From Lachnospiraceae bacterium (GTDB taxonomy: Bacteria > Bacillota > Clostridia > Lachnospirales > Lachnospiraceae): a DNA stretch of 64,000 bases. Under the pieces are notes generated by a model, which saw nothing but the letters and a program-made list of their open reading frames with translations, was not told where the DNA came from and ran no database searches. Every line of letters begins with the position of its first letter. The stretch's first letter is position 1. Below, one piece after another: positions 1 through 64,000 of this stretch. Both the position numbers and the translations under genes were made by a program. The stretch is taken from the NCBI GenBank assembly GCA_028689585.1, contig JAQVCW010000017.1, positions 1 to 64,000 of the forward strand. Direction: 5' to 3'.

Positions 1-2
1 CG

Positions 3-293
3 TTCCAGGTTGTAAATGCGATTCTTGCCTCCCAACGTGTGGAGCAACAGTCCTATCGCAGCTGTATGGGGCTTTTAAAGCTGGCCGACAAGTATTCCGT
101 CAACCGGCTGGAAAACGCCTGTAAAAAGGCTCTCAGCTATACAGCAAGCCCCAGCTACAAGAGCATCAAGAACATCCTTGCAGCGGGACAGGACAAGCTC
201 ATACCGGAAGAAGATGTGAAACAGGCATCCGAATCCGTCACCACACAGAATAAACATGCCCTCACCAGAGGAGCCGACTATTACAGGAGGTAA
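3..293 (+). CDS. istA: IS21-family transposase IstA, C-terminal end (cut by window edge)
   Basis: The reading frame is open from the window edge to the TAA at 291-293 and has no start of its own; the internal GTG at 39 is not a credible start. About 96 codons are visible. The sequence has the usual IS21 IstA tail: a helical stretch around YRSCMGLLKLADKY, then RLENACKKAL and SYKSIKNIL. IstA is the DDE-type recombinase of IS21 elements, but its catalytic core lies outside the window. The stop is 5 bases before the istB start, and the ribosome-binding site of istB (AGGAGG at 285-290) lies inside the istA end, the tight coupling expected for istA-istB. Family assignment is firm; whether the full gene is intact cannot be seen. 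Confidence 0.85.
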   Translation, partial: FQVVNAILASQRVEQQSYRSCMGLLKLADKYSVNRLENACKKALSYTASPSYKSIKNILAAGQDKLIPEEDVKQASESVTTQNKHALTRGADYYRR

Positions 294-298
294 GAACC

Positions 299-1075
299 AT
301 GACCAACCAAAGTACAATTGATAAGTTAATTGAAATGCGACTGACAGCTATGTCCGATGCATTTCTCCACCAGCTGAATGATTCCAAGATGAAGGATATC
401 TCATTTGAAGATCGTTTTGGAATGCTGATAGATATCGAATACAGCAACCGCAAGAATAACGGTCTAAAAAGACTGATCAGGAATGCCGGGTTCGACCAGC
501 CTGAGGCGTACATTGAAGATATCAATTACACTTCAGGTCGCAAGCTTAATCGAGACCTCATAAGAAGGCTTGTAACTTGCGAATATATCACTGAACACCG
601 TAATCTATTTATTACAGGTGCTACAGGCAGTGGAAAGACCTACCTGGCATGCGCGTTTGGTATGGAAGCATGCAAACAGCGCTATAAGACCAAATATGTC
701 AGACTCCCGGATCTTCTGCTCGAACTGGAGATGTCCAGAAACGAAGGTACTTACAAAAAGATCCAGGCTAAATATGCAAACCCGATTCTGCTCATCATTG
801 ATGAATGGCTCCTTCTGAAGCCAACGGAATCGGAACAGCAGGATATCCTTGAACTGCTTCACAGACGTCGCCGTAAATCATCTACCATCTTTTGCTCTCA
901 GTATGATCAGAGTGGATGGTATGACCAGTTAGGTGGTGATGATAGCCCTCTGGCGGAAGCAATCCTGGATAGGATTAAACATGATGCTTATAAAATCAAT
1001 ATCGTTCCCACAGATCCTACAAGCTACAGATCAATGAGGGAAGTATACGGACTGGATCAGTCCATAAGCGAGTAA
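299..1075 (+). CDS. istB: IS21-family helper ATPase IstB
   Basis: IstB is the AAA+ regulator that loads on target DNA and activates the IstA transposase. The 258-residue protein has the family's normal length. A Walker A motif GATGSGKT is at about residues 107-114 and a Walker B stretch ILLIIDEW at about 162-169. The start ATG at 299 follows AGGAGG at 285-290. It is directly downstream of the istA end, so the pair forms the coding half of an IS21 element. No frameshift is visible, so the gene is probably intact. Annotation pipelines often mistake IstB for DnaC-like replication proteins, and the istA neighbour settles this. Confidence 0.93.
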   Translation: MTNQSTIDKLIEMRLTAMSDAFLHQLNDSKMKDISFEDRFGMLIDIEYSNRKNNGLKRLIRNAGFDQPEAYIEDINYTSGRKLNRDLIRRLVTCEYITEHRNLFITGATGSGKTYLACAFGMEACKQRYKTKYVRLPDLLLELEMSRNEGTYKKIQAKYANPILLIIDEWLLLKPTESEQQDILELLHRRRRKSSTIFCSQYDQSGWYDQLGGDDSPLAEAILDRIKHDAYKINIVPTDPTSYRSMREVYGLDQSISE

Positions 1076-1084
1076 ACTCGCATG

Positions 1085-1158
1085 TAACTAAAAAAGCTTT
1101 GCGGTTTCCCTGTTCCGGACTGGCGGTTTCCGTTTTACCGGAACAGCGGTTTCACCGC
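1085..1158 (+). repeat. IS21 right-end terminal repeats
   Basis: Three copies of GCGGTTTC begin at 1101, 1123 and 1146, spaced 22 and 23 bp apart, just downstream of istB. IS21-family ends typically carry several short repeats of this kind that bind IstA. The last copy runs directly into the target duplication of the ISL3 element that follows, so the exact IS21 end is obscured. Confidence 0.65.
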
Positions 1159-1159
1159 A

Positions 1160-2750
1160 GGTTCTTCTGCAATTATCCTTATTGGCATTGATCTAATTCC
1201 CCTGCCATGGTAAAATTTAGACATAGATTTTTATCAGGGAGGAAGTCATATGCCTATAGCGACTACGCTGGAACTACAGAAATTTTATCCGGAAGAAATG
1301 GAAATCGCCCAGATTTGCCAGGGGGACAAAGAGATCACTGTTAAAATGTTTGCCCGCTCCAAGAGCTGCAAATGTCCTAAATGTGGTACTGCTTCCGAAC
1401 ATAAGCATGGGACATACGAAAGAAAGATACAAGACCTTCCAATTTTGGGGAAGACCACATACCTTTTGGTAAATGCATATGAGTATCAATGCGATAACCC
1501 TGCTTGTGATGCAACTACCTTTGCTGAAAACATCAATGGATTCTTGAATTATTACAGCCGTATGACAGATCGTTGTGCAGACTTTGTATGCACACTGGCC
1601 CTGGAGGCAAGCTGTGAGGGTTGTGCGCGGATCTGCCGTGCCATGAATCTGAAAACCAGCGGCGACAGTGTGATCCGTTTACTGGTTAAGAGGTATTCCT
1701 TGCAGCCGGAAGCGGAATGTGGGAGCGTCATAGGAGTGGATGACTTTGCTTTTAAGAAGAGGCACACCTACGGGACAATCATTGTAGATGAAGCCACACA
1801 TCATCCGGTTGCAATTCTGGATGGACGTGATGGTAAAACCCTGAAGGAATGGCTCGGCAAGAACAAGCATATAAAGGCAGTGACCAGAGACCGGGCAAGT
1901 GCTTATTCTTCTGCAATAAAGGAGATATTGCCGGATGCCATGCAGATTGCAGACAGATTTCATCTCCACCAGAATCTTTTGGAAGCAATAAAAAACACAG
2001 TGAATTCCGAACTTCCAGTTGACATCAGGATCCCTTCCGATTATGGAGGCAAGGAAAACACCGACGGGGAAGAAACTGGTAAAAAAACGCCATACCGTGT
2101 GGATAAGGTTATTGAATATGATGAAAGAAGTGTACAGCTTTATAAGGCAATTTACGAATACGATTCTGCCGGGTACAGTAAAAGGCAAATTTCTAAGATA
2201 TTGCATTGCAGCAGAAATACAGTGACAAAGTATCTGAATGGAGATTATGAGGCTTTGTGCAGGAGGGACTTCCGTAGTGGCATGGACCAGTTCTATGATT
2301 ATGTTATCAAGTCCTTGAATGCTGGAATTAGCCGGAAAGATATATCCAGAAGCGGCGTATTCCGCTTTCTGTGGATGGGGGCAGAGCTTACAGCCAGCCA
2401 TAAAGCATATTTATTGCAGACATACCCAAAACTCAGGGACCTTATGGTCTGCATCCGGGAGTTTCGCGAAATATACGAGAGGAGAAATATGCCGTTGTTG
2501 TATTTGTATATCGGAAAATATAAAACGTCAGAATTAAAAGAGATTGCCTGTTTTGCCACAGGTTTGGAAAAAGACCTTGATGCTGTTGAAAATTCAGTGG
2601 CCAGCATATTATCGAATGGTTTTGTGGAGGGAACTAACAGCAAACTTAAAATGGTAAAACGTACGATGTACGGACGGTGTAGCAAACTCCTGTTGGCGGC
2701 AAAATTAATGTATGCAGCGGAGTCTTCTTACGGATAATTACAGAAGAACC
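1160..2750 (+). mobile_element. Complete ISL3-family insertion sequence with 8-bp target duplication
   Basis: The element is 1591 bp long. Its left end GGTTCTTCTGCAATTATCC (1160-1178) and right end GGATAATTACAGAAGAACC (2732-2750) are inverted repeats with one mismatch in 19 bp. The octamer TCACCGCA is present directly outside both ends (1152-1159 and 2751-2758), which is the 8-bp duplication usual for ISL3 elements. Ends starting with GG also fit the family. A single full-length transposase gene lies inside. It has inserted into the terminal repeats of the IS21 element on the left, next to the IS66 remnant on the right. Confidence 0.92.
1250..2737 (+). CDS. ISL3-family transposase
   Basis: This is the DDE transposase that moves the surrounding element. 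The 495 residues show the ISL3 layout: an N-terminal zinc-binding region with CKCPKCG and a second CDNPAC cluster (about residues 40-90), helix-turn-helix segments, then the catalytic core with GVDDFAF at about 161-167 (first Asp), RDRASAY and ADRFHLHQN at about 212-245 (second Asp), and FVEGTNSKLK near 457-466 (Glu). The start ATG at 1250 is preceded by GGGAGGAAG at about 1237-1245. The stop codon overlaps the right inverted repeat, as is common in compact insertion sequences. No internal stop or frameshift is seen, so the gene is probably active or recently active. Confidence 0.93.
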   Translation: MPIATTLELQKFYPEEMEIAQICQGDKEITVKMFARSKSCKCPKCGTASEHKHGTYERKIQDLPILGKTTYLLVNAYEYQCDNPACDATTFAENINGFLNYYSRMTDRCADFVCTLALEASCEGCARICRAMNLKTSGDSVIRLLVKRYSLQPEAECGSVIGVDDFAFKKRHTYGTIIVDEATHHPVAILDGRDGKTLKEWLGKNKHIKAVTRDRASAYSSAIKEILPDAMQIADRFHLHQNLLEAIKNTVNSELPVDIRIPSDYGGKENTDGEETGKKTPYRVDKVIEYDERSVQLYKAIYEYDSAGYSKRQISKILHCSRNTVTKYLNGDYEALCRRDFRSGMDQFYDYVIKSLNAGISRKDISRSGVFRFLWMGAELTASHKAYLLQTYPKLRDLMVCIREFREIYERRNMPLLYLYIGKYKTSELKEIACFATGLEKDLDAVENSVASILSNGFVEGTNSKLKMVKRTMYGRCSKLLLAAKLMYAAESSYG

Positions 2751-2785
2751 TCACCGCACCGTAATAATCACAGGAGTGAACAGTT

Positions 2786-3184
2786 ATGAATAATAAGATT
2801 ACCCGCCGCACAGATGAAGAATGGTTAGCAATTATTGATGACTGTCGATTAAGCGGCCTTTCTGACCGGAACTGGTGTCAGGAACATGACATTTCTTTAA
2901 GCTCATTCTATTACACCATACGAAGGCTGCGCAAAAAAGCCTGTAGAATACCGGAATCCTCCAGTATCCCTGTTGCTAAAAAACAGGAAATTGTACAGCT
3001 TGATTTTAATGTTTCCACTGATTATGATTCGGTATCCTTGCAACATCCAGGGTTGAACCAATCAGCAAAAAAAACCGAAACCACTGTCAGGATTACTTTT
3101 CATGGTATTCAGATAGAGATTACCAATGCTGTAGCCAATGATGCGGTATATCATACATTATCTGCGCTGCTGAAACTATGTTAG
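2786..3184 (+). CDS. tnpA: IS66-family accessory protein TnpA
   Basis: IS66 elements carry tnpA, tnpB and tnpC; TnpA is a small helix-turn-helix protein needed for transposition. This 132-residue protein begins with the characteristic TDEEWLAIIDDCRLSGLS and NWCQEHDIS segments, a DNA-binding fold of the Xre/HTH type (about residues 5-50), followed by a variable tail. The start follows an AGGAG at about 2773. It lies right after the ISL3 element, so its own upstream region, and hence the IS66 left end, has been split off or lost. The stop overlaps the start of a tnpB remnant by the usual ATG/TAG overlap. Probably a stranded part of a dead element. Confidence 0.8.
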   Translation: MNNKITRRTDEEWLAIIDDCRLSGLSDRNWCQEHDISLSSFYYTIRRLRKKACRIPESSSIPVAKKQEIVQLDFNVSTDYDSVSLQHPGLNQSAKKTETTVRITFHGIQIEITNAVANDAVYHTLSALLKLC

Positions 3185-3309
3185 GTGATCTGTCCGGTGT
3201 ATCAAAGATTTTTGTTATTACCGGGTTATCCTCACGATATTTTTATCCTCATCTTTTTATAAAAGCATTGATTCTTGGCTTTTATTTTAGAAATGTATGT
3301 ATATTCTGA
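3178..3309 (+). pseudogene. tnpB: IS66 TnpB remnant (first ~16 codons only)
   Basis: The frame starting at ATG 3178, which overlaps the tnpA stop, encodes MLGDLSGVSKIFVITG, a good match to the conserved N-terminus of IS66 TnpB. It then changes abruptly at about base 3226 to a sequence without family resemblance and stops at 3307-3309 after 43 codons. TnpB is normally about 115 residues, so this is a truncated copy, and no tnpC follows. The break marks a deletion or recombination junction. Confidence 0.65.
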
Positions 3310-3435
3310 TAACGCCACACCGGACAGGCGGAGCCGCTGCAACATAATATTTAGTGACGGTGTTCGGAAAAGGCAGGATTGCGGCAGCGTGATTGGTCTT
3401 CACATAAATTTTGCAATTCACTCCTCGCCATTCGA

Positions 3436-3464
3436 TTGAAAAAGGTACGGGATTATGGTAAACT
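3436..3464 (+). promoter_or_regulatory. Sigma-A-type promoter for the AAA/PD-(D/E)XK gene
   Basis: TTGAAA at 3436-3441 and TAAACT at 3459-3464 are separated by 17 bp, and the gene start is about 105 bp downstream. The stretch 3310-3569 has no other recognisable feature. Confidence 0.55.
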
Positions 3465-3569
3465 AACAGACAATAGGTGTGTTATACTCTGATGGAGTGC
3501 ATCGCCGATTATGGCGAAACTTGTGGCGAGAAAACGCTGTGGTTTAAGCCTGGAAAGGAGCGTATTGTT

Positions 3570-5234
3570 ATGGGAGTTAATATTCCGCTTGGTATAGAAT
3601 CATTTGCAGATATGCGCGAAAATGATTATTGCTATGTAGATAAAACAAGTTTTATAAAGGAATTATTGAACAAAAAGTTTAAGGCAAATCTGATCACAAG
3701 GCCCAGACGATTTGGTAAGTCTTTGACCATGAGCATGCTGGATGACTTCTTTGATATTTTAAAGGATAGCAAATCACATTTCGATGGATTGGCAATTTCA
3801 AAAGAAAATGAAATTTGTGAGAAATGGATGAATCAGTATCCGGTTGTATTCATTTCATTTAAAGATATTGATGGCAATACCTTTGAATCTGCCTATGGTA
3901 TGATGAAGGCATTTGTGGCTGATATTTGTCTTAAATACGAATTTTTAGCAACTAGTGATAAGGTAAGCTCTATTAATAAAAAAACATTATTTGAGTTACA
4001 ATCTCAAAATGCTGCACCAGAAAATGTCAAAAGAAGTTTACTTCTCTTAACAAGAATGTTATCAGCACATTATGGCAAAAAGACAATCCTTCTGGTTGAT
4101 GAATATGATGTTCCTCTGGCGAAAGCGAATGCGAATGGATATTATAAGGAAATGCTCGAAGTAATCAGGGCAATGTTGAGTACGGCTTTGAAAACAAACG
4201 ACGATCTGGAATTTGGAATCGTAACCGGATGCCTTCGTATTTCAAAGGAGAGCATTTTTACAGGACTTAACAATCTTGTGATTAACTCGATCACAACAGA
4301 TCGTTTTGATGAATACATTGGATTTACAGAAGAAGAGGTACAGAACCTCTTGACAGACACTGGATTTACGGATCATGCGCAGGAAATACGAGACTGGTAT
4401 GACGGTTACCGATTCGGACAGGTCGATGTTTATTGCCCATGGGATGTACTGAATCATGTGGCGGCATTGATGGAGAATCCTGCAGCAAAACCGAATAGCT
4501 ACTGGGTCGGAACAAGCCATAACGATGTGATTTATAATCTTTTTTCCTACAAAAAATATGGAATGAAAGGCAAGTTTGAAGCTTTAATGAGAGGTGAATC
4601 GATTCAAGAGGTTATCACGGAGGAGTTGACCTATGATACCTTGACTGCTGATGATAAGAATCTGTGGAGTTTGCTTTTTATGACAGGTTACCTGACACAG
4701 GACAAGCAGATGCCAATTAAGGATAACGTTGTGACATTGCGGATACCGAACGAAGAGCTAAAATATGTCTTTAAGAATGCGATTATTGATTGGTTTGAAA
4801 GGACCGTAAGCAAAATAGACAGAAGTAAGATGTTTGAAGCGTTATGGAAGCAGGATGCTGATACGGCACAGGCAGAGATATCAAAGCTGTTGCTGAAGTC
4901 GATCAGCTATCATGATTTCAAAGAAAGTTTTTACCACGCCTTTGTGGCAGGAATGTTTGCCGGTGCGGACTATCCGGTTGAATCAAATTATGAATATGGA
5001 GATGGCAGACCGGATATTGTGGTCAACGACGGTGACAATGATCGAGTGATGCTTTTCGAAGTAAAACATGCAGATAAAAATGAAACAATAGAACATGCTC
5101 TACAGGAGGCGATTGCTCAGATTGAGGAAAAACGCTACCTTGAGGGCATTGACGAATTTGAAACGGTAGTATGCTATGGTATCGCGTTTAAAGGTAAGAA
5201 ATGTGTGCTGCAGTTGTATCCTGCAAAAGAATAA
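3570..5234 (+). CDS. AAA-ATPase-like protein with C-terminal PD-(D/E)XK nuclease-like domain
   Basis: This belongs to the large family of fused AAA-ATPase-like and PD-(D/E)XK-like proteins found in many copies in gut Clostridia and Bacteroides; its physiological role is not established. The start ATG at 3570 follows AAAGGAG (3554-3560); an in-frame extension to 3477 lacks a ribosome-binding site. The 554 residues show the family N-terminus (GIESFADMRENDYCYVDKT), a P-loop-like RPRRFGKS near residue 45, a Walker B TILLVDEYDVPL near 173, and the nuclease-like GRPDIVV and FEVKH motifs near 478-497. All family motifs look intact. It is a single gene with its own promoter and terminator in A+T-rich accessory DNA. 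Mobility or defence roles are only guesses. Confidence 0.85.
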   Translation: MGVNIPLGIESFADMRENDYCYVDKTSFIKELLNKKFKANLITRPRRFGKSLTMSMLDDFFDILKDSKSHFDGLAISKENEICEKWMNQYPVVFISFKDIDGNTFESAYGMMKAFVADICLKYEFLATSDKVSSINKKTLFELQSQNAAPENVKRSLLLLTRMLSAHYGKKTILLVDEYDVPLAKANANGYYKEMLEVIRAMLSTALKTNDDLEFGIVTGCLRISKESIFTGLNNLVINSITTDRFDEYIGFTEEEVQNLLTDTGFTDHAQEIRDWYDGYRFGQVDVYCPWDVLNHVAALMENPAAKPNSYWVGTSHNDVIYNLFSYKKYGMKGKFEALMRGESIQEVITEELTYDTLTADDKNLWSLLFMTGYLTQDKQMPIKDNVVTLRIPNEELKYVFKNAIIDWFERTVSKIDRSKMFEALWKQDADTAQAEISKLLLKSISYHDFKESFYHAFVAGMFAGADYPVESNYEYGDGRPDIVVNDGDNDRVMLFEVKHADKNETIEHALQEAIAQIEEKRYLEGIDEFETVVCYGIAFKGKKCVLQLYPAKE

Positions 5235-5247
5235 TCACAACACCACA

Positions 5248-5284
5248 CCCCATCAGCGTAAAAACTGGTGGGGATTATTTTTTA
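5248..5284 (+). terminator. Rho-independent terminator (copy 1 of a repeated terminator)
   Basis: A 9-bp stem CCCCATCAG / CTGGTGGGG (one G-U pair) with loop CGTAAAAA is followed by a T-rich tail. The same 27-base hairpin recurs at 7312-7337. Confidence 0.85.
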
Positions 5285-5819
5285 AGAGAGGGAAGAACAG
5301 ATAACCACAACACAGGAGAATAATTATGGAGATAACCTGCCTCTTTGTGGTTGTCATCCAAGTACCTCTCCGAAAGTAAGAGTATCACATCGGTGATATT
5401 TTTGCATTTTTGAATCATAGTATTTGCGGTATTTATGTACTTGAGATGAAAAAGGAATCATCCAATACAAGCCAGTAGCATTGTCCTGAAAAGCATAGAA
5501 GCGATGTTTTGACGTGGACGTTGGAATACTAAGCGCTTACGATAAATCTATTATTTCATACTGAAAGGGATTTGTGGAACGGCAGGTTATTCATCGGTTA
5601 CATCAATAGCGTTACAGATGTCTATGCACTCCTCAAGGACAGCTTTAAAGACATTCTTCCGTGGTCTGCTGAGCTGCCAGAACAATGCCGGATGCCGAGC
5701 AAACATAAAAAACGTTAAAAAAATGACGCCCTAAGCGTAGCAGATTTTCCCTGCTTTGCATAGAACGTCATTTTTTGAAGCACTTACGAATTGAAATCAT
5801 GTTTAGAGGTAAACTACAA
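5285..5819. other. Gap without a convincing gene; hairpin near its right end
   Basis: No gene is convincing here. A 39-codon open frame on the minus strand (5587-5706, beginning MFARHPALFWQLSRPRK) looks protein-like but has no ribosome-binding site and may be the tail of a lost gene. At about 5724-5776 a large imperfect hairpin with ends ATGACG / CGTCAT, flanked by an A-run and a T-run, resembles a bidirectional terminator. The rest looks like degraded DNA. Confidence 0.4.
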
Positions 5820-5873
5820 AATGTATTTGTAAATCACAAATATGATTTACAAATACATTTCAGGTGGTATAAT
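5820..5873 (+). promoter_or_regulatory. Perfect 17-bp inverted repeat overlapping a promoter (probable operator)
   Basis: AATGTATTTGTAAATCA (5820-5836) is perfectly repeated in inverted orientation at 5843-5859 around a 6-base centre. The right arm contains a -35-like TTTACA (5846-5851), and TATAAT lies at 5868-5873 with a 16-bp spacer. A protein bound to the palindrome would block this promoter. The start codon of the ATPase gene is 30 bp further on. Confidence 0.65.
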
Positions 5874-5903
5874 AGGTGTATTAATGAGAAAGGAAGTGCT
5901 AAT

Positions 5904-7082
5904 ATGATACTTTGCTATAAATTCAATAACTTTTGCTCTTTTCATACGGAAAGCGAATTTTCCATGGAAGCACCAACAGGGAAAGTTAAAAAGCGCTTTC
6001 CTAATAACTTTATAGAAAGCAAGAATGGATATGATGTGTTAAAGACCGCTGTAATTGTGGGAGAGAATGCTGGTGGTAAATCTAACTTTATCAATGGTAT
6101 TAAGTTTCTGAAATCCTTCTTTACCAGTAATGCTCCTGTAAAAACAGTTCATTCTTATATCAATACAAACAGCTTGATTGGAAATTTAGATCCGGTTCAG
6201 TCCTTTGCGATGATGCTGTTACATGATAGCAACGTGATTTATAGCTACAGCCTTTCTATCGACAAGACAGGAATTGTATCAGAGAAACTTGAGAAGGGAT
6301 TTAAAAGAAAAGGATCTGTGACAGAAGTATTTCATATTACAAGAGATGAGAATGGAAAATATTCAGCCAATAAGGAAAATTCAGAGAAGCAATTAAAAAC
6401 AGTACTGATTAATGCAAACAACAGTTATGGATTGTTTATCACAAAATTGGCTCTTCTTGGAGATGAAGATGCACAGAACGTTACGGATTGGTTTTTGAAT
6501 AAACTCTTTCCAGGTGCAATCCAAAAGGATCAGGAAAGTGAAATCAAAAAGCAGGAAGCAGATATCGAAATATTGAAGGATTCCCGCTACTTGGAGATCT
6601 TCCAAATGGTTGATTATAGCATATGTGGAATCGAAGTAGACATGGATAAGCCATATAGCAAATCAATTATCATCAGAAAAGATGCTGATGGACGTGAATT
6701 TCGAAGAGAGCTTCAAGAGGATTCCACTGGTGTTAGGGAGTTCTTTTCGTGGGCTGTACAGATCTACCGTGTTGTAGTGGAAGACAAAATTGTGCTTGCC
6801 GATGAAATGGACAGAGTTCTTAATCCAGTTCTTTCTGATCGTGTGATTGCTTATATCAATGGAATGGACCATTATGGACAGTTTATCTTTTCAACGCATA
6901 ATGTGCTGCATCTTGATCTGGTGAGATATATGAAGGAACAGATTTACTTTATAACAAAGGATATTGACAATTTGATATCAGAATTATACTCTTTGGCTGA
7001 CTTTCCAGAAATCAGATACAACGTCAGCAAGGTATATGAATTTTATATGAAGGGTATTCTGGGAGGGACTGCGAATGAGTAG
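5904..7082 (+). CDS. AAA-family ATPase (RloA/AAA_15-like), partner of an RloB-like protein
   Basis: This is an SMC/RecF-like ATPase of the type encoded with RloB-like TOPRIM proteins, a pairing known from restriction-modification and abortive-infection loci. I chose ATG 5904 because GAAAGGAAG lies just upstream and the N-terminus then matches the family; an extension to 5775 runs through the operator. In the 393 residues, Walker A GENAGGKSNF is near 52-61, the Walker B region VLADEMDRVLNP near 297, and the switch-like STHNVLHLD near 329. The stop overlaps the start of the RloB-like gene by 8 bases, so both are translationally coupled. The ATPase looks complete but its partner is truncated, so the system is probably inactive. 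Confidence 0.75.
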   Translation: MILCYKFNNFCSFHTESEFSMEAPTGKVKKRFPNNFIESKNGYDVLKTAVIVGENAGGKSNFINGIKFLKSFFTSNAPVKTVHSYINTNSLIGNLDPVQSFAMMLLHDSNVIYSYSLSIDKTGIVSEKLEKGFKRKGSVTEVFHITRDENGKYSANKENSEKQLKTVLINANNSYGLFITKLALLGDEDAQNVTDWFLNKLFPGAIQKDQESEIKKQEADIEILKDSRYLEIFQMVDYSICGIEVDMDKPYSKSIIIRKDADGREFRRELQEDSTGVREFFSWAVQIYRVVVEDKIVLADEMDRVLNPVLSDRVIAYINGMDHYGQFIFSTHNVLHLDLVRYMKEQIYFITKDIDNLISELYSLADFPEIRYNVSKVYEFYMKGILGGTANE

Positions 7083-7281
7083 ACCGACGAGAGTATTACA
7101 GAAAAGATTTGTTGTTTTTTGCGAAGGAGATACAGAATATAACTATATCGATAGGATGCGTAAGAAACAGGGTGTGCAGCTTGTTCTGAAACCCATCAAT
7201 ATGCATGGCGGTGGGTATTCGAATTTCTTGCAGAAAATAAAGACAGAAGCACAGTCAAATTTAAAGGCAAAGATTGTTTGA
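7075..7281 (+). pseudogene. RloB-like protein, truncated
   Basis: The first 60 or so residues match the beginning of RloB-like proteins: FVVFCEGDTEYNYIDRMRKK, with the acidic EGxTE motif expected at the start of a TOPRIM-like fold, then the GGGYSNFLQKI segment. Such proteins are usually around 200 residues, but this frame ends after 68 codons at the TGA at 7279-7281. No continuation is visible in any frame downstream, where a terminator follows at 7312. I therefore call it a truncated gene. It overlaps the ATPase gene by 8 bases. Confidence 0.6.
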
Positions 7282-7311
7282 TAGAGCGGCTGCCAGATGA
7301 ATAACAACCAA

Positions 7312-7343
7312 CCCCATCAGCGTAAAAACTGGTGGGGATTTTT
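7312..7343 (+). terminator. Rho-independent terminator (copy 2 of the repeated terminator)
   Basis: The stem CCCCATCAG / CTGGTGGGG and the loop CGTAAAAA are identical to the hairpin at 5248-5273; a short T-run follows. It sits about 30 bases after the truncated RloB-like gene. Confidence 0.8.
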
Positions 7344-7483
7344 CTGGAATAAAACAGATCAATGTATTAGAATGGCTTATGCAACAAGAAAAAATATAAC
7401 AAAGGCAAGGAACTTGAAATTGACAAAGCTGCAGTTTCACAGTTATAATTAATTTCACCACAATAGAGAAACGAGGTATAATA

Positions 7484-7819
7484 GTGAAACAACAGGAGAT
7501 AATGGAAGTCTTTAAGGAGATGTTTCTTCCTGTTCCTACTGTGGAAAAATGTGATTTTCGAGATAAATCGGACAAAGAGGCTGTATTTGAAATTGAGATA
7601 CTATAGCAGTCTTCAAAAATACCGACACAGTTCAACCCCACAAGTATGCACATCACTGCGTTGTCGTCAATCACTGATGCCCAACATCGGCTCATTCCTC
7701 CGCCTTATGCTGCACACACCTGTGTGCCTGAGAACAGCCGGCAGCTTCAAGGCGATCAAGAGGTATTTGAGCGTTTACAGCAGCATATTGAAGAACTAAA
7801 ACTAAAAAGACTGGATTGA
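7484..7819 (+). pseudogene. Degraded coding remnant of unknown family
   Basis: A TATAAT at 7476-7481 precedes a 40-codon frame (GTG 7484, stop 7604-7606) containing MEVFKEMFLPVPTVEK. It is followed in other frames by protein-like stretches: KYAHHCVVVNH at about 7645-7677, then, after a shift, HRLIPPPYAAHTCVPEN and a charged helical tail EVFERLQQHIEELKLKRLD that ends at 7817-7819. The pieces look like one broken gene with frameshifts or deletions, ending just before the VanZ-like gene. I do not recognise the family. The bases 7344-7483 hold nothing else that I can support. Confidence 0.35.
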
Positions 7820-7828
7820 AGGATAACA

Positions 7829-8449
7829 ATGGAATATTTGTCAGCAGTTCCATATAAACAGGAGATTGTGGTGTTTGTGTCTGTATTTATTTTTTTGCAG
7901 ATCCTGCAGCCTTTATGTGGAAAGAAAAATTGGATACATGATTCATTTTATTTCAGACAAATGGTAATTCTTGTTTTATCAGTATACTTTACAGGAGTTG
8001 CACATTATACGTTGCTGCATCGGGATGTAAGTGCCGGTATGAAATACGAATTGTCACTATTTTGGTCTTACCGGTATGTGATGGAAAATAGCTCTATCGA
8101 ATTTTTTAAAGAGGTATTGTATAACGTGTTGCTGCTTTTGCCGATGGGGTTACTAATACCGCTTTATATGAAGCCGTTTCAAAAGTTACGCTTTACATTT
8201 TTGGCAGGGTTATTAATCAGTTGCTTCATAGAAGTGTCCCAGCTAATCTTTTATCTTGGACTATTTGAATTTGATGATATTTTCAACAATACACTTGGCG
8301 CATATTTGGGATACAGTATTTATTATTGCGCAGCATGTACCAGAAATAAGAACCGCAAAAAGTGTTGGTATTTGAAACTAGGAGGCCTGCTCCTTATTGA
8401 TGCGTGTGTCATAGGCTATTTTTACGGTTTATGGAAAGCAATCGTATGA
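7829..8449 (+). CDS. VanZ-like membrane protein
   Basis: The 206-residue protein is hydrophobic throughout, with about five membrane segments. The VanZ-family signature is present: a conserved segment around NVLLLLPMGLLIPL (about residues 108-121), an IEVSQLIF helix with the family Glu-x-x-Gln, and the FDDIFNNTLGAYLGY loop-helix near 150-165. VanZ of glycopeptide-resistance operons lowers teicoplanin sensitivity, but most relatives are stand-alone proteins of unknown role, as here: no vanS/R/A genes are nearby. The start ATG 7829 follows GAAGGA. It lies among gene remnants in the accessory region. Confidence 0.8.
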   Translation: MEYLSAVPYKQEIVVFVSVFIFLQILQPLCGKKNWIHDSFYFRQMVILVLSVYFTGVAHYTLLHRDVSAGMKYELSLFWSYRYVMENSSIEFFKEVLYNVLLLLPMGLLIPLYMKPFQKLRFTFLAGLLISCFIEVSQLIFYLGLFEFDDIFNNTLGAYLGYSIYYCAACTRNKNRKKCWYLKLGGLLLIDACVIGYFYGLWKAIV

Positions 8450-8551
8450 ACTAGATCCGTAAACACAGTGTATATTTTACTGTGATCACAAGCTATGTGC
8501 AGGCAAGAGTGAACAATGGAATCATCTATCCTCCGATGGAAACAGAGCAAC

Positions 8552-8586
8552 AAAAAATGTCCCACCTAGAATAAACCAGATGGGAC
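8552..8586 (-). terminator. Terminator for the fic pseudogene (minus strand)
   Basis: Read on the minus strand, GTCCCATCT pairs with AGGTGGGAC (one mismatch) and is followed by TTTTTTG. It lies 5 bases beyond the stop of the fic remnant. Confidence 0.75.
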
Positions 8587-8591
8587 GCAAA

Positions 8592-9096
8592 TTAAGTGTT
8601 TTTACGAAGCAGGTCAAGATAATCCGTATAGCTGTAAATCTTAGCCTTACCGGCTTTGGCGGTTTGTCGAAGGATTCCGTTTCCTTCAAGAACGGATACC
8701 ACTTTTGCAATCGTATTGTAGGAGATTTTAATAGCTGCTGCTGTTTTGCCGATGTCAATAATGGTTTAACCTGTTAATTGCGAATTCTGTGGCTTTAATG
8801 TAATTCACAACGTCAGAAACATCTTGATTCGCGTTTAAATCTATAAGAGGGTTAAGAATGTCATCCAGGGTACATTGCGTTCCCTCAATCTGTGAGGACA
8901 TAAGAGCTTCTTTTCTAACATACATGAAAACAAAGAGATCCGTATTTGGGATACGAGAAGATAGTCCCTCAAGCAATGCAATCTTTTTATTTGCTTCAAC
9001 AAGCTTTTGCAGCATGTCATGATCGATTTCTATAGCTGGGGTGGGTGGCAAAGGTGATGGCTTGAATGTAAGACCATAAAAAGAGTGATAGACCAT
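8592..9096 (-). pseudogene. Fic-family protein, catalytic core deleted
   Basis: The first about 108 codons (from ATG 9096, preceded by AGGGAGG) are a normal Fic N-terminal domain, including the SSQIEGTQCTLDDIL inhibitory/binding helix region. At about base 8762 the frame runs into a TGA, while a second frame continues with IDIGKTAAAIKISYNTIAK and a winged-helix C-terminus ending in TDYLDLLRKNT at 8592. In intact relatives roughly 200 residues carrying the FIC motif (HPFxxGNGR) lie between these parts; here that segment is absent. One internal deletion with a frame change explains both halves. Fic proteins AMPylate targets and often act as toxins; this copy cannot be catalytic. Confidence 0.8.
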
Positions 9097-9275
9097 GCGT
9101 TAACCTCCCTTTAGGAGATCGTAAAATATGCAAGCCAGAAAAGGAATATCCGTGTCGTGTGGAAAGGGGAAAAGTGAAGGATCTCAGAAAATGGTGTGAC
9201 TGCAATCAGCAAGCTGCCTTTTTAAATAGGACATAGATCCTGCGCATGGCACGGCTTGCGGTACACACAGAGCAT
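9097..9275. other. Short gap with a coding-like remnant
   Basis: A plus-strand frame at about 9129-9235 reads like protein (KPEKEYPCRVERGKVKDLRK, then WCDCNQQAAFLN) but has neither start nor ribosome-binding site. It may be a leftover of an older gene. Nothing else is visible. Confidence 0.25.
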
Positions 9276-9319
9276 AGAGAAAGAACGAACTGTAGGAGGG
9301 GCTGTTCTTTCTCTTTTTT
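9276..9319 (+). terminator. Strong terminator-like hairpin
   Basis: AGAGAAAGAAC (9276-9286) pairs perfectly with GTTCTTTCTCT (9304-9314), and T residues follow. No intact gene precedes it, so it probably belonged to the lost gene at about 9129-9235. Confidence 0.7.
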
Positions 9320-9342
9320 GATTACAGAAACACTATACAGAT

Positions 9343-9483
9343 ATGGGGAAGAACGGTCAAGATTTTCCGAATAATGTGGTAGAATACTTTGTATCCTACT
9401 ATGGAAAAGCGATTAAGAGGATACTTATTGGTGCTGTTTTGTCCATTTGCGACGTATTGAATGTAACCCATGAAAAGTGTTAG
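9343..9483 (+). pseudogene. Fragment with a 41-bp stretch nearly identical to uvrB
   Basis: A 46-codon frame starting at 9343 contains [15 protein letters not shown]. Bases about 9363-9403 match the uvrB gene of this window (about 11321-11361) at all but two positions, including identical codon choice; in UvrB the segment reads [16 protein letters not shown]. Outside that block no similarity is seen. This is either a partial gene duplication or the scar of a recombination with another uvrB copy. Confidence 0.5.
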
Positions 9484-9564
9484 TATTCGCCCGGTGCGAA
9501 TGGTGATGAGTAAATATTCTGAAATAGGAAAGTGAAAGAGCGTCGAAAGGGAAAGAAATGTAAC

Positions 9565-9593
9565 TGTACAATAGATTAGAATAATTGTATAAT
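9565..9593 (+). promoter_or_regulatory. Promoter for the nucleotidyltransferase/HEPN pair
   Basis: TGTACA at 9565-9570 and a perfect TATAAT at 9588-9593 are 17 bp apart, about 25 bases before the gene start. Confidence 0.5.
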
Positions 9594-9617
9594 AAAATTA
9601 AGAAGGGAGGAATGCTT

Positions 9618-9959
9618 ATGCCAAAGACGATGGAAAGTCTAATCAATCAGTATATCGATGAAATTAAAAAGATATATGGTTCTCATGTACGCAAGATTAT
9701 ATTGTATGGTTCTTACGCAAGAGGTGATTTTAATAAAGACTCAGATATAGATATTATGATATTATTGGATATTTCTGATTTGGAATTGAAATCGTATAGT
9801 CAGCAGCTTTCCTATATGACTTATGATTTTAATCTGGATCATGATCTTGATATAAAGCCAATCGCAAAAAGCGAGGCACATTTTAATAAGTGGATAGTTA
9901 ATTATCCGTTTTATGCAAATGTACGAAATGAAGGGGTGATTTTGTATGGAGCAGCATAA
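9618..9959 (+). CDS. MNT-type nucleotidyltransferase (antitoxin-like)
   Basis: The minimal nucleotidyltransferase fold is shown by LYGSYARGDFNKDSDIDIM (about residues 27-45 of 113), which carries the GSxARG and DSDxD motifs with both catalytic Asp residues, and a third acidic strand around LDHDLDIKPI. ATG 9618 lies 7 bases after AGAAGGGAGG; ATG 9612 would be too close. The gene overlaps the following HEPN gene by 14 bases. MNT and HEPN pairs are toxin-antitoxin systems in which the MNT protein neutralises the HEPN protein by adding nucleotides to it (established for HepT-MntA). Here the MNT gene comes first, the reverse of the Shewanella arrangement. Confidence 0.8.
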   Translation: MPKTMESLINQYIDEIKKIYGSHVRKIILYGSYARGDFNKDSDIDIMILLDISDLELKSYSQQLSYMTYDFNLDHDLDIKPIAKSEAHFNKWIVNYPFYANVRNEGVILYGAA

Positions 9960-10374
9960 TGAAGAGTGTGGTACAAGAAAGGATTTAGTCTTATACCGTC
10001 TTCAGACTGCATTAGACACATTGGAGTCCGCAAAAATTCTGTTGTTGGCCAAAGATTATAAAGGTGCAAATAATCGGGCTTATTATGCTATTTTTCATGC
10101 AATCAATGCAATTCATGCGATGAATGGGAATGCATATAAACGTCATAAAGATGCAATCGCAAATTTTAATAAGGAATATGTAAAGACAGAGATATTTCCC
10201 AGAGCAATGGGAAGAAAGATAGGTGAAGCGGAAGAAATACGACATGCCAGTGATTACGATGACTTTTATATTGCAAGTCGGGAAGAGGCTGAAAGACAGG
10301 TATCTGTGGCGGAAGAGTTTATTCCTTTGGTACAAGGGTACTGTAGAAATGAATTAAAACACCAAGAAGAATAA
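9946..10374 (+). CDS. HEPN-domain protein (putative RNase toxin of the MNT/HEPN pair)
   Basis: The 142-residue helical protein has the HEPN signature NRAYYAIFHAINAI at about residues 42-55, which includes Arg-x6-His (R-AYYAIF-H), the residues used for RNA cleavage in active HEPN toxins. The rest is a helical bundle with a C-terminal acidic helix (EEIRHASDYDDFY). The start is inside the end of the nucleotidyltransferase gene, so translation is coupled and stoichiometry controlled. A two-gene operon with its own promoter in accessory DNA fits a toxin-antitoxin module. Whether this HEPN is an RNase or only a partner of the transferase cannot be told from sequence. Confidence 0.75.
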   Translation: MEQHNEECGTRKDLVLYRLQTALDTLESAKILLLAKDYKGANNRAYYAIFHAINAIHAMNGNAYKRHKDAIANFNKEYVKTEIFPRAMGRKIGEAEEIRHASDYDDFYIASREEAERQVSVAEEFIPLVQGYCRNELKHQEE

Positions 10375-10493
10375 AGCATAAGTGCTAATGAAAATTCGTT
10401 TTAGCAATTTCGAATGAAATGCTCACGGAAAAAAATACAAAATATAAAGAAATGCCAGATTGAGATATGGTAAATGAAAATAAATAAGAATGT

Positions 10494-10524
10494 GGCTTCT
10501 GATATGAAAATCAGAGGCCTTTTA
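10494..10524 (+). terminator. Terminator downstream of the MNT/HEPN pair
   Basis: GGCTTCTGAT pairs with ATCAGAGGCC (10 bp, one G-U) around a 6-base loop, followed by TTTT. It ends about 145 bases after the HEPN stop. The intervening A+T-rich bases show no gene. Confidence 0.8.
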
Positions 10525-10641
10525 GTGTAAAAAAATTTGATGGATTTGACAGGAAAAGGAAATAAAAAGCTTTTTTAAAACAGAGGGCAAAATAGAAAGA
10601 ATTTAACCTTAAATATTTCGGATATGAGGATTGACAGATGA

Positions 10642-10953
10642 GTGAAAAACTGTACAAGGCCTTATGGAGAAGTAGCCCTGGAAAGGATGAAAAATAGATA
10701 TGAGAAAACCCGGCATCGTAACGAAAGATTCAAAGGGGAAGAAAACACTGCTTATCATGACATTATCGCATTCTTTAAAATTTACAGTTCTGTGAATTGG
10801 AAAATGCAGATCAAGATTAATCAGGATCTTTCCAGTGAGAAAGAACGGATAGCATACGCATGGCTTTATAAAGTGTACACTTTTTTAGGGATAACACCAT
10901 TTTGTTGCTGTGAACCACAGAAAGTGTGGGGATATATAAAAAAGGCAAAATAA
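10642..10953 (+). CDS. Hypothetical basic protein
   Basis: This is an open frame of 103 codons from GTG 10642, with a weak GAGGA 11 bases upstream; ATG 10687 is an alternative but lacks spacing to a ribosome-binding site. The product is rich in Lys and Arg in its first 40 residues (RYEKTRHRNERFKGEE) and has aromatic residues in the second half (YAWLYKVYTFLGITPF). I recognise no family. It may be a small orphan gene or a remnant; it lies on the A+T-rich side of the border to uvrB. Confidence 0.35.
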   Translation: MKNCTRPYGEVALERMKNRYEKTRHRNERFKGEENTAYHDIIAFFKIYSSVNWKMQIKINQDLSSEKERIAYAWLYKVYTFLGITPFCCCEPQKVWGYIKKAK

Positions 10954-10956
10954 AAC

Positions 10957-11007
10957 AGAACAAACATTCGATTTCTGCTGTACTTTTAGTTGAGTCTTTG
11001 TTATAAT
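10957..11007 (+). promoter_or_regulatory. uvrB promoter with LexA-like box
   Basis: AGAACAAACATTCG (10957-10970) matches the Gram-positive SOS box CGAACN4GTTCG at 8 of 10 defined positions. An extended -10, TG-T-TATAAT, is at 10999-11007. Control of uvrB by LexA is usual in Firmicutes. The box lies just upstream of the expected polymerase contact region. Confidence 0.5.
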
Positions 11008-11085
11008 GAGCAAAGCAGCGTATTGTGATTTGAAAAAAAGTAAAATATAGAAAGTATAAATGCATTCATAAAGGAGGAAACTTTC

Positions 11086-13071
11086 ATGGATCATTTTGAA
11101 TTAGTGTCGGAATATGCTCCGACGGGCGATCAGCCTCAGGCAATCAGGGAACTGGTGGCCGGCTTTCAGGAAGGGAATCAGTGCGAGACGCTTTTGGGCG
11201 TCACAGGTTCCGGCAAGACCTTTACCATGGCGAACGTGATTCAGGCGCTGAACAAGCCCACCCTGATCATTGCCCATAATAAAACCCTGGCAGCTCAGCT
11301 TTACGGTGAATTTAAAGAATTTTTTCCGAATAATGCGGTAGAATACTTTGTATCCTATTATGATTACTATCAGCCGGAAGCTTATGTGCCATCGTCCGAT
11401 ACTTATATTGCCAAGGATTCTTCGATTAATGAAGAGATAGACAAGCTGCGGCTGTCGGCTACGGCTTCGCTGGTGGAGCGCAGGGATGTGATCGTGGTGT
11501 CCAGTGTGTCCTGTATTTACGGTCTGGGCAGTCCGGTGGATTATAAGGATATGGTGATTTATCTTCGAAAGGGACAGCAAAAGGACAGGGACGAGATTAT
11601 CCGCAAGCTGATAGATATCCAGTATGACCGGAATGATATGGATTTTCACCGGAGCACGTTCCGGGTGCGGGGAGATGTGCTGGAGATTTTTCCGGCGGAT
11701 GCGGCGGATTATGCCTATCGAATTGAATTTTTTGGTGATGAGATCGACCGGATTACAGAGATCGACACGCTGACGGGAGGCGTGAAGAAGGAACTGGAAT
11801 TTATTGCGGTATTTCCGGCATCCCACTATGTGGTTCCCATGGATAAGATCCTGGAAGCGACCAATCATATTGAAGAAGAACTGAAGGAACGGGTGCAGTA
11901 TTTTAAGAGTGAAGATAAGCTTCTGGAGGCACAGAGGATTGCAGAACGGACCAATTATGATATTGAGATGATGCGGGAAACCGGTTTCTGTTCCGGCATC
12001 GAGAATTATTCCAGACATCTGGCAGGGATGTCCTCAGGCGCCACACCTCAGACGCTGATGGATTTCTTTCCGGATGACTATCTGATTATTATTGATGAGT
12101 CTCATATGACAGTTCCGCAGGTCCGGGGGATGTTCGCCGGTGACCAGTCCAGAAAATCCACGCTGGTGGATTATGGCTTTCGGCTGCCATCGGCTAAGGA
12201 TAACCGCCCTTTGAATTTTGATGAATTTGAGAGTAAAATAGACCAGATCATGTTCGTGTCCGCCACACCGGGCCCGTATGAACAGGATCATGAGCTGCTG
12301 CGGGCAGAGCAGATCATCCGTCCCACCGGACTGCTGGATCCCAGGGTGGAGGTGCGCCCGGTAGAAGGTCAGATTGATGATCTGGTGGGAGAGATCAACA
12401 GAGAAGTAGCAGAAGGGAATAAGGTTCTGGTCACTACGCTGACGAAGCGCATGGCAGAGGATCTGACGGATTATATGAAGGAAGTGGGCATCCGGGTTCG
12501 GTATCTGCATTCGGATATTGATACGCTGGAGCGTTCGGAAATCATCCGGGATATGCGTCTGAATGTATTTGATGTGCTGGTGGGCATCAATCTGCTCCGG
12601 GAGGGGCTGGATATTCCGGAAATCGCACTGGTAGCCATCCTGGATGCAGATAAGGAAGGCTTTCTGCGTTCGGAGACATCTCTGATTCAGACCATAGGGC
12701 GGGCGGCCAGAAATGCCAAAGGGCATGTTATCATGTATGCAGATGTGATGACGGATTCTATGAAAAAGGCCTTGAGTGAGACAGAACGCCGCCGCCAGAT
12801 ACAGGAGCAGTACAATGAAGAGCATGGCATTACTCCACAGACCATAAAGAAAGCAGTCAGGGATCTGATCAGTATTTCCAAGGCAATCGCCAAGGAAGAG
12901 CAGCGGATGGAAAAGGATCCGGAATCCATGGACCGGCAGGAACTGGAGAAGCTGATCGGACAGATACAAAAGCAGATGAAAAAAGCTGCCGCGGAGCTGG
13001 ATTTTGAGACTGCGGCAGAGCTGAGAGACAAGATGATGATGCTGAAGAAACATCTGCAGGCATTGGGCTGA
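11086..13071 (+). CDS. uvrB: Excinuclease ABC subunit B
   Basis: UvrB receives damaged DNA from UvrA, verifies the lesion and recruits UvrC in nucleotide excision repair. The 661-residue protein has full family length. It opens with [11 protein letters not shown], has Walker A GVTGSGKT near residue 37-44, the [11 protein letters not shown] beta-hairpin region near 92-105, helicase motifs including DESHMTVPQ near 338 and the QTIGRAARN motif near 540, and a C-terminal UVR domain ([11 protein letters not shown] near 640-651). The start follows AAAGGAGG. uvrA begins 34 bases after the stop, so the two form an operon. Base composition is clearly richer in G+C than the genes to the left, so this marks the return to core genome. 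Confidence 0.98.
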
Positions 13072-13105
13072 AATTGCAGCCGGAAAGGAAGAAAAAGTCA
13101 GAATT

Positions 13106-15988
13106 ATGACAGACAGCAGTTCAAGAATAACAACAGAAATCAAAGATAAAAAGAAATATATCCGTATCCGGGGTGCAAATGAGCACAATTTAAAAAATAT
13201 CAGTCTGGATATTCCGAGGAATCAGTTTGTGGTACTGACCGGACTGTCCGGTTCGGGAAAATCTTCGCTGGCATTCGATACGATTTACGCAGAGGGACAG
13301 AGGCGGTATATGGAATCCCTCTCATCCTATGCCCGTCAGTTCCTTGGGCAGATGGAGAAGCCGGATGTGGAGAGCATTGAAGGGCTGCCCCCTGCGATTT
13401 CCATCGACCAGAAATCCACCAACCGCAATCCCAGATCCACCGTAGGCACAGTGACAGAGATTTACGATTATTTTCGTCTTCTCTATGCCAGAATCGGCAT
13501 TCCTCATTGTCCAAAATGCGGCAATGAGATTAAAAAGCAGACGATTGATCAGATGGTGGATCAGATTATGGAGATGCCGGAACGCACCAGACTGCAGCTT
13601 CTGGCTCCGGTGGTGCGGGGGCGCAAGGGCGAGCATGTCAAGCTTCTGCAGCAGGCGAAAAAGAATGGCTATGTCCGGGTGAACATTGATGGGGAGCAGT
13701 ATGAGCTTTCCGATGATATCAAGCTGGATAAAAATAATAAGCACAATATTGATATTGTGGTGGATCGTCTGATTGTAAAAGCCGGTATTGAGAAGCGGCT
13801 GAGTGAATCGCTGGAGCAGGTGATGGAACTGGCCAATGGGCTGGCCGTTGTGGAGCTGCAGAGACCGGAGACGAAGCCGGAAATGCTTACCTTCAGTCAG
13901 AATTTTGCCTGCCCGGACTGTGGTGTCAGTATAGAAGAGATTGAACCCAGGAGTTTCTCGTTCAACAATCCTTTCGGAGCCTGCCCGGAATGTCTGGGGC
14001 TTGGATATAAGATGGAATTTGATGAGGATCTGATGATACCGGATAAATCCATGAGCATTGATGAAGGAGCCATTACAGTGATGGGATGGCAGTCTTGCAA
14101 GGACAAGGGCAGCTTTACCAGGGCGATCCTGGAGGCTCTGGCGGAAGAATACCATTTTTCACTGAGCACACCGTTCCAGAATTATCCGGAGGAAATCCAG
14201 CGAATCCTGATTCATGGAACCAATGGAAAAGAAGTGAAGGTACATTATAAGGGACAGCGGGGCGAAGGTGTCTATGATGTGGCCTTTGAGGGGCTGGTGA
14301 AAAACGTGGAGCGCCGTTACAAAGAAACGTTTTCCGAAGTATCCAAGGCAGAATATGAGACCTTTATGCGAATTACGCCCTGTAAGGCCTGCGGCGGACA
14401 GCGATTGAAGCCGTCTGCTCTTGCAGTGACGATTGCCGATAAAAATATATATGAGATCACTTCCATATCCATTGGAAATCTGCAGATTTTTCTGAATGAT
14501 ATGGTGCTGAGCCATCAGCAGATGATGATCGGACAGCAGGTTTTAAAAGAAATCAAAGCAAGAATCGGCTTTCTGGTAAACGTTGGGCTGGAATATCTGA
14601 ATCTGGCCCGGGCTACCGGCAGCCTGTCAGGCGGGGAAGCGCAGAGAATCCGCCTGGCTACCCAGATTGGTTCCGGCCTGGTAGGCGTGGCCTATATCCT
14701 GGATGAACCCAGTATCGGGCTGCATCAGAGAGATAATGATAAGCTGCTGCAGGCGCTGTTCAGTCTGCGCGACCTGGGCAATACCCTGATTGTGGTAGAG
14801 CATGATGAGGATACGATGCTGGCGGCAGATTACGTGGTGGACATCGGACCCGGAGCCGGGGAGCATGGCGGAGAGGTGATTGCGGAAGGTACCGCAGAAG
14901 ATATTATGAAATGTGAAAATTCCATTACTGGTGCATATCTGAGCGGAAGACTGCAGATCCCGGTGCCCAAGGTCAGAAGAACACCCAAGGGCTGGATGAG
15001 GGTGTCCGGTGCCAGAGAGAATAACCTGAAAAATGTAACAGTGGATTTTCCTTTAGGGGTAATGACCTGTGTGACCGGGGTATCCGGTTCCGGAAAGAGT
15101 TCTCTTGTGAATGAAATTCTTTATAAGGTACTGGCCAGAAAACTGAACCGGGCCCGCTGTATTCCGGGGAAATATAAAGAAATAAAAGGAATTGAGACAC
15201 TGGACAAGGTGATTGATATTGACCAGTCACCGATTGGACGGACACCAAGATCCAATCCGGCTACTTACACCGGGGTGTTTGATCAGATCAGAGATCTGTT
15301 TGCCTCCACCGCAGATGCCAAGGCCAGAGGCTATCAGAAGGGGCGTTTCAGCTTCAATGTAAAGGGCGGGCGCTGCGAAGCCTGCAGCGGAGACGGCATC
15401 CTGAAAATTGAAATGCATTTTCTGCCGGATGTCTATGTTCCCTGCGAGGTCTGCCATGGCAAGCGGTATAACAGAGAGACGCTGGAAGTAAAATATAAGG
15501 GAAAGAGCATATATGATGTATTGGATATGACCGTGGAGGAAGCGGTGAAGTTCTTTGAGCATGTGCCTTCCATCCGAAGAAAGATCGAAACCCTTTATGA
15601 CGTGGGACTTTCCTATATCCGTCTTGGTCAGCCCTCCACGGAATTGTCCGGCGGCGAGGCCCAGCGTATCAAGCTGGCAACAGAACTGAGCAGAAGAAGC
15701 ACTGGCAATACCGTATACATCCTGGATGAGCCCACCACCGGCCTGCATTTTGCGGATGTGCATAAGCTGATTGAGATTCTGCATCGTCTGGCAGACGGAG
15801 GCAACACAGTGATTGTGATCGAACATAATCTGGATGTGATCAAAACAGCGGATTACCTGATTGATATGGGGCCGGAAGGCGGAGACCGGGGAGGAACCGT
15901 AATCGCCAAAGGAACTCCCGAGGAGGTATCGAAGAATCCGGTGTCCTATACGGGACAGTATGTCAAAAAATATTTAAAAGAAAAATGA
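13106..15988 (+). CDS. uvrA: Excinuclease ABC subunit A
   Basis: UvrA is the dimeric ABC-type ATPase that first recognises helix-distorting damage. The 960 residues contain two ABC modules: Walker [10 protein letters not shown] near 46, a zinc module in the first half (CPKCG near 135 and paired cysteines near 270-290), signature LSGGEAQRI near 505, a second Walker [10 protein letters not shown] near 657, the zinc finger CEACSGDG ... CEVCHGKR near 755-785, and a second LSGGEAQRI near 846. All elements are intact. It is about 20 residues longer than typical because of an N-terminal extension; the start ATG 13106 follows GGAAAGGAAG. The gene is co-directional with and close to uvrB. Confidence 0.98.
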
Positions 15989-16014
15989 CAAAGGATTGAT
16001 TAGAAAAGTGAAAA

Positions 16015-16060
16015 ATTGACCAATCAGTATCACCGGCTCAGCCGGTACTGATTGGTCAAT
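16015..16060 (+). terminator. Long hairpin after uvrA
   Basis: A 15-bp perfect outer stem (ATTGACCAATCAGTA and its complement) encloses a CCGGC-TCA-GCCGG stem. It begins 26 bases after the uvrA stop. A-run upstream and only scattered T downstream make it a weak canonical terminator on the plus strand, but its position suggests that it ends or stabilises the uvrBA transcript. Confidence 0.6.
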
Positions 16061-16178
16061 TCCGTTTCATGTAATCATTTACTTCATATTAGTAATATGC
16101 TAATTATCCTAATAGACACAGCATAGTCACAAACCAGGGTTATTCGGGCCGAATTTTTGAAAAATAAAAGCAAAATAA

Positions 16179-16389
16179 TCGAAACAGAAAAATATTTTAA
16201 TACAGTGAAAAAGCCCGGAACACCGGGCCTTTTCAGGAAAGAGAAAAAATTAAAATGTTTTGAGGGAGTACTTCGCAGCGTGTGGGGTGCTGCGAAGTGT
16301 GAGTTATGAAATATATTAGCTCTCTGCTAATATGTAAGTAGTATATCCAGAAAATGTGTAGAAAATGTGTTTGAATAATAAAGGAATTG
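16179..16389 (+). repeat. Structured 211-bp direct repeat, unit 1
   Basis: This unit is repeated 281 bp downstream. It has three hairpins: GCCCGG-AACA-CCGGGC (about 16213-16228), ACTTCGCAGC / GCTGCGAAGT (16270-16298), and ATATTAGC / GCTAATAT (about 16313-16333). About 90 bases (16231-16320) are identical in the two units. No open frame is shared. It may be a small-RNA gene or an intergenic structured element. Confidence 0.7.
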
Positions 16390-16459
16390 TGAAGTAAAAA
16401 AATAATTTTTATTAAAATCTTTTGATAATGATAAGAAATTTGCATAAAGAGCCATATCA

Positions 16460-16670
16460 TCGAAATAGAAGAATATTTCAAGACAGCGAAAGGGCCCGGA
16501 ACACCGGGCCCTTTCAGGAAAGAGAAAAAATTAAAATGTTTTGAGGGAGTACTTCGCAGCGTGTGGGGTGCTGCGAAGTGTGAGTTATGAAATATATTAG
16601 CTGTTCGCTAATATGGTTATAGTATATTCAGAAAATGTGTAGAAAGTGTGTTCCAAAGATAAAGGAATTG
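16460..16670 (+). repeat. Structured 211-bp direct repeat, unit 2
   Basis: This is the second copy of the unit at 16179. Differences avoid the stems: the third hairpin keeps ATATTAGC / GCTAATAT while its loop changes from TCTCT to TGTTC, and the first stem is extended to a perfect 12 bp. That pattern suggests selection on folded RNA or DNA. The 70 bases between the units are A+T-rich and unremarkable. Confidence 0.7.
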
Positions 16671-16701
16671 TTAATTTCATAAGAAAAGTAGAATAGACTT
16701 A

Positions 16702-16731
16702 TGAATAAAAAAGAAAACAGATGAGATACTA
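16702..16731 (+). promoter_or_regulatory. Candidate sigma-G promoter of spoVAC
   Basis: TGAATA (16702-16707) and GATACTA (16725-16731) are 17 bp apart, close to the forespore sigma-G consensus (TGNATA and CATNHTA). It is 30 bases before the spoVAC start codon, as expected for a spoVA gene. Confidence 0.6.
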
Positions 16732-16761
16732 AGGAAAAACGAGCAGTTAAAGGAGCGGACA

Positions 16762-17238
16762 ATGAAAATAAATCAACAAATGGATCCAAAAGAGAGAGAC
16801 AAACAGTATAATGATTATGTGAAAAAGGTTACACCTACCCACAGCCTTGGCCTATGTATGGGGAAAGCATTTCTCATCGGCGGGCTGATCTGTGTACTGG
16901 GGCAGTTGATACTGAATTTCTGTGAGACAAATGGTCTTGACAGAGAGACTTCCGGCAGTTGGTGTTCTCTGATTTTGGTTGCACTGAGCGTTCTTTTTAC
17001 AGGGCTTAATATTTATCCCAAGCTGGCTAAATTTGGCGGAGCCGGCACACTGGTTCCAATTACCGGTTTTGCCAATTCAGTGGCGGCCTCTGCCATTGAA
17101 TTTAAGAAGGAGGGGCAGGTCTTTGGTATCGGAGCCAAAATATTCAATATTGCGGGGCCGGTTATTTTATTTGGCATTTTTTCCAGTTGGGTTCTGGGTC
17201 TTATCTATTGGATCGGCGGACTGCTGGGACTTTTTTAA
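16762..17238 (+). CDS. spoVAC: Stage V sporulation protein AC (DPA channel subunit)
   Basis: SpoVAC is an inner-membrane protein of the forespore that forms, with the other SpoVA proteins, the channel for dipicolinic acid uptake in sporulation and release in germination. The 158 residues begin with a polar N-terminus (YNDYVKKVTPTHSL, the family signature), followed by about four membrane segments, and contain the conserved FGGAGTLVPITGFANSV loop near 93-109. Start ATG follows AAAGGAG. Normally spoVAD and spoVAE follow at once; here two unrelated genes (5.5 kb) separate them. A sigma-G-like promoter lies just upstream. Length and motifs indicate a functional gene. Confidence 0.95.
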   Translation: MKINQQMDPKERDKQYNDYVKKVTPTHSLGLCMGKAFLIGGLICVLGQLILNFCETNGLDRETSGSWCSLILVALSVLFTGLNIYPKLAKFGGAGTLVPITGFANSVAASAIEFKKEGQVFGIGAKIFNIAGPVILFGIFSSWVLGLIYWIGGLLGLF

Positions 17239-17325
17239 CGGACTATCCAAAATGCCGGGAAGCGGAATAGCGCTCTTGATGTTTCGCAGTCACTGCGCCG
17301 GTCACTGTGTCGGAGTGGATTTCAG

Positions 17326-17353
17326 TTGAAATGTATTCAGAACATGGTAAAAT
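17326..17353 (+). promoter_or_regulatory. Promoter of the kinase/HelD segment
   Basis: TTGAAA (17326-17331) and TAAAAT (17348-17353) are 16 bp apart, consistent with the housekeeping sigma factor. This gives a leader of about 150 bases before the kinase gene. Confidence 0.5.
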
Positions 17354-17368
17354 AGAGGAAGAGTAAGT

Positions 17369-17448
17369 GGAAGCACACTGAAGCGTGCGCAGGTCATCAG
17401 CCTCCGGCAGGTGACAGGTGAGGAAGCACGCTGAAGCGTGCGTAGATC
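17369..17448 (+). repeat. Two hairpin repeats in the kinase leader
   Basis: A 27-bp unit (GGAAGCACRCTGAAGCGTGC plus seven bases) starts at 17369 and again at 17422, 53 bp apart. The second copy folds as GCACGC-TGAA-GCGTGC; the first has one mismatch. Both lie between the promoter and the ribosome-binding site of the kinase gene. Their role is unknown. Confidence 0.6.
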
Positions 17449-17509
17449 GTGAGCTGCCGGAATGAGGGCAGATGCTGTATTTGCTTAATGAGATCAGGAG
17501 GAAGCCAGT

Positions 17510-20500
17510 ATGGAACAAAAGCGGGGAAGACAGGAGCTTCTTGAATATATAAAGGGATTTTGCCGGGCTTATCTTTATGAGAGGAATGCGAAGAGCGCCC
17601 TTTGGTATGTGGCGGAAGATATTATATTCCTGGGGACGGCGGATTTCGAACAGATCCATGGCCAGGAGGAACTGGAGCAGTATCTGCTGAAGGATATTGC
17701 AGAAGATCCGCGGCCCTTTGAACTGGACTTTGAAGAAGAGAGGATACAGCCCATTGAAAAAAATATCTGGGTGGTGGACCTCAAGATAAGAATGAAAACA
17801 GAGACATACGAATTGATACTCTGCCTGAGTGCGGTTGTCTGTGAGAAAAAAGACAGGCTTATGATCAGGCATATTAATTTCTCCATTCCTACTGCATTAC
17901 AGGATGAAGGGGAACATTACCCCCTGACCTTTGTACGTGAAAATCTGGATAAGATGAAAGAAAATCTGCTGAATCAAAGTATTGCAGGCGGCATGATGGG
18001 CGGCTATATTCAGCCTGATTTCCCTTTTTATTTTGTGAATGACCCTATGCTGGAATATCTTGGATATGAGGATGAAGAAGAGTTTGTGAGGGATATTGAG
18101 GGGAAAATATCCAACTGTATGCATCCGGATGACAGGTCAGTGGTAGATGAGGCCGTGGAGCTCCAGTTGGGTGCAGGGGATTCTTATCAGGTGGAGTACC
18201 GGATGAGGAAAAAGGATGGAACTTATATCTGGGTGCATGATGAAGGAAGGCAGGTTATAGCGGAGGATGGACGGGATGCTATCCTGTCAGTATGCTATGA
18301 TATAACAGGTACCAAGGAGGCGGAACGTGCTCTGAAAAGGAGCGAGATGATAAGCCGGGTCGCCTTGGAATCTGCAAAACTGGGAGTATGGGTTTTTGAT
18401 ATCCGAAAAAAGAAATTTACGATAGTCGGACCGGGAAGAAAAAATGATTTTAAGAATGGGGAGATTGACGGCGCATACGAGACCGTGCTGAAAAATGGAT
18501 TTATTATGCCGGAAAGCCAGATGGAATTCCGGAAGATGCATCTGGAACTGGAAAATGGAAAACAGGAAACAGGCGGGATTTTTCATGTAGCAATAAGCGC
18601 TGCAGAGAGAAGATGGCAGCGCATCAAATACATAGCGATACCGGATGAAAATGGAGGGATAGATATTGCCATTGGGGTGAGTGAGGATATCACCCCGTTG
18701 ATGGAGGCCAAGGCCCGTTTTGATGAAGAGGTAATGTACCGGAAAACAATTCATCATAAAAACTTTTCCAGTTGTAAACTGAATTTAACCCAGAATCTGC
18801 TGGAAAGCGGAGAAGGCTTTTATGTTGAGGAGATGCGGAGGGAAGGACTTCATTCCGCAGAGGAGTATTTTACCGTAATCGGACGGGCTGTGTTTTCGGA
18901 GGAGGCGGAAAAATTCCGAAAGCTGTTTAACAGAAAAGCACTTTTGGAGGCGTTTTCTCACGGCAGCACCGCGATCCAGCAGGAGAACATAAGAAAATTA
19001 GAAGACGGACGGGGAGTCTGGCTGAATACGGCAGCTTATCTGATGAAAAAACCGGATACAGGAGATGTAATCTGTTTTGTAAATTCTCAGGACATTGGAA
19101 AAGAGAAAATGCTGCAGAGCATCATGGACACAATTGTGAAAACAGACTATGAGTTTGCTGTTACGATTGAGGGAGAATCCGGGAAGTGTACCAGGTACAG
19201 TGCAGTAAAACCGGAAACCTGTATGTTTTGTGAGACGGATGAAGATTATGAGGAAGTGATTAAAAATTATTTTCTGAAAAAGCTTCCCCAGGACAGAGAA
19301 AACCAGACAGAGCGGGAAGGTTTTTCAACAGGAGACATTTTTGAATATACCCTGCCGGAGGAGGCAGCGAAGTGTGTGCAGCTTTGCAGTCTGGCTCATA
19401 TTAAAGCCCGGTTGGAAAAGGAAGATTCTTTCTGCGTGGTGTATTCCCGCCATGAGCAAAATGGGAACGTATGTCAAAAGCAGCTTAAATACAGCTATAT
19501 GAACCGGAAGGATTCCCTTTTGCTGTGTACGCGTACTGACGTAACCGGCGTGGTGGAAGAACAGAATCGTAAAAATCAGGAGTTGAAGGAAGCACTGGAG
19601 GCAGCCAGACTGGCGAGCAATGCCAAAACGGATTTTCTTTCCCGTATGAGCCATGACATCAGAACACCCATGAATGCCATCATTGGCATGACTGACATAG
19701 CAAAACATGAAAATCCGGGACCGGAGGTGAGGGACTGTCTGGATAAAATCGATGGTTCCAGCCGCTTTTTGCTTGGCTTGATAAATGACGTGCTGGATAT
19801 CAGCAAAATTGAAAGCGGAAAATTCAAGCTCCGGCCGGAGCCATATAGTGTGACAGAATTTAATACGTCCATTGATACAATTATCCGTCCCTTAATGCAG
19901 GAGAAAAAAATCCAGTTTCAGTGTTATCTGGAAAAAGAGGTTAAGTGCGTCCTTGTTGACCGGCTGCGGTTTAATCAGATATTCTTTAATCTTCTCAGCA
20001 ATGCGGTGAAATTCACTCCCGAGGGCGGAACTGTAAAATTCTATTCGGTATATAAGGGCAGCAAAAACGGAGTGGCAAACGTGTGTTTTATTGTGGAAGA
20101 CAATGGAATTGGGATGAGTGAGGAATTTCAGAAGTATGCATTTGAGTCATTTGAACAGGAGATCAACGGATATATTCCGCAGTTTCAGGGGACAGGGCTT
20201 GGTCTGTCTATCGTGAAGGAACTGGTGGAACTTATGGGCGGTACCATTCATATGGAAAGTGTGCTTGGAAAAGGGACAAAAATCAGTGTAGATCTGTCAC
20301 TGGAATTGGCGGAACCGCAGAAAGAGAAAAAAGAAAAAAAGCTTCAGAATGCAGAAAATATGCTGCAGGGCAAAAGGGCGCTTCTGGTGGAGGATAACCG
20401 GATTAATATGATCGTGGCAGTAAAACTGCTAAAGAGAGTAGGGATAGAGGTTTGGACAGCGGAAAATGGAAAACAGGCGCTGGAACTGTTTCAGAAGGAG

Positions 20501-20758
20501 CCGGCGGGAACATTTGATGTAATTCTGATGGATATCCAAATGCCAAAGATGGATGGACTGGAGGCGGCAGGCCGTATCCGGGCCTGCGATCATCCGGATG
20601 CAAAGTCGATTCCCATCATTGCCATGTCAGCGAATACATATGAGGAGGATATACAGAAGTCACGGGAAGCCGGAATGAATGCACATTTGTTTAAACCGGT
20701 GGAGCCAATGCGGCTGTACGAGACTCTGGCTGAGTACCTGCTTCACACAGAACAGTGA
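17510..20758 (+). CDS. Cytosolic hybrid sensor histidine kinase with PAS domains and receiver
   Basis: The protein has 1082 residues and no membrane segment. The N-terminus (about 1-130) resembles a SnoaL/NTF2-like fold. PAS domains follow, the clearest at about 165-275, ending in the PAC-like KKDGTYIWVHDEGR. The dimerisation/phosphoacceptor domain has MSHDIRTPMNAIIGM with His715. The ATPase domain contains FNLLSNAVKFTPEGG, VEDNGIGMS and GTGLGLSIV. A C-terminal receiver carries LVEDNRINM and VILMDIQMPKMDG (Asp1008). Such orphan hybrid kinases are frequent in Lachnospiraceae; the signal and output are unknown, since no separate output regulator is nearby. The gene stands between spoVAC and spoVAD, 29 bases before the HelD-like gene, with which it is probably transcribed. 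Confidence 0.9.
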   Translation: MEQKRGRQELLEYIKGFCRAYLYERNAKSALWYVAEDIIFLGTADFEQIHGQEELEQYLLKDIAEDPRPFELDFEEERIQPIEKNIWVVDLKIRMKTETYELILCLSAVVCEKKDRLMIRHINFSIPTALQDEGEHYPLTFVRENLDKMKENLLNQSIAGGMMGGYIQPDFPFYFVNDPMLEYLGYEDEEEFVRDIEGKISNCMHPDDRSVVDEAVELQLGAGDSYQVEYRMRKKDGTYIWVHDEGRQVIAEDGRDAILSVCYDITGTKEAERALKRSEMISRVALESAKLGVWVFDIRKKKFTIVGPGRKNDFKNGEIDGAYETVLKNGFIMPESQMEFRKMHLELENGKQETGGIFHVAISAAERRWQRIKYIAIPDENGGIDIAIGVSEDITPLMEAKARFDEEVMYRKTIHHKNFSSCKLNLTQNLLESGEGFYVEEMRREGLHSAEEYFTVIGRAVFSEEAEKFRKLFNRKALLEAFSHGSTAIQQENIRKLEDGRGVWLNTAAYLMKKPDTGDVICFVNSQDIGKEKMLQSIMDTIVKTDYEFAVTIEGESGKCTRYSAVKPETCMFCETDEDYEEVIKNYFLKKLPQDRENQTEREGFSTGDIFEYTLPEEAAKCVQLCSLAHIKARLEKEDSFCVVYSRHEQNGNVCQKQLKYSYMNRKDSLLLCTRTDVTGVVEEQNRKNQELKEALEAARLASNAKTDFLSRMSHDIRTPMNAIIGMTDIAKHENPGPEVRDCLDKIDGSSRFLLGLINDVLDISKIESGKFKLRPEPYSVTEFNTSIDTIIRPLMQEKKIQFQCYLEKEVKCVLVDRLRFNQIFFNLLSNAVKFTPEGGTVKFYSVYKGSKNGVANVCFIVEDNGIGMSEEFQKYAFESFEQEINGYIPQFQGTGLGLSIVKELVELMGGTIHMESVLGKGTKISVDLSLELAEPQKEKKEKKLQNAENMLQGKRALLVEDNRINMIVAVKLLKRVGIEVWTAENGKQALELFQKEPAGTFDVILMDIQMPKMDGLEAAGRIRACDHPDAKSIPIIAMSANTYEEDIQKSREAGMNAHLFKPVEPMRLYETLAEYLLHTEQ

Positions 20759-20786
20759 TTTGACTTCCACGAAAGGCAGAAAATAA

Positions 20787-22928
20787 ATGAATAGAACAGA
20801 AGAGCAGTACCTGGAACTGGTCATAGAAGAATTGCGTACAAAGCTTTGCCAGGTTTCGCAGAAAATGGAAGGAAATGCAAAGGACATGGAAAGCATGGAT
20901 GACTATTTTTGGGAAAACTATACGGAATTTGATGAATATGGTTACGAAATGTATGATAATAAACAGGCCATGAAAACCAGGCTCACGCAGCAGGAATCCT
21001 ACGGAAAAGAGAGAATGCGCTATCAGAAAATGTTGGATTCTCCTTACTTCGGACGTGTGGATTTTTGCTATGAGGAGGAAGAGGAGCCGGAGACCTACTA
21101 TATTGGGATCGGAAATCTGGCCAGAGAAAGGGCGGCCCATCCGCTGGTGTTTGACTGGCGGGCGCCGGTATCCGGACTCTTTTATGACTATGATAAAGGC
21201 CCGGCGCGCTTTGCGGCTCCGGCGGGCGTCATGGAGGGAGAGATCACCAGAAAAAGACAGTACAAGATCCGTCATGGAAAGCTGGTCTATGCACTGGAGA
21301 ATGAAATTAATATTGATGATGAAATCCTGCAGCAGACGTTGTCGGAACACGCGGATGCAAAGCTGAAGAGCATCGTAACTACGATACAGAAGGAACAAAA
21401 CAGCATTATAAGGGATGTATCACATCGGATTCTGGCAGTTCAGGGGTGTGCGGGCAGCGGTAAGACATCGGTGGCGCTGCATCGGATCGCCTATCTGCTC
21501 TATCATAACCGGGACAAGCTGAAGGCGGCACAGATTTTGATCCTGTCCCCTAACAGTGTGTTCGGAGATTATATTTCCAGAATTTTGCCGGAGCTGGGGG
21601 AAGAAAATGTCTGTGAAATGACGCTGGATGATTTTGTTTACAAAGAGCTGCGGGAATATGGAGAGGCACAGGATTGCTATGATGAGATGGAACGGGTGCT
21701 TCATGGCGGAGACAATTCTGAGGCGGTCTATAAGCAGACAAAGGGCTATGTGCGGGAACTGGACCGTTTTATTTTGCAGTTGGAATGGGACAATGTGGAG
21801 ATAGGGGATTTTACTTATAAGAAAATCGTCCGAAAGGCGGACTGGATCTCCAGACTTTTTTATGAAAAATTCTGTGATGTCCCCATATTATCCAGGATGG
21901 AGAAAATCGGAGAATATCTGATCGATGAAGAAGAGACTCTGCGGGATCGGAATATGGAAGAGGAAGAACGGGCCATTATTTTGGAAAAGCTGAACCGCAT
22001 GTATGAAACCATGGATATATTAAAGCTCTATCAGCAGTTTCTTCAAAGCACAGGCCGTAAAAGGATGAATCTGACAACAGGATTTCTTCCGTACGAAGAT
22101 GTATATCCCATGCTTTATCTGAAGTATTCGGTGAAGGAGATGCCAAAGCGAAGGCTGGTGAAGCACCTGGTCATTGATGAGATGCAGGATTATTCTTATC
22201 TTCAGTATACTCTGCTGCAAAAGATGTTTCATTGCCCCATGACCATTCTGGGAGACAGGCTGCAGACGATGGCAGAACAGCATCAGGATGTATTGAAGTT
22301 TCTGCCCCATATTTTCGGAAAGGAAATACACTGCGTTTGTCTGAATAAAAGCTACCGGTCCACATCGGAGATTACCAGCTTTGCCAATGGCCTGCTGGAA
22401 AAGGAAATAGAGGGAAACGAGTTTGAAAGCGTGGAACGGCATGGAGAAAATCCTCAGATACAGAGGATGCCAGGAGAGGCTTCCATGTATGAAAGGATGG
22501 GAGAGGAAATTCTGCTTCAGAGTGAATTCAGCACCATTGCGGTGCTCTGCCTGGATGCAGATGCAGCCTTCCGCTCTTATGAAAAATTACTGGAGAAGCT
22601 GGGGGAGAAGGCACAGATCAGCCTCATAACAAAGGAAAGTATGAAATTTGTTCCGGGGATTTCGGTCATGCCGTTTTATCTGGCAAAGGGACTGGAGTTC
22701 GATGCAGTGTTTGTGCCGGATCTGCAAAATTATGGAAGGGAATGCAGCATGGCGGGATCACAAAGTACACTGCAGCGGGGAGCTTCGCAGGATGGTACGC
22801 CGGGATATCAGGGCATGACACTGCACGGCCTGTCATCACTGCACCGGCAGGCGCTGTATATCAATGCAACCAGGGCGCTGCATCTGCTGAAGCTTTATGA
22901 AGTGGCTGACGATGCAGAGCAGAAATGA
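20787..22928 (+). CDS. HelD-like UvrD/Rep-family ATPase (RNA polymerase recycling motor)
   Basis: HelD proteins are SF1 ATPases that push two arms into RNA polymerase and release it from nucleic acid. This 713-residue protein has the HelD order: an N-terminal antiparallel coiled coil (about 1-75), Walker A GCAGSGKTSVALHR near 222-235, a large helical insertion, the Walker B region HLVIDEMQDYSYLQY near 459-473, the SF1 motif SYRSTSEIT near 524, and the C-terminal KGLEFDAVFVPD and YINATRAL motifs. The start follows GAAAGGCAG. It closes the two-gene insertion inside the spoVA region, and a terminator follows directly. A role in sporulation is possible from context but not shown. Confidence 0.88.
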   Translation: MNRTEEQYLELVIEELRTKLCQVSQKMEGNAKDMESMDDYFWENYTEFDEYGYEMYDNKQAMKTRLTQQESYGKERMRYQKMLDSPYFGRVDFCYEEEEEPETYYIGIGNLARERAAHPLVFDWRAPVSGLFYDYDKGPARFAAPAGVMEGEITRKRQYKIRHGKLVYALENEINIDDEILQQTLSEHADAKLKSIVTTIQKEQNSIIRDVSHRILAVQGCAGSGKTSVALHRIAYLLYHNRDKLKAAQILILSPNSVFGDYISRILPELGEENVCEMTLDDFVYKELREYGEAQDCYDEMERVLHGGDNSEAVYKQTKGYVRELDRFILQLEWDNVEIGDFTYKKIVRKADWISRLFYEKFCDVPILSRMEKIGEYLIDEEETLRDRNMEEEERAIILEKLNRMYETMDILKLYQQFLQSTGRKRMNLTTGFLPYEDVYPMLYLKYSVKEMPKRRLVKHLVIDEMQDYSYLQYTLLQKMFHCPMTILGDRLQTMAEQHQDVLKFLPHIFGKEIHCVCLNKSYRSTSEITSFANGLLEKEIEGNEFESVERHGENPQIQRMPGEASMYERMGEEILLQSEFSTIAVLCLDADAAFRSYEKLLEKLGEKAQISLITKESMKFVPGISVMPFYLAKGLEFDAVFVPDLQNYGRECSMAGSQSTLQRGASQDGTPGYQGMTLHGLSSLHRQALYINATRALHLLKLYEVADDAEQK

Positions 22929-22949
22929 ATTTTTCTTCGTAATATACTA

Positions 22950-22982
22950 ATATACAGGGAGTGCTTCTCTGTATATTTTTTT
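22950..22982 (+). terminator. Terminator after the HelD-like gene
   Basis: The 11-bp stem 22950-22960 / 22966-22976 (with one G-U pair) is followed by a run of seven T. Its right arm contains the -35-like TGTATA of the next promoter. Confidence 0.85.
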
Positions 22983-23000
22983 GCGTCCTGCAGCATACTA
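22970..23000 (+). promoter_or_regulatory. Candidate sigma-G promoter of spoVAD-spoVAE
   Basis: TGTATA (22970-22975) and CATACTA (22994-23000) are 18 bp apart and match the sigma-G consensus well. The start of spoVAD is 34 bases downstream, so spoVAD-spoVAE need not be read from the spoVAC promoter. Confidence 0.65.
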
Positions 23001-23033
23001 ATCATAAGAAAACGGCAGAAGAGAGGGATTTCT

Positions 23034-24047
23034 ATGGAGCAGATGCGAGGAAAACAAAGTATTCAACTGGAAAATGCAGTCTATATTATCAGCCATGCCT
23101 GCGTTACCGGATCAAAGGAAGGAGAGGGACCGCTGGGAAAAAAGATTGACTGTGTGGGAAAGGATGATATGTTCGGACAGGAAAGCTGGGAACTGGCAGA
23201 AAGCGCCATTCAGCAGAAAGCGGCTTTGATGGTGCTGGATAAAGCAGGTCTGAGTCTTTCCAAAATCCGTTATATTTTTGCAGGGGATCTTCTGGGGCAG
23301 TTGATTGCGACTTCATTTGGGCTGGAGGAGTTTGATGTTCCGCTGTTTGGCCTGTATGGAGCCTGTTCTACCTGTGGGGAAGCGCTGGCTCTGGGTGCCA
23401 TGACAGTGAGTGCGGGCTACGGGGATTATGTGATGGCGATGACCTCCAGTCATTATGCCAGTGCGGAAAAACAGTTCAGAACTCCGCTGGAGTATGGAAA
23501 TCAGAGACCGCTGGCGGCCAGTTGGACCGTGACCGGAAGCGGAGCTTTCATTTTATCAGGGAAGCATGGAAGAGTGAGGATCAGTGGGATGACCATCGGC
23601 AAGGTAGTTGATTACGGAATCAAGGATGCTCTGAACATGGGAGCGGCTATGGCACCTGCAGCCTGTGACACCATTGTACAGAATCTGAAGGATTTTGAGC
23701 GGACACCGGAGGATTACGATCAGATCATTACAGGGGATCTGGGCAGTGTGGGGCAGAAAATTCTGTGGGATCTGACGATGGAGCAGGGATTTGTAATAGA
23801 GAAAAATCATATGGACTGCGGCATGGTCATCTATGACAGTGAAAAGCAGGACACCCACGCAGGGGGCAGCGGCTGCGGCTGCAGCGCAGTCACATTAGCA
23901 GCTTATATACTGCCTCTGCTGGAGCGGGGAACCTGGAAGCGGGTGCTGTTTGTGCCGACTGGGGCGCTGCTGTCCACCATCAGCTTCAATGAGAGGCAGA
24001 GCATACCGGGAATTGCCCATGGCATTGTGTTGGAGCATGTAGAGTAG
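23034..24047 (+). CDS. spoVAD: Stage V sporulation protein AD
   Basis: SpoVAD is the dipicolinic acid-binding subunit of the SpoVA channel and has a thiolase/ketosynthase-like fold. The 337 residues include the opening VYIISHACVTGSKEGEGPLG, the cysteine-containing LYGACSTCGEALALGAM at about 108-124 that corresponds to the thiolase nucleophile region, and the C-terminal GGSGCGCSAVTLAAY near 280-294. The start ATG 23034 lies behind AGAGAGG; a 3-codon later ATG (23043) is an alternative. spoVAE follows after 38 bases. Family assignment is firm. Confidence 0.96.
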   Translation: MEQMRGKQSIQLENAVYIISHACVTGSKEGEGPLGKKIDCVGKDDMFGQESWELAESAIQQKAALMVLDKAGLSLSKIRYIFAGDLLGQLIATSFGLEEFDVPLFGLYGACSTCGEALALGAMTVSAGYGDYVMAMTSSHYASAEKQFRTPLEYGNQRPLAASWTVTGSGAFILSGKHGRVRISGMTIGKVVDYGIKDALNMGAAMAPAACDTIVQNLKDFERTPEDYDQIITGDLGSVGQKILWDLTMEQGFVIEKNHMDCGMVIYDSEKQDTHAGGSGCGCSAVTLAAYILPLLERGTWKRVLFVPTGALLSTISFNERQSIPGIAHGIVLEHVE

Positions 24048-24085
24048 CGTGATAGACTGATGTTCCTAAAAAGGAGGAAAACAGA

Positions 24086-24439
24086 ATGGATTATATCAAT
24101 GCATTTTGGATCGGCGGGCTGATCTGCGCCCTGGTTCAGATTTTGCTGGAGAAGACGAAGCTGCTTCCGGGAAGAATTATGGTACTGCTGGTGTGCGCCG
24201 GAGCTGTGCTGGGAGCTGTCGGGTTATATGAACCGTTTCAGGAATTTGCCGGAGCCGGAGCCTCGGTCCCTCTTCTGGGCTTTGGAAATGTGCTCTGGAA
24301 GGGAGTAAAGGAAGCCGTGGATACGGATGGATTTCTGGGAATATTCATGGGCGGGTTCAAGGCGAGTGCAGTGGGAATCAGCGCAGCACTGGTACTTTCT
24401 TATCTGGCCAGTCTGATATTTAATCCCAAGATGCAGTAG
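24086..24439 (+). CDS. spoVAE: Stage V sporulation protein AE
   Basis: SpoVAE (the SpoVAEB type) is a small integral membrane protein of the forespore dipicolinate channel. The 117 residues form about four membrane helices and hold the conserved loop FAGAGASVPLLGFGNVLWKG near 52-71, homologous to the FGGAGTLVPITGFANSV loop of SpoVAC. The start follows AAAAAGGAGG. It is the last gene of the spoVA set here; no spoVAA, spoVAB or spoVAF is in the window. The upstream 30 bases contain GACTGATGTTCC, resembling the tail of the dispersed hairpin repeat found elsewhere, but without its stems. Confidence 0.93.
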   Translation: MDYINAFWIGGLICALVQILLEKTKLLPGRIMVLLVCAGAVLGAVGLYEPFQEFAGAGASVPLLGFGNVLWKGVKEAVDTDGFLGIFMGGFKASAVGISAALVLSYLASLIFNPKMQ

Positions 24440-24473
24440 CTGTATGTAATCGGAAAACAGTTGGATGAAATGA

Positions 24474-24502
24474 TTGACAGAAACTTGGGAAAATACTATA
24501 AT
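24474..24502 (+). promoter_or_regulatory. Consensus promoter of the cobalamin operon
   Basis: Perfect TTGACA (24474-24479) and perfect TATAAT (24497-24502) are separated by 17 bp, directly upstream of the riboswitch. This should be a very strong promoter held in check by the riboswitch. Confidence 0.88.
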
Positions 24503-24504
24503 TT

Positions 24505-24635
24505 ACGTGTTCGTGTAGGACTGGAAAGCAGGTCTTGCTTTTAAAATGTAAGAGGGAATCAGGTGTGAATCCTGAACAAGTCCGTTACTGTATAGCCGGA
24601 GTTTTTCCGGAAAGTCAGATACCTCATCGCTGTTT
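24505..24635 (+). promoter_or_regulatory. Cobalamin riboswitch controlling the cbi operon
   Basis: The conserved core is present: GAGGGAATCAGGTGTGAATC followed by the B12-box variant CCGTTACTGT (about 24552-24594), and the 3' part AGTCAGATACCTC (about 24613-24625). Coenzyme B12 binding to such RNAs shuts off expression. The RNA starts a few bases after the promoter and is followed by a terminator at 24668. Confidence 0.88.
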
Positions 24636-24667
24636 CTCTGCGGCAACCGGAGAAGCAGTGGATTGAA

Positions 24668-24693
24668 ATGTTGCCCTGGGGCAGCATTTTTTT
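24668..24693 (+). terminator. Riboswitch expression-platform terminator
   Basis: ATGTTGCC pairs with GGCAGCAT around a CTGG loop and is followed by TTTTTT. It lies between the riboswitch and cbiD, the place expected for ligand-controlled termination. Confidence 0.85.
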
Positions 24694-24762
24694 GTACTCG
24701 TATAGGAAAGTGCTCCTGTTTTAGGATAAAGATCAATCTCTTGTATAAGAAAGGAAAACAGT

Positions 24763-25917
24763 ATGCAGGAAACGGGGCTGGAGGAGTATTACGTTCTTAA
24801 AAATCATAAAAAGCTTCGCTATGGTTATACAACAGGTTCCTGTGCAGCGGCGGCATCGAAAGCGGCAGCGCTGATGCTGCTTTCCGGAAAGCAGATCTCC
24901 GGGATTGATTTGATGACTCCAAAGGGAATTCTGCTTCACCTGGAAATTTTAGATGTATGTCTGAGTCAGGATCAGGTATCCTGTGCGGTACGCAAGGACG
25001 GAGGAGATGATCCGGATGCCACGGACGGACTTCTTGTGTATGCGTCTGTGTCGAGAATACCGGAACCGGAAATCCGGATAGATGGCGGTATGGGAGTGGG
25101 CCGGGTGACAAAGGCCGGACTGTGTCAGGCGGTGGGCGAAGCCGCGATTAATACCGTGCCAAGACAGATGATAAAGGATGCCCTGATGGAAGTGAAAGAG
25201 GATTTTGACTATGCACAGGGCTTTTTGTCAGTGATTTCGGTGCCGGAGGGAGAGCAGGCCGCAAAAAAGACGTTTAATCCAAGGCTTGGAATCAAAGGCG
25301 GCATTTCAATTCTGGGTACCAGCGGGATTGTAGTTCCCATGAGTGAAGCAGCTCTGGTTGCCAGCATCCGGGCGGAAATGAAAATGCTGAAAGCCAATGG
25401 ACAGGAGTATCTGCTGATCACTCCGGGAAATTATGGAGAGAGCTTCACCAAAAATAAAATGACAGTGGATTTATCTTCTTCCATGAAATGCAGCAATTAT
25501 GTGGGGGAAACCCTGGATATGGCAGTGGAGCTGGGAATAAAGGGAATTTTGTTCGTGGCTCATGTGGGGAAATTTATAAAGGTAGCGGGAGGAATTATGA
25601 ATACTCATTCCCGCCATGCGGATTCCAGAGCGGAGCTTATGACTGCATTTGCTCTGAGGGCCGGAGCCGATCTGGAAACAGCAAAGCGTATTCTGGATAC
25701 GGAGACCACGGAGGAAGCGCTGGATTGGATGCAGGAAAAGGGAATACAGGATAAAGCGATGGAGCTGGCCGCAGAACGGATTCATTATTATCTGCAGCAC
25801 CGGGTGGATGAAAGTATTCAGACGGAGGCTGTCATTTTTTCCAGTCAGAAGGGGTTTTTGGCTCAGACAGACGGAGCGGAGGAAATGATGCGCAGGTATT
25901 TTCTGAAAGAAACATAG
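24763..25917 (+). CDS. cbiD: Cobalt-precorrin-5B C1-methyltransferase
   Basis: CbiD methylates C1 of the corrin ring in the anaerobic cobalamin pathway. The 384-residue protein begins with the hallmark LRYGYTTGSCAAAASKAA (about 17-34) and contains the glycine-rich GGMGVGRVTKAGLC near 108-121, GGISILGTSGIV near 177-188, and VGKFIKVAGGIMNTHSR near 270-286. Length is typical. The start follows AAGAAAGGAAAAC. As first gene behind the riboswitch it is directly B12-controlled. It reads with cbiL, whose start is about 100 bases further. Confidence 0.97.
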   Translation: MQETGLEEYYVLKNHKKLRYGYTTGSCAAAASKAAALMLLSGKQISGIDLMTPKGILLHLEILDVCLSQDQVSCAVRKDGGDDPDATDGLLVYASVSRIPEPEIRIDGGMGVGRVTKAGLCQAVGEAAINTVPRQMIKDALMEVKEDFDYAQGFLSVISVPEGEQAAKKTFNPRLGIKGGISILGTSGIVVPMSEAALVASIRAEMKMLKANGQEYLLITPGNYGESFTKNKMTVDLSSSMKCSNYVGETLDMAVELGIKGILFVAHVGKFIKVAGGIMNTHSRHADSRAELMTAFALRAGADLETAKRILDTETTEEALDWMQEKGIQDKAMELAAERIHYYLQHRVDESIQTEAVIFSSQKGFLAQTDGAEEMMRRYFLKET

Positions 25918-25957
25918 AAGACTGTGACGAGTTTTCTATGAAAATTTGGCACGCAGT

Positions 25958-26000
25958 GTCAGCTCGTTTGCTGAAGGAAAATTTAAGAGGGCTGATATTC
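25958..26000 (+). repeat. Dispersed hairpin repeat, copy A (degenerate)
   Basis: GTCAGCTCGTTTG ... GGGCTGATATTC aligns with the other copies, and the upstream TTTTCTATG (25932-25940) is shared with copy D. Stem pairing is weaker than in the others. It ends 20 bases before the cbiL start. Confidence 0.6.
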
Positions 26001-26020
26001 TGAAAAAATGGGAGAAAAAT

Positions 26021-26704
26021 ATGACGGGAAAATTATATGGACTGGGTATCGGTCCGGGAGATCCGGAGCTGCTGACGCTGAAAGCGGTACGGCTCATTCA
26101 GGAGTGTGATGTGATCGCGGTGCCGGGAACCGCAGCGGAGGAAACAACAGCCTACCGTATCGCAGTGCAGGCGGTTCCGCAGATGGCAGAAAAAGAACTG
26201 CTTGCGGTGGAAATGCCCATGACGAAAGATGCGGTCTGTTTGGAACAGAGTCATGATGCGGCGGCGGATGTGGTGGAAGCCTGTCTGAAGGCCGGAAAAA
26301 ATGTGGCATTTCTTACACTGGGCGATCCCACGGTATATTCCACTTATCTTTATGTACATAAACGGATTGCAGCCAGGGGATATGAAACAGAAATTGTCAG
26401 CGGCATCACTTCTTTCTGTGCAGTTGCAGCCAGACTGAACATGGGCTTGACTGAAAAATCGGAAATGCTGCATGTAATTCCGGCTTCTTATCAGATAGAA
26501 GAGGCGCTGGGGCTGCCCGGGACCAAGGTTCTGATGAAAGCCGGCAGGAAAATGGCAGAAGTGAAAAAGCTGATTAAAAAGAGAAAATCCGGGGCAGTGA
26601 TGATTGAAAACTGCGGTATGCCGGATGAAAAACAGTATAACTCAGTGGACGAGATACCGGATCAGGCCGGTTACTATTCCCTGATCATTGTAAAGGAGAA
26701 CTGA
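26021..26704 (+). CDS. cbiL: Cobalt-precorrin-2 C20-methyltransferase
   Basis: CbiL transfers the second corrin-specific methyl group, to C20. I chose ATG 26021 (MTGKLYGLGIGPGDPELLTL) because it gives the canonical GxGxGDPxL start; an in-frame extension to 25946 reads through the hairpin repeat. The 227-residue protein has the tetrapyrrole-methylase motifs: the P-loop-like GIGPGDPEL at 8-16, FLTLGDPTVYSTY near 97-109, and VSGITSFCAVAARL near 125-138. The stop TGA overlaps the region just before the cbiF start (the two are almost contiguous). Part of the cbi operon. Confidence 0.94.
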   Translation: MTGKLYGLGIGPGDPELLTLKAVRLIQECDVIAVPGTAAEETTAYRIAVQAVPQMAEKELLAVEMPMTKDAVCLEQSHDAAADVVEACLKAGKNVAFLTLGDPTVYSTYLYVHKRIAARGYETEIVSGITSFCAVAARLNMGLTEKSEMLHVIPASYQIEEALGLPGTKVLMKAGRKMAEVKKLIKKRKSGAVMIENCGMPDEKQYNSVDEIPDQAGYYSLIIVKEN

Positions 26705-27463
26705 ATGGTACATTTTGTAGGAGCAGGATCCGGTGCGCCGGATCTGATTACCGTAAGGGGATTAAATTTATTGAAACAGGCGGATGTTATCATCTATGCC
26801 GGTTCACTGGTGAATCCGCAGCTATTGGAGGACAGAAAAGAAGGCTGTCAGGTATATAACAGCGCCACCATGACCCTGGAAGAGGTGATGGAGGTGATGC
26901 TTCAGGCAGAAAGAGAAGGGAAAAATATCGTCCGGCTGCATACCGGAGACCCCTGCCTCTATGGAGCGATCCGGGAGCAGATGGATATTCTGGAAGAAAA
27001 TCAGATCACGTATGATTATTGTCCGGGCGTCAGCTCTTTTTGCGGTGCGGCTTCTGCACTGAACCTGGAATATACGCTTCCCGAGGTTTCGCAGAGTGTA
27101 ATTATCACAAGAATGGCAGGCCGCACACCGGTTCCGGAGCGGGAAGAGATCGCAGCCTTCGCGGCACATCACGCAACTATGGTGATTTTTCTGAGCACAG
27201 GCATGCTGGAGCAGTTGTCCCGGCGTCTGATGGCAGGAGGATATGAAGCGGACACACCGGCGGCAATCGTCTACAAGGCAACCTGGGAGGATGAGGCATC
27301 CTTTGTATGCACAGTGGCCACCCTGGCTGAGACGGCAGCGAAGAATCGGATTACGAAAACGGCATTGATCATTGTGGGGGATGTGGTCAGCCACATCCAT
27401 TATCAGCGTTCTGAATTGTATCATCCGGAATTTACCACAGAATTTCGCAAAGCAAAGGTATGA
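26705..27463 (+). CDS. cbiF: Cobalt-precorrin-4 C11-methyltransferase
   Basis: CbiF methylates C11. The 252-residue protein starts immediately after cbiL (MVHFVGAGSGAPDLITVRG, the typical GAGxGxPDLIT motif) and has LHTGDPCLYGAIREQM near 78-93 and CPGVSSFCGAASALN near 105-119, all CbiF-like, followed by the ITRMAGRTPVPERE region that distinguishes C11-methyltransferases. The ribosome-binding site AAAGGAG is inside the cbiL end. The cbiG start overlaps its stop in an ATGA arrangement, so translation is coupled. Confidence 0.95.
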   Translation: MVHFVGAGSGAPDLITVRGLNLLKQADVIIYAGSLVNPQLLEDRKEGCQVYNSATMTLEEVMEVMLQAEREGKNIVRLHTGDPCLYGAIREQMDILEENQITYDYCPGVSSFCGAASALNLEYTLPEVSQSVIITRMAGRTPVPEREEIAAFAAHHATMVIFLSTGMLEQLSRRLMAGGYEADTPAAIVYKATWEDEASFVCTVATLAETAAKNRITKTALIIVGDVVSHIHYQRSELYHPEFTTEFRKAKV

Positions 27464-28623
27464 GAGCAGGGATTGTCTGCTTCACAGAAAATGGTGTGAA
27501 GACGGCTCTGAAAATAAAGGAACTGCTGTTTTCTGTTCTGGCAGAAAGCGGGGAATCCGGGCTCATTCCGGAAACAAACAGCATAGAAGCGGTGTGCTGC
27601 AGCAGAAATTTTCCGGGGGAAAATAAGGTTCCTGCAAAGGACGGCGATCCCGGGCAAAATTTGAAGCAAAAAGATATTCAGAAACTGGAAATCCCGCTGA
27701 AGGAATGGACAAAGCAGCAGTTTTCCAACCGTGATGTGGTGATTTTTGTAGGGGCGGCAGGGATTGCGGTGCGCAGTATTGCTCCATTTCTTCAGAGCAA
27801 GGCCACAGATCCGGCGGTTCTGGTGGCGGATGAAAAAGGAACCTTTGTCATTTCGCTTCTTTCCGGTCATATCGGCGGCGCAAATGAGCTGTGCAGCCAG
27901 CTTGCAAAACGGCTGCAGGCCATCCCAGTGATCACCACAGCCACAGATCTGAATGGGAAATTTGCAGTGGATGTCTTTGCGAAGCAGAATGGAATGTGGA
28001 TTGATGATATGGTCTGTGCAAAAGAAATATCGGCGGCTATTCTTTACGGAGAGAAAATTGGATTTTCCAGTGATTTTCCGGTTACGGGAAGCCTGCCGGA
28101 AGAACTGCAGGCGGTTCAAAATGGCAAAACAGAGTCTGCTGCCAAAACAGAGGACTGCTATGAGATCCATATTACCTGGGATGCTTCGAAAAAATCCGTA
28201 CCGGGATGCAGGAGGCTCTGTCTGGTTCCAAAAACCATCGTGCTGGGCGTCGGCTGTAAAAAAGGGAAAACAGAAGCAGAGCTGGAGAAAGCGGTGCTGG
28301 ATACACTTCATGATCGGAAGATATCCATTCATGCGGTGAAAAAAATCTGCAGCATTGATATCAAGGCGAAGGAAGCGGGGCTTCTGGAATTTTGCGAAAA
28401 ATACCATCTGGCATTTGAGACATATCCGGCGGATGCACTTCGGAAGGTGAAGGGGGAATTTTCCGCGTCTGAATTTGTCAGCAGTCAGGTAGGCGTAGAT
28501 AATGTGTGTGAGCGGAGCGCAGTGCTTGGAAGCGGCGGCGGACAGTTGATACAGAGGAAAAAGGCATGCGGCGGGATTACAGTGGCGGCAGCCTGTGAAG
28601 ACAGGAGGATTTATTTTGAATAA
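27460..28623 (+). CDS. cbiG: Cobalt-precorrin-5A hydrolase
   Basis: CbiG opens the delta-lactone of cobalt-precorrin-5A and releases acetaldehyde, the ring-contraction step peculiar to the anaerobic route. The 387 residues show an N-terminal domain with FVGAAGIAVRSIAPFL near 92-107 and SLLSGHIGGANELCSQLA near 131-148, and a C-terminal domain starting around LGVGCKKGKTEAEL near 262 and ending with GGITVAAAC. A spacer region of low conservation lies between them. The start overlaps the cbiF stop; the end overlaps the cbiH start. Length and order are usual for a full CbiG. Confidence 0.95.
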   Translation: MRAGIVCFTENGVKTALKIKELLFSVLAESGESGLIPETNSIEAVCCSRNFPGENKVPAKDGDPGQNLKQKDIQKLEIPLKEWTKQQFSNRDVVIFVGAAGIAVRSIAPFLQSKATDPAVLVADEKGTFVISLLSGHIGGANELCSQLAKRLQAIPVITTATDLNGKFAVDVFAKQNGMWIDDMVCAKEISAAILYGEKIGFSSDFPVTGSLPEELQAVQNGKTESAAKTEDCYEIHITWDASKKSVPGCRRLCLVPKTIVLGVGCKKGKTEAELEKAVLDTLHDRKISIHAVKKICSIDIKAKEAGLLEFCEKYHLAFETYPADALRKVKGEFSASEFVSSQVGVDNVCERSAVLGSGGGQLIQRKKACGGITVAAACEDRRIYFE

Positions 28624-29347
28624 AATTATGGTAGTGGGCATAGGACCCGGAGAATATGAACAGATGACCATACGGGCGGCCGAAGCGCTGAAATCCTGTG
28701 ATGTGATTGTGGGATATACAGTATACGTGGAGCTGGTGAAAGAGCATTTTCAGGGAAAAGAATTTCTGACGACACCAATGCGTAAGGAAACACAGCGGTG
28801 CGTTCTGGCGTTTGAGGAAGCACAGAAGGGAAAGACCGTGGCTATGATCTGCAGCGGAGATGCAGGGGTATATGGTATGTCAGGCCTGATACTGGAAATC
28901 GGAAAGGATTATCCACAGACAGAGGTGGAAGTGATTCCGGGAGTGACGGCAGCACTGAGCGGTGCGGCGGTGCTGGGGGCTCCGCTGATCCATGATTTCT
29001 GCCTGATCAGCCTCAGTGACCTGCTGACACCATGGGAAAAGATTGAGAAGAGACTGCTTCTGGCAGCAGAAGCGGATTTTGCAATCTGTCTCTATAATCC
29101 TTCCAGCAGAAAAAGGCATGACTATCTGCAGAAAGCCTGCGATCTGATGCTGCAGCACAAATCCCGGGATACGGTGTGCGGAATTGTGATGAATATCGGC
29201 CGGGAGGGGGAGAACATGAAAATCATGAGTCTGGAGCAGCTAAGAGACGCTCAGGTGGACATGTTTACCACGGTCTTTATCGGAAATTCACAGACCAGAA
29301 AGATCAATGGCAGAATGGTGACGCCGAGGGGATATCATTATGAATAA
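28616..29347 (+). CDS. cbiH: Cobalt-factor III / precorrin-3B C17-methyltransferase
   Basis: CbiH methylates C17 and contracts the macrocycle. The most likely start is TTG 28616, seven bases after AGGAGG (28603-28608); GTG 28595 has no ribosome-binding site, and ATG 28628 is possible. The protein (about 243 residues) has GIGPGEYEQMTIRA near 8-21, ICSGDAGVYGMSGL near 79-92, and IPGVTAALSGAAVLGAPL near 107-124, the last being typical for this family. It overlaps cbiG by 8 bases, and the next gene by 8 bases (ATG 29340), so three genes are translationally coupled. Confidence 0.93.
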   Translation: MNKIMVVGIGPGEYEQMTIRAAEALKSCDVIVGYTVYVELVKEHFQGKEFLTTPMRKETQRCVLAFEEAQKGKTVAMICSGDAGVYGMSGLILEIGKDYPQTEVEVIPGVTAALSGAAVLGAPLIHDFCLISLSDLLTPWEKIEKRLLLAAEADFAICLYNPSSRKRHDYLQKACDLMLQHKSRDTVCGIVMNIGREGENMKIMSLEQLRDAQVDMFTTVFIGNSQTRKINGRMVTPRGYHYE

Positions 29348-31337
29348 GCTGCTGCTTTTTGCCGGAACGACAGAAGGCCGGGAACTGGCGGAATTTCTGG
29401 ATCGTCAGGGGGTGGCCTGTGATGTGAGCACTGCCACGGAATACGGCGGTCATCTGCTGGAGGAAAGTACAGCAGGGCATGATATTCACAGCGGCCGGCT
29501 GTCTGAGGAGGAAATGGAAGGTCTGATCGATCAGGAGCAGATTACCATGGTGGTGGATGCCACTCATCCTTATGCAGTTTTGGTATCGGACAATATCAGA
29601 GCGGTCTGCCGGAAGAAAGGCTGTACTTATCTGCGTCTTCTGCGGGAGGAAGAGCCGGCGGATAATGCATGCGTTTTTGTGCCTTCCGTGGAAGCGGCAG
29701 TGGAATATCTTCAGCAGACCTCAGGGAATGTCCTGGCAGCCACCGGAAGCAAGGAACTGAAGAAATATACTGCTCTGCCAGATTATCAGACCAGAGTTTT
29801 TGCAAGGGTGCTGTCCACGCCTGCGGCGGTATGGGAATGTGCAGAATTGGGCTTTCAGGGAAAAAATCTGATCTGTATGCAGGGGCCTTTTGATGAAGAA
29901 CTGAATTATGCCATGATGAAACAGATCGGTGCCAGATTTTTGGTAACAAAGGAATCCGGCAAGACGGGAGGATTTCCGGAAAAAATGCGGGCTGCCAGAA
30001 GAGCCGGCGCAAAGCTGGTGGTGGTGGGGCGTCCGGGGGAGGAAGAGGGATACTCCATGCCTGAAATCCGCCGGATCTTATGTGAAGCCCTGTCGATTCG
30101 GGTAAAACGCAATATTGCTCTGGCCGGGATTGGAATGGGCACTCCGGAGAGCATGACATCCCAGGTGCGGACAATCTGCGAAAAAGCGGATGTGCTGATC
30201 GGCGCCAGACGTATGCTGGACTGTGTAACGTGGATGAACAAGCCGGAGTATCCGGAGTACCGGGCGGAAAAGATCCGCGCTTATCTGGACGCGCATCCGG
30301 AGTATGAAAATGTTGTGCTCCTATTGTCCGGTGATGTGGGATTTTACAGCGGTGCAAAAAAACTGCTGGACTGCTTTGCCGGGGAAGAACCGGAAGTTTA
30401 CTGCGGTATTTCTTCTGTGGTCTATCTGTGCAGCAGGCTGCATACCTCCTGGGATGATGTAAAGCTGGTCAGTGTACACGGCAGAACCCAGAATTTGATC
30501 GGAGCGGTCTGCACCCATCAAAAAGTATTTGCACTGATCGGAAAGGAAGAAAGCTTTCGAACTATGTGCGGTGCACTGCTGGAATATGGACTGGGACATG
30601 TGAAGCTGTCTGTGGGATGCCAATTGTCCTATCCGGATGAAAAAATATGGAAGGGCTCACCTGCGGAATTACAAAATCAAAACACGGGGGATTTGACAGC
30701 GGTTCTGATCGAAAATGAGCAGATTTGTTCGGTGGTCACTCACGGAATAGAGGATGAGGCATTTGAAAGGGCAAAGGTGCCCATGACAAAAGCGGAGATT
30801 CGCAGCATTTCTCTTTCCAAACTTCAACTGACAGGGAACAGTGTGATCTATGATGTGGGGGCGGGGACGGGCTCCGTATCCATTGAGATGGCGCTGCAGT
30901 CGGTGGACGGCATGGTATACGCGGTGGAGAAAAAACCGGAAGCGGTGGAGCTCATCCGCAGAAATCAGAAAAAGTTCGGTGTTTCCAATCTCCAGATCAT
31001 CGAAGGATCCGCTCCGGAAGCACTGCAGTCTCTTCCGGTTCCCACGCATGCCTTTATCGGCGGCAGTTCAGGTAATCTGCGGGAAATCATGGAATGTCTG
31101 CTGGAGAAAAATCCGGATATCCGGATCGTGATCAATACGATTACCCTGGAATCAGCGGCAGAGGCACTGAAGTGTCTGAAAGAACTGCCGGTGGCCTGCC
31201 AGGATATTGTCTCTGTCAGTGTGGCAAAGGCAAAGTGTGCCGGGGATTACCATCTGATGATGGGACAAAATCCGGTGTATATTTTTTCCTGCGGAAAAGG
31301 AATTGGCGGATGCGGAGAGATTACTGAAAATATATGA
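29340..31337 (+). CDS. Triple fusion: precorrin-6A reductase, C5,15-methyltransferase and decarboxylase (CbiJ-CbiE-CbiT)
   Basis: The 665 residues join three enzymes of consecutive corrin steps. Residues about 1-250 are CbiJ/CobK (reductase): FAGTTEGRELAEFL at 7-20, VDATHPYAV near 72-80, and AATGSKEL near 138. Residues about 255-470 are CbiE (C5 methylation): LAGIGMGTPESMT near 260 and LLSGDVGFYSGAKKLL near 329. Residues about 480-665 are CbiT (C15 methylation and decarboxylation): MTKAEIRSISLSKLQL, then the SAM motif YDVGAGTGSVSIEMA near 503-517. CbiE-CbiT (CobL) fusions are common; adding CbiJ in front is less so. The frame is open throughout, with no stop or shift, and it overlaps cbiH. 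The product could channel intermediates. Confidence 0.93.
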   Translation: MNKLLLFAGTTEGRELAEFLDRQGVACDVSTATEYGGHLLEESTAGHDIHSGRLSEEEMEGLIDQEQITMVVDATHPYAVLVSDNIRAVCRKKGCTYLRLLREEEPADNACVFVPSVEAAVEYLQQTSGNVLAATGSKELKKYTALPDYQTRVFARVLSTPAAVWECAELGFQGKNLICMQGPFDEELNYAMMKQIGARFLVTKESGKTGGFPEKMRAARRAGAKLVVVGRPGEEEGYSMPEIRRILCEALSIRVKRNIALAGIGMGTPESMTSQVRTICEKADVLIGARRMLDCVTWMNKPEYPEYRAEKIRAYLDAHPEYENVVLLLSGDVGFYSGAKKLLDCFAGEEPEVYCGISSVVYLCSRLHTSWDDVKLVSVHGRTQNLIGAVCTHQKVFALIGKEESFRTMCGALLEYGLGHVKLSVGCQLSYPDEKIWKGSPAELQNQNTGDLTAVLIENEQICSVVTHGIEDEAFERAKVPMTKAEIRSISLSKLQLTGNSVIYDVGAGTGSVSIEMALQSVDGMVYAVEKKPEAVELIRRNQKKFGVSNLQIIEGSAPEALQSLPVPTHAFIGGSSGNLREIMECLLEKNPDIRIVINTITLESAAEALKCLKELPVACQDIVSVSVAKAKCAGDYHLMMGQNPVYIFSCGKGIGGCGEITENI

Positions 31338-31528
31338 ATGACAGGAAAAAGTGACAGAAGCAGGCAAAAGTGACAGAAGCAGGCAAAAGTAACAGGAGCA
31401 GGAAAAAGCAACAGAAGCAGGAAAATGCAATAGGAGCAGGCAAAAGCAACAGAAGCAGGAAAAAGCAACAGGAGCAGGAAAGAGCAACAGAAGCAGGAAA
31501 AAGCAACAGAAGTAAGCAGTTGAAAACA
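31338..31528 (+). repeat. Purine-rich 19-bp tandem repeat between cbiJET and cbiA
   Basis: About nine copies of a 19-bp unit (AAAAGCAACAGAAGCAGGA and variants) run from about 31341 to 31519 with constant 19-base spacing. The plus strand has almost no T or C apart from the fixed C positions. The unit is not a multiple of three, so it cannot be a coding repeat. There are no unique spacers, so it is not a CRISPR. Confidence 0.92.
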
Positions 31529-31559
31529 GATGAAAGTGAGCGCAATCAGGGAGGAGCAG

Positions 31560-32984
31560 ATGGAATATCCGAGATTTTTACTGACGGCAGGTGCCAGCGG
31601 GAGCGGGAAAACGCTGATCACCTGCGGAATATTGCAGGCATTCTGCAGCCGCGGGCTGAATACGGTTTCCTTTAAGTGCGGTCCTGATTATATTGATCCC
31701 ATGTTTCATTCCAGAGTCATCGGAACAAAGTCCCGAAACCTGGATACCTTTTTTACGGATGAGGATACTACCCGGTATCTGCTGGCAAAGAATGCAAAGG
31801 GAGCGGATATTTCCGTAATAGAGGGCGTGATGGGATATTACGACGGCCTTGGAGGCGTGTCGGAAAAAGCCAGTGCCTATGATCTGGCCAGAGTGACGGG
31901 AACACCGGCAGTGCTGATTGTCAATGGAAAGGGAATGAGTCTGTCCATTCTGGCCTATATTAAGGGATTTCTGGAGCTTTATCCGGACAGCCGGATTCAG
32001 GGAGTGATTTTAAATCAGGTTTCGCCCATGCTGTATCCGAAGCTGGCAGAATTGATTGTACAGAGACTGGGGATTGCGGTCTATGGCTATGTTCCGGTGA
32101 TGAAGGAGCTTCATCTGGAAAGCCGCCATCTGGGACTGGTGCTTCCGGAGGAGATCAAGGATCTGAAAAACAGTCTAAATCAACTGGCAGAGGTGCTGGA
32201 AAAGACGCTGGATCTGGATGGACTTCTGGAACTGGCTCATAGGGCGGAAGCATTTGAACCGAAGGTGCCGGAATTTCTGAGGGATCCTTTGGTGCCAGCG
32301 AGAGAAGAAAAAGACGGTTCCTTTGAAGCGGTCCAAGTGAAAGAAGAGTCTGACAGCCCGGTTATTGCGGTAGCAAGGGATGAAGCATTTTGCTTTTTCT
32401 ATGAGGATAATCTGGAGCTGCTCCGGCAGATGGGAGCCAGGCTGACCTTTTTTTCGCCCCTGAGAGATAAGAAGCTGCCAAAGGCAGACGGACTGCTGCT
32501 TTGCGGAGGGTATCCGGAGCTGCATGCAAAACAGCTCAGTGAAAATAAAACCATGCGGGAAAGCATTCAAAGGGCGGTGCGGGATGGATTGCCCTGTATG
32601 GCGGAGTGCGGCGGTTTTATGTATCTTTTGGAAGAGATGGAGGATATGGAGGGAGTCTTATGGCCGATGGCAGGAGCACTGCCGGGGAGCGCTTATCGAA
32701 CCGAAAAGCTGGGCAGATTTGGTTATATCAGTCTGACTCCTCAAAAAGATACTATGCTGGGAACCGATGTCGGGACGATCAAAGGGCATGAATTTCATTA
32801 TTTTGACAGTACCTGCTGCGGTGACAGCTTTCTTGCCACAAAACCCGTCGGAAAGCGAAGCTGGCCCTGCATCCGGGGAAATGACACCTGTATTGCCGGA
32901 TTCCCTCATCTGTACTATTATTCCAACCCAGAGGTGCCGCGGCGGTTCCTGAAAAAATGCCGGGAAGCAGGAAGCCTATGCTGA
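31560..32984 (+). CDS. cbiA: Cobyrinate a,c-diamide synthase
   Basis: CbiA uses glutamine and ATP to amidate the a and c side chains of cobyrinate. ATG 31560 follows GGGAGGAG; a start at 31530 lies in the repeat flank and lacks a site. The 474 residues comprise a dethiobiotin-synthetase-like domain with P-loop TAGASGSGKTLITCGI near residue 7-22 and GVMGYYDGLGG near 89-99, and a class I glutaminase domain with LLLCGGYPEL near 309, nucleophile Cys in MAECGGFMYL near 345-354 and His in KGHEFHYF near 408-415. All catalytic elements are present. It is separated from its neighbours on both sides by purine-rich spacers. Confidence 0.96.
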   Translation: MEYPRFLLTAGASGSGKTLITCGILQAFCSRGLNTVSFKCGPDYIDPMFHSRVIGTKSRNLDTFFTDEDTTRYLLAKNAKGADISVIEGVMGYYDGLGGVSEKASAYDLARVTGTPAVLIVNGKGMSLSILAYIKGFLELYPDSRIQGVILNQVSPMLYPKLAELIVQRLGIAVYGYVPVMKELHLESRHLGLVLPEEIKDLKNSLNQLAEVLEKTLDLDGLLELAHRAEAFEPKVPEFLRDPLVPAREEKDGSFEAVQVKEESDSPVIAVARDEAFCFFYEDNLELLRQMGARLTFFSPLRDKKLPKADGLLLCGGYPELHAKQLSENKTMRESIQRAVRDGLPCMAECGGFMYLLEEMEDMEGVLWPMAGALPGSAYRTEKLGRFGYISLTPQKDTMLGTDVGTIKGHEFHYFDSTCCGDSFLATKPVGKRSWPCIRGNDTCIAGFPHLYYYSNPEVPRRFLKKCREAGSLC

Positions 32985-33061
32985 TATTCGCACAGGCGGT
33001 GCACGGAAGCGGAAGAAAGTGCCGGGGAGATTACTGGGAAAAATTCAGGAGCGGGCGGTTT

Positions 33062-33240
33062 AATCCGGAAAAAGCCGAAAACAGAAAGTAAAAGACAAAA
33101 AATAAAAGACAAAAAATAAAAAACAGAAAATAAAAGACAGAAAATAAGAGAAAAAATAAGAGAAAAAAAAGAGACAAAAGAGAGACAAAAAAGAGGCAAA
33201 AAAAGAGACAGAAAAAAGAGACAGAAAAAACGAACGAAGG
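33062..33240 (+). repeat. Purine-rich ~14-bp tandem repeat between cbiA and cbiB
   Basis: The tract consists of imperfect units such as ACAGAAAATAAAAG (14 bp), shortening to 11-13 bp units towards the right (AAAAAAGAGACA and variants). It is almost purely A and G on the plus strand. The remaining part of this 269-base gap (32985-33061) is unremarkable. The ribosome-binding site of cbiB (GAAGGAAGGG) is at the right border. Confidence 0.88.
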
Positions 33241-33253
33241 AAGGGAACAGGGC

Positions 33254-34225
33254 ATGGACCAGACATTGCTGGCTTTACTGGCAGGCTTTCTGCTGGATAT
33301 TATTATAGGAGATCCCCACTGGATCTATCATCCGGTGCGCCTGGTAGGTCATTTGATCTCAGGGACAGAAAAATGGCTGAGACGCTGTTTTCCCAAAACT
33401 GAAAAGGGAGAGCGCACCGCTGGTCTGTGTCTGGTTCTAGCAGTATCAGGTGTGACCACAGGGGCGGCCGCATTGCTGCTTTATCTTGCCGGATTTGTGG
33501 GGCAGTGGCTGGTGTTTGGACTGCAGGTGCTGATGTGTTATCAACTGCTGGCGACCAGGGCGCTCAAGGACGAATCCATGAAGGTATATCGGGAGCTGGA
33601 ACGGGAAGATCTGCCCGGTGCAAGGAAGGCGGTTTCCATGATCGTGGGCAGAGACACGGAAAATCTGGACGCCGCCGGAGTGACAAAGGCTGCAGTGGAG
33701 ACGGTGGCGGAAAATACCTCTGACGGTATCATTGCACCGCTGTTTTATATGGCCATCGGAGGTCCCATTCTGGGCTGGTGCTACAAGTCGGTGAATACCA
33801 TGGATTCTATGGTGGGATATAAAAATGACCGATACCTTAATTTTGGCAGATTTGCAGCGAAGCTGGATGATGTGGTAAATTATATTCCGGCCAGACTTTC
33901 CGGACTGCTTATGATAGCGGCCTCCTTTCTGGCAGGACTGGACGGAAAACGTGCAGCGGCCATTTTTCGGAGAGACAGGATGAATCATGCCAGTCCCAAT
34001 TCTGCCCAGACGGAGGCGGTGATGGCGGGAGCCCTGAATGTACAGCTTGCCGGAGATGCCTGTTATTTTGGAACCCTGTATCATAAAAAGACGATCGGGG
34101 ATCCCGTCCGTCCAATCGAAAAAGAAGACATCAAAAGGGCTAACCGGCTGCTGTATTTGTCGGCGGTATTGTCCTTGATTGTGTTTACTGCCCTGCGGGG
34201 AATTGTATTATATGTCTTCTTTTAG
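33254..34225 (+). CDS. cbiB: Adenosylcobinamide-phosphate synthase
   Basis: CbiB is the inner-membrane enzyme that attaches aminopropanol (phosphate) to adenosylcobyric acid. The 323-residue polytopic protein has the conserved start LLAGFLLDIIIGDPHWIYHP (7-26) followed by VRLVGHLI, the ESMKVYREL and ARKAVSMIVGRDTENLD region near 113-137, the AVETVAENTSDGIIAPLFY signature near 147-165, and SPNSAQTEAVMAGAL near 242-256. Length is normal. The start follows GAAGGAAGGG. It works with CobD, encoded next, which supplies aminopropanol phosphate. Confidence 0.95.
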   Translation: MDQTLLALLAGFLLDIIIGDPHWIYHPVRLVGHLISGTEKWLRRCFPKTEKGERTAGLCLVLAVSGVTTGAAALLLYLAGFVGQWLVFGLQVLMCYQLLATRALKDESMKVYRELEREDLPGARKAVSMIVGRDTENLDAAGVTKAAVETVAENTSDGIIAPLFYMAIGGPILGWCYKSVNTMDSMVGYKNDRYLNFGRFAAKLDDVVNYIPARLSGLLMIAASFLAGLDGKRAAAIFRRDRMNHASPNSAQTEAVMAGALNVQLAGDACYFGTLYHKKTIGDPVRPIEKEDIKRANRLLYLSAVLSLIVFTALRGIVLYVFF

Positions 34226-34261
34226 TATTTACAGTATTTGCGATGATGGCTTTTCAATAGA

Positions 34262-34500
34262 AAAACGAAAGAGCGTCAAGGAAGAGCATTAAGAAAAAGC
34301 GTCAAGAAAAAGTATCAAGGAAGAGCATTAAGAAAAAGTATCAGGGAAGAGCATCAAGGAAAAATATCGGGGAAATGTATTAAGGAAAAGCATAAAAAAA
34401 GCATTAGGGAAATAAAAGAATTAAGCAGATGAATTAAGAAAAAGCATTAAGAAAAAGCATTAAGAAAAAGCATAAAGAAATGAAACAAAGCAAAAAAATC
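34262..34500 (+). repeat. Purine-rich 13-bp tandem repeat between cbiB and cobD
   Basis: The 13-bp units AAGAAAAAGCATT / AAGGAAGAGCATC and variants follow one another from about 34270 to 34487, interrupted by a few shorter ones. The plus strand is rich in A and G. The unit length excludes a coding repeat. It fills most of the 322-base gap before cobD. No promoter or terminator is evident within it. Confidence 0.9.
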
Positions 34501-34547
34501 AAGCAAACAAATAACAGAACAAAATAGCATAAGAAAGAGAGCAGACA

Positions 34548-35585
34548 ATGCAGACACAGATCCATGGCGGTGATATTTATACCAATACATACAGAATCGA
34601 TTTTTCGGCAAACATTAACCCATTGGGAACGCCTCAGGCTGTGCTGGATGCGGCATGTGCAGGGGTGTTGCAGGCACCGAATTATCCGGATGTGCAATGC
34701 AGAGAATTAAAGCGGGCTATAGCCGGAAAAGAAGCAGTTCCGCCAGAATGGGTGATCTGCGGCAATGGAGCGGCGGAGCTGATCTTTACTCTGGCGGCGG
34801 CACTTCATCCAAGGAAAGCACTGCTATGCGCTCCCGGTTTTGCAGAATATGAGCAGGCATTAAATGCTGCAGGGTGTAGCTGCCGGTTTTATGAATGTAA
34901 AGAGTCAGAGCAGTTCCGCCTGGGAGAAGACTATCTGGATTGGATCACGGAAGATCTGGATGTGATTTTCCTCTGTAATCCCAACAACCCTACAGGGCTG
35001 CTGCTGGATCCGGAACTGATGAAACGGATTTTGATGCGCTGCCGCGCAAAGCGGGTTCGCCTGGTGCTGGATGAGTGCTTTAATGAGCTTCTGCAGAATC
35101 CGGAAGCGGCCTCTATGATACCGTATCTGTCTGAGTTTCCGGAGCTTTTTATCCTGAAAGCATTTACAAAGCTGTATGCCATGGCAGGGCTGCGTCTGGG
35201 CTATGGCCTGTGTGCAGAGGCGGCGCTGCTGGAGAAGATGAGCAGTGTGGTACAGCCCTGGAATGTGTCGATACCGGCACAGATGGCCGGGACGGCGGCT
35301 CTGAAAGAAGAGGAATATGTGCTCAGAAGCCGGGCGTATATCGGAGCAGAACGGCAGTATTTGAAACAGGGACTGCAGAAGCTGGGACTGGAGCCATTGG
35401 ACTCACAGGCGAATTTTATCTTTTTTCAGGGGCCGGAGGATTTATATGACCGATGTGCCCAAAAAGGGATCCTGATACGGGACTGCGGAAATTACCGCGG
35501 GCTGACCAGGGGGTATTACCGCATTGCGGTGCGGACACGGGAAGAGAATGAAGAACTGCTGAGCGTTATGCGGCAGGTTTTGTAA
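34548..35585 (+). CDS. cobD: L-threonine-O-3-phosphate decarboxylase
   Basis: CobD is a pyridoxal-phosphate enzyme that makes (R)-1-amino-2-propanol phosphate for the nucleotide loop. The 345 residues resemble histidinol-phosphate aminotransferase, but the start [20 protein letters not shown] (residues 5-24) with the SANINPLG motif is characteristic of CobD. Other motifs are [14 protein letters not shown] near 143, DECFNEL near 170, and the PLP-lysine motif [16 protein letters not shown] near 204-219. The cobalamin operon context removes most doubt against HisC. The start follows AAAGAGAG, after the 13-bp repeat tract; cbiP begins 38 bases after the stop. Confidence 0.92.
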
Positions 35586-35623
35586 TAGATAAAACAGAGC
35601 ATCCGAAAAGGAGAGACAGGAAA

Positions 35624-37141
35624 ATGGCAAAAGCGATTATGATACAGGGTACAATGTCCAATGCGGGGAAAAGTCTTCTGACAGCAGGTCTGTGCCGGAT
35701 TTTTCATCAGGACGGATACCGGGTGGCACCATTTAAATCCCAGAATATGGCCTTGAATTCCTATATTACGGAGGAAGGGCTGGAAATGGGAAGGGCACAG
35801 GTGATGCAGGCTGAGGCTGCAGGTATTAAACCGTCCGTATTGATGAATCCGATCCTGCTAAAGCCCACCAATGATCTGGGAAGCCAGGTGATCGTTAATG
35901 GTGAGGTGCTTGGAAATATGCCGGCCAGAGATTATTTTGCATATAAAAAGAATTTGATTCCGGATATCAAAAAGGCATACCATGCTCTGGAGCAGGACTA
36001 TGATATCATTGTGATCGAAGGTGCCGGAAGCCCTGCGGAAATCAATCTGAAGAAGGATGATCTGGTCAATATGGGACTGGCGAAGATGGTAAAGGCACCG
36101 GTGCTGCTGGTAGGCGACATTGACAGAGGCGGTGTATTTGCCCAGTTGGTGGGTACGCTGGAGCTGCTGGAGCAGGAAGAACGGAACATGGTAAAAGGGC
36201 TGATCATCAATAAATTTCGGGGCGATAAGACCATACTGGATCCGGGAGTGGAGATGCTGGAGGAGCGGTGCCATATTCCGGTGGTGGGCGTGGCTCCCTA
36301 TATGCAGCTAGAGGTGGATGATGAAGACAGTCTGACGGAACGGTTTCACGGAACCGGGGAGGTTGGACTGGTGGATCTTGCCGTGATCCGGCTTCCGCGT
36401 ATTTCCAACTTTACTGATTTCAATCCGTTTGAAATGATTCCGGGGGTATCCCTGCGCTATGTGACATCACCGGCAGAATTGAAAAATCCGGACATGATTT
36501 TACTGCCGGGAACCAAAAATACCATGGAGGATCTGCTTTGGATGCGCCAGAATGGCCTGGAGGCGGCAATAAAAAAAACTGCCGGTTTCGGAACCGTGAT
36601 TTTCGGTATCTGCGGAGGCTACCAGATGCTGGGAGACACACTGAAGGATCCGGATGGAGTAGAAGCGGGCGGTGAACTGCAGGGGATGGAGCTGCTGCCG
36701 ATGGATACCGTATTTACGGCCAGCAAAACCAGAACCCGGGTGAAGGGACAATTTCAGAAGGTGGGGGGAATCCTGGAGGGATTGTCCCATAAAGAGCTGG
36801 AAGGATATGAAATTCATATGGGAATTTCGTATCTGAACGAAAACTGTCCTCAGATGACTACACTGACGAATTATGCCGCCGGACAGGCTCTGACATCAAA
36901 ACCGGACGGAGCGTTCTGCAAAACGGTCTATGGAACTTATGTCCATGGAATATTTGATAAGGAGCAGGTAGCCAGGGAAATCGTGATCGCACTGGGCAAA
37001 AAAAAGGGAGTAGATCTGACGGACGTGGAAGCTGTGGATTTTGCCGCATTGAAAGAAGCCGAGTATGATAAGCTGGCAAAAGGGCTGAGGGAAAATATGG
37101 ATATGGATAAAATTTATGAGATACTGAATGCAGGCATCTGA
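35624..37141 (+). CDS. cbiP: Cobyric acid synthase
   Basis: CbiP (CobQ) amidates the b, d, e and g side chains of adenosylcobyrinate a,c-diamide. The 505 residues have an N-terminal P-loop [14 protein letters not shown] near 5-18, [11 protein letters not shown] near 39-49, the [15 protein letters not shown] motif near 162-176, and a C-terminal glutaminase domain with nucleophile Cys in [10 protein letters not shown] near 324-333 and His in [10 protein letters not shown] near 433-442. Length and motifs are canonical. The start follows AAAAGGAGAG. Among the cbi genes it is the last amidotransferase step encoded here. Confidence 0.97.
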
Positions 37142-37198
37142 TCAGAATAGAAGGACAGTGGAACGGTGCGGCTTTGGCACCGTGCGGGAGGAAAAAAA

Positions 37199-37840
37199 GT
37201 GAAAGTAGAACTGGAACAGATTAAACCAATGGAAATAGAGAAACGCAGTTTTGAGATTATCACTCAGGAGCTGGGAGATAAAAAGCTGCAGCCGGGTACA
37301 GAATTGATTGTAAAGCGCTGTATTCATACCAGTGCGGATTTTGATTATGCAGAAAATCTCCGCTTTTCACAGGGGGCGGTGGAAGAGGCACTGAAAGCAA
37401 TTCAGGAAGGGGCCAGCATTGTCACTGATACCCAGATGGCCAAAGCCGGCATTAATAAAAAAGCCCTGGCCCGCTATGGGGGACAGGTTCACTGCTTTAT
37501 GGCAGATGAGGACGTGGCAGAACAGGCCAGACTGCACGGAAGCACCAGAGCGGCAGCCAGCATGGAAAAAGCGGCAGCCCGGAGTGAAAACTTTATTTTT
37601 GCCATAGGGAATGCCCCTACCGCGCTGGTCCGGCTTTATGAACTGATGGAAGAGAAGAGAATAACCCCAAGGCTGATCATCGGAGTGCCGGTGGGGTTTG
37701 TGAACGTAGTACAGTCAAAAGAGCTGATTATGAGTGCAGATGTTCCTTATATCGTAGCCCGGGGGCGCAAGGGAGGAAGCAACATTGCAGCCTGTATCTG
37801 CAACGCACTGCTGTATATGCTGAACAATGAGCGGGGATAA
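37199..37840 (+). CDS. cbiC: Cobalt-precorrin-8 methylmutase
   Basis: CbiC shifts a methyl group from C11 to C12 to give cobyrinate. The chosen start is GTG 37199, seven bases after GGGAGG; a longer frame from 37166 has no site and covers a small hairpin (GGTGC / GCACC at about 37164-37181). The 213 residues show the family motifs KPMEIEKRSFEII-like start, KRCIHTSADFDYAENLRF near 38-55 with the catalytic His, TDTQMAKAGI near 76-85, AIGNAPTALVRLYEL near 134-148, and GVPVGFVNV near 161-169. It is the last gene of the cbi operon; a strong bidirectional terminator follows. Confidence 0.94.
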   Translation: MKVELEQIKPMEIEKRSFEIITQELGDKKLQPGTELIVKRCIHTSADFDYAENLRFSQGAVEEALKAIQEGASIVTDTQMAKAGINKKALARYGGQVHCFMADEDVAEQARLHGSTRAAASMEKAAARSENFIFAIGNAPTALVRLYELMEEKRITPRLIIGVPVGFVNVVQSKELIMSADVPYIVARGRKGGSNIAACICNALLYMLNNERG

Positions 37841-37852
37841 GCATTTCTAAAT

Positions 37853-37899
37853 GAAACCCCCCTGAGACCGTGATAAAAATGGCGGCTCAGGGGGGTTTC
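37853..37899. terminator. Bidirectional terminator between cbiC and the minus-strand operon
   Basis: GAAACCCCCCTGAG pairs perfectly over 14 bp with CTCAGGGGGGTTTC. It lies between two convergent transcription units (cbi operon from the left, the DltD-like gene from the right) and can serve both. Confidence 0.88.
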
Positions 37900-37921
37900 C
37901 ATATTTTAATTTCTGATTTTA

Positions 37922-39055
37922 TTACCGGATATAGCTGTCGTCATCCATTCCCTCTAATTGAATGGTTCCGGTAGTTTCAAATTCTTCTTTCAACTGTTCG
38001 TAATCTGCTATTCTCTTTTCCAGATAGGCTTCAATATTATCCTTTGTCAGATAAATTCCAAATCCTTCCCGTGCTTCACCGCCGTACATGGTATTTACCA
38101 TAAGATCCGCAACCGCAGTGTCATAATGCTTAAAGTTGTAAAAATTGTACGGGTTTATGTTAATATCATTATAATCACTGAAATCCCATACATCCGTGAT
38201 TTCCACGATTTCACGCAGATAATCATAATATCGGGAACATTCGTATAAATACCGTTCTGTAAGAAAGCTGGCGCCAATCACGACCTTGAGCGTGACGTTA
38301 TGCTCATCACAGTAAGCCTTCAGCTCCCGGAGCGCTGCGATATTGTCATCAAATGCTGTAAGAGAGTTGGCTTTCTGGTTGAAAAGACTTTTTAAATATT
38401 TTGTTGAACTTTGAGTAACGTACTTTGCTATAAAAGCATCCGGATCTTTTTCAAACAGCCGGATAGATTTGGCCCAGTGTCTTGTGCCGGTTGCCACATC
38501 ATCATAAGTTCCGTCGGTGACATCCTTCTTTTGACTGGCAGTCTCTAAAGCAGTTTTGATATCGGTCATTAAGAAGTTCAGGACTTCTTTGATCTGATCC
38601 CATTTATTGCCGGATACAATGGCCGGAACCTGATAAACGGCAGCGCCGGTGCTCTCCTTTTCGTAAGCCTTTACTTCGAAGCTGCTCAGGTGTAAGGTGA
38701 TCTCTGAAATATCCGTATTGTCAATTAAGTACTTTCCATAGGTCAGATAATCAGAAAAATTTCCCTGATTGCTGTAAAAATTGTAATATCGTTTGCCGGT
38801 ATAAGAGGAAAGCAGCTCTGTGCTCAGAACGCCTCCCTTGGATCCTCCCAGGACAACTGCATCAAACTGATCTGAATTTTCAGTAAAATAATCTGCCTTG
38901 ATCGCTCTGGAATAGTCTTCGGAGTCGAATAAATCCTCCCCTTTTGTCAAAGTAAAATAACCGAAAGGATCGACAATATAGTTCAACAGCATAAAACTGC
39001 CGATACCCAGAAATAATAAGATAAAAAATATAGATAACCAATGTTTGCTTTTCAT
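37922..39055 (-). CDS. DltD/AlgX-like single-pass membrane protein (acyl-transfer partner)
   Basis: The 377-residue protein has one N-terminal membrane helix (about 6-28, IFFILLFLGIGSFMLLNYIV) and an extracellular domain with SGNH-like features: DAVVLGGSKGG near 64-74 for the first block, and a C-terminal NFYNFKHYD segment. Such proteins accompany MBOAT acyltransferases and complete O-acylation of cell-surface polymers (known for DltD/DltB and AlgJ-X/AlgI). Its MBOAT partner is directly upstream on the same strand, 69 bases away. GGAGGAG precedes the start ATG 39055. The substrate cannot be told from sequence. Confidence 0.65.
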   Translation of the reverse strand: MKSKHWLSIFFILLFLGIGSFMLLNYIVDPFGYFTLTKGEDLFDSEDYSRAIKADYFTENSDQFDAVVLGGSKGGVLSTELLSSYTGKRYYNFYSNQGNFSDYLTYGKYLIDNTDISEITLHLSSFEVKAYEKESTGAAVYQVPAIVSGNKWDQIKEVLNFLMTDIKTALETASQKKDVTDGTYDDVATGTRHWAKSIRLFEKDPDAFIAKYVTQSSTKYLKSLFNQKANSLTAFDDNIAALRELKAYCDEHNVTLKVVIGASFLTERYLYECSRYYDYLREIVEITDVWDFSDYNDININPYNFYNFKHYDTAVADLMVNTMYGGEAREGFGIYLTKDNIEAYLEKRIADYEQLKEEFETTGTIQLEGMDDDSYIR

Positions 39056-39072
39056 TTTGTCTCCTCCAAACT

Positions 39073-39120
39073 TGCAGCATCAGCCCATCCTAAATTTGTC
39101 TTTGACAAATAGGCTGACAC
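39073..39120 (-). repeat. Dispersed hairpin repeat, copy B
   Basis: Read on the minus strand, TCAGCCTATTTGTC-AAA-GACAAATT and then GGATGGGCTGATGCTG. The inner stem ATTTGTC/GACAAAT and outer stem CAGCCTAT/ATGGGCTG are intact. It stands immediately before the GGAGGAG of the gene starting at 39055. Confidence 0.85.
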
Positions 39121-39124
39121 AAAA

Positions 39125-40552
39125 CTAAAACTGGAAATACAGGAACTGTACTACTTTATTCATCTGTGTAATGCATAAAAACAGAAGAAGAGCAGCAAAG
39201 ACCGCCGTCCAGATATTTGCTTTGAATTTTTCTGTCATGACCTTTGAATTCGGCAGGAACCAGCAGATGATTATGCCGATCAGCAGGCGCAGCCCGCTGG
39301 ATTTATGCCAGAGGATAAAGTTCCATATGGAGGAGAACGCAGCAGTGATACTGTCTCCGAGGGAAGTAAAATTAAACATTCCCTGATAAACATACCAGGC
39401 ATCGGAAAAGGAGTTCGATACGAACAGCACTCTGGCAAGGATAACACCCACTGCGGTCAGCGGAAAGGCGAGCCAAAACGGAAATTTCATATTTTTCCGT
39501 TTCATCCAGGAAGCAGTACATACGAAAAATCCATTCACAAGTCCCCATACCACGAAGGTCCAGCCGGCACCGTGCCAGAAACCGGACACCAAAAAGGTAA
39601 CCATGGTAGCAATATAATAGTTTCTCCATTTGCAGTCTTTTTTGTAGACATTGCGGAAGATGTAAGTGCTCAGAAATCGGGAGAGGGTGATATGCCATCT
39701 TCTCCAGTAATCCTGAAAATTCCGTGCTTTATAAGGGGAATCAAAGTTCTGGGGAATGATGATATTGAACATCAGGCCCAGGCCGATAGCCATATCGGCA
39801 TAACCGGACAGATCAAAATAATAGGAAATCGTATATTCAATGGAGCAGAACCAGGTCTGCAGCAGATCCAACCCGGGGGCTATGGCACCAAAAAATTCCT
39901 GAGCATTGGTGGTCATAGGGTCTGCCAGCAGTATTTTCTTGGTACAGCCGATGGCAAACAGGAAGAGTCCCTTTGCAATATTATCATAATTCAGCTTTAA
40001 ATTCGCTTCATTTTCAAACTGAGGCACTACCTCTGCATGATGGATGATCGGTCCGACGATCAACTGCGGGAAAAACGTGATGAACAGAAGATAATTGATG
40101 ATATCGTACTGTTTTGTTTCACCGCGGTAGGAATCCACAAGGAAAGCAATCAACTGGAAGGTAAAGAAGGAAATACCGATGGGCAGTACAATATGCTTCA
40201 GCGTATAGTCGCTGCCGGTAATTAAGTTAAGATTCTCGATAAAGAAATCGGTGTATTTATAATAGCCCAGCAGGCCGATATTGCCGGCCAGACCAATGGC
40301 CAGGAGCAGTTTTTTCTGGATGCCCTGGTTTCCTTCCATCCGTGTCATGCTGTTGCCGATGATGTAGTTTCCAACGATGCTGGCCAGAAAAAAAGCAAAG
40401 AAATCCGAACTGCCCTGACCATAAAAATAGAGAGACATGACAATCAGCCAGATTTTGGAAACCGTGAAGTAATGGAACCGATTCAAAAGAAAATAAACAA
40501 TAAAAGTGATCGGTAAAAATAAGAAAATAAAGTTATATGTAGAAAAGATCAT
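39125..40552 (-). CDS. MBOAT-family O-acyltransferase (AlgI/DltB-like)
   Basis: The 475-residue protein is a multi-pass membrane enzyme that moves acyl groups across the membrane to surface polymers. It begins with the AlgI-like MIFSTYNFIFLFLPITFIVY, has the QLIVGPIIHHAEVVPQF stretch near 160, the DYWRRWHITLSRFLSTYIFR motif near 280-300, and the catalytic His in SGFWHGAGWTFVVWG near 322-336. About eleven membrane segments fit the family. The start follows CAGGAGAA. It lies between the carboxyltransferase gene and the DltD-like partner, all on the minus strand, so probably in one transcript. Confidence 0.88.
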   Translation of the reverse strand: MIFSTYNFIFLFLPITFIVYFLLNRFHYFTVSKIWLIVMSLYFYGQGSSDFFAFFLASIVGNYIIGNSMTRMEGNQGIQKKLLLAIGLAGNIGLLGYYKYTDFFIENLNLITGSDYTLKHIVLPIGISFFTFQLIAFLVDSYRGETKQYDIINYLLFITFFPQLIVGPIIHHAEVVPQFENEANLKLNYDNIAKGLFLFAIGCTKKILLADPMTTNAQEFFGAIAPGLDLLQTWFCSIEYTISYYFDLSGYADMAIGLGLMFNIIIPQNFDSPYKARNFQDYWRRWHITLSRFLSTYIFRNVYKKDCKWRNYYIATMVTFLVSGFWHGAGWTFVVWGLVNGFFVCTASWMKRKNMKFPFWLAFPLTAVGVILARVLFVSNSFSDAWYVYQGMFNFTSLGDSITAAFSSIWNFILWHKSSGLRLLIGIIICWFLPNSKVMTEKFKANIWTAVFAALLLFLCITQMNKVVQFLYFQF

Positions 40553-40657
40553 GACAATTCTCCTGCGGTATTTTTATAGTAATTAAAATGTGTCAGCGCT
40601 GCAGTCTGGCATTTTCAGGATCGGAAGAGTAGCGCTTTGATGACATTTCATCGTGCA

Positions 40658-42229
40658 CTACAGCGGAATATTTCCATGCCGTTTTCCCGAAGGATCCGAA
40701 AGCGTCTGCTTGCTGGATAAAAATTCAAAGGCGCGAATCAGCCTGCCCCTGGTTTCCCCGGGAAGAATAACCTCGTCCACAAAGCCCTTTTTCTCTGCAA
40801 TATCAGGATTTAAAAAGCTGGCTTCATATTCTGCTCTGAGGCGTTCCATTTCCTGCTTCGGCTGACTGGAGCCGGCGAGCTGTTTCTTATATAAAATACC
40901 CACAGCCCCCTCCGCACCCATGACAGCAATCTCGGCAATGGGCCAGGCGTAGACCAGATCCGCGCCCATGGTCTTGCTGTTCATGGCAATATAAGCGCCG
41001 CCGTATGCTTTTCGCATGATTAACGTAATCTTAGGTACTATAGCTTCAGAATAGGCATACAGTATCTTGGCTCCATGGCGGATAATACCCTTCTGTTCCT
41101 GTTCCTTTCCCGGGAAAAAGGCAGGGACATCCACCAGCGTCAGCAGCGGAATATGGAAACAGTCGCAGAAACGGATAAAGCGTGCAATCTTATCGGAGGA
41201 GTCACAGTCCAAAGATCCCCCAAGCCACAGCGGCTGGTTCGCCACTACTCCGATTACCTGCCGGTTCAGGTAGGCAAAGCCTGTAATGGCATTTTTGGCA
41301 AAATGCTTCTGAATTTCAAAAAATGGAACATCATCCGTCAGATAATCGATCACCTGATGCATATCATAGGCTTTTCGGCTGTTGTCCGGCACGATTTCTT
41401 CCAACGGCCGTGTATGGTAGCGTTCCAGCACATCGTTGGAAGAAAACAGGGATGGCGGAAGCTCCGTATGATTTGCCGGAAGATAGGAGAGGAGAGTCCG
41501 GATACCCAGAAGACAGGACACCTCATCATCGTACAGGGCATGGACTACACCGCTGGTGGTGCTGTGCATATCGGCACCTCCCAGCTCTTCCAGTGTGGGA
41601 CGGCTGCCCAGAACGGATTCGACTACCGCCGGGCCGGTTATGAACATTTTGCTGGTGTTTTTTACACAGAAAATGAAATCACACAGGGCCGGAGAGTAGC
41701 AGGCACCGCCGGAGCAGGGCCCCAGAATAGCGCAGATCTGAGGGATGACGCCGGAAGCTTTGACATGACGCTGGAAAATCTCGCCATAGCCGCTCAGGGC
41801 ATTGATTCCTTCTTCAATCCGTGCGCCGCCGCTGTCATTGAGAAAGAGGATCGGCAGCTTCATCGTCAGCGCCAGATCCTGCAGGGCGGCTATTTTTTTG
41901 GCGTGGGCCACACCCAGTGTGCCGCCGATCACAGTAAAATCCTCAGCGGCGATGCATACCCTGCGCCCCTGAACCATTCCCCAGCCGGTGATTACCCCGT
42001 CTCCCGGATAAATTCTGCCCTTGCCAAAAGAAGAGGCGGAAGCATCGGTTTCCATGCAGCCATTCAGCTCGGTAAACGAATTTTCATCCAGAAGATAATA
42101 TATCCGCTCCAGAGCAGTCAGCTTGCCTTTATTATGCTGCTGTTCAATTTTATCCGTACCTCCGCCGGCGGCATGAAGGATACGTTGTTTTTTTAGTTTT
42201 TCAATTTTTTCGTTCCACATAAGTTCCAT
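40658..42229 (-). CDS. Acyl-CoA carboxyltransferase subunit (methylmalonyl-CoA decarboxylase alpha / propionyl-CoA carboxylase beta type)
   Basis: The 523 residues form a full carboxyltransferase with two crotonase-like halves: GKLTALERIYYLLDENSF near 36-53, EDFTVIGGTLGVAHAKKIA near 95-113, NDSGGARIEEGINALSGYGE near 131-150, LGPCSGGACYSPALCDF near 167-183, and the second-half motifs FVDVPAFFPGKEQEQKGIIR and MRKAYGGAYIAMNSK. Such subunits either decarboxylate (S)-methylmalonyl-CoA with sodium export or carboxylate propionyl-CoA. No biotin carrier, biotin carboxylase or membrane decarboxylase subunit is adjacent. Methylmalonyl-CoA is made by a B12-dependent mutase, which fits the neighbourhood but is not proof. 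ATG 42229 is used; ATG 42220 is an alternative. Confidence 0.85.
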   Translation of the reverse strand: MELMWNEKIEKLKKQRILHAAGGGTDKIEQQHNKGKLTALERIYYLLDENSFTELNGCMETDASASSFGKGRIYPGDGVITGWGMVQGRRVCIAAEDFTVIGGTLGVAHAKKIAALQDLALTMKLPILFLNDSGGARIEEGINALSGYGEIFQRHVKASGVIPQICAILGPCSGGACYSPALCDFIFCVKNTSKMFITGPAVVESVLGSRPTLEELGGADMHSTTSGVVHALYDDEVSCLLGIRTLLSYLPANHTELPPSLFSSNDVLERYHTRPLEEIVPDNSRKAYDMHQVIDYLTDDVPFFEIQKHFAKNAITGFAYLNRQVIGVVANQPLWLGGSLDCDSSDKIARFIRFCDCFHIPLLTLVDVPAFFPGKEQEQKGIIRHGAKILYAYSEAIVPKITLIMRKAYGGAYIAMNSKTMGADLVYAWPIAEIAVMGAEGAVGILYKKQLAGSSQPKQEMERLRAEYEASFLNPDIAEKKGFVDEVILPGETRGRLIRAFEFLSSKQTLSDPSGKRHGNIPL

Positions 42230-42432
42230 TCCATTTTATTTCCATATTTTTCATAAATGTTAAATCTGGTTAAGAAAAAATTAATTCTAATGTAATATAA
42301 CATGGAGGAAAAAAAGATTCAAGGATTTTCACTCAGATTTTATGAAAGAACTGTGAACACAGTAAAATAAATATAAAAAAATCATCTGGACTTAAATTGG
42401 AACAGGGAGTAAAATAGTACGGAATATGCATT

Positions 42433-42476
42433 ATCGGCTCATTTGTCGGGGACAAAATTGGGATGGGCTGATGTTC
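42433..42476 (+). repeat. Dispersed hairpin repeat, copy C
   Basis: TCGGCTCATTTGTC-GGG-GACAAAATT, then GGATGGGCTGATGTTC. The inner stem TTTGTC/GACAAA is perfect. It ends 16 bases before the start of the mnhE-like gene, just 5' of its GGGAGGG. The remaining bases of the gap (42230-42432) are A+T-rich and hold the divergent promoter region without a clear single promoter. Confidence 0.85.
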
Positions 42477-42492
42477 AAAGCGGGAGGGCAAT

Positions 42493-43065
42493 ATGTACTT
42501 ATTTTTAATGGCAATATGGATTATTTTAAATGGAAGAATTACCCTGGAAGTACTGGCTTTCGGTCTGGTGATTTCGGCGGCGCTTTACTGGTTCATCTGT
42601 AAATTCATGGATTATGGAATCGGGAAGGATATACGGATACTGGATCAGATCTTTTCCATTATCCGGTACGCTTTTGTACTTGTGCTGGAAATCATCAAGG
42701 CGAACCTGGCCGTGATCCATTTAATTATCTCGGGAAAAGATCAGATCGAACCGGCACTGGTCAGCTTTCGGACAGATCTTAAGACCGATACTGCAAAGGC
42801 ATTTATGGCCAATGCCATTACATTGACTCCGGGAACGATCACGGTTACGCTCACCGAAGATGAATATGTGGTGCATTGCCTGGATAAGGATCTGGCTTAC
42901 GGCATGAATGATACGGTAATCAGCCGGATGCTGATAGATATGGAAGAAAAAAGCACGGCCGGAATGCCGGAGGATACACCAAAACATACGACAGAAGAAA
43001 CAGGACAGTCCGGACAGCGGCTGAAAAATGAGTCCGGAAAAAGCCGGAAAGGAAGGAAGAAATGA
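42493..43065 (+). CDS. mnhE: Mrp/Mbh-type antiporter subunit E
   Basis: This is the first gene of a ten-gene antiporter module. MnhE/MrpE is a small membrane subunit required for assembly of the multisubunit Na+(K+)/H+ antiporter. The 190 residues have two or three N-terminal membrane segments, the central DLKTDTAKAFMANAITLTPG motif near 95-114 and GTITVTLTEDEYVVHCLD near 115-132, both typical for MnhE, and a polar C-terminal extension of about 40 residues that is longer than usual. The start follows GGGAGGG. The stop overlaps the mnhF start by 4 bases. Confidence 0.9.
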   Translation: MYLFLMAIWIILNGRITLEVLAFGLVISAALYWFICKFMDYGIGKDIRILDQIFSIIRYAFVLVLEIIKANLAVIHLIISGKDQIEPALVSFRTDLKTDTAKAFMANAITLTPGTITVTLTEDEYVVHCLDKDLAYGMNDTVISRMLIDMEEKSTAGMPEDTPKHTTEETGQSGQRLKNESGKSRKGRKK

Positions 43066-43406
43066 ACAGAGTAGATACGGGGATTTCCGCTTTAAATACA
43101 GCATATCATGTGGTCTTCATAGCAGCACTGCTTTTTCTGGCGCTGATGCTGGTGCTCTGCCTGATCCGTGCAATTTTGGGGCCCAGGATCGCAGACCGTC
43201 TGGTGGCAGTGAATATGATGGGAACTATGGTTATGGTAATCATCGCCATCCTTGCGATTATGATGCAGGAGGGCTATCTGGTGGATATCTGCCTGATCTA
43301 TGCCATGATCAGCTTTCTGGCGGTGATTGTTCTTTCCAAGGTTTATATGGGCGTATATCTTTCCCAAAAGAGAAAAAAGGAGGAAAAAGAAGATGGCAGT
43401 CATTGA
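43062..43406 (+). CDS. mnhF: Mrp/Mbh-type antiporter subunit F
   Basis: MnhF/MrpF is a three-helix membrane subunit. The 114 residues show the hydrophobic helix FIAALLFLALMLVLCLIRAI followed by the family motif GPRIADRLVAVNMMGTMVM near 44-62, then two more helices, and a charged tail. The start ATG overlaps the mnhE stop. The ribosome-binding site of the next gene (AAAAAGGAGG) is in its end. Order E-F-G matches Mrp operons and the archaeal mbhA-B-C order. Confidence 0.9.
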   Translation: MNRVDTGISALNTAYHVVFIAALLFLALMLVLCLIRAILGPRIADRLVAVNMMGTMVMVIIAILAIMMQEGYLVDICLIYAMISFLAVIVLSKVYMGVYLSQKRKKEEKEDGSH

Positions 43407-43776
43407 GTGGATCCGCTTTTTTGCAGGAACGGTATTTCTGCTGCTCGGTCTTGGTATTTTTATCATAGAGATGGCAGGAGTCTTTCGGTTTAAATATGTG
43501 CTGAACCGGATGCATGCAGCCGCCATGGGAGATACCCTTGGCATTGGTGCGTCTCTGATCGGACTGATGATCATGAGCGGTTTTAATTTCGTCACGTTAA
43601 AGCTGTTCTTAATTATTCTTTTTCTCTGGTTTTCTTCTCCGGTATCTTCCCATCTGATCGCAAGACTGGAAGTCACCACCAATGAAGAACTGACAGAGCA
43701 GTGTCAGATCATCAGCCTTGAAAAACTGGAAGCGGAGAGAGCTTCCAAAGCAGAAGAGGGGGCAGAGGAAAAATGA
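43393..43776 (+). CDS. mnhG: Mrp/Mbh-type antiporter subunit G
   Basis: MnhG/MrpG is a three-helix subunit. Start ATG 43393 (MAVIEWIRFFAGTVFLLLG) follows AAAAAGGAGG; a longer frame to 43327 is inside mnhF and has no site. The 127 residues contain the conserved second-helix region FKYVLNRMHAAAMGDTLGIG near 34-53 and SLIGLMIMSG. A charged tail of about 20 residues ends the protein. It overlaps mnhF by 14 bases and the next gene by 4. Confidence 0.9.
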   Translation: MAVIEWIRFFAGTVFLLLGLGIFIIEMAGVFRFKYVLNRMHAAAMGDTLGIGASLIGLMIMSGFNFVTLKLFLIILFLWFSSPVSSHLIARLEVTTNEELTEQCQIISLEKLEAERASKAEEGAEEK

Positions 43777-44054
43777 GACTTTTTACTTACATATTGATGG
43801 GCTTTTTGATTGTCTGTGCAGTGTCGGTCAGCTTTTCCAAAAATCTGCTGAATTCTATCCTCATATATATGTCTTACAGCCTGGTGATGTCGCTCATCTG
43901 GATTATTCTGGAATCTCCGGATCTGGCAATCACGGAGGCCGCGGTAGGAGCAGGGGTGACCACGGTGCTGTTTTTTGTTACGCTGAAAAAGATACAGGCT
44001 ATGGTAAATTCAGATAAGAAAGAGGACGAGGACGATGAGCAGAAAGAGAAGTGA
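43773..44054 (+). CDS. MbhD-like (DUF4040) antiporter subunit
   Basis: A 93-residue three-helix protein. The central motif SLIWIILESPDLAITEAAVG near 46-65 followed by AGVTTVLFFVTLKKI is typical of the DUF4040/MbhD family, which corresponds to part of the MrpA C-terminus in classical Mrp antiporters and to a separate subunit in membrane-bound hydrogenases. The separate gene tells that the module is of the Mbh-like split type. The start overlaps mnhG by 4 bases and the end overlaps the next gene by 20 bases. Confidence 0.85.
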   Translation: MRLFTYILMGFLIVCAVSVSFSKNLLNSILIYMSYSLVMSLIWIILESPDLAITEAAVGAGVTTVLFFVTLKKIQAMVNSDKKEDEDDEQKEK

Positions 44055-44997
44055 AAAAGAGTACCAAAAGACGGCAGAGTTTCATTTCAGAAGATGGCTG
44101 GAAGGAAGTAAGGATCCGTTTTTAGATACGGTTGAGCTAAAGCCTCAGAAAAAATTTGCGGAAGAGGATGCAGTCACGAAAAAACGCCAGCAGGAACTCA
44201 ATGAACTTCGTCTGGCACTTTATGATAAAAATAAAAACCGGGTGGTGAAGGGATTCGAAGTGCTGTATAAGATCTGCAGTCCATTGTTCTGCATTCTGAT
44301 CATCGGCGCTCTTCTGATCGCAGTTTCTTTTCTGCCTCCGGAAGGAAATGCATCCAATCCGGTCAACAACGAGGTGGAGGCCAGATACCTGGAAGCGGGT
44401 CTGCAGGAGACGGGAGCGGTCAACTCTGTGGCCGGCATGATCTTGAATTACCGTGCATTTGATACCTTCGGAGAGACCAATGTGCTGTACATTGCCACCT
44501 GCTGTGTCATGATTTTGCTGCTGGTGGAGGATGACAAGATACGAAATAAGCTTCAGTTAAATGACCGGGAGTTTGAACCCAGAAATGATGTGATACTGCA
44601 AAAGGTAGCCATGCTTCTGGTGCCCATCGTATTTATGTTCGGTATCTATGTCATGCTGAACGGACATCTGGGGCCGGGGGGCGGCTTTGCAGGAGGCGCT
44701 ATGGTGGGAGCCGGGCTGATCTTATACGTCAGCGCCTACGGCACCAAAAAAACACAGCGCTTTTTCAATGAAAAAATATATACCGTGATCAAGGTGACAG
44801 CCCTGTGCCTTTATGGACTGCTCATGGTTTATTTTTATTATACGGGTGCCAATGGGCTGGATAATCACATTCCGCTGGGAATTCCGGGGAATATCTTAAG
44901 CTCCGGGCTGATTTTGCCGATTAATGTACTGGTGGGCACGGAAGTGGCCTGCACCATGTATGCGTTTTATGCACTGTTTCGAAGGGGGGACGTCTGA
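44035..44997 (+). CDS. MbhE-MnhB fusion antiporter subunit
   Basis: The 320 residues have an unusual polar N-terminus of about 75 residues (EYQKTAEFHFRRWLEGSKDP), a membrane helix, then an MbhE-like segment (LNYRAFDTFGETNVLYIA near 139-156, followed by a helix) and an MnhB/MbhF domain with LQKVAMLLVPIVFMFGIYVM and NGHLGPGGGFAGGAMVGAG near 207-225. In archaeal Mbh operons mbhE and mbhF are consecutive genes; here they are joined. The cytosolic N-terminal extension is not known to me from the family. ATG 44035 follows GAGGACGAGGAC. Confidence 0.82.
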   Translation: MSRKRSEKEYQKTAEFHFRRWLEGSKDPFLDTVELKPQKKFAEEDAVTKKRQQELNELRLALYDKNKNRVVKGFEVLYKICSPLFCILIIGALLIAVSFLPPEGNASNPVNNEVEARYLEAGLQETGAVNSVAGMILNYRAFDTFGETNVLYIATCCVMILLLVEDDKIRNKLQLNDREFEPRNDVILQKVAMLLVPIVFMFGIYVMLNGHLGPGGGFAGGAMVGAGLILYVSAYGTKKTQRFFNEKIYTVIKVTALCLYGLLMVYFYYTGANGLDNHIPLGIPGNILSSGLILPINVLVGTEVACTMYAFYALFRRGDV

Positions 44998-44998
44998 G

Positions 44999-45373
44999 AT
45001 GGGAGGCAATTTATTAACAAACTATGGGGAAGCAGTTGCGATGATACTGTTTGGAATCGGATGCTCCAATCTGCTTTTGCAGAAGAACCTGATTAAGAAA
45101 ATTATCGGCCTGAATATTATGGACACGGCCATTTATCTGTTTCTGGCGGAAAAAGGTTATATTGCCAATAAGATGGCACCGATCATTACGAACGGAGTGC
45201 AGGATGCATCTGCGTATATCAATCCCATTCCAAGCGGTCTGGTGCTGACCGGAATTGTGGTTTCCGTATCGGTGACAGCGCTGATGCTGTCATTGACCAT
45301 CCGTCTGTATCAGCGGTACCATACCCTGGATATGGATGAAATCTCCGTCATGATCAAGAAGGAGGGCAAGTAA
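44999..45373 (+). CDS. mnhC: Mrp/Mbh-type antiporter subunit C (NuoK-like)
   Basis: ATG 44999 (MGGNLLTNYGEAVAMILFGI) begins two bases after the previous stop and follows AAGGGGGGACG; a longer frame from 44924 is internal to the upstream gene. The 124 residues form three membrane helices in the NuoK/MnhC pattern, with IGLNIMDTAIYLFLAEKGYI near 37-56 and the conserved DPIPSGLVLTGIVVSV-like helix (here NPIPSGLVLTGIVVSVSVTA near 76-95). Normal length. It precedes the first large pump subunit. Confidence 0.9.
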   Translation: MGGNLLTNYGEAVAMILFGIGCSNLLLQKNLIKKIIGLNIMDTAIYLFLAEKGYIANKMAPIITNGVQDASAYINPIPSGLVLTGIVVSVSVTALMLSLTIRLYQRYHTLDMDEISVMIKKEGK

Positions 45374-46879
45374 ATGCTGGATTTTGTTCAGAATTTTCCC
45401 TGCTTTTCTATTTTGTTGTGTATGTTTGCCGGAATTATCAGCTCCGCATTAAACGGGAAGAGCGCAAAGCTGCTGAACCGGTGTGTGCTGATTTTGATTA
45501 CGGTTATGTCAGCCGTTCTGCTGGTCTATCTGGTGGGAAAGGGAGAAAGCTTTGTCTATGTGGCGGGATCCTTTCCGGCACCCTGGGGCAATGAACTGCG
45601 GGCCGGTGTGCTGGAAGCGGGCATGGCGCTGTTTTTCTGCATTATCATGCTGCTGTCTCTGCTGGGCGGCGGTTACAAGCTGGATCTGGAGCTGGAGCAT
45701 GGCAAAGAAAAACTGTATTATATCATGATCAATCTGCTGATGAGTTCTCTGCTGGCTCTGATTTATACCAATGATATGTTTACCGCCTATGTTTTCGTGG
45801 AGATCAATACCATTTCCGCCTGCGGCCTGATTATGATACGGCAGTGGGGCAGGACCATTGAGGCGGCCACCAGATATATGATCATGAGTCTGTTAGGTTC
45901 CGGTCTTTTGCTGATGGGACTTGTGTTCCTCTACGGCATTACCGGACATCTGCTGATGAGCAATATTCATACTCAGGTGGTGCAGATTGCTGCTACGGAA
46001 ACCTACCGGGTTCCGCTGATGGTGACGATCGCGCTGATCTGTGTGGGGCTTGCGATCAAAAGTGCACTGTTTCCGTTTCACAACTGGCTGCCGGATGCCT
46101 ATGGCTATTCTACGGTATCTTCAGCGGCGATTTTATCCTCACTTGTTTCCAAGGGGTACATTTTTCTGCTGATCAAGATCATTTACCGTGTTATCGGTTT
46201 CAACATCATACAGGACAGCAAGGTGATCAATATTTTGTTTGTCTTCGGTCTGGCGGGCATGATCTTCGGTTCACTCAGTGCAATGAAGGAAAAGGATATC
46301 CGCCGGATGATCGCTTACTCCTCCGTGGCTCAGATCGGCTATATCTATATGGGATTTGGCCTGGGAACCACGGCAGGAATGATCGCCAGTATTTTTCATA
46401 TTATTTCCCACGCGGCCAGCAAATCTCTTTTATTCGTATCGGCGGCGGGATTGTCGGATGTGTCGGGAGACAGTACGGACTTTTTTGATCTGACCGGGGC
46501 GGCATACCGGAACAAGGCGGCCGGGGCTGCTTTTACGGTGGGTTCCTTATCCATGGTGGGTCTGCCCCTCTTTGCGGGCTTTATTTCCAAGCTGCTGTTT
46601 GCCCAGGCGGCAGCCATCAGCAGCAGTTGGAAAATGCTGCCCACACTGGTGGTTCTGGCGCTCAGCACTATTTTGAATGCAATTTACTTTATGAAAACGG
46701 TGGTGCGTATCTATACACCGGTAAAATGGAATGCGGTTCTTCACAGTAAGGTAACCATCAAAGACAATCCGGTTACGGCATTTGCGCTGTTTTTATTTAT
46801 TGTATTAAATATACTGCTTGGCATGTGCTCACAGCCGGTCATGAATTTGATCAATTCCGGCCTTCACATGTTTGCTTAG
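45374..46879 (+). CDS. Proton-conducting antiporter subunit, MnhD/NuoN-like (pump 1)
   Basis: The 501-residue protein has about 14 membrane helices and the NuoL/M/N fold. The key residues of ion translocation are visible: Glu in YVFVEINTISACGL near 139 (helix 5), Lys in ICVGLAIKSALFPFHNWLPD near 229 (helix 7), SLVSKGYIFLLIK near 260, and the RRMIAYSSVAQIGYI helix near 315. The start is in the stop of mnhC (AAGTAAATG) after AAGGAGGG. It is the first of four successive pump-type subunits, and the most diverged of them. Confidence 0.88.
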   Translation: MLDFVQNFPCFSILLCMFAGIISSALNGKSAKLLNRCVLILITVMSAVLLVYLVGKGESFVYVAGSFPAPWGNELRAGVLEAGMALFFCIIMLLSLLGGGYKLDLELEHGKEKLYYIMINLLMSSLLALIYTNDMFTAYVFVEINTISACGLIMIRQWGRTIEAATRYMIMSLLGSGLLLMGLVFLYGITGHLLMSNIHTQVVQIAATETYRVPLMVTIALICVGLAIKSALFPFHNWLPDAYGYSTVSSAAILSSLVSKGYIFLLIKIIYRVIGFNIIQDSKVINILFVFGLAGMIFGSLSAMKEKDIRRMIAYSSVAQIGYIYMGFGLGTTAGMIASIFHIISHAASKSLLFVSAAGLSDVSGDSTDFFDLTGAAYRNKAAGAAFTVGSLSMVGLPLFAGFISKLLFAQAAAISSSWKMLPTLVVLALSTILNAIYFMKTVVRIYTPVKWNAVLHSKVTIKDNPVTAFALFLFIVLNILLGMCSQPVMNLINSGLHMFA

Positions 46880-46893
46880 GAGGGAAAAAGAAA

Positions 46894-48378
46894 ATGAAAG
46901 AATGTATGATTGCTGCTATATTTTTCCCCATATTGTCCGGAGTGCTGCTGCTGATTTCCTCTTTACGCGATAAAATGCGGACGGATCGAAAACGGGTTTT
47001 GACCTATGTGGGGGCTGCATTTTTGCTGACGGCTCTGCTGGTGGTGGTGACGGTGCTTGGGACAGGAGAGAAGAGCGTTACGTTATTCTGGCTGATGAAA
47101 GACATTCCGGTTTATTTTTCTCTGGATCGTCTGGGAAGCCTGTTTGTCATCGTCATCACCATTGTGTGGGTATCGGCAGGCTTTTTTTCCTTCGAATATA
47201 TGAAGCACGAAGGAAAAGAAAAGCGCTTTTTTGGTTTTTATCTGGTGACCTTCGGTGTGCTGATTGCGCTGTGCTGCTCCGGCAACCTGGTTACCATGTA
47301 CTTATTCTATGAACTGATGACGCTGGCTTCCATGCCGTTGGTTTTACATAATGAATCCAAACCTGCCATCATGGCGGCGCTGAAATATCTCTTCTATTCC
47401 ATGTTGGGCGCTTATCTTTCTCTGTTTGGCATCTTTGTTCTGTATCATTACAGCAGTGACCTGACCTTTACGGCAGGCGGTTTTCTGGGGGCGATGGCAG
47501 CAGGACCGGAAGCGCTGCTTTTGATCGCCCTGTTTTGCATGGTCCTGGGGTTTGGCGTCAAGGCCGGGATGTTTCCCATGCACGCGTGGCTGCCCACAGC
47601 TCATCCGGTGGCGCCTTCGCCGGCTTCGGCAGTACTGTCCAGCACAATTGTAAAAGCCGGTGTGCTGGCACTGATCCGGGTGATCTATTATGTGGCAGGT
47701 CCATCCCTGCTGGCAGGCACCTGGGTGCAGTATGCCTGGATGATTTTGTCGCTGATTACCGTATTTATGGGTTCTATGCTGGCTTACCGGGAAAAGGTGT
47801 TCAAAAAAAGGCTGGCTTACTCTACCGTCAGCCAGGTTTCTTATATTTTATTCGGTCTGTCTCTGATGAATTCGGCGGCAATGACAGGAGCTCTGCTCCA
47901 TGTGGTGTTTCACGCATTTATTAAATGCACTCTGTTTTTAACTGCCGGGGTGATCATTTACAAGACAGGAAAAACCAATGTGGATGATTTTAGGGGGATT
48001 GGAAAGGAAATGCCGGTTACGATCTGGTGCTATACCTTTGCGTCTCTAGGACTGATCGGCATTCCGCCGGCCAGTGGTTTTATCAGCAAATGGTATCTGG
48101 CGCAGGGGGCATTGACCTCCGGGCTTTCTGTTTTTTCCTGGCTGGGACCGGTGGTGCTGCTGGTGAGCGCGCTGCTGACGGCCGGGTATCTGCTTCCGGT
48201 CACGATGAAGGGATTTTTGCCCGGAGCGGATTATGACTACGGGGCGCTGCAGAAAAAAGAACCGTCCCTGTGGATGCTGATTCCGCTGATCGTGCTTACG
48301 GTTCTTTCCGTTGGTCTTGGCGTGATCCCGGGGCCGCTGACTGATTTCATCCGCCAGATTGCGGCGGGACTGATGTAG
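46894..48378 (+). CDS. Proton-conducting antiporter subunit, MnhD-like (pump 2)
   Basis: ATG 46894 follows AGGAGGGAAAAAG; the open frame to 46825 overlaps the preceding gene and has no site. The 494 residues contain LFYELMTLASMPLVLHNESK near 137-156 (helix-5 Glu), FGVKAGMFPMHAWLPTAHPV near 218-237 (helix-7 Lys), SSTIVKAGVLALIRVIYY near 248-265, and KRLAYSTVSQVSYILFGLSL near 306. All motifs for proton translocation are intact. About 14 membrane helices. It has 15 bases to the gene before and 16 to the gene after. Confidence 0.9.
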   Translation: MKECMIAAIFFPILSGVLLLISSLRDKMRTDRKRVLTYVGAAFLLTALLVVVTVLGTGEKSVTLFWLMKDIPVYFSLDRLGSLFVIVITIVWVSAGFFSFEYMKHEGKEKRFFGFYLVTFGVLIALCCSGNLVTMYLFYELMTLASMPLVLHNESKPAIMAALKYLFYSMLGAYLSLFGIFVLYHYSSDLTFTAGGFLGAMAAGPEALLLIALFCMVLGFGVKAGMFPMHAWLPTAHPVAPSPASAVLSSTIVKAGVLALIRVIYYVAGPSLLAGTWVQYAWMILSLITVFMGSMLAYREKVFKKRLAYSTVSQVSYILFGLSLMNSAAMTGALLHVVFHAFIKCTLFLTAGVIIYKTGKTNVDDFRGIGKEMPVTIWCYTFASLGLIGIPPASGFISKWYLAQGALTSGLSVFSWLGPVVLLVSALLTAGYLLPVTMKGFLPGADYDYGALQKKEPSLWMLIPLIVLTVLSVGLGVIPGPLTDFIRQIAAGLM

Positions 48379-48394
48379 AAAGGAGGAATCACAA

Positions 48395-49873
48395 ATGAAT
48401 GAAGTAATTTTATTTTTGGTAGTATTGCTGCCGGTGATTGGCGGAATTCTGATTCCCCTTCTGCCTTATAAGAACCGGAAACAGATGATGGTCTATATCG
48501 AAGTGATCGTGCTGCTGACATCCGCTGCCGCATTTTATATGCTGTTTCACAGACCGTCCAGGGGCTTCACGCTGATTTATTTTACCGGAAATCTGACCAT
48601 ACGGTTCCATCTGGATGGCCTTGGCTGTGTATTTGTGGGACTGCTTGCCTCTCTGTGGCCGCTGGCTACCCTGTATGCATTTGAATACATGACAAAAGAG
48701 GGACATGAAAAAATATTCTTTATGTTTTATACCATCACTTATGGTGTTACGCTGGGAATTGCCCTGTCGGACAATATTCTGACCCTGTACTGTTTTTATG
48801 AAATGCTTACACTGGTCACGCTGCCTCTGGTGATGCATACGCTGAGCAGAGAAGCGATCCTGGCCAGCCGGAAATATCTGTATTATTCTCTTGGAGGCGC
48901 GGCATTTTCCTTTATCGGAATGGTATTTATTATCAGCTTCGGCACTTCTTCCCAGTTCCTGCTGGGTGGTGTGATGGATCCGGTGAAGATCGGAAACCGC
49001 CAGAATCTGCTGTACCTGGTCTATGTGCTCACCTTCTTTGGATTTGGCGTGAAAGCGGCCGTTTGCCCCTTTAATTCATGGCTTCCGGATGCCGGTGTGG
49101 CACCCACACCGGTCACCGCGCTGCTGCATGCAGTGGCAGTGGTCAAATCCGGTGCATTTGCGATCATGCGGGTTACCTTCTACAGCTTTGGAACAGGCTT
49201 TCTAAGAGGGAGCTGGGCTCAGTATGTGACCATGGCGGCGGCTGTGATTACCATTGTCTATGGCTGCAGCATTGCGCTGAAGGAAACCCACCTTAAGCGG
49301 CGGCTGGCTTATTCCACCATCAGTAATCTGTCCTATATCCTGTTTGGAGTGACGATCATGACACCCCTGGGGCTGGTGGGAGCGCTGTGTCATCTGATCT
49401 TTCATGCAGTGATCAAAATCTGCGCGTTTTTCTGTGCAGGTGCGGTCATCCACCAGACAGAACGGAATTATATCAATGAACTGGATGGACTGGGCCGGAA
49501 AATGCCGAAGGTATTTATCGTCTTTACCATTTCAGGACTGGCTCTGATGGGAGTGCCCGGTCTGTGCGGATTTATCAGCAAATGGAACCTGGCAAAGGCG
49601 GCGTTATCCAGCGGAAATATGCTGGCGGTCGCAGGCGTTGGCTGTCTGCTGGTTTCCGCGATATTGACGGCAATCTATATGATGAGCACCTCTGTGCGGG
49701 CATTTTTTCCGGGAAAGGATTTTGACTACAGCACATTAAAGGATGCAAGGGATCCCAACTGGATGATGCTGCTGCCGCTGGTGCTGTTTGTGATCGCCAT
49801 GGTCATTTTTGGACTGCATTCAGCGCCCCTGGTTTCCTGGTTCACAGATATCGCAAATGGCGTATTTAAATAG
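48395..49873 (+). CDS. Proton-conducting antiporter subunit, MnhD-like (pump 3)
   Basis: The 492 residues resemble pump 2 and carry YCFYEMLTLVTLPLVMHTLS near 131-150 (helix-5 Glu), FGVKAAVCPFNSWLPDAGVA near 215-234 (helix-7 Lys), HAVAVVKSGAFAIMRVTFYS near 243-262, and RRLAYSTISNLSYILFG near 302. The alternative sequence CPFNSWLPDAG separates it from pump 2. The start follows AGAAAGGAGG. Pumps 2 and 3 look like an old gene duplication, since gene length, order of motifs and spacing agree. Confidence 0.9.
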   Translation: MNEVILFLVVLLPVIGGILIPLLPYKNRKQMMVYIEVIVLLTSAAAFYMLFHRPSRGFTLIYFTGNLTIRFHLDGLGCVFVGLLASLWPLATLYAFEYMTKEGHEKIFFMFYTITYGVTLGIALSDNILTLYCFYEMLTLVTLPLVMHTLSREAILASRKYLYYSLGGAAFSFIGMVFIISFGTSSQFLLGGVMDPVKIGNRQNLLYLVYVLTFFGFGVKAAVCPFNSWLPDAGVAPTPVTALLHAVAVVKSGAFAIMRVTFYSFGTGFLRGSWAQYVTMAAAVITIVYGCSIALKETHLKRRLAYSTISNLSYILFGVTIMTPLGLVGALCHLIFHAVIKICAFFCAGAVIHQTERNYINELDGLGRKMPKVFIVFTISGLALMGVPGLCGFISKWNLAKAALSSGNMLAVAGVGCLLVSAILTAIYMMSTSVRAFFPGKDFDYSTLKDARDPNWMMLLPLVLFVIAMVIFGLHSAPLVSWFTDIANGVFK

Positions 49874-49884
49874 GAGGGAACGAG

Positions 49885-51978
49885 ATGAATTCAAATTATA
49901 GTTTGCTGTTTCTTATATTTTTTCCCATGCTCGGCGCCCTCGTAACTTACGGGATTGGAAGAAAAAATAAAAGAGCCAGAGATTTTTCCGCAGACCTTGT
50001 GGTAGTCGTGGAATTTCTGGTGATGCTGTCTCTTGCACTGCAGAAGGGAAGCATGGAAGGACTGAGCGTGCCCGGAGTCTGCGGCATGGGGCTGAATTTT
50101 ACCCTGGATGGCTTCCGGAAGCTGTATGGTCTGGTCATTGCTCTGATGTGGATGATGACCACCATTTTTTCCAGAGAATATTTCATCCATTACCGCAATC
50201 GCAACCGGTATTACCTGTTCAATCTGCTGACACTGGGCGCTACGATGGGCGTGTTCTTATCCAGTGACCTGTATACCACCTTTATTTTCTTTGAGATGAT
50301 GTCCTTTACCTCTTACGTCTGGGTGGCACAGGATGAAAAAAAACCTTCTCTGCGGGCGGCGGAGACGTATCTGGCGGTGGCTGTGATCGGCGGTCTGGTG
50401 ATGCTGATGGGGATTTTCCTTTTGTATGCCCAGATCGGTACGCTGAATATGGCAGATCTGGCAGCGGCCTGCGGGGCCAGCCGGAATAAACCGCTTTTGT
50501 ATGCGGCCGGCGTGTGCATGGCATTCGGTTTTGGAGCGAAAGCGGGTGCATTTCCGCTGCATATCTGGCTCCCCAAGGCGCATCCGGTGGCACCGGCACC
50601 GGCATCGGCGCTGCTGTCCGGTATCCTGACCAAGTCCGGAATCTTTGGCATTCTGGTAATTAGCTGCAATATGTTTTACGGAGATGGGAACTGGGGACGG
50701 TTCCTTCTGGTCATTGGATTGATCACCATGGCCGGAGGAGCTGTTCTGGCTGTATTTTCCGTAGATTTGAAAAGAACCCTGGCCTGCTCCTCCATGTCCC
50801 AGATCGGATTTATCCTTACGGGAATCGCTATGATGTGCCTGCTGGGAGAGGAAAATGCTCTGGCGGCCAGAGGCACTCTGCTTCACATGGTCAATCACTC
50901 TCTGATCAAGCTGGTGCTGTTTCTGTGTGCCGGAGTGGTCTATATGAATCTTCACAAACTGAATTTAAACGATATCCGGGGCTTTGGCAGAAAGAAACCG
51001 CTGCTGAATTTTGTGTTTTTGATGGGTGCCCTGAGCATTGCCGGTGTTCCGCTGTTTTCAGGATATATCAGCAAGACACTGCTGCATGAGAGCATCCTTG
51101 AATATTCTGCTTCCGGGCTGTTCAAAGCGGCGGAATGGATTTTCCTGTGCAGCGGCGGCCTGACCGCAGCGTATATGACAAAGCTGTATCTGGCTCTGTT
51201 TGTGGAGAAAAATGCGGATGCGAAGCTTCAGCAGAGATTTGATTCCATGAAGCACTATATGAATACGGAGAGCGCATTTGCCCTGACGGTCAGTGCGGTG
51301 CTGCTGCCTTTGATGGGAATCTGGCCCCATCAGACCATGGATCAGTTGGCACAGGGCGGACTGGAATTTCTTCGCGGGGCAGAACTGGAAGAGAGCATTT
51401 CCTATTTCAGCTTTGGAAATCTGAAGGGAGGATTGATTTCCCTCTCTATCGGAGCCGTGGTTTATCTGGGGCTGATCCGTCCTCTGCTGATGAGCAGAAG
51501 AACCGATGCGGCCAGTGGGGCTGCGGACACGGAAAATGGAGAAGAGATCCGTGAATATGTGGATCGCTGGCCGAAATGGCTGGATCTGGAGGAAGTGATT
51601 TACCGTCCGCTGCTGCTGCGCCTCCTGCCATTTGTGTTCGGAGTGATCTGCCGCGCATTGGACAGCCTGGTGGATACCATTATTGTGATATTGAGAAAGA
51701 CGGTATACCGGGATAAGGGAATCCCATATGAACTCCCGGAAGGAAATCTGTTTACAAAGGCGGTGGGCAGTATTTTAAATGGATGCGCCTTTCTGCTGAA
51801 TAAAACCTTCCGGAAACGCAATCCGATCACAAGGGATTATGTGCATCAGCTTGCCATGGTCAAGGCGGCGCTGGCGGAGAGCAATACGCTGATCGGGCGG
51901 AGCCTGTCATTTGGACTGCTGCTGTTTGCGATGGGGCTGCTGGCTACGCTGGTGTATCTGCTGACAGGAGCGCTTTAA
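49885..51978 (+). CDS. Large antiporter subunit, NuoL/MnhA-like (pump 4)
   Basis: The longest pump, 697 residues. The N-terminal 450 residues hold the usual fold: FIFFEMMSFTSYVWVAQDEK near 132 (helix-5 Glu), FGFGAKAGAFPLHIWLPKAH near 214-233 (helix-7 Lys), and KRTLACSSMSQIGFILTGIA near 295. A C-terminal part of about 190 residues contains a soluble linker (YVDRWPKWLDLEEVIYRPLL near 553) and two further helices, reminiscent of the lateral arm of NuoL but shorter. The start follows TAGGAGGG. It ends the ten-gene operon; no hydrogenase or quinone module follows, but a cobalamin riboswitch. Confidence 0.88.
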   Translation: MNSNYSLLFLIFFPMLGALVTYGIGRKNKRARDFSADLVVVVEFLVMLSLALQKGSMEGLSVPGVCGMGLNFTLDGFRKLYGLVIALMWMMTTIFSREYFIHYRNRNRYYLFNLLTLGATMGVFLSSDLYTTFIFFEMMSFTSYVWVAQDEKKPSLRAAETYLAVAVIGGLVMLMGIFLLYAQIGTLNMADLAAACGASRNKPLLYAAGVCMAFGFGAKAGAFPLHIWLPKAHPVAPAPASALLSGILTKSGIFGILVISCNMFYGDGNWGRFLLVIGLITMAGGAVLAVFSVDLKRTLACSSMSQIGFILTGIAMMCLLGEENALAARGTLLHMVNHSLIKLVLFLCAGVVYMNLHKLNLNDIRGFGRKKPLLNFVFLMGALSIAGVPLFSGYISKTLLHESILEYSASGLFKAAEWIFLCSGGLTAAYMTKLYLALFVEKNADAKLQQRFDSMKHYMNTESAFALTVSAVLLPLMGIWPHQTMDQLAQGGLEFLRGAELEESISYFSFGNLKGGLISLSIGAVVYLGLIRPLLMSRRTDAASGAADTENGEEIREYVDRWPKWLDLEEVIYRPLLLRLLPFVFGVICRALDSLVDTIIVILRKTVYRDKGIPYELPEGNLFTKAVGSILNGCAFLLNKTFRKRNPITRDYVHQLAMVKAALAESNTLIGRSLSFGLLLFAMGLLATLVYLLTGAL

Positions 51979-52067
51979 ATGAGGACGTCCGTAAACTTGA
52001 GGTGAAAACGGGTTGTAATTCCAATCTGATTGTGCTAATCTTAGGAAAGATTTTAAATTTCATAGAG

Positions 52068-52304
52068 AGCATTCGGTGTCGGATGCAGTGTCTGCTGCAT
52101 CTGATGAAAAGGGAAACAGGTGAGAATCCTGTACGAACTCGTCACTGTATCCATAGGGAGCAAAAAAGCGCGGCAGCAGCCGTCAAAGCCACTGGGAAAG
52201 ATTTTAGCTTCAGTCCATTTGCGCAGGCAGATTCTGGATGAGCTGATATTCCGGGAAGGCTGCAGAATGCGAAGAACTATAAGTCAGGAGACCTGCCAGA
52301 TGCT
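52068..52304 (+). promoter_or_regulatory. Cobalamin riboswitch of the uptake/tetrapyrrole operon
   Basis: Closing stem AGCAT (52068-52072) / ATGCT (52300-52304). Core AAAGGGAAACAGGTGAGAAT then CCTGTACGAACTCGTCACTG at about 52108-52147, a GCCACTGGGAAA block near 52188, and the 3' part AAGTCAGGAGACCTGCC (52281-52297) match cobalamin riboswitches. It is longer than usual because a copy of the dispersed hairpin repeat (52209-52252) lies inside. Upstream bases 51979-52067 show no clear promoter. Confidence 0.85.
52209..52252 (+). repeat. Dispersed hairpin repeat, copy inside the riboswitch
   Basis: TTCAGTCCATTTGC-GCAG-GCAGATTC, then TGGATGAGCTGATATTCC aligns with copies D-F over its whole length. 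It lies between the CACTGGGAAA segment and the GGAAGGCTGCAG segment of the riboswitch, where peripheral stems vary between riboswitches. Confidence 0.75.
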
Positions 52305-52377
52305 GTACGGAAGCGTAAGCTTCAAACCACGAGTAACTGGTCGTATTTACTGAGAAAATTCAGAGCTTGTTCTTAGT

Positions 52378-52412
52378 ATGCCCTTTTACCATTGGTAGAA
52401 GGGCATTTCTTG
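52378..52412 (+). terminator. Terminator of the second cobalamin riboswitch
   Basis: ATGCCCTTTTACC pairs with GGTAGAAGGGCAT (13 bp, one G-U) around ATT, followed by TTCTTGT. Located 73 bases after the riboswitch and before the first gene, as expected for its expression platform. Confidence 0.8.
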
Positions 52413-52416
52413 TCGG

Positions 52417-52487
52417 ATTTTCTATGGAAACGTGACATGCAGCGTCAGCCCATTTGCCGCAGGCAGATTTAAAATGGACTGATGCTC
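52417..52487 (+). repeat. Dispersed hairpin repeat, copy D
   Basis: Left flank ATTTTCTATGG and TGACATGCAGCG, then core TCAGCCCATTTGCC-GC-AGGCAGATT and AATGGACTGATGCTC. It ends 20 bases before the start of the binding-protein gene, right in front of its AAGGAG. Confidence 0.85.
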
Positions 52488-52507
52488 AAAGCTTAAGGAG
52501 AGAAAAA

Positions 52508-54085
52508 ATGAAGCATTTGAAGAGGATAGCAGCGGAAGCCTTATTTTTGATGATGATGGGAAGCCTGTCAGCGGGATGCTATGGAGAAAATGCATCGAAA
52601 GCAGATCAGGAACAGACATTGGCGGACGGCATTTATCAGGCGGAGGTGACACTGAGCGGAGGCTCCGGAAGAGCCGGCATTGAATCTCCGGTAAAGCTGA
52701 CCGCAGAAAATGGGCAGATTACGGCAGATATTATCTGGAGCAGTTCTTATTATGACTATATGCTGGTGGACGGCGAAAAATATGAAGCGGTAAATACGGA
52801 GGGCAGCTCAGAGTTTTTGATTCCGGTTCTGGGATTTGATTATGAGATGCCTGTGACCGCGGATACAGTGGCCATGAGTACCCCCCATGAGATTGAATAT
52901 ACGCTGAACTTTGATTTTTCTTCGGTTGCGGAGTGGACGGATACGGCTGCCTCATCGAATGGTGAAGCAGTGCCGGATGCGGCGGCTGAAGAAAAAGAAA
53001 GCAGAGGAGCCGGAGCGGATGAGTCAGGGACAGAGATCCCAGGTCTGACTTTTGATCACACCATGCCGCTGAAATATGCTCAGAATTTTACTGTGGAATA
53101 TTATCAGGGCGGATATGCATTGATTACGCTTCGGGAGGATGGACGTTTTCTGGTGGTGCCGGAGGGCATGAGCGCACCGGAAGGTCTGGATGAGGATATC
53201 GTGGTGCTGCAGCAGCCGATACAGAATATCTATCTGGTAGCCACATCCGCCATGGATTTTTTTGCATCTCTGGAGGGGATGGATTCCATCAGGCTGTCGG
53301 GCACCAGGGCAGACGGCTGGTATGTGGAAGAGGCCAGGGCAGCCATGGAAGCCGGTAAAATTCTTTATGCAGGAAAATACAACGCTCCGGATTATGAACA
53401 GATCGTGGCCCAGAACTGCGGCCTTTCTATTGAATCCACGATGATCTACCACACCCCGGAAGTGAAGGAAAAGCTGGAAGAGTTTGGTATTCCGGTGCTG
53501 GTGGAGCATTCCAGCTATGAAGCGCATCCTCTGGGAAGGGCTGAGTGGATCAAGCTGTATGGTGTGCTGCTGGGGAAAGAAGAACTGGCGGACACTCTGT
53601 TTGAGGCACAGACAGAAAAGCTGAGTGCGGTGGAGAGTCAGGAAAGTACCGGAAAGACGGTGGCTTTTTTCTACATCAGCTCCAACGGATATGTGAATGT
53701 GCGTAAATCAGGGGATTACGTGGCAAAGATGATCGAGCTGGCGGGAGGAAGTTATATTTTCCCGGATCTGGGCGAGGGAGACAATGCACTGTCTACCATG
53801 AATATGCAGATGGAGGATTTTTATGCAGGTGCAAAAGATGCGGACTTCATCATTTACAACAGTACCATTGACGGAGAATTGCAGAACATATCGGAGCTTT
53901 TGAAAAAGAGTGAACTGCTGGCCGGTTTTAAGGCGGTGAAGAATGGAAATGTATGGTGCACCACCCAGAATCTGTTTCAGAAGACAACGGGACTGGCGGA
54001 TATGATCGTGGATATACATACCATGTTAAGCAGCGGGGATCCGGTGAATGAGCAGTATACTTATATGTACCATATGGCAGACTGA
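52508..54085 (+). CDS. Corrinoid/iron-complex-type ABC transporter binding lipoprotein with extra N-terminal domain
   Basis: The likely ligand-capturing part of a B12 uptake system, judged from the riboswitch in front. ATG 52508 follows AAGGAG; the frame upstream (to 52454) is the translated repeat. A lipoprotein signal (FLMMMGSLSAGC, Cys near residue 23) anchors it outside the membrane. Residues about 35-135 form an unfamiliar beta-rich domain starting DGIYQAEVTLSGG; a low-complexity linker follows; residues about 180-525 are a class III binding protein with IYLVATSAMDFFASL, YAGKYNAPDYEQI and EHSSYEAHPLGRAEW. The 526-residue length is much above the usual 300-350. Iron-siderophore or heme specificity cannot be excluded. 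Confidence 0.82.
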   Translation: MKHLKRIAAEALFLMMMGSLSAGCYGENASKADQEQTLADGIYQAEVTLSGGSGRAGIESPVKLTAENGQITADIIWSSSYYDYMLVDGEKYEAVNTEGSSEFLIPVLGFDYEMPVTADTVAMSTPHEIEYTLNFDFSSVAEWTDTAASSNGEAVPDAAAEEKESRGAGADESGTEIPGLTFDHTMPLKYAQNFTVEYYQGGYALITLREDGRFLVVPEGMSAPEGLDEDIVVLQQPIQNIYLVATSAMDFFASLEGMDSIRLSGTRADGWYVEEARAAMEAGKILYAGKYNAPDYEQIVAQNCGLSIESTMIYHTPEVKEKLEEFGIPVLVEHSSYEAHPLGRAEWIKLYGVLLGKEELADTLFEAQTEKLSAVESQESTGKTVAFFYISSNGYVNVRKSGDYVAKMIELAGGSYIFPDLGEGDNALSTMNMQMEDFYAGAKDADFIIYNSTIDGELQNISELLKKSELLAGFKAVKNGNVWCTTQNLFQKTTGLADMIVDIHTMLSSGDPVNEQYTYMYHMAD

Positions 54086-54200
54086 AAACCATATGGCGGA
54101 CTGAAAAAACAGACCAGAATCACTATCTGGAAAACAAAGGAACGTGTGTGCGGTCACAGGATAAAGCAGAAATACAAAAGAGCAGCGGGAAAGGAAGAAA

Positions 54201-55244
54201 ATGGAGATGGCAGAAGAGAACTTAAATAAAAAAAGGCATACGAAATACCGGTATTACGGTTCCTTTCTGATTCTGGCACTGCTGCTGGTGATTTTGTTTT
54301 TATGGAATATTAATTCCGGCAGCATTTCCATTTCGGTGCCGGAGATCTTCCGGATTATTTTTCAGCAAAAGGGAGAGGAAACGGCCATGAATATTATCTG
54401 GCAGATCCGGCTTCCCCGTATCCTGTCCGCAATCCTGCTGGGCGGGGCGCTGTCCGTTTCCGGATTTCTGCTCCAGACCTTCTTTCATAATCCGATTGCA
54501 GGCCCCTTTGTGCTGGGAATTTCCTCCGGAGCCAAGCTGGTGGTGGCGCTGGTTATGATCTTTTTGCTGGGACGGGGATGGACGGTCAGCTCCTGGGCAC
54601 TGATTCTGGCCGCTTTCCTGGGCTCGATGGTATCCATGGGATTTGTGCTGCTGGTATCTAAAAAGGTGCATCAGATGTCCATGCTGGTGATCAGCGGAGT
54701 TATGATCGGCTATATCTGCTCTGCAATTACGGATTTTGTGGTCACCTTTGCAGATGATTCGAATATTGTAAATCTTCATAACTGGTCCCTGGGGAGTTTC
54801 TCCGGAATGACCTGGGAGAATGTGGAGGTAATGGCCATGATTGTGCTGGCCGGAGTGATCGCAGCTTTTTTTCTCTCAAAGCCCATGGGGGCATTTCAAC
54901 TGGGGGAGGCGTATGCTCAGAATATGGGAGTCAACGTCGCCCTGTTCCGGGTAATGCTGATCCTGCTTTCCAGCATTTTATCTGCCTGCGTCACCGCCTT
55001 TGCCGGACCCATCTCCTTTGTGGGAATTGCGGTTCCCCATCTGGTGAAAAGTATATTAAAAACAGCGAAGCCGCTGCTGGTCATTCCTGCCTGCTTCCTG
55101 GGCGGAGCCGTGTTCTGCCTGTTCTGCGATATGATCGCAAGGACGGTATTTGCACCGTCGGAATTGAGCATCAGCTCCGTGACCGCAGTATTTGGCGCAC
55201 CCGTGGTGATTTTTATCATGATAAAACGTCAGAAATTAAACTGA
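54201..55244 (+). CDS. FecCD/BtuC-family ABC permease
   Basis: The membrane component of the uptake system, about ten helices in 347 residues. Family motifs: IRLPRILSAILLGGALSVSG near 67-86, FLLQTFFHNPIAGPFVLGIS near 87-106, GVMIGYICSAITDF near 166, HNWSLGSFSGMTWENV near 193, and GPISFVGIAVPHLVKSIL near 270-287, the last being the coupling-helix region that contacts the ATPase. ATG 54201 follows GGAAAGGAAG. Its stop TGA (55242-55244) is already part of hairpin repeat copy E. BtuC- and FecCD-type transporters share this fold, so the substrate rests on the riboswitch context. Confidence 0.9.
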   Translation: MEMAEENLNKKRHTKYRYYGSFLILALLLVILFLWNINSGSISISVPEIFRIIFQQKGEETAMNIIWQIRLPRILSAILLGGALSVSGFLLQTFFHNPIAGPFVLGISSGAKLVVALVMIFLLGRGWTVSSWALILAAFLGSMVSMGFVLLVSKKVHQMSMLVISGVMIGYICSAITDFVVTFADDSNIVNLHNWSLGSFSGMTWENVEVMAMIVLAGVIAAFFLSKPMGAFQLGEAYAQNMGVNVALFRVMLILLSSILSACVTAFAGPISFVGIAVPHLVKSILKTAKPLLVIPACFLGGAVFCLFCDMIARTVFAPSELSISSVTAVFGAPVVIFIMIKRQKLN

Positions 55245-55296
55245 CATGCAGCGTCAGTCCATTTGCCGGAGGCAAATTCAGGATGGACTGATGTTC
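55242..55296 (+). repeat. Dispersed hairpin repeat, copy E (best preserved)
   Basis: TGACATGCAGCG, then TCAGTCCATTTGCC-GGA-GGCAAATT and GGATGGACTGATGTTC. Outer stem CAGTCCAT/ATGGACTG and inner stem TTTGCC/GGCAAA are both perfect. It begins in the permease stop codon and ends 17 bases before the next start. Confidence 0.9.
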
Positions 55297-55313
55297 AAAT
55301 AAAGGATAAAAAG

Positions 55314-56411
55314 ATGAAAAACAAATGTTATTTTTATACTGATAAAATGACGGTGGGGTATGATGGAAAGCCGCTCATAAAAGAAATTAAAATAGAACTG
55401 CTGCGGGGACAGATCCTTACGCTGATCGGTCCAAACGGTGCCGGCAAATCCACTATTTTAAAAAGTATCACGAAACAATTAAAAATTCTGGGAGGCTGTG
55501 TCTATCTGGATCAGAAACAGATGAAGGAACTGTCCGGAAAGGAGACCGCCAGAAAGATGGCAGTGGTCCTTACTGACCGGATGAAGCCGGAGCTGATGAC
55601 CTGTGAGGATGTGGTGGCGGCAGGCCGCTATCCCTATACCGGAAGCCTGGGGATCTTAAATGAGGAGGACCGGGCGAAAACAAGAGAGGCCCTGGAACTG
55701 GTGCAGGCTCTAGAGCTGGCTGACCGGGATTTTTCGGCAATCAGTGACGGTCAGAAGCAGCGGATCCTTCTGGCGAGAGCGATCTGCCAGGAGCCGGAGA
55801 TGATTGTGCTGGACGAGCCCACCTCATTCCTGGATATTCGCCACAAGCTGGAATTTCTCAGCATCTTAAAAAAACTGGTGCGGGAAAGACAGGTCGCGGT
55901 GGTGATGTCGCTTCATGAACTGGATCTGGCCCAGAAAATATCGGATCTGATCATCTGCATTAAGGGCGAATACGTGGACAAAAGCGGAACTCCGGAAGAA
56001 ATCTTTACGGACGATTATATCAGCAGCCTGTATGAAATCAAAAAAGGAAGCTATCATTCGAATTTCGGATGCGTGGAGCTTCCGGCTCCTTCGGGAAAAC
56101 CGGAGGTGTTCGTGATCGCGGGGGGCGGCAGCGGCATTTCCTGTTACCGCCGTCTGCAAAGAGAGGGAATTCCCTTTATTACCGGTGTCCTGCATGAAAA
56201 TGATATTGATTATGAAGCGGCCAGAACTCTGGCCTGTGAAGTTATCGCAGAGAGTGCTTTCGAGCCGGTCAGTGAGGCACATTATATCGCCGCTCTTGAA
56301 AAAATGAAGCAGTGCAGAGAAGTAAAATGCTGTCTGGATCATTTCGGGACAGGGAATGCGGCGAATCAAAGGCTTCTGGCGGAGGCGGAAAAACAGGGGA
56401 AATTAATATAG
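55314..56411 (+). CDS. ABC transporter ATPase (BtuD/FecE-like) with C-terminal extra domain
   Basis: The ATPase of the uptake system. ATG 55314 follows AAAGGA; the frame to 55263 runs through the repeat. Of 365 residues the first about 255 are a complete ABC domain: Walker A GPNGAGKST near 39-47, Q-loop region, signature ISDGQKQRILLARAI near 142-156, Walker B MIVLDEPTSFLD near 162-173, and switch His in MSLHELDLAQ near 198. The remaining about 105 residues are an added domain beginning EVFVIAGGGSGISCYRRLQ, with a glycine-rich Rossmann-like loop and a C-terminal ANQRLLAEAEKQGKL helix; I do not recognise it. A hairpin repeat separates it from the permease gene and another from hemA. Confidence 0.88.
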   Translation: MKNKCYFYTDKMTVGYDGKPLIKEIKIELLRGQILTLIGPNGAGKSTILKSITKQLKILGGCVYLDQKQMKELSGKETARKMAVVLTDRMKPELMTCEDVVAAGRYPYTGSLGILNEEDRAKTREALELVQALELADRDFSAISDGQKQRILLARAICQEPEMIVLDEPTSFLDIRHKLEFLSILKKLVRERQVAVVMSLHELDLAQKISDLIICIKGEYVDKSGTPEEIFTDDYISSLYEIKKGSYHSNFGCVELPAPSGKPEVFVIAGGGSGISCYRRLQREGIPFITGVLHENDIDYEAARTLACEVIAESAFEPVSEAHYIAALEKMKQCREVKCCLDHFGTGNAANQRLLAEAEKQGKLI

Positions 56412-56463
56412 CGCATGGAATTCAAATGTGCTATTATATTCGGAGCATAACCCAGAGAAAACC

Positions 56464-56519
56464 TGACATGCAGCGTCAGCCTATTTGCCGCAGGAAAATT
56501 TCAGGATGGGCAGATGTTC
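56464..56519 (+). repeat. Dispersed hairpin repeat, copy F
   Basis: TGACATGCAGCG, then TCAGCCTATTTGCC-GCA-GGAAAATT and GGATGGGCAGATGTTCC. The inner stem is weakened by one change; the outer stem mostly holds. It ends 56 bases before the hemA start, more than in the other copies. Confidence 0.85.
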
Positions 56520-56575
56520 CAGATAATAAGGCCGGGCGGCCATAATTTTGATAAAAGATAAAAGGCGGTTTTAAT

Positions 56576-57847
56576 ATGAGTATACAAATGGCAGGAATTG
56601 ATCACAGCAGAGCAGGGATTGATGTAAGGAGCATATTTTCTTTTACAAAGAAAAATATGGAAGCTGCGTTCGAAGACTGGAAAACCAGAGAGGAGATAGA
56701 AGGCTGCGTCCTGCTGTCTACCTGCAACCGGATGGAGCTGTGGGTGAGCACGAAGAACGGGTGCAGCTTGTCACTGGTGGATGAATTATGTGAAAAAAAG
56801 GGAGCTCTTCCGGAAACATACAGACCATATTTTGCAGAACGGGAGGGCAGGGAGGCAGTGGAGCATCTGTTCCGGCTGGCCGGCGGTCTGGAGTCCCGTA
56901 TCCTGGGAGAGGATCAGATTATCACACAGGTAAAAGAGGCATTGGCATTTGCCAGAGAGCAGTATATGGCAGACAAGGTTCTGGAAGTGCTGTTTCGCCT
57001 GGCAGTGACTGCCGGAAAAAAAGTGAAGACGGAGGTGACGCTGTCCACAGCCAGCCAGTCCGTGATCCATCAGGCGATCGAGGTGCTTCACAGGGAAGGC
57101 TATGAGGTATCGGGCAAGAAATGCATGGTGATCGGCAACGGTGCCATGGGAAGGCTGACCGCCTCCACCCTGCAGAATCAGGGAGCCGATGTGACCGTGA
57201 CGGTACGCCAGTACCGCAGTGGTCTGGTGGATATTCCGGAAAACTGCAAACGGATCAATTATGGGGACCGGATGGAACTGTTTCGCCAGTGTGACTTGGT
57301 GGTGAGCGCTACCTCCAGCCCCAATTATACGATAAAGACCCAGCAGGTACAGGAAATACAGGTGGATCACCCGGTGCTGATCATTGATCTGGCGGTGCCC
57401 AGGGATGTGGAAGCCACGGTAGCAAAGCTGCCCAATATGACCGTCTATGACATTGACTACTTTCAGGTGGATATTCAGAATGCAAGGGTAAAGGAGAACA
57501 TCGCCAGAGCCGAAGAAATTCTGCAAAAGCAGCAGGAAGAGTTTTACGACTGGTATGAATGCCGGAATGTGGTTCCCAGGATTCAGCGGATTAAGGAAAG
57601 CGCTGCAAGGGATCTGGAGCTTCGTTTGACAAAGGTTCTTAGAAATCTTCCGCTGGAGATGGGAGACAGCGACAACCTCGGGGAACAGATTGACACAGCG
57701 GCGGTGAAGATGATGAATAAGCTGCTGTTTGGACTGCGGGATGAAGTGTCAGGTGACGCTTTTCGGGAATGTCTGCAGGCGATGGAGCGTATTTTTGGAA
57801 CAGAGGAAATTCACTGTGAAAAGGTGAGGATTGGAAGCTATGAATAA
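56576..57847 (+). CDS. hemA: Glutamyl-tRNA reductase
   Basis: HemA reduces glutamyl-tRNA to glutamate-1-semialdehyde, the first step of tetrapyrrole synthesis by the C5 pathway. The 423 residues contain GIDHSRAGIDVRSIFSFT near 6-23, the active-site Cys in LLSTCNRMELW near 47-57, GGLESRILGEDQIITQVKEA near 102-121, the NADPH-binding VIGNGAMGRLTASTLQ near 185-200, and DLAVPRDVEATV near 269-280. The start follows AAAAGGCGG. Start and stop overlap: hemC begins in the last codons. Without any later heme gene here, its product presumably goes to cobalamin. Confidence 0.96.
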   Translation: MSIQMAGIDHSRAGIDVRSIFSFTKKNMEAAFEDWKTREEIEGCVLLSTCNRMELWVSTKNGCSLSLVDELCEKKGALPETYRPYFAEREGREAVEHLFRLAGGLESRILGEDQIITQVKEALAFAREQYMADKVLEVLFRLAVTAGKKVKTEVTLSTASQSVIHQAIEVLHREGYEVSGKKCMVIGNGAMGRLTASTLQNQGADVTVTVRQYRSGLVDIPENCKRINYGDRMELFRQCDLVVSATSSPNYTIKTQQVQEIQVDHPVLIIDLAVPRDVEATVAKLPNMTVYDIDYFQVDIQNARVKENIARAEEILQKQQEEFYDWYECRNVVPRIQRIKESAARDLELRLTKVLRNLPLEMGDSDNLGEQIDTAAVKMMNKLLFGLRDEVSGDAFRECLQAMERIFGTEEIHCEKVRIGSYE

Positions 57848-58739
57848 AAAAGTGATAATCGGAAGCAGAGAGAGCCGGCTGGCAGTCATTCAAAGCCGGA
57901 TGGTACAGGAATATATCAAAGAGAAGCATCCGGGGATGGAAGTGGAGCTTCTGACCATGAAGACTACCGGGGATAAGATCCTGGACCGGACTCTGGATAA
58001 AATCGGCGGAAAAGGACTGTTTGTCAAAGAACTGGATCAGGCTCTGCTGGAGGGGCGCAGTCTGCTGTCCGTGCATAGCCTGAAGGATATGCCAATGGAG
58101 CTGCCAAAGGAACTTCCTGTGATCGCGTACTCGAAAAGAGAGGATCCAAGGGATGTGCTGGTTTTGCCAAAGGGCACGGAGAAAAGAGATGAGAGCCTTC
58201 CCATCGGATCTTCCAGTCTGCGCCGGATCCTGCAGTTGAAGGAACTGTTTCCAAATGCTGAATTTCTGCCGGTGAGGGGAAATCTTCAAACACGGCTGAG
58301 AAAGCTGGATGAGGGACAGTATGGCGCATTGGTGCTGGCGGCGGCGGGATTGAAGCGGCTGGGCATGGAAGAGCGGATCAGCCGCTATTTTTCGGTGGAA
58401 GAGGTGATTCCGGCAGCCGGTCAGGGAATCTTATCCGTCCAGGGACGTCTGGGAGAGCAGTATGATTTCCTGGCAGGCTGGCAGGATGAGGACAGCCGGT
58501 GCGCGGCACTGGCAGAGCGGGCCTTTGTGCGGGCATTGGATGGAGGCTGCAGCTCTCCGGTGGCGGCTCATGCCGTGATCGATGGAGATACCGTGAAGCT
58601 GACCGGTCTGTACTGCGAAGAAGAGACCGGAGCCTGGCAAAAGGGCAGCCTGCTAGGAAGCAGGGAAGAGGCGGAGAAGCTGGGAATGAAGCTGGCAGAG
58701 ATGCTCAGATACGAGGCAGAGAATGACAGAAAGGAATAG
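57840..58739 (+). CDS. hemC: Porphobilinogen deaminase (hydroxymethylbilane synthase)
   Basis: HemC joins four porphobilinogen units. ATG 57840 (MNKKVIIGSRESRLAVIQS) overlaps the hemA stop by 8 bases; the frame from 57831 would start with TTG without a site. The 299 residues have the typical GSRESRLAVIQ start, KTTGDKILDRTLDKIGGKGL near 42-61, FVKELDQALLEG near 62-73, HSLKDMPMELP near 79-89, and the cofactor-binding Cys in LDGGCSSPVAAHAV near 234-247. Full length. CobA-hemD begins within or just after its end. Confidence 0.96.
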   Translation: MNKKVIIGSRESRLAVIQSRMVQEYIKEKHPGMEVELLTMKTTGDKILDRTLDKIGGKGLFVKELDQALLEGRSLLSVHSLKDMPMELPKELPVIAYSKREDPRDVLVLPKGTEKRDESLPIGSSSLRRILQLKELFPNAEFLPVRGNLQTRLRKLDEGQYGALVLAAAGLKRLGMEERISRYFSVEEVIPAAGQGILSVQGRLGEQYDFLAGWQDEDSRCAALAERAFVRALDGGCSSPVAAHAVIDGDTVKLTGLYCEEETGAWQKGSLLGSREEAEKLGMKLAEMLRYEAENDRKE

Positions 58740-58746
58740 AGCGGAG

Positions 58747-60318
58747 ATGACAGGAAAAGTATGGCTTGTAGGCGCCGGACCGGGGGATCCCGGCTTATTC
58801 ACGCTAAAGGGAAAACAGGTGCTTGATCAGGCAGATGTGGTGGTATACGATGCGCTGGTAGGTCAGGGTGTTCTGGGCATGATCCCTTCTGCGGCAAAAA
58901 AGATCAATGTGGGAAAGCGGGCCAGCAATCATATCATGGCGCAGGAAGAAATCAACCGGGTGCTGCTGGAGGAAGCGATGCAGGGGCACAGAGTGGTGCG
59001 GCTGAAGGGGGGAGATCCCTTTCTGTTTGGCAGAGGCGGAGAAGAACTGGAGCTTTTGTGTGAGCATCAGATCCCCTTTGAAATCATTCCGGGCATCACC
59101 AGCGCGGTGGCAGTGCCTGCTTACAATGGAATACCGGTCACCCACAGAGATTTCTGCTCTTCGGTCCACATTGTGACAGGGCATAAGCGAAAAGGGGAAC
59201 CCTACAACATTGATTTTGAAGCGCTGGTAAAGACAAAAGGGACTCTGGTATTTCTCATGGGAATCGGAGCCCTGGAGGACATCTGCACCGGACTGATGGA
59301 AGCCGGGATGCAGCCGGATATGCCTGCGGCGGTGCTGCAGCAGGGAACCACCTCCGGGCAGAAGCGCATTGTAGCCACCATAAGCACCTTAAAAGAAGAA
59401 ACGGAGCGTCAGGGAGTGGAGACTCCGGCGATTATTGTGGTGGGGCAGGTGTGTATCCTGGCCGATAAATTCGGCTGGTATGAAAAAAAGCCCCTGGCAG
59501 GTTCCAAGATTCTGGTGACCAGACCGAAAGAACTGATTTCCGCCATGTCTGAGCGGCTGAGGGAACAGGGGGCTGAGGTATTGGAGCTTCCGGCCATCCG
59601 CACGGAGGCCATAGAACCCAATCCTGCGCTGGAGAACTGTCTGAAAAGGATAGAGAAATATGACTGGATCGTGTTTACCAGCCCCACCGGAGTCCGGATC
59701 TTTTTTGAGCAGATGAAGGGGAAATGCGATATCCGCAGGCTGGCGGGAGCCCGCTTTGCCGTGATCGGAAAGGGCACCGCAAAAGAGCTGGGAAAATGGA
59801 ATATTTCCCCGGATCTGATGCCGGAGGTATTTGATGGACGAAATCTGGGGGCGGCGCTGGCGAAGGCGGCAAAGCCGGGAGAATGGATCCTGATTCCCAG
59901 AGCGGCTCTGGGAACGGAAGAATTGACGGAGGAACTGAAGCGGCAGGAAACGAAGCAACAGGAGCTGGAACGGCAGGAAACGAAGCAGCCGGAGCTGCAG
60001 CCGAAAAAATTGCAGATAGAAGATATCGCCACCTATGAGACCAGATACGAAGCTTCCGAACTGATTGATGAGCGGGCGGAAATCGAAGCCGGAAGGATTG
60101 ATTATGCAGTATTTACCAGCGCATCTACGGTAAAAGGATTTGCAGAGGCAGCAGCCGGACTGGATTATTCCGCTGTCCGGGCGGTATGCATCGGAAAGCA
60201 GACGCAGGCGGCCGCAGAAAAACTGGGAATGCAGACCTGGGTGGCCAAAGAAGCCACCATGGATGCTGTGGCTGAACTTGTGGAGCATCTGGTGAGGAAC
60301 GGATCAGGTTCTCTATGA
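58747..60318 (+). CDS. Fusion of uroporphyrinogen-III C-methyltransferase and uroporphyrinogen-III synthase
   Basis: The N-terminal part (about 1-250, CobA/SUMT) makes precorrin-2; the C-terminal part (about 255-523, HemD) closes the ring. CobA motifs: KVWLVGAGPGDPGLFTLKG near 4-22, VRLKGGDPFLFGRGGEE near 84-100, and GITSAVAVPAYNGIPVTHR near 117-135. HemD motifs: KILVTRPKELISAMSERLRE near 255 and DWIVFTSPTGVRIFFEQM near 306. Within HemD, near residues 398-420, an in-frame 10-residue duplication (RQETKQQELE, RQETKQPELQ) forms a hydrophilic insertion. Such CobA-HemD fusions are common in Clostridia. ATG 58747 is favoured over 58723 because of AAAGGA ten bases upstream and the canonical MTGKVWLVGAG start. 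Confidence 0.94.
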   Translation: MTGKVWLVGAGPGDPGLFTLKGKQVLDQADVVVYDALVGQGVLGMIPSAAKKINVGKRASNHIMAQEEINRVLLEEAMQGHRVVRLKGGDPFLFGRGGEELELLCEHQIPFEIIPGITSAVAVPAYNGIPVTHRDFCSSVHIVTGHKRKGEPYNIDFEALVKTKGTLVFLMGIGALEDICTGLMEAGMQPDMPAAVLQQGTTSGQKRIVATISTLKEETERQGVETPAIIVVGQVCILADKFGWYEKKPLAGSKILVTRPKELISAMSERLREQGAEVLELPAIRTEAIEPNPALENCLKRIEKYDWIVFTSPTGVRIFFEQMKGKCDIRRLAGARFAVIGKGTAKELGKWNISPDLMPEVFDGRNLGAALAKAAKPGEWILIPRAALGTEELTEELKRQETKQQELERQETKQPELQPKKLQIEDIATYETRYEASELIDERAEIEAGRIDYAVFTSASTVKGFAEAAAGLDYSAVRAVCIGKQTQAAAEKLGMQTWVAKEATMDAVAELVEHLVRNGSGSL

Positions 60319-60362
60319 AAAAGGGTTCAGATGATAATAGAACAGAGGAAAGGATGAATATC

Positions 60363-61346
60363 ATGGAATTAGTGAAAAGACCGAGGAGAATCCGCGGAAG
60401 TGAGACATTGCGGAGGATGGTGCGGGAGACCAGAATGGATAAGGCCTCTTTGATTTATCCGATGTTTGTAATGGAGGGAAACGATATCCGGGAAGAAATT
60501 CCGTCTATGGAGGGACAGTACCGCTACAGTGTGGACTGCATGGGAGAGGAACTGGAGCAGCTTGTGAAGGCAGGTGTGAACAGTGTGATGCTGTTTGGCA
60601 TTCCGGCGGTGAAGGATGAAGTGGGCAGCGGAGCATATGACGAAAACGGTATTGTCCAGAGAGCGCTTCGGGAGGCAAAAAAGAGCTTTCCGGATCTGTA
60701 TCTGATTACCGATGTGTGCATGTGTGAATACACCTCCCACGGACACTGCGGTGTACTCTGCGGCCATTATGTGGACAATGATAAGACGCTGGAGCTGCTG
60801 GCAAAGACGGCTTTGTCCCATGTGGAGGCAGGTGCTGACATGGTGGCACCTTCGGATATGATGGATGGCCGGATCGCTGCAATTCGTCACATTCTGGATG
60901 AGAATGGTCACGTGGAGACACCGATCATGTCTTATGCGGTGAAATACGCCTCTGCATTTTACGGTCCGTTCCGGGATGCGGCAGGCAGCGCTCCTGCATT
61001 TGGTGACCGCAAAAGCTATCAGATGGATTTTCACAACCGCAGAGAAGGACTGAAGGAAGCACTTCTGGATGTGGAGGAAGGGGCGGATATCATTATGGTA
61101 AAGCCGGCCATGTCTTATCTGGATGTGGTCCGGGAAGTGGCGGATGCGATTACATTGCCGGTGGCATCCTACAGTGTCAGCGGAGAATATGCCATGGTAA
61201 AGGCGGCAGCGAAGATGGGCTGGATCGATGCAGAGAAGATCATCTGTGAAATGGCAGCTTCTGCATACCGGGCCGGCACGGATATCTATATCACCTATTT
61301 TGCAAAGGAACTGGCGAGATTCATGGATGAGGGGAGAATCGGATAA
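60363..61346 (+). CDS. hemB: Delta-aminolevulinic acid dehydratase (porphobilinogen synthase)
   Basis: HemB condenses two aminolevulinate molecules. ATG 60363 (MELVKRPRRIRGSETLRRMV) lies nine bases after GAGGAAAGG; ATG 60354 is too close to it. The 327 residues contain the zinc-type cysteine cluster in DVCMCEYTSHGHCG near 117-130, the first Schiff-base Lys in MSYAVKYASAFYGPF near 189-203, the second in IMVKPAMSYLDVV near 243-255, and KSYQMDFHNRREGLKEALLD near 217-236. Normal length. Its stop TAA overlaps the hemL ATG by one base, so the two are coupled. Confidence 0.96.
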   Translation: MELVKRPRRIRGSETLRRMVRETRMDKASLIYPMFVMEGNDIREEIPSMEGQYRYSVDCMGEELEQLVKAGVNSVMLFGIPAVKDEVGSGAYDENGIVQRALREAKKSFPDLYLITDVCMCEYTSHGHCGVLCGHYVDNDKTLELLAKTALSHVEAGADMVAPSDMMDGRIAAIRHILDENGHVETPIMSYAVKYASAFYGPFRDAAGSAPAFGDRKSYQMDFHNRREGLKEALLDVEEGADIIMVKPAMSYLDVVREVADAITLPVASYSVSGEYAMVKAAAKMGWIDAEKIICEMAASAYRAGTDIYITYFAKELARFMDEGRIG

Positions 61347-62626
61347 TGACAAAATCAGAAGAGCTTTTTAAACGCGCAGTCAGATGCATTCCGGGCGGGG
61401 TAAACAGTCCGGTGCGCGCGTTTGGCGCGGTGGGGGAGACTCCCCGGTTTATTGTCAGTGCAAAAGGAGACCGGATCCTTGATGCGGACGGCAATTCCTA
61501 TCTGGATTTTATCGGCTCCTGGGGCCCTATGATCCTTGGTCACAATCATCCCAAAGTGCTGGAGAGCGTAGTGCGGGCGGCGGGCAGCGGACTGAGCTTT
61601 GGCGCAGCTACAGAGATGGAAGTGATCATGGCAGAGCTGATCTGTGATATCGTGCCTTCCATTGAGATGGTCCGCATGGTAAATTCCGGTACGGAGGCCG
61701 TGATGAGCGCAGTCCGGACAGCGAGAGGATATACCGGAAGAAATAAAATCGTTAAATTTATGGGATGCTATCACGGCCATTCGGATGCCATGCTCGTAAA
61801 GGCGGGATCCGGTGTCATGACGCAGGGGATTCCGGACAGCGCCGGAGTACCGGCCGGCTGCACCGAAGATACCCTGTCTGCGGTCTACAATGATCTGGAC
61901 AGCGTAGAGACTTTATTTGAAGGGAATCCGGATCAGATCGCGGCGGTCATCGTGGAGCCGGTGGGAGCGAATATGGGAGTGGTGCCTCCGGCGAAGGGAT
62001 TTCTGGAAGGGCTGCGTGATCTGTGTACAAGATATGGCGCGCTGCTGATCTTTGACGAAGTGATCACGGGTTTTCGTCTGGCGCTGGATGGCGCCCAGGG
62101 ATATTTTGGCGTGCGCCCGGATCTGACCACGTTTGGAAAAATCATTGGCGGAGGAATGCCGGTGGGAGCGTATGGCGGAAAGCGGGAGGTCATGTCTATG
62201 GTGGCTCCGGTGGGACCGGTGTATCAGGCAGGAACCCTCAGCGGAAATCCCGTAGCCATGGCAGCAGGAATCACACAGTTGTCTATTTTGAAGGAGAATC
62301 CGGACATTTACCGGAAGCTGAATGAGAACGGGGACTGGTTTTATTCTGAGATAGCAGGGATTTTGAAAGAAGGAAACAGGGAGTGCCAGGTAAATCACAT
62401 TGGCTCCCTGGGCTGTGTCTTCTTCACAAAAGAGCCGGTGGTAAATTATGCTTCCGCCAAAACCTCCGATGTAAAAGAATATCGGAATTACTTTAAATTC
62501 ATGCTGGAGCATGGAATTTATCTTGCACCGGCCCAGTTCGAAGCCATGTTCCTTTCGGCCGCTCATACCAGAGCGGACCTGGAAGAAGCGCTGGATGCAG
62601 TACGGGCTTACGTAAGAGAAAAATGA
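61346..62626 (+). CDS. hemL: Glutamate-1-semialdehyde 2,1-aminomutase
   Basis: HemL isomerises glutamate-1-semialdehyde to 5-aminolevulinate with pyridoxamine phosphate. The 426 residues include PGGVNSPVRAFGAVGETPRF near 13-32, GSWGPMILGHNHP near 52-64, VNSGTEAVMSAVRTARGYTG near 112-131, FDEVITGFRLALDGAQGYF near 236-254, and the PLP-binding Lys in TFGKIIGGGMPVGAYGGKRE near 261-280. Full length. It is the last gene of the run that begins at the second riboswitch. A GAGGGTAT / ATACCCTC inverted repeat follows at 62633-62666. Confidence 0.96.
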   Translation: MTKSEELFKRAVRCIPGGVNSPVRAFGAVGETPRFIVSAKGDRILDADGNSYLDFIGSWGPMILGHNHPKVLESVVRAAGSGLSFGAATEMEVIMAELICDIVPSIEMVRMVNSGTEAVMSAVRTARGYTGRNKIVKFMGCYHGHSDAMLVKAGSGVMTQGIPDSAGVPAGCTEDTLSAVYNDLDSVETLFEGNPDQIAAVIVEPVGANMGVVPPAKGFLEGLRDLCTRYGALLIFDEVITGFRLALDGAQGYFGVRPDLTTFGKIIGGGMPVGAYGGKREVMSMVAPVGPVYQAGTLSGNPVAMAAGITQLSILKENPDIYRKLNENGDWFYSEIAGILKEGNRECQVNHIGSLGCVFFTKEPVVNYASAKTSDVKEYRNYFKFMLEHGIYLAPAQFEAMFLSAAHTRADLEEALDAVRAYVREK

Positions 62627-62632
62627 TAATAA

Positions 62633-62701
62633 ATACCCTCTTGACAGAAATGCGCCGGGAGGGTATATTATTAATCATAATATTATACAATATATAATAT
62701 T
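62633..62701 (+). promoter_or_regulatory. Promoter and dyad operator of the PadR operon
   Basis: TTGACA (62641-62646) and TATATT (62664-62669) are 17 bp apart. ATACCCTC (62633-62640) / GAGGGTAT (62659-62666) forms an inverted repeat around the -35, and AATATTAT (62679-62686) / ATAATATT (62694-62701) a second dyad just downstream. PadR proteins bind such A+T-rich dyads, so autorepression is likely. Confidence 0.65.
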
Positions 62702-62725
62702 GGAAAAGGATAAGGATGTGATGCA

Positions 62726-63052
62726 ATGGTTTTTAATACAGGGGCTACTCTTCTGGATGCGATTGTTCTGTCTGTGGTTTCCAGCGAAGAGGAAGGGACT
62801 TACGGTTATCGGATTACCCAGGAGGTGCAGAATGTGCTGGATGTTTCCGATTCTACGCTGTATCCGGTGCTGCGCAGACTTCAGAAGGATGACTGCCTGA
62901 CGGTATATGACAGGGAGTATGGTGGGCGTAACCGCCGCTACTACAAGCTGACCAATCAGGGATATGCACAGCTTGGAATGTACCGGACGGAATGGAAGAG
63001 CTATTCTTCGAAGATAACGGAAATATTGGCATCAGGGAGGCGTGGATTATGA
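62726..63052 (+). CDS. PadR-family transcriptional regulator
   Basis: A 108-residue winged-helix regulator. Family features: ATLLDAIVLSVVSSEEEGTY near 7-26, GYRITQEVQNVLDVSDSTLY near 27-46, PVLRRLQKDDCLTVYDREYG near 47-66, and RRYYKLTNQGYAQL near 70-83, the wing with conserved Arg-Tyr-Tyr. The short C-terminal helix indicates the PadR-s1 type. The ribosome-binding site is weak (AAGGA, long spacing). The stop overlaps the next start as ATGA. PadR genes are often coupled to a HAAS-domain membrane protein, as here. Confidence 0.9.
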   Translation: MVFNTGATLLDAIVLSVVSSEEEGTYGYRITQEVQNVLDVSDSTLYPVLRRLQKDDCLTVYDREYGGRNRRYYKLTNQGYAQLGMYRTEWKSYSSKITEILASGRRGL

Positions 63053-63804
63053 GTAAAAAAGAATATCTGGACCGTCTGCAGGGGCTTTTGATGGGGATAT
63101 CAGAAGAAGAGCGCAGTGCAGCTATGGAATATTACCGGGATTACCTGGAGGATGCCGGTCCCGAGGGTGAGCAGCGGGCGATGGAGCATCTGGGCAGTCC
63201 GGAAACCGTGGCTGCGGCGATCAAGGATGGTATCCAGGGAGACCGGGCCGCCGGATATACGACGGAGAGCGGCTATCACAGCGGGACAGAGGACAAGGAC
63301 AGATACGCTGCCGGATCATGGAGCGGTGAGAAGTCCGGGGCAGAGGAGCCCAATGCAGGAAACGGATACAGAAACCAGGGCAGTGCATACAGATCGAATG
63401 AGGGCAGTGACAACGGATCAAGAAGAAAGAGACGTTTTGGAATTGGATGGATCATATTGATTTTCTTTGGTTTTCTCTGTTTGGGAATTCCGATTTTGTC
63501 TGTGGCAGGATCGATTTTCCTGGCGATCGTTGCAGTGATGGCGGCATTCAGTCTGGGAGGCTTCGCAGTATTTCTGGGACTGCTGATGGCAGGCGGTATT
63601 CTGGTGATAGTGGGAATTGCCAAATTTATGCTGCTGCCCGGCCTGGGCGCCATGCTGACAGGAGCCGGCCTGATCTGTCTTACCTTTGCATTGCTGGCAC
63701 TGCTGGCGGCAGTCTGGATCTTTGGAAAGTTTATTCCGTGGCTTTGCCGTGGGATTGTCTGGGTTTTTCGCAGAATGTTCGGAACAGGAGGAGGTCATAG
63801 ATGA
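63049..63804 (+). CDS. HAAS-domain (DUF1700-like) membrane protein
   Basis: ATG 63049 overlaps the PadR stop; an open frame to 62992 lies within the regulator gene. The 251-residue protein has an N-terminal HAAS domain (KKEYLDRLQGLLMGISEEER at 3-22, then EYYRDYLEDAGPEGEQRAME), a polar linker rich in Gly, Ser and Asn (about 70-125), and three or four membrane helices. HAAS domains bind PadR-type regulators, so a regulator-sensor pair is plausible. The function is otherwise unknown. The stop overlaps the next start in the same ATGA pattern. Confidence 0.82.
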   Translation: MSKKEYLDRLQGLLMGISEEERSAAMEYYRDYLEDAGPEGEQRAMEHLGSPETVAAAIKDGIQGDRAAGYTTESGYHSGTEDKDRYAAGSWSGEKSGAEEPNAGNGYRNQGSAYRSNEGSDNGSRRKRRFGIGWIILIFFGFLCLGIPILSVAGSIFLAIVAVMAAFSLGGFAVFLGLLMAGGILVIVGIAKFMLLPGLGAMLTGAGLICLTFALLALLAAVWIFGKFIPWLCRGIVWVFRRMFGTGGGHR

Positions 63805-64000
63805 AAACATTTACAAAGACGATATTAATCCTGTGTACACTGTTTCTGACCCTGGGAATTATATTCTGTGCAGCAGGCTGGAGCATGGGATACTATCCGG
63901 GCACTTATCTGAGGCAGTATCAGCAGCAGATAGAGGACGGAACGATTGAACTGGAGCATACCGAAGAATTTAAGAATATCCAATCCCTCAGCCTGTCAGT
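63801..64000 (+). CDS. Membrane-anchored protein, probably DUF4097-like (N-terminus only)
   Basis: The frame begins at ATG 63801, overlapping the previous stop, after AGGAGGAGG. Only 66 codons fit in the window. The start KTFTKTILILCTLFLTLGII is a membrane anchor or signal helix, followed by a polar region (YYPGTYLRQYQQQIEDGTIE). In PadR/HAAS operons the third gene is commonly a DUF4097 (putative adhesin-like beta-helix) protein; that assignment is from context only. Confidence 0.6.
   Translation, partial: MKTFTKTILILCTLFLTLGIIFCAAGWSMGYYPGTYLRQYQQQIEDGTIELEHTEEFKNIQSLSLS

Follow-up and report, generated by a model that had tools for sequence, protein, structure and literature searches.

A structured, probably mobile repeat found in one orientation before Shine-Dalgarno sites in Lachnospiraceae

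Introduction

In a 64,000-nucleotide stretch of a Lachnospiraceae genome (GenBank assembly GCA_028689585.1, contig JAQVCW010000017.1), to which we refer as "the window", a hairpin sequence recurs shortly before the start codons of several genes. The preliminary description of the window had set the fixed distance between hairpin and start codon against mobility, and had suggested a role in translation, mRNA processing or stability; the question raised by the locus is whether the repeat is a regulatory leader that is inherited with its genes, or a mobile element that is found at an unusual address. Here, we have examined the copies of the window, the repeat in the source genome and its relatives within the family.

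Results

Copies of the repeat in the window

The six hairpin copies that had been described are real, as is the copy inside a riboswitch: all are recovered by our covariance model R1, with E-values of 2e-20 to 3e-9 for the six and 1e-4 for the riboswitch copy, and, at E up to 1, the model finds nothing before 25.9 kb, in agreement with the reported absence of copies from the first 25 kb. The unit consists of two hairpins, and the first of them is clear in two copies of the window: the best copy (52408..52490, plus strand; 84.7 bits, E 2e-20; fold z -2.9), which precedes a gene that starts at 52508, described as a binding lipoprotein and without an NCBIfam match at E 0.001, and a full but worn copy (25922..26003, plus strand; 75.0 bits, E 8e-18; fold z -2.5 against shuffles), which precedes cbiL (ATG at 26021; TIGR01467, 213 bits). 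In the other window copies, the first hairpin is reshaped or lost. It is reshaped, next to a strong second hairpin, in the copy at 55224..55299 (plus strand; 71.1 bits, E 8e-17; fold z -5.6), which is flanked by genes matched by ABC permease and ABC ATPase models: the stop codon TGA of the permease reading frame (54201-55244) falls at the second part of the copy, and the ATPase starts at 55314.

Only the second hairpin is intact, as judged from the predicted fold, in the copy at 39072..39145 (minus strand; R1 44.3 bits, E 1e-9), which is followed by a minus-strand gene (37922-39055) that had been called DltD-like and for which NCBIfam gives no match at E 0.001. The second hairpin alone is also present in the copy at 42415..42479 (plus strand; 42.7 bits, E 3e-9; fold z -1.5), located before an mnhE-like gene at 42493 that is matched by antiporter subunit E models with scores below their cut-offs. 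A degenerate copy (56426..56522, plus strand; 44.5 bits, E 9e-10), whose fold is no better than that of shuffled sequences (58 of 200 shuffles equal it), is the exception in spacing, as hemA (start 56576; TIGR01035, 268 bits) starts 56 nt past its end. The riboswitch copy (52192..52254, plus strand; 25.4 bits) is a degenerate second hairpin without an adjoining Shine-Dalgarno (SD) site, and lies within the cobalamin riboswitch (52057-52314), in a loop that has 49 nt instead of 4 in the Rfam alignment. The window copies rank among the more worn copies of the repeat.

Architecture and copy number

The repeat unit comprises about 83 nt: the first hairpin, of 12 bp, is joined through a GYAG linker to a second, bulged one, and GTTCAA closes the unit. 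In good copies, the first hairpin pairs TGTCAAGTTTTC with GAAAACTTGACA and is located 5' of the hairpin that was originally noted; the noted hairpin thus stands, while the extent that had been given to the element does not, since the additional hairpin makes the unit longer. The GYAG tag is found at the 5' foot of the second, bulged hairpin in most copies, and reads GTAG in two relatives (G297 and G229). The element lacks inverted repeats at its ends, which read 5' GATTGTGTC and 3' GTTCAA. The source genome contains at least 150 matches to the unit (150 of 150 scored candidates) at no fewer than 122 sites, both counts being lower bounds; 21 of the 122 listed sites are tandem arrays of 2-4 units, and one weak match among the 150 (C22:44268, E 0.01) is probably due to chance. 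In line with the earlier remark that no familiar named element fits, there is no Rfam family for the repeat: at gathering scores, the cobalamin riboswitch is the one Rfam match of the window, and at E up to 1 Rfam gives no meaningful match at three loci.

Placement relative to SD sites and start codons

The position just 5' of the SD, in sense orientation, is borne out across the source genome: at 105 of the 122 listed sites, an SD and a start codon 13-26 nt away follow the element, compared with 1/122 in the antisense control and 161/2440 random positions under the same criterion. The modal distance from the GTTC end to the start codon is 17 nt, and a start codon with an SD is found within 60 nt downstream at 118 of the 122 sites. 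The gap between element and SD is variable (0-11 nt at 108 of 113 sites), and we have found no clear target motif at the insertion sites, both of which count against insertion that prefers SDs; the shared-word length of left and right flanks, which we used to look for target-site duplication, is 3.56, against 3.28 +/- 0.12 when the flanks are re-paired (41 sites). The upstream gene is co-oriented at 98 of the 122 listed sites, which may, therefore, be located within transcripts. The nine downstream genes that we have checked (uppS, rapZ, pyruvate kinase, era, glyS, D-aminoacyl-tRNA deacylase, polA, nifS-like and, in G297, der) look unrelated.

Fold, covariation and exposure of the SD

Folded as RNA, the repeat is predicted to form two hairpins. 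In an alignment of 35 hand-picked copies from three genomes (A4, from which the partial or insertion-bearing G061 copies L102, L104, L106-L109, L111 and L112 were left out, and in which L116 is imperfectly aligned), 21 of 30 base pairs are altered on both sides among copies, amounting to 70 cells of two-sided change against 14.5 +/- 3.1 in shuffles; none of 500 shuffles is as high, and slid structures, used as a control, give at most 20. The compensatory stem changes that had been described are thus confirmed and, instead of random distances without covariation, both the spacing and the covariation hold.

The sense strand gives the better fold in 4 of 4 sequences tried. Among the 87 of 150 copies with exactly 83 nt (86 distinct), 90 single stem changes favour sense pairing against 61, a weak lean in a count that is not corrected for relatedness. 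The predicted exposure of the SD at 105 sites is 0.56 in the native sequence, 0.59 when the element is deleted (p 0.20), 0.48 when it is shuffled, once per site (p 0.004), and 0.44 when it is reversed (p 0.0001); these predicted differences are small.

Distribution and insertion history

The repeat occurs in 20 of 397 genomes of the family, the source genome included, a patchy distribution. In G061, the architecture and the SD address are kept at 20 of 22 sites (from the 23 strongest of 57 matches), while the stems are rewritten and still paired; one of the two failing sites has a wrong boundary caused by an inserted hairpin, and the other has no start nearby. The address is also found in G244 (21/26), G297 (9/9), G433 (3/3) and G229 (8/11), and is rare or absent in G213 (5/21), G372 (0/10) and G007 (0/6); as the relatives in G213 and G372 are mostly elsewhere, the SD address is not universal. 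Antisense placement occurs at 0 of 95 sites in ten relative genomes pooled (101 of 107 matches; five weak G244 matches and one in G368 were left out). The copies of G302 have been set aside, being part of a longer repeat of about 160 nt.

Comparison of individual loci reveals sites without the element. The era loci of 15 relatives have no model match to it; in 14 of these loci the leader was also inspected visually, and the remaining one (L292) ends elsewhere, so that its leader may lie outside. At the der locus, the same anchors are separated by 106 nt in G297 and by 17 nt in G433, its sister species, where the model finds no match: the der site of G433 is empty. Moreover, seven G297 copies, on seven contigs and each before an SD, are 96-100% identical, and the two species of this one genus carry distinct sequence families of the repeat. 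The empty era and der sites and the near-identical copies point to a mobile element, not to a vertically inherited regulator; in this respect the preliminary description does not hold up, because the element, with its fixed distance, behaves as mobile in its empty sites, near-identical copies, patchy distribution and differing sequence families within one genus.

An autonomous version has not been found in G297, where the partial matches L274 and L276 look like truncated copies, not like ends of a larger element. Carriage by phages or plasmids has been rejected: an unannotated "Bacteriophage sp." clone gives one partial match, with 84% identity over 60% of the query, and there is none in plasmids or, for one exact pattern, in viral contigs.

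Discussion

The repeat is probably a mobile element that either aims at, or survives only at, the leader just before the SD. The reading that we favour, with moderate confidence, is that the repeat is very likely a small mobile element, that it probably prefers the position just 5' of SD sites for insertion, and that its predicted fold in the mRNA does not mask the SD. An enzyme supplied in trans would move the unit as RNA or in the form of a folded single strand, which would let the letters change while the fold is kept; the enzyme, or its place of work, would favour the purine-rich leader 5' of the SD in one orientation. The self-contained hairpins would insulate the SD and make a sense copy nearly harmless, while a reversed copy would hide the SD, leading to the removal of other insertions; arrays would arise through local tandem duplication. 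The element may also affect how stable the mRNA is or how it is processed, and the fixed distance, which may stem from target choice or from the loss of harmful insertions, is no proof of a regulatory role.

Selection alone could, in principle, produce the same address, if an ordinary non-autonomous repeat inserted widely and only sense copies 5' of an SD survived. The predicted hiding of the SD by the reversed element (0.44 against 0.56) agrees with this, and the copies away from SDs in G213, in G372 and in the riboswitch loop indicate that insertion is not bound to SDs; insertions behind genes, however, should be harmless, yet nearly all listed sites (118 of 122) precede a start with an SD, while BOX, RUP and SPRITE (excerpt of PMC3049150) and the GTAG REPs (excerpt of PMC3733652) do gather behind genes. 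The near-identical G297 copies, all located at SDs, can hardly have left time for selection against others, and we regard selection alone as unlikely.

Less likely still is a domesticated or positively selected leader, whose hairpins would stabilise the mRNA, set processing points or tune translation, a benefit for which insertions before genes would be kept: the conservation of fold and address across genomes, the possible location within transcripts and the more stable fold of the sense strand are what such a leader should display, but the downstream genes look unrelated and the era genes of relatives do without the element.

We consider it very improbable that a RAYT, i.e. a Y1 HUH transposase, mobilises the repeat as a REP element, even though a bulged palindrome bears the GYAG tag (GTAG in G297 and G229) at its 5' foot and the source genome has a RAYT-like gene (in L034; 74 bits with NF047646, whose cut-off is 80) with a worn copy of the repeat before it. 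At E 1e-10, RAYT relatives are present in G073, G288 and G007 but absent from ten carriers (G061, G137, G166, G213, G229, G244, G297, G302, G368 and G372), and six carriers (G166, G213, G229, G244, G297 and G433) have no Y1_Tnp (PF01797) match; both the RAYT in L034, not common to the ten other carriers, and any Y1 transposase have, therefore, been rejected as the mobiliser. A riboswitch- or attenuator-type cis-regulatory RNA, inherited with its genes, is scarcely credible in spite of the covariation and fixed leader position that are its usual signs, as it has no Rfam match, and its lineage-specific insertions, dispersed near-identical copies, tandem arrays and unrelated genes speak against it, the empty sites largely refuting it.

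Other roles have been dropped: in the one array scanned, there is nothing convincing for a promoter or terminator (one promoter-like match against 0.6 expected; no stem with T run in the two-unit array region L157 1300-1900), and a CsrA-like GGA in the bulge was abandoned because the bulge varies.

Among known repeats, MIRU elements occur as tandem copies and share the direction of their genes. They are short and apparently mobile, insert at gene starts in a manner thought to spare the expression of the host gene, and carry a reading frame coupled to the gene by a -4 nt overlap (excerpt of PMC12548453). The likeness is one of placement, namely insertion at gene starts in the direction of the gene (here 105/122 sense against 1/122 antisense), while the element described here stops short of the SD, leaving 13-26 nt to the start codon at these 105 sites. 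The GTAG REPs are also high-copy intergenic palindromes, with the GYAG tag at the bulged-hairpin foot as the likeness here, but REPs are 20-40 bp long, mostly downstream of genes and at varying distance from the next reading frame (excerpt of PMC3733652), whereas our repeat is directly upstream of start codons, in carriers of which ten lack a RAYT and six a Y1 enzyme. The pneumococcal BOX (which is modular), RUP and SPRITE are likewise small, structured and dispersed, and their over-representation between convergent genes (excerpt of PMC3049150) is the opposite of the address found here.

Correia elements of Neisseria are described as mobile, as lying predominantly immediately upstream of genes, as acting through carried promoters and as inverting, and the consulted part of PMC10969869 contains no statement on SD distance; the single promoter-like match in one array here differs from this. 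MITE-like repeats in other genomes of the family (G008, G378, G400 and G402) bear a hairpin like our second one, but they are longer, lack the first hairpin, have ends that look like inverted repeats (GTAACAGTT...) and, in the copies read (uncounted), are not at SDs. With MITEs in general, our repeat shares its non-autonomous, dispersed and, between relatives, insertion-polymorphic nature, but not terminal inverted repeats. We have found no description of an SD-targeted repeat in the open-licence literature searched.

We propose, tentatively, a new class of mobile element, a two-hairpin unit that would read gene direction and target the ribosome-binding leader by non-Y1 machinery, and that would have kept fold and address in about eight genera, all of one family, while its sequence was rewritten. 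This machinery might act on RNA or on a folded single strand. The TCAA near the 3' end is reminiscent of the right cleavage site of IS608.

The published small bacterial repeats that we have checked for placement are mostly behind genes (excerpts of PMC3049150 and PMC3733652); the SD leader, if our reading is true, is an unusual address for a mobile element. A one-orientation address before more than 100 SDs would imply either machinery that senses the starts of transcripts or of translation, or an RNA insulator that comes without cost to the host gene. It also carries a warning: covariation together with a fixed leader position, the signature by which riboswitches are recognised, can arise from a mobile element.

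Structure and fold of the element

The covariance-model search of the window has recovered the six hairpin copies of the preliminary description and the copy in the cobalamin riboswitch, all in sense, with no copy before 25.9 kb, in agreement with the claim that the first 25 kb hold none. The reported hairpin is present, but the unit extends further: a hairpin of ~12 bp (HP1) precedes, across the linker TGCAGC, a second hairpin (HP2; outer stem GTCAGCCC/GGGCTGAT, inner stem ATTTGCC/GGCAAAT, bulge on the 3' side), and GTTCAA forms the 3' end. Most of the window copies are worn, and the predicted fold of the one before hemA does not stand out from those of its shuffles. The riboswitch (52057-52314) precedes a cluster coding for a BtuC-like permease and an ABC ATPase, and a degenerate copy now sits within its terminal loop. 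Elsewhere in the window are two minisatellite-like arrays (31304-31544 and 34239-34538; periods of 19 and 13 nt), and a 41-nt stretch with CCCCATCAGCGTAAAAACTGGTGGGG that occurs twice, 2 kb apart, at 90% identity (5239-5279 and 7303-7343), perhaps as two terminators.

The compensatory stem changes noticed in the window are borne out across 35 copies from three genomes (18 from G061, 14 from G000, the source genome, and 3 from G007, of the same genus), where 21 of the 30 pairs have changed on both sides. Cells with two-sided change number 70, against 14.5 +/- 3.1 in shuffles, which kinship among sequences can beat even without structure, and at most 20 in slid structures; moreover, whole stems are rewritten between copies (TCAGCCCAT/ATGGGCTGA, TCCGCTCAT/ATGAGCGGA, GCCACGACA/TGTCGTGGC). 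Because of the slide control and this rewriting, there is little doubt, despite the kinship, that the stems are truly paired. Among 86 distinct full-length G000 copies, pairing is kept in 73 stem pairs changed on both sides and broken in 13. The predicted fold of four sequences is stronger in sense (-39 to -41 kcal/mol) than in antisense (-32 to -35 kcal/mol), the base of HP2 has two conserved G.U pairs that are possible in the sense strand only, and single stem changes in the full-length G000 copies weakly favour sense pairing (90 vs 61). Covariation alone fits both an RNA and a DNA strand mobilised in folded form.

Position of the element in the source genome

Across G000 (4.14 Mb, 65 contigs, the window being on C50), at least 150 matches to the covariance model occur, all 150 scored candidates matching, at 122 sites: 101 single, 15 double, 5 triple and 1 quadruple. 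Read by eye, the array spacers look as though the first bases of the right flank had been fused to the last bases of the left flank, the pattern expected if the arrays arose by local tandem duplication. On contig C11, two sites occur twice at an interval of 37,117 bp (59502/96619 and 84879-85033/121996-122150), flanks included without a difference, through either direct duplication of a large segment or an artefact of the assembly.

For each site, we have taken the nearest downstream start codon that has a Shine-Dalgarno site (SD) and opens an ORF of 50 codons or more, counting the distance from the end of GTTC. The start codon lies at 13-26 nt in 105 of the 122 sites (mode 17), as compared with 161 of 2440 random positions (20 per locus) and with 1/122 on the antisense side; it lies within 60 nt at 118/122, and several of the remaining sites, read by eye, show either a weak SD or a further partial repeat ahead of it. 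The “fixed distance” proposed earlier is thus tight, yet not constant: the SD begins 0-11 nt past the end of the element at 108 of 113 sites. A co-oriented gene lies upstream at 98 sites, with its stop codon within the element at 18 of these; a divergent gene lies there at 8 sites, and 16 are unassigned.

Distribution and probable mobility in the family

The model R1, built from 36 copies (34 from G000 and 2 from a Lachnospiraceae MAG), matches 3 of 61 genomes at E 1e-3: G000, G007 and G008, all of one genus. The broader R2, with 11 candidates scored per genome, matches at least 20 of 397 family genomes, G000 included (E 1e-4, strict filters). With other stems, the two-hairpin architecture lies 13-26 nt before a start codon preceded by an SD in G061 (20/22 sites), G297 (9/9), G433 (3/3), G244 (21/26), G229 (8/11), G368 (3/5), G137 (4/8), G166 (1/1) and G073 (1/1), seldom in G213 (5/21), and never in G372 (0/10) or G007 (0/6). 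Antisense placement at such starts is found at 0/22 sites in G061 and at 0/95 over the ten genomes of this list other than G061 and G007.

In G008, G378, G400 and G402, only an HP2-like hairpin occurs, inside longer repeats, while in G007 a ~300-nt repeat of three copies (L069, L071, L073; ~95% identity) encloses the two-hairpin unit. An extra hairpin or ~50-nt segment occupies the HP2 loop or the linker at L102, L106, L107, L109 and L111 of G061 and at L318, L327-L329, L331 and L332 of G244, as if hairpin modules were exchangeable.

The era gene of G000 carries one full and one partial copy. Of the 16 genomes searched, G007 gave no era match; in the other 15 relatives, two of them at 91-92% protein identity, the era locus has no R2 match, and all 14 leaders readable by eye are empty. 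In front of der, G297 carries a copy and has 106 nt between two anchors that lie 17 nt apart in its congener G433 (89% protein identity). The G433 repeat belongs to a different sequence family; some HP1 sequences are nearly the same in different genera, which suggests horizontal passage.

The GYAG tag recalls REPs, but is insufficient for a REP/RAYT system, which we have rejected: ten other carriers have no relative of the G000 RAYT-like gene at E 1e-10, and G166, G213, G229, G244, G297 and G433 have no Y1_Tnp profile match. Such matches occur in the carriers G061, G073, G137, G368, G372 and G000, and a relative of the gene in each of G073, G288 and G007. In G000 (contig C26; L034, 1-720 and 2220-2440), the RAYT-like gene directly follows a worn copy, amid many GGGGACGGTTC / GAACCGTCCCC repeats.

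Comparison with known repeats and proposed origin of the address

Rfam holds no match, in line with the earlier statement that no named element fits. The nearest published logic is that of MIRU, described as apparently mobile and inserting at start codons while sparing expression (PMC12548453), but MIRU, in that account, overlaps the start codon, which the G000 element does not. Correia elements are reported to be found mainly right in front of genes and to bring their own promoters (PMC10969869), which means that an upstream address is no novelty in itself; in the open-licence literature we have found no description of a repeat with a conserved two-hairpin fold that lies against the SD in sense only.

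Predicted SD exposure at the 105 sites is 0.56 for the native leader and 0.59 after deletion of the element; it is 0.48 after shuffling and 0.44 after reversal. In this model the sense element seems to insulate the SD, which a reversed one would mask in part. Insulation can explain the orientation bias; it does not account for the scarcity of the element behind genes. The address has two surviving readings, choice of the place by the machinery or tolerance of insertions at this place alone. Of three explanations, we place first targeting of SD leaders combined with insulation. The seven G297 copies, 96-100% identical and on seven contigs, look young and all sit at SDs, which points to targeting. 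Second is selection alone, with insertions tolerated only 5' of the SD and lost elsewhere; the predicted hiding of the SD by a reversed element favours it, but it explains neither the position of these G297 copies nor the shortage of copies downstream of genes, the place in which BOX, RUP and SPRITE repeats (PMC3049150) and GTAG REPs (PMC3733652) are reported to gather. Domestication of the element comes third. Under the combination of targeting and insulation, a mobilising machinery would choose the place just 5' of the SD, and the element, lying in sense, would insulate that SD.
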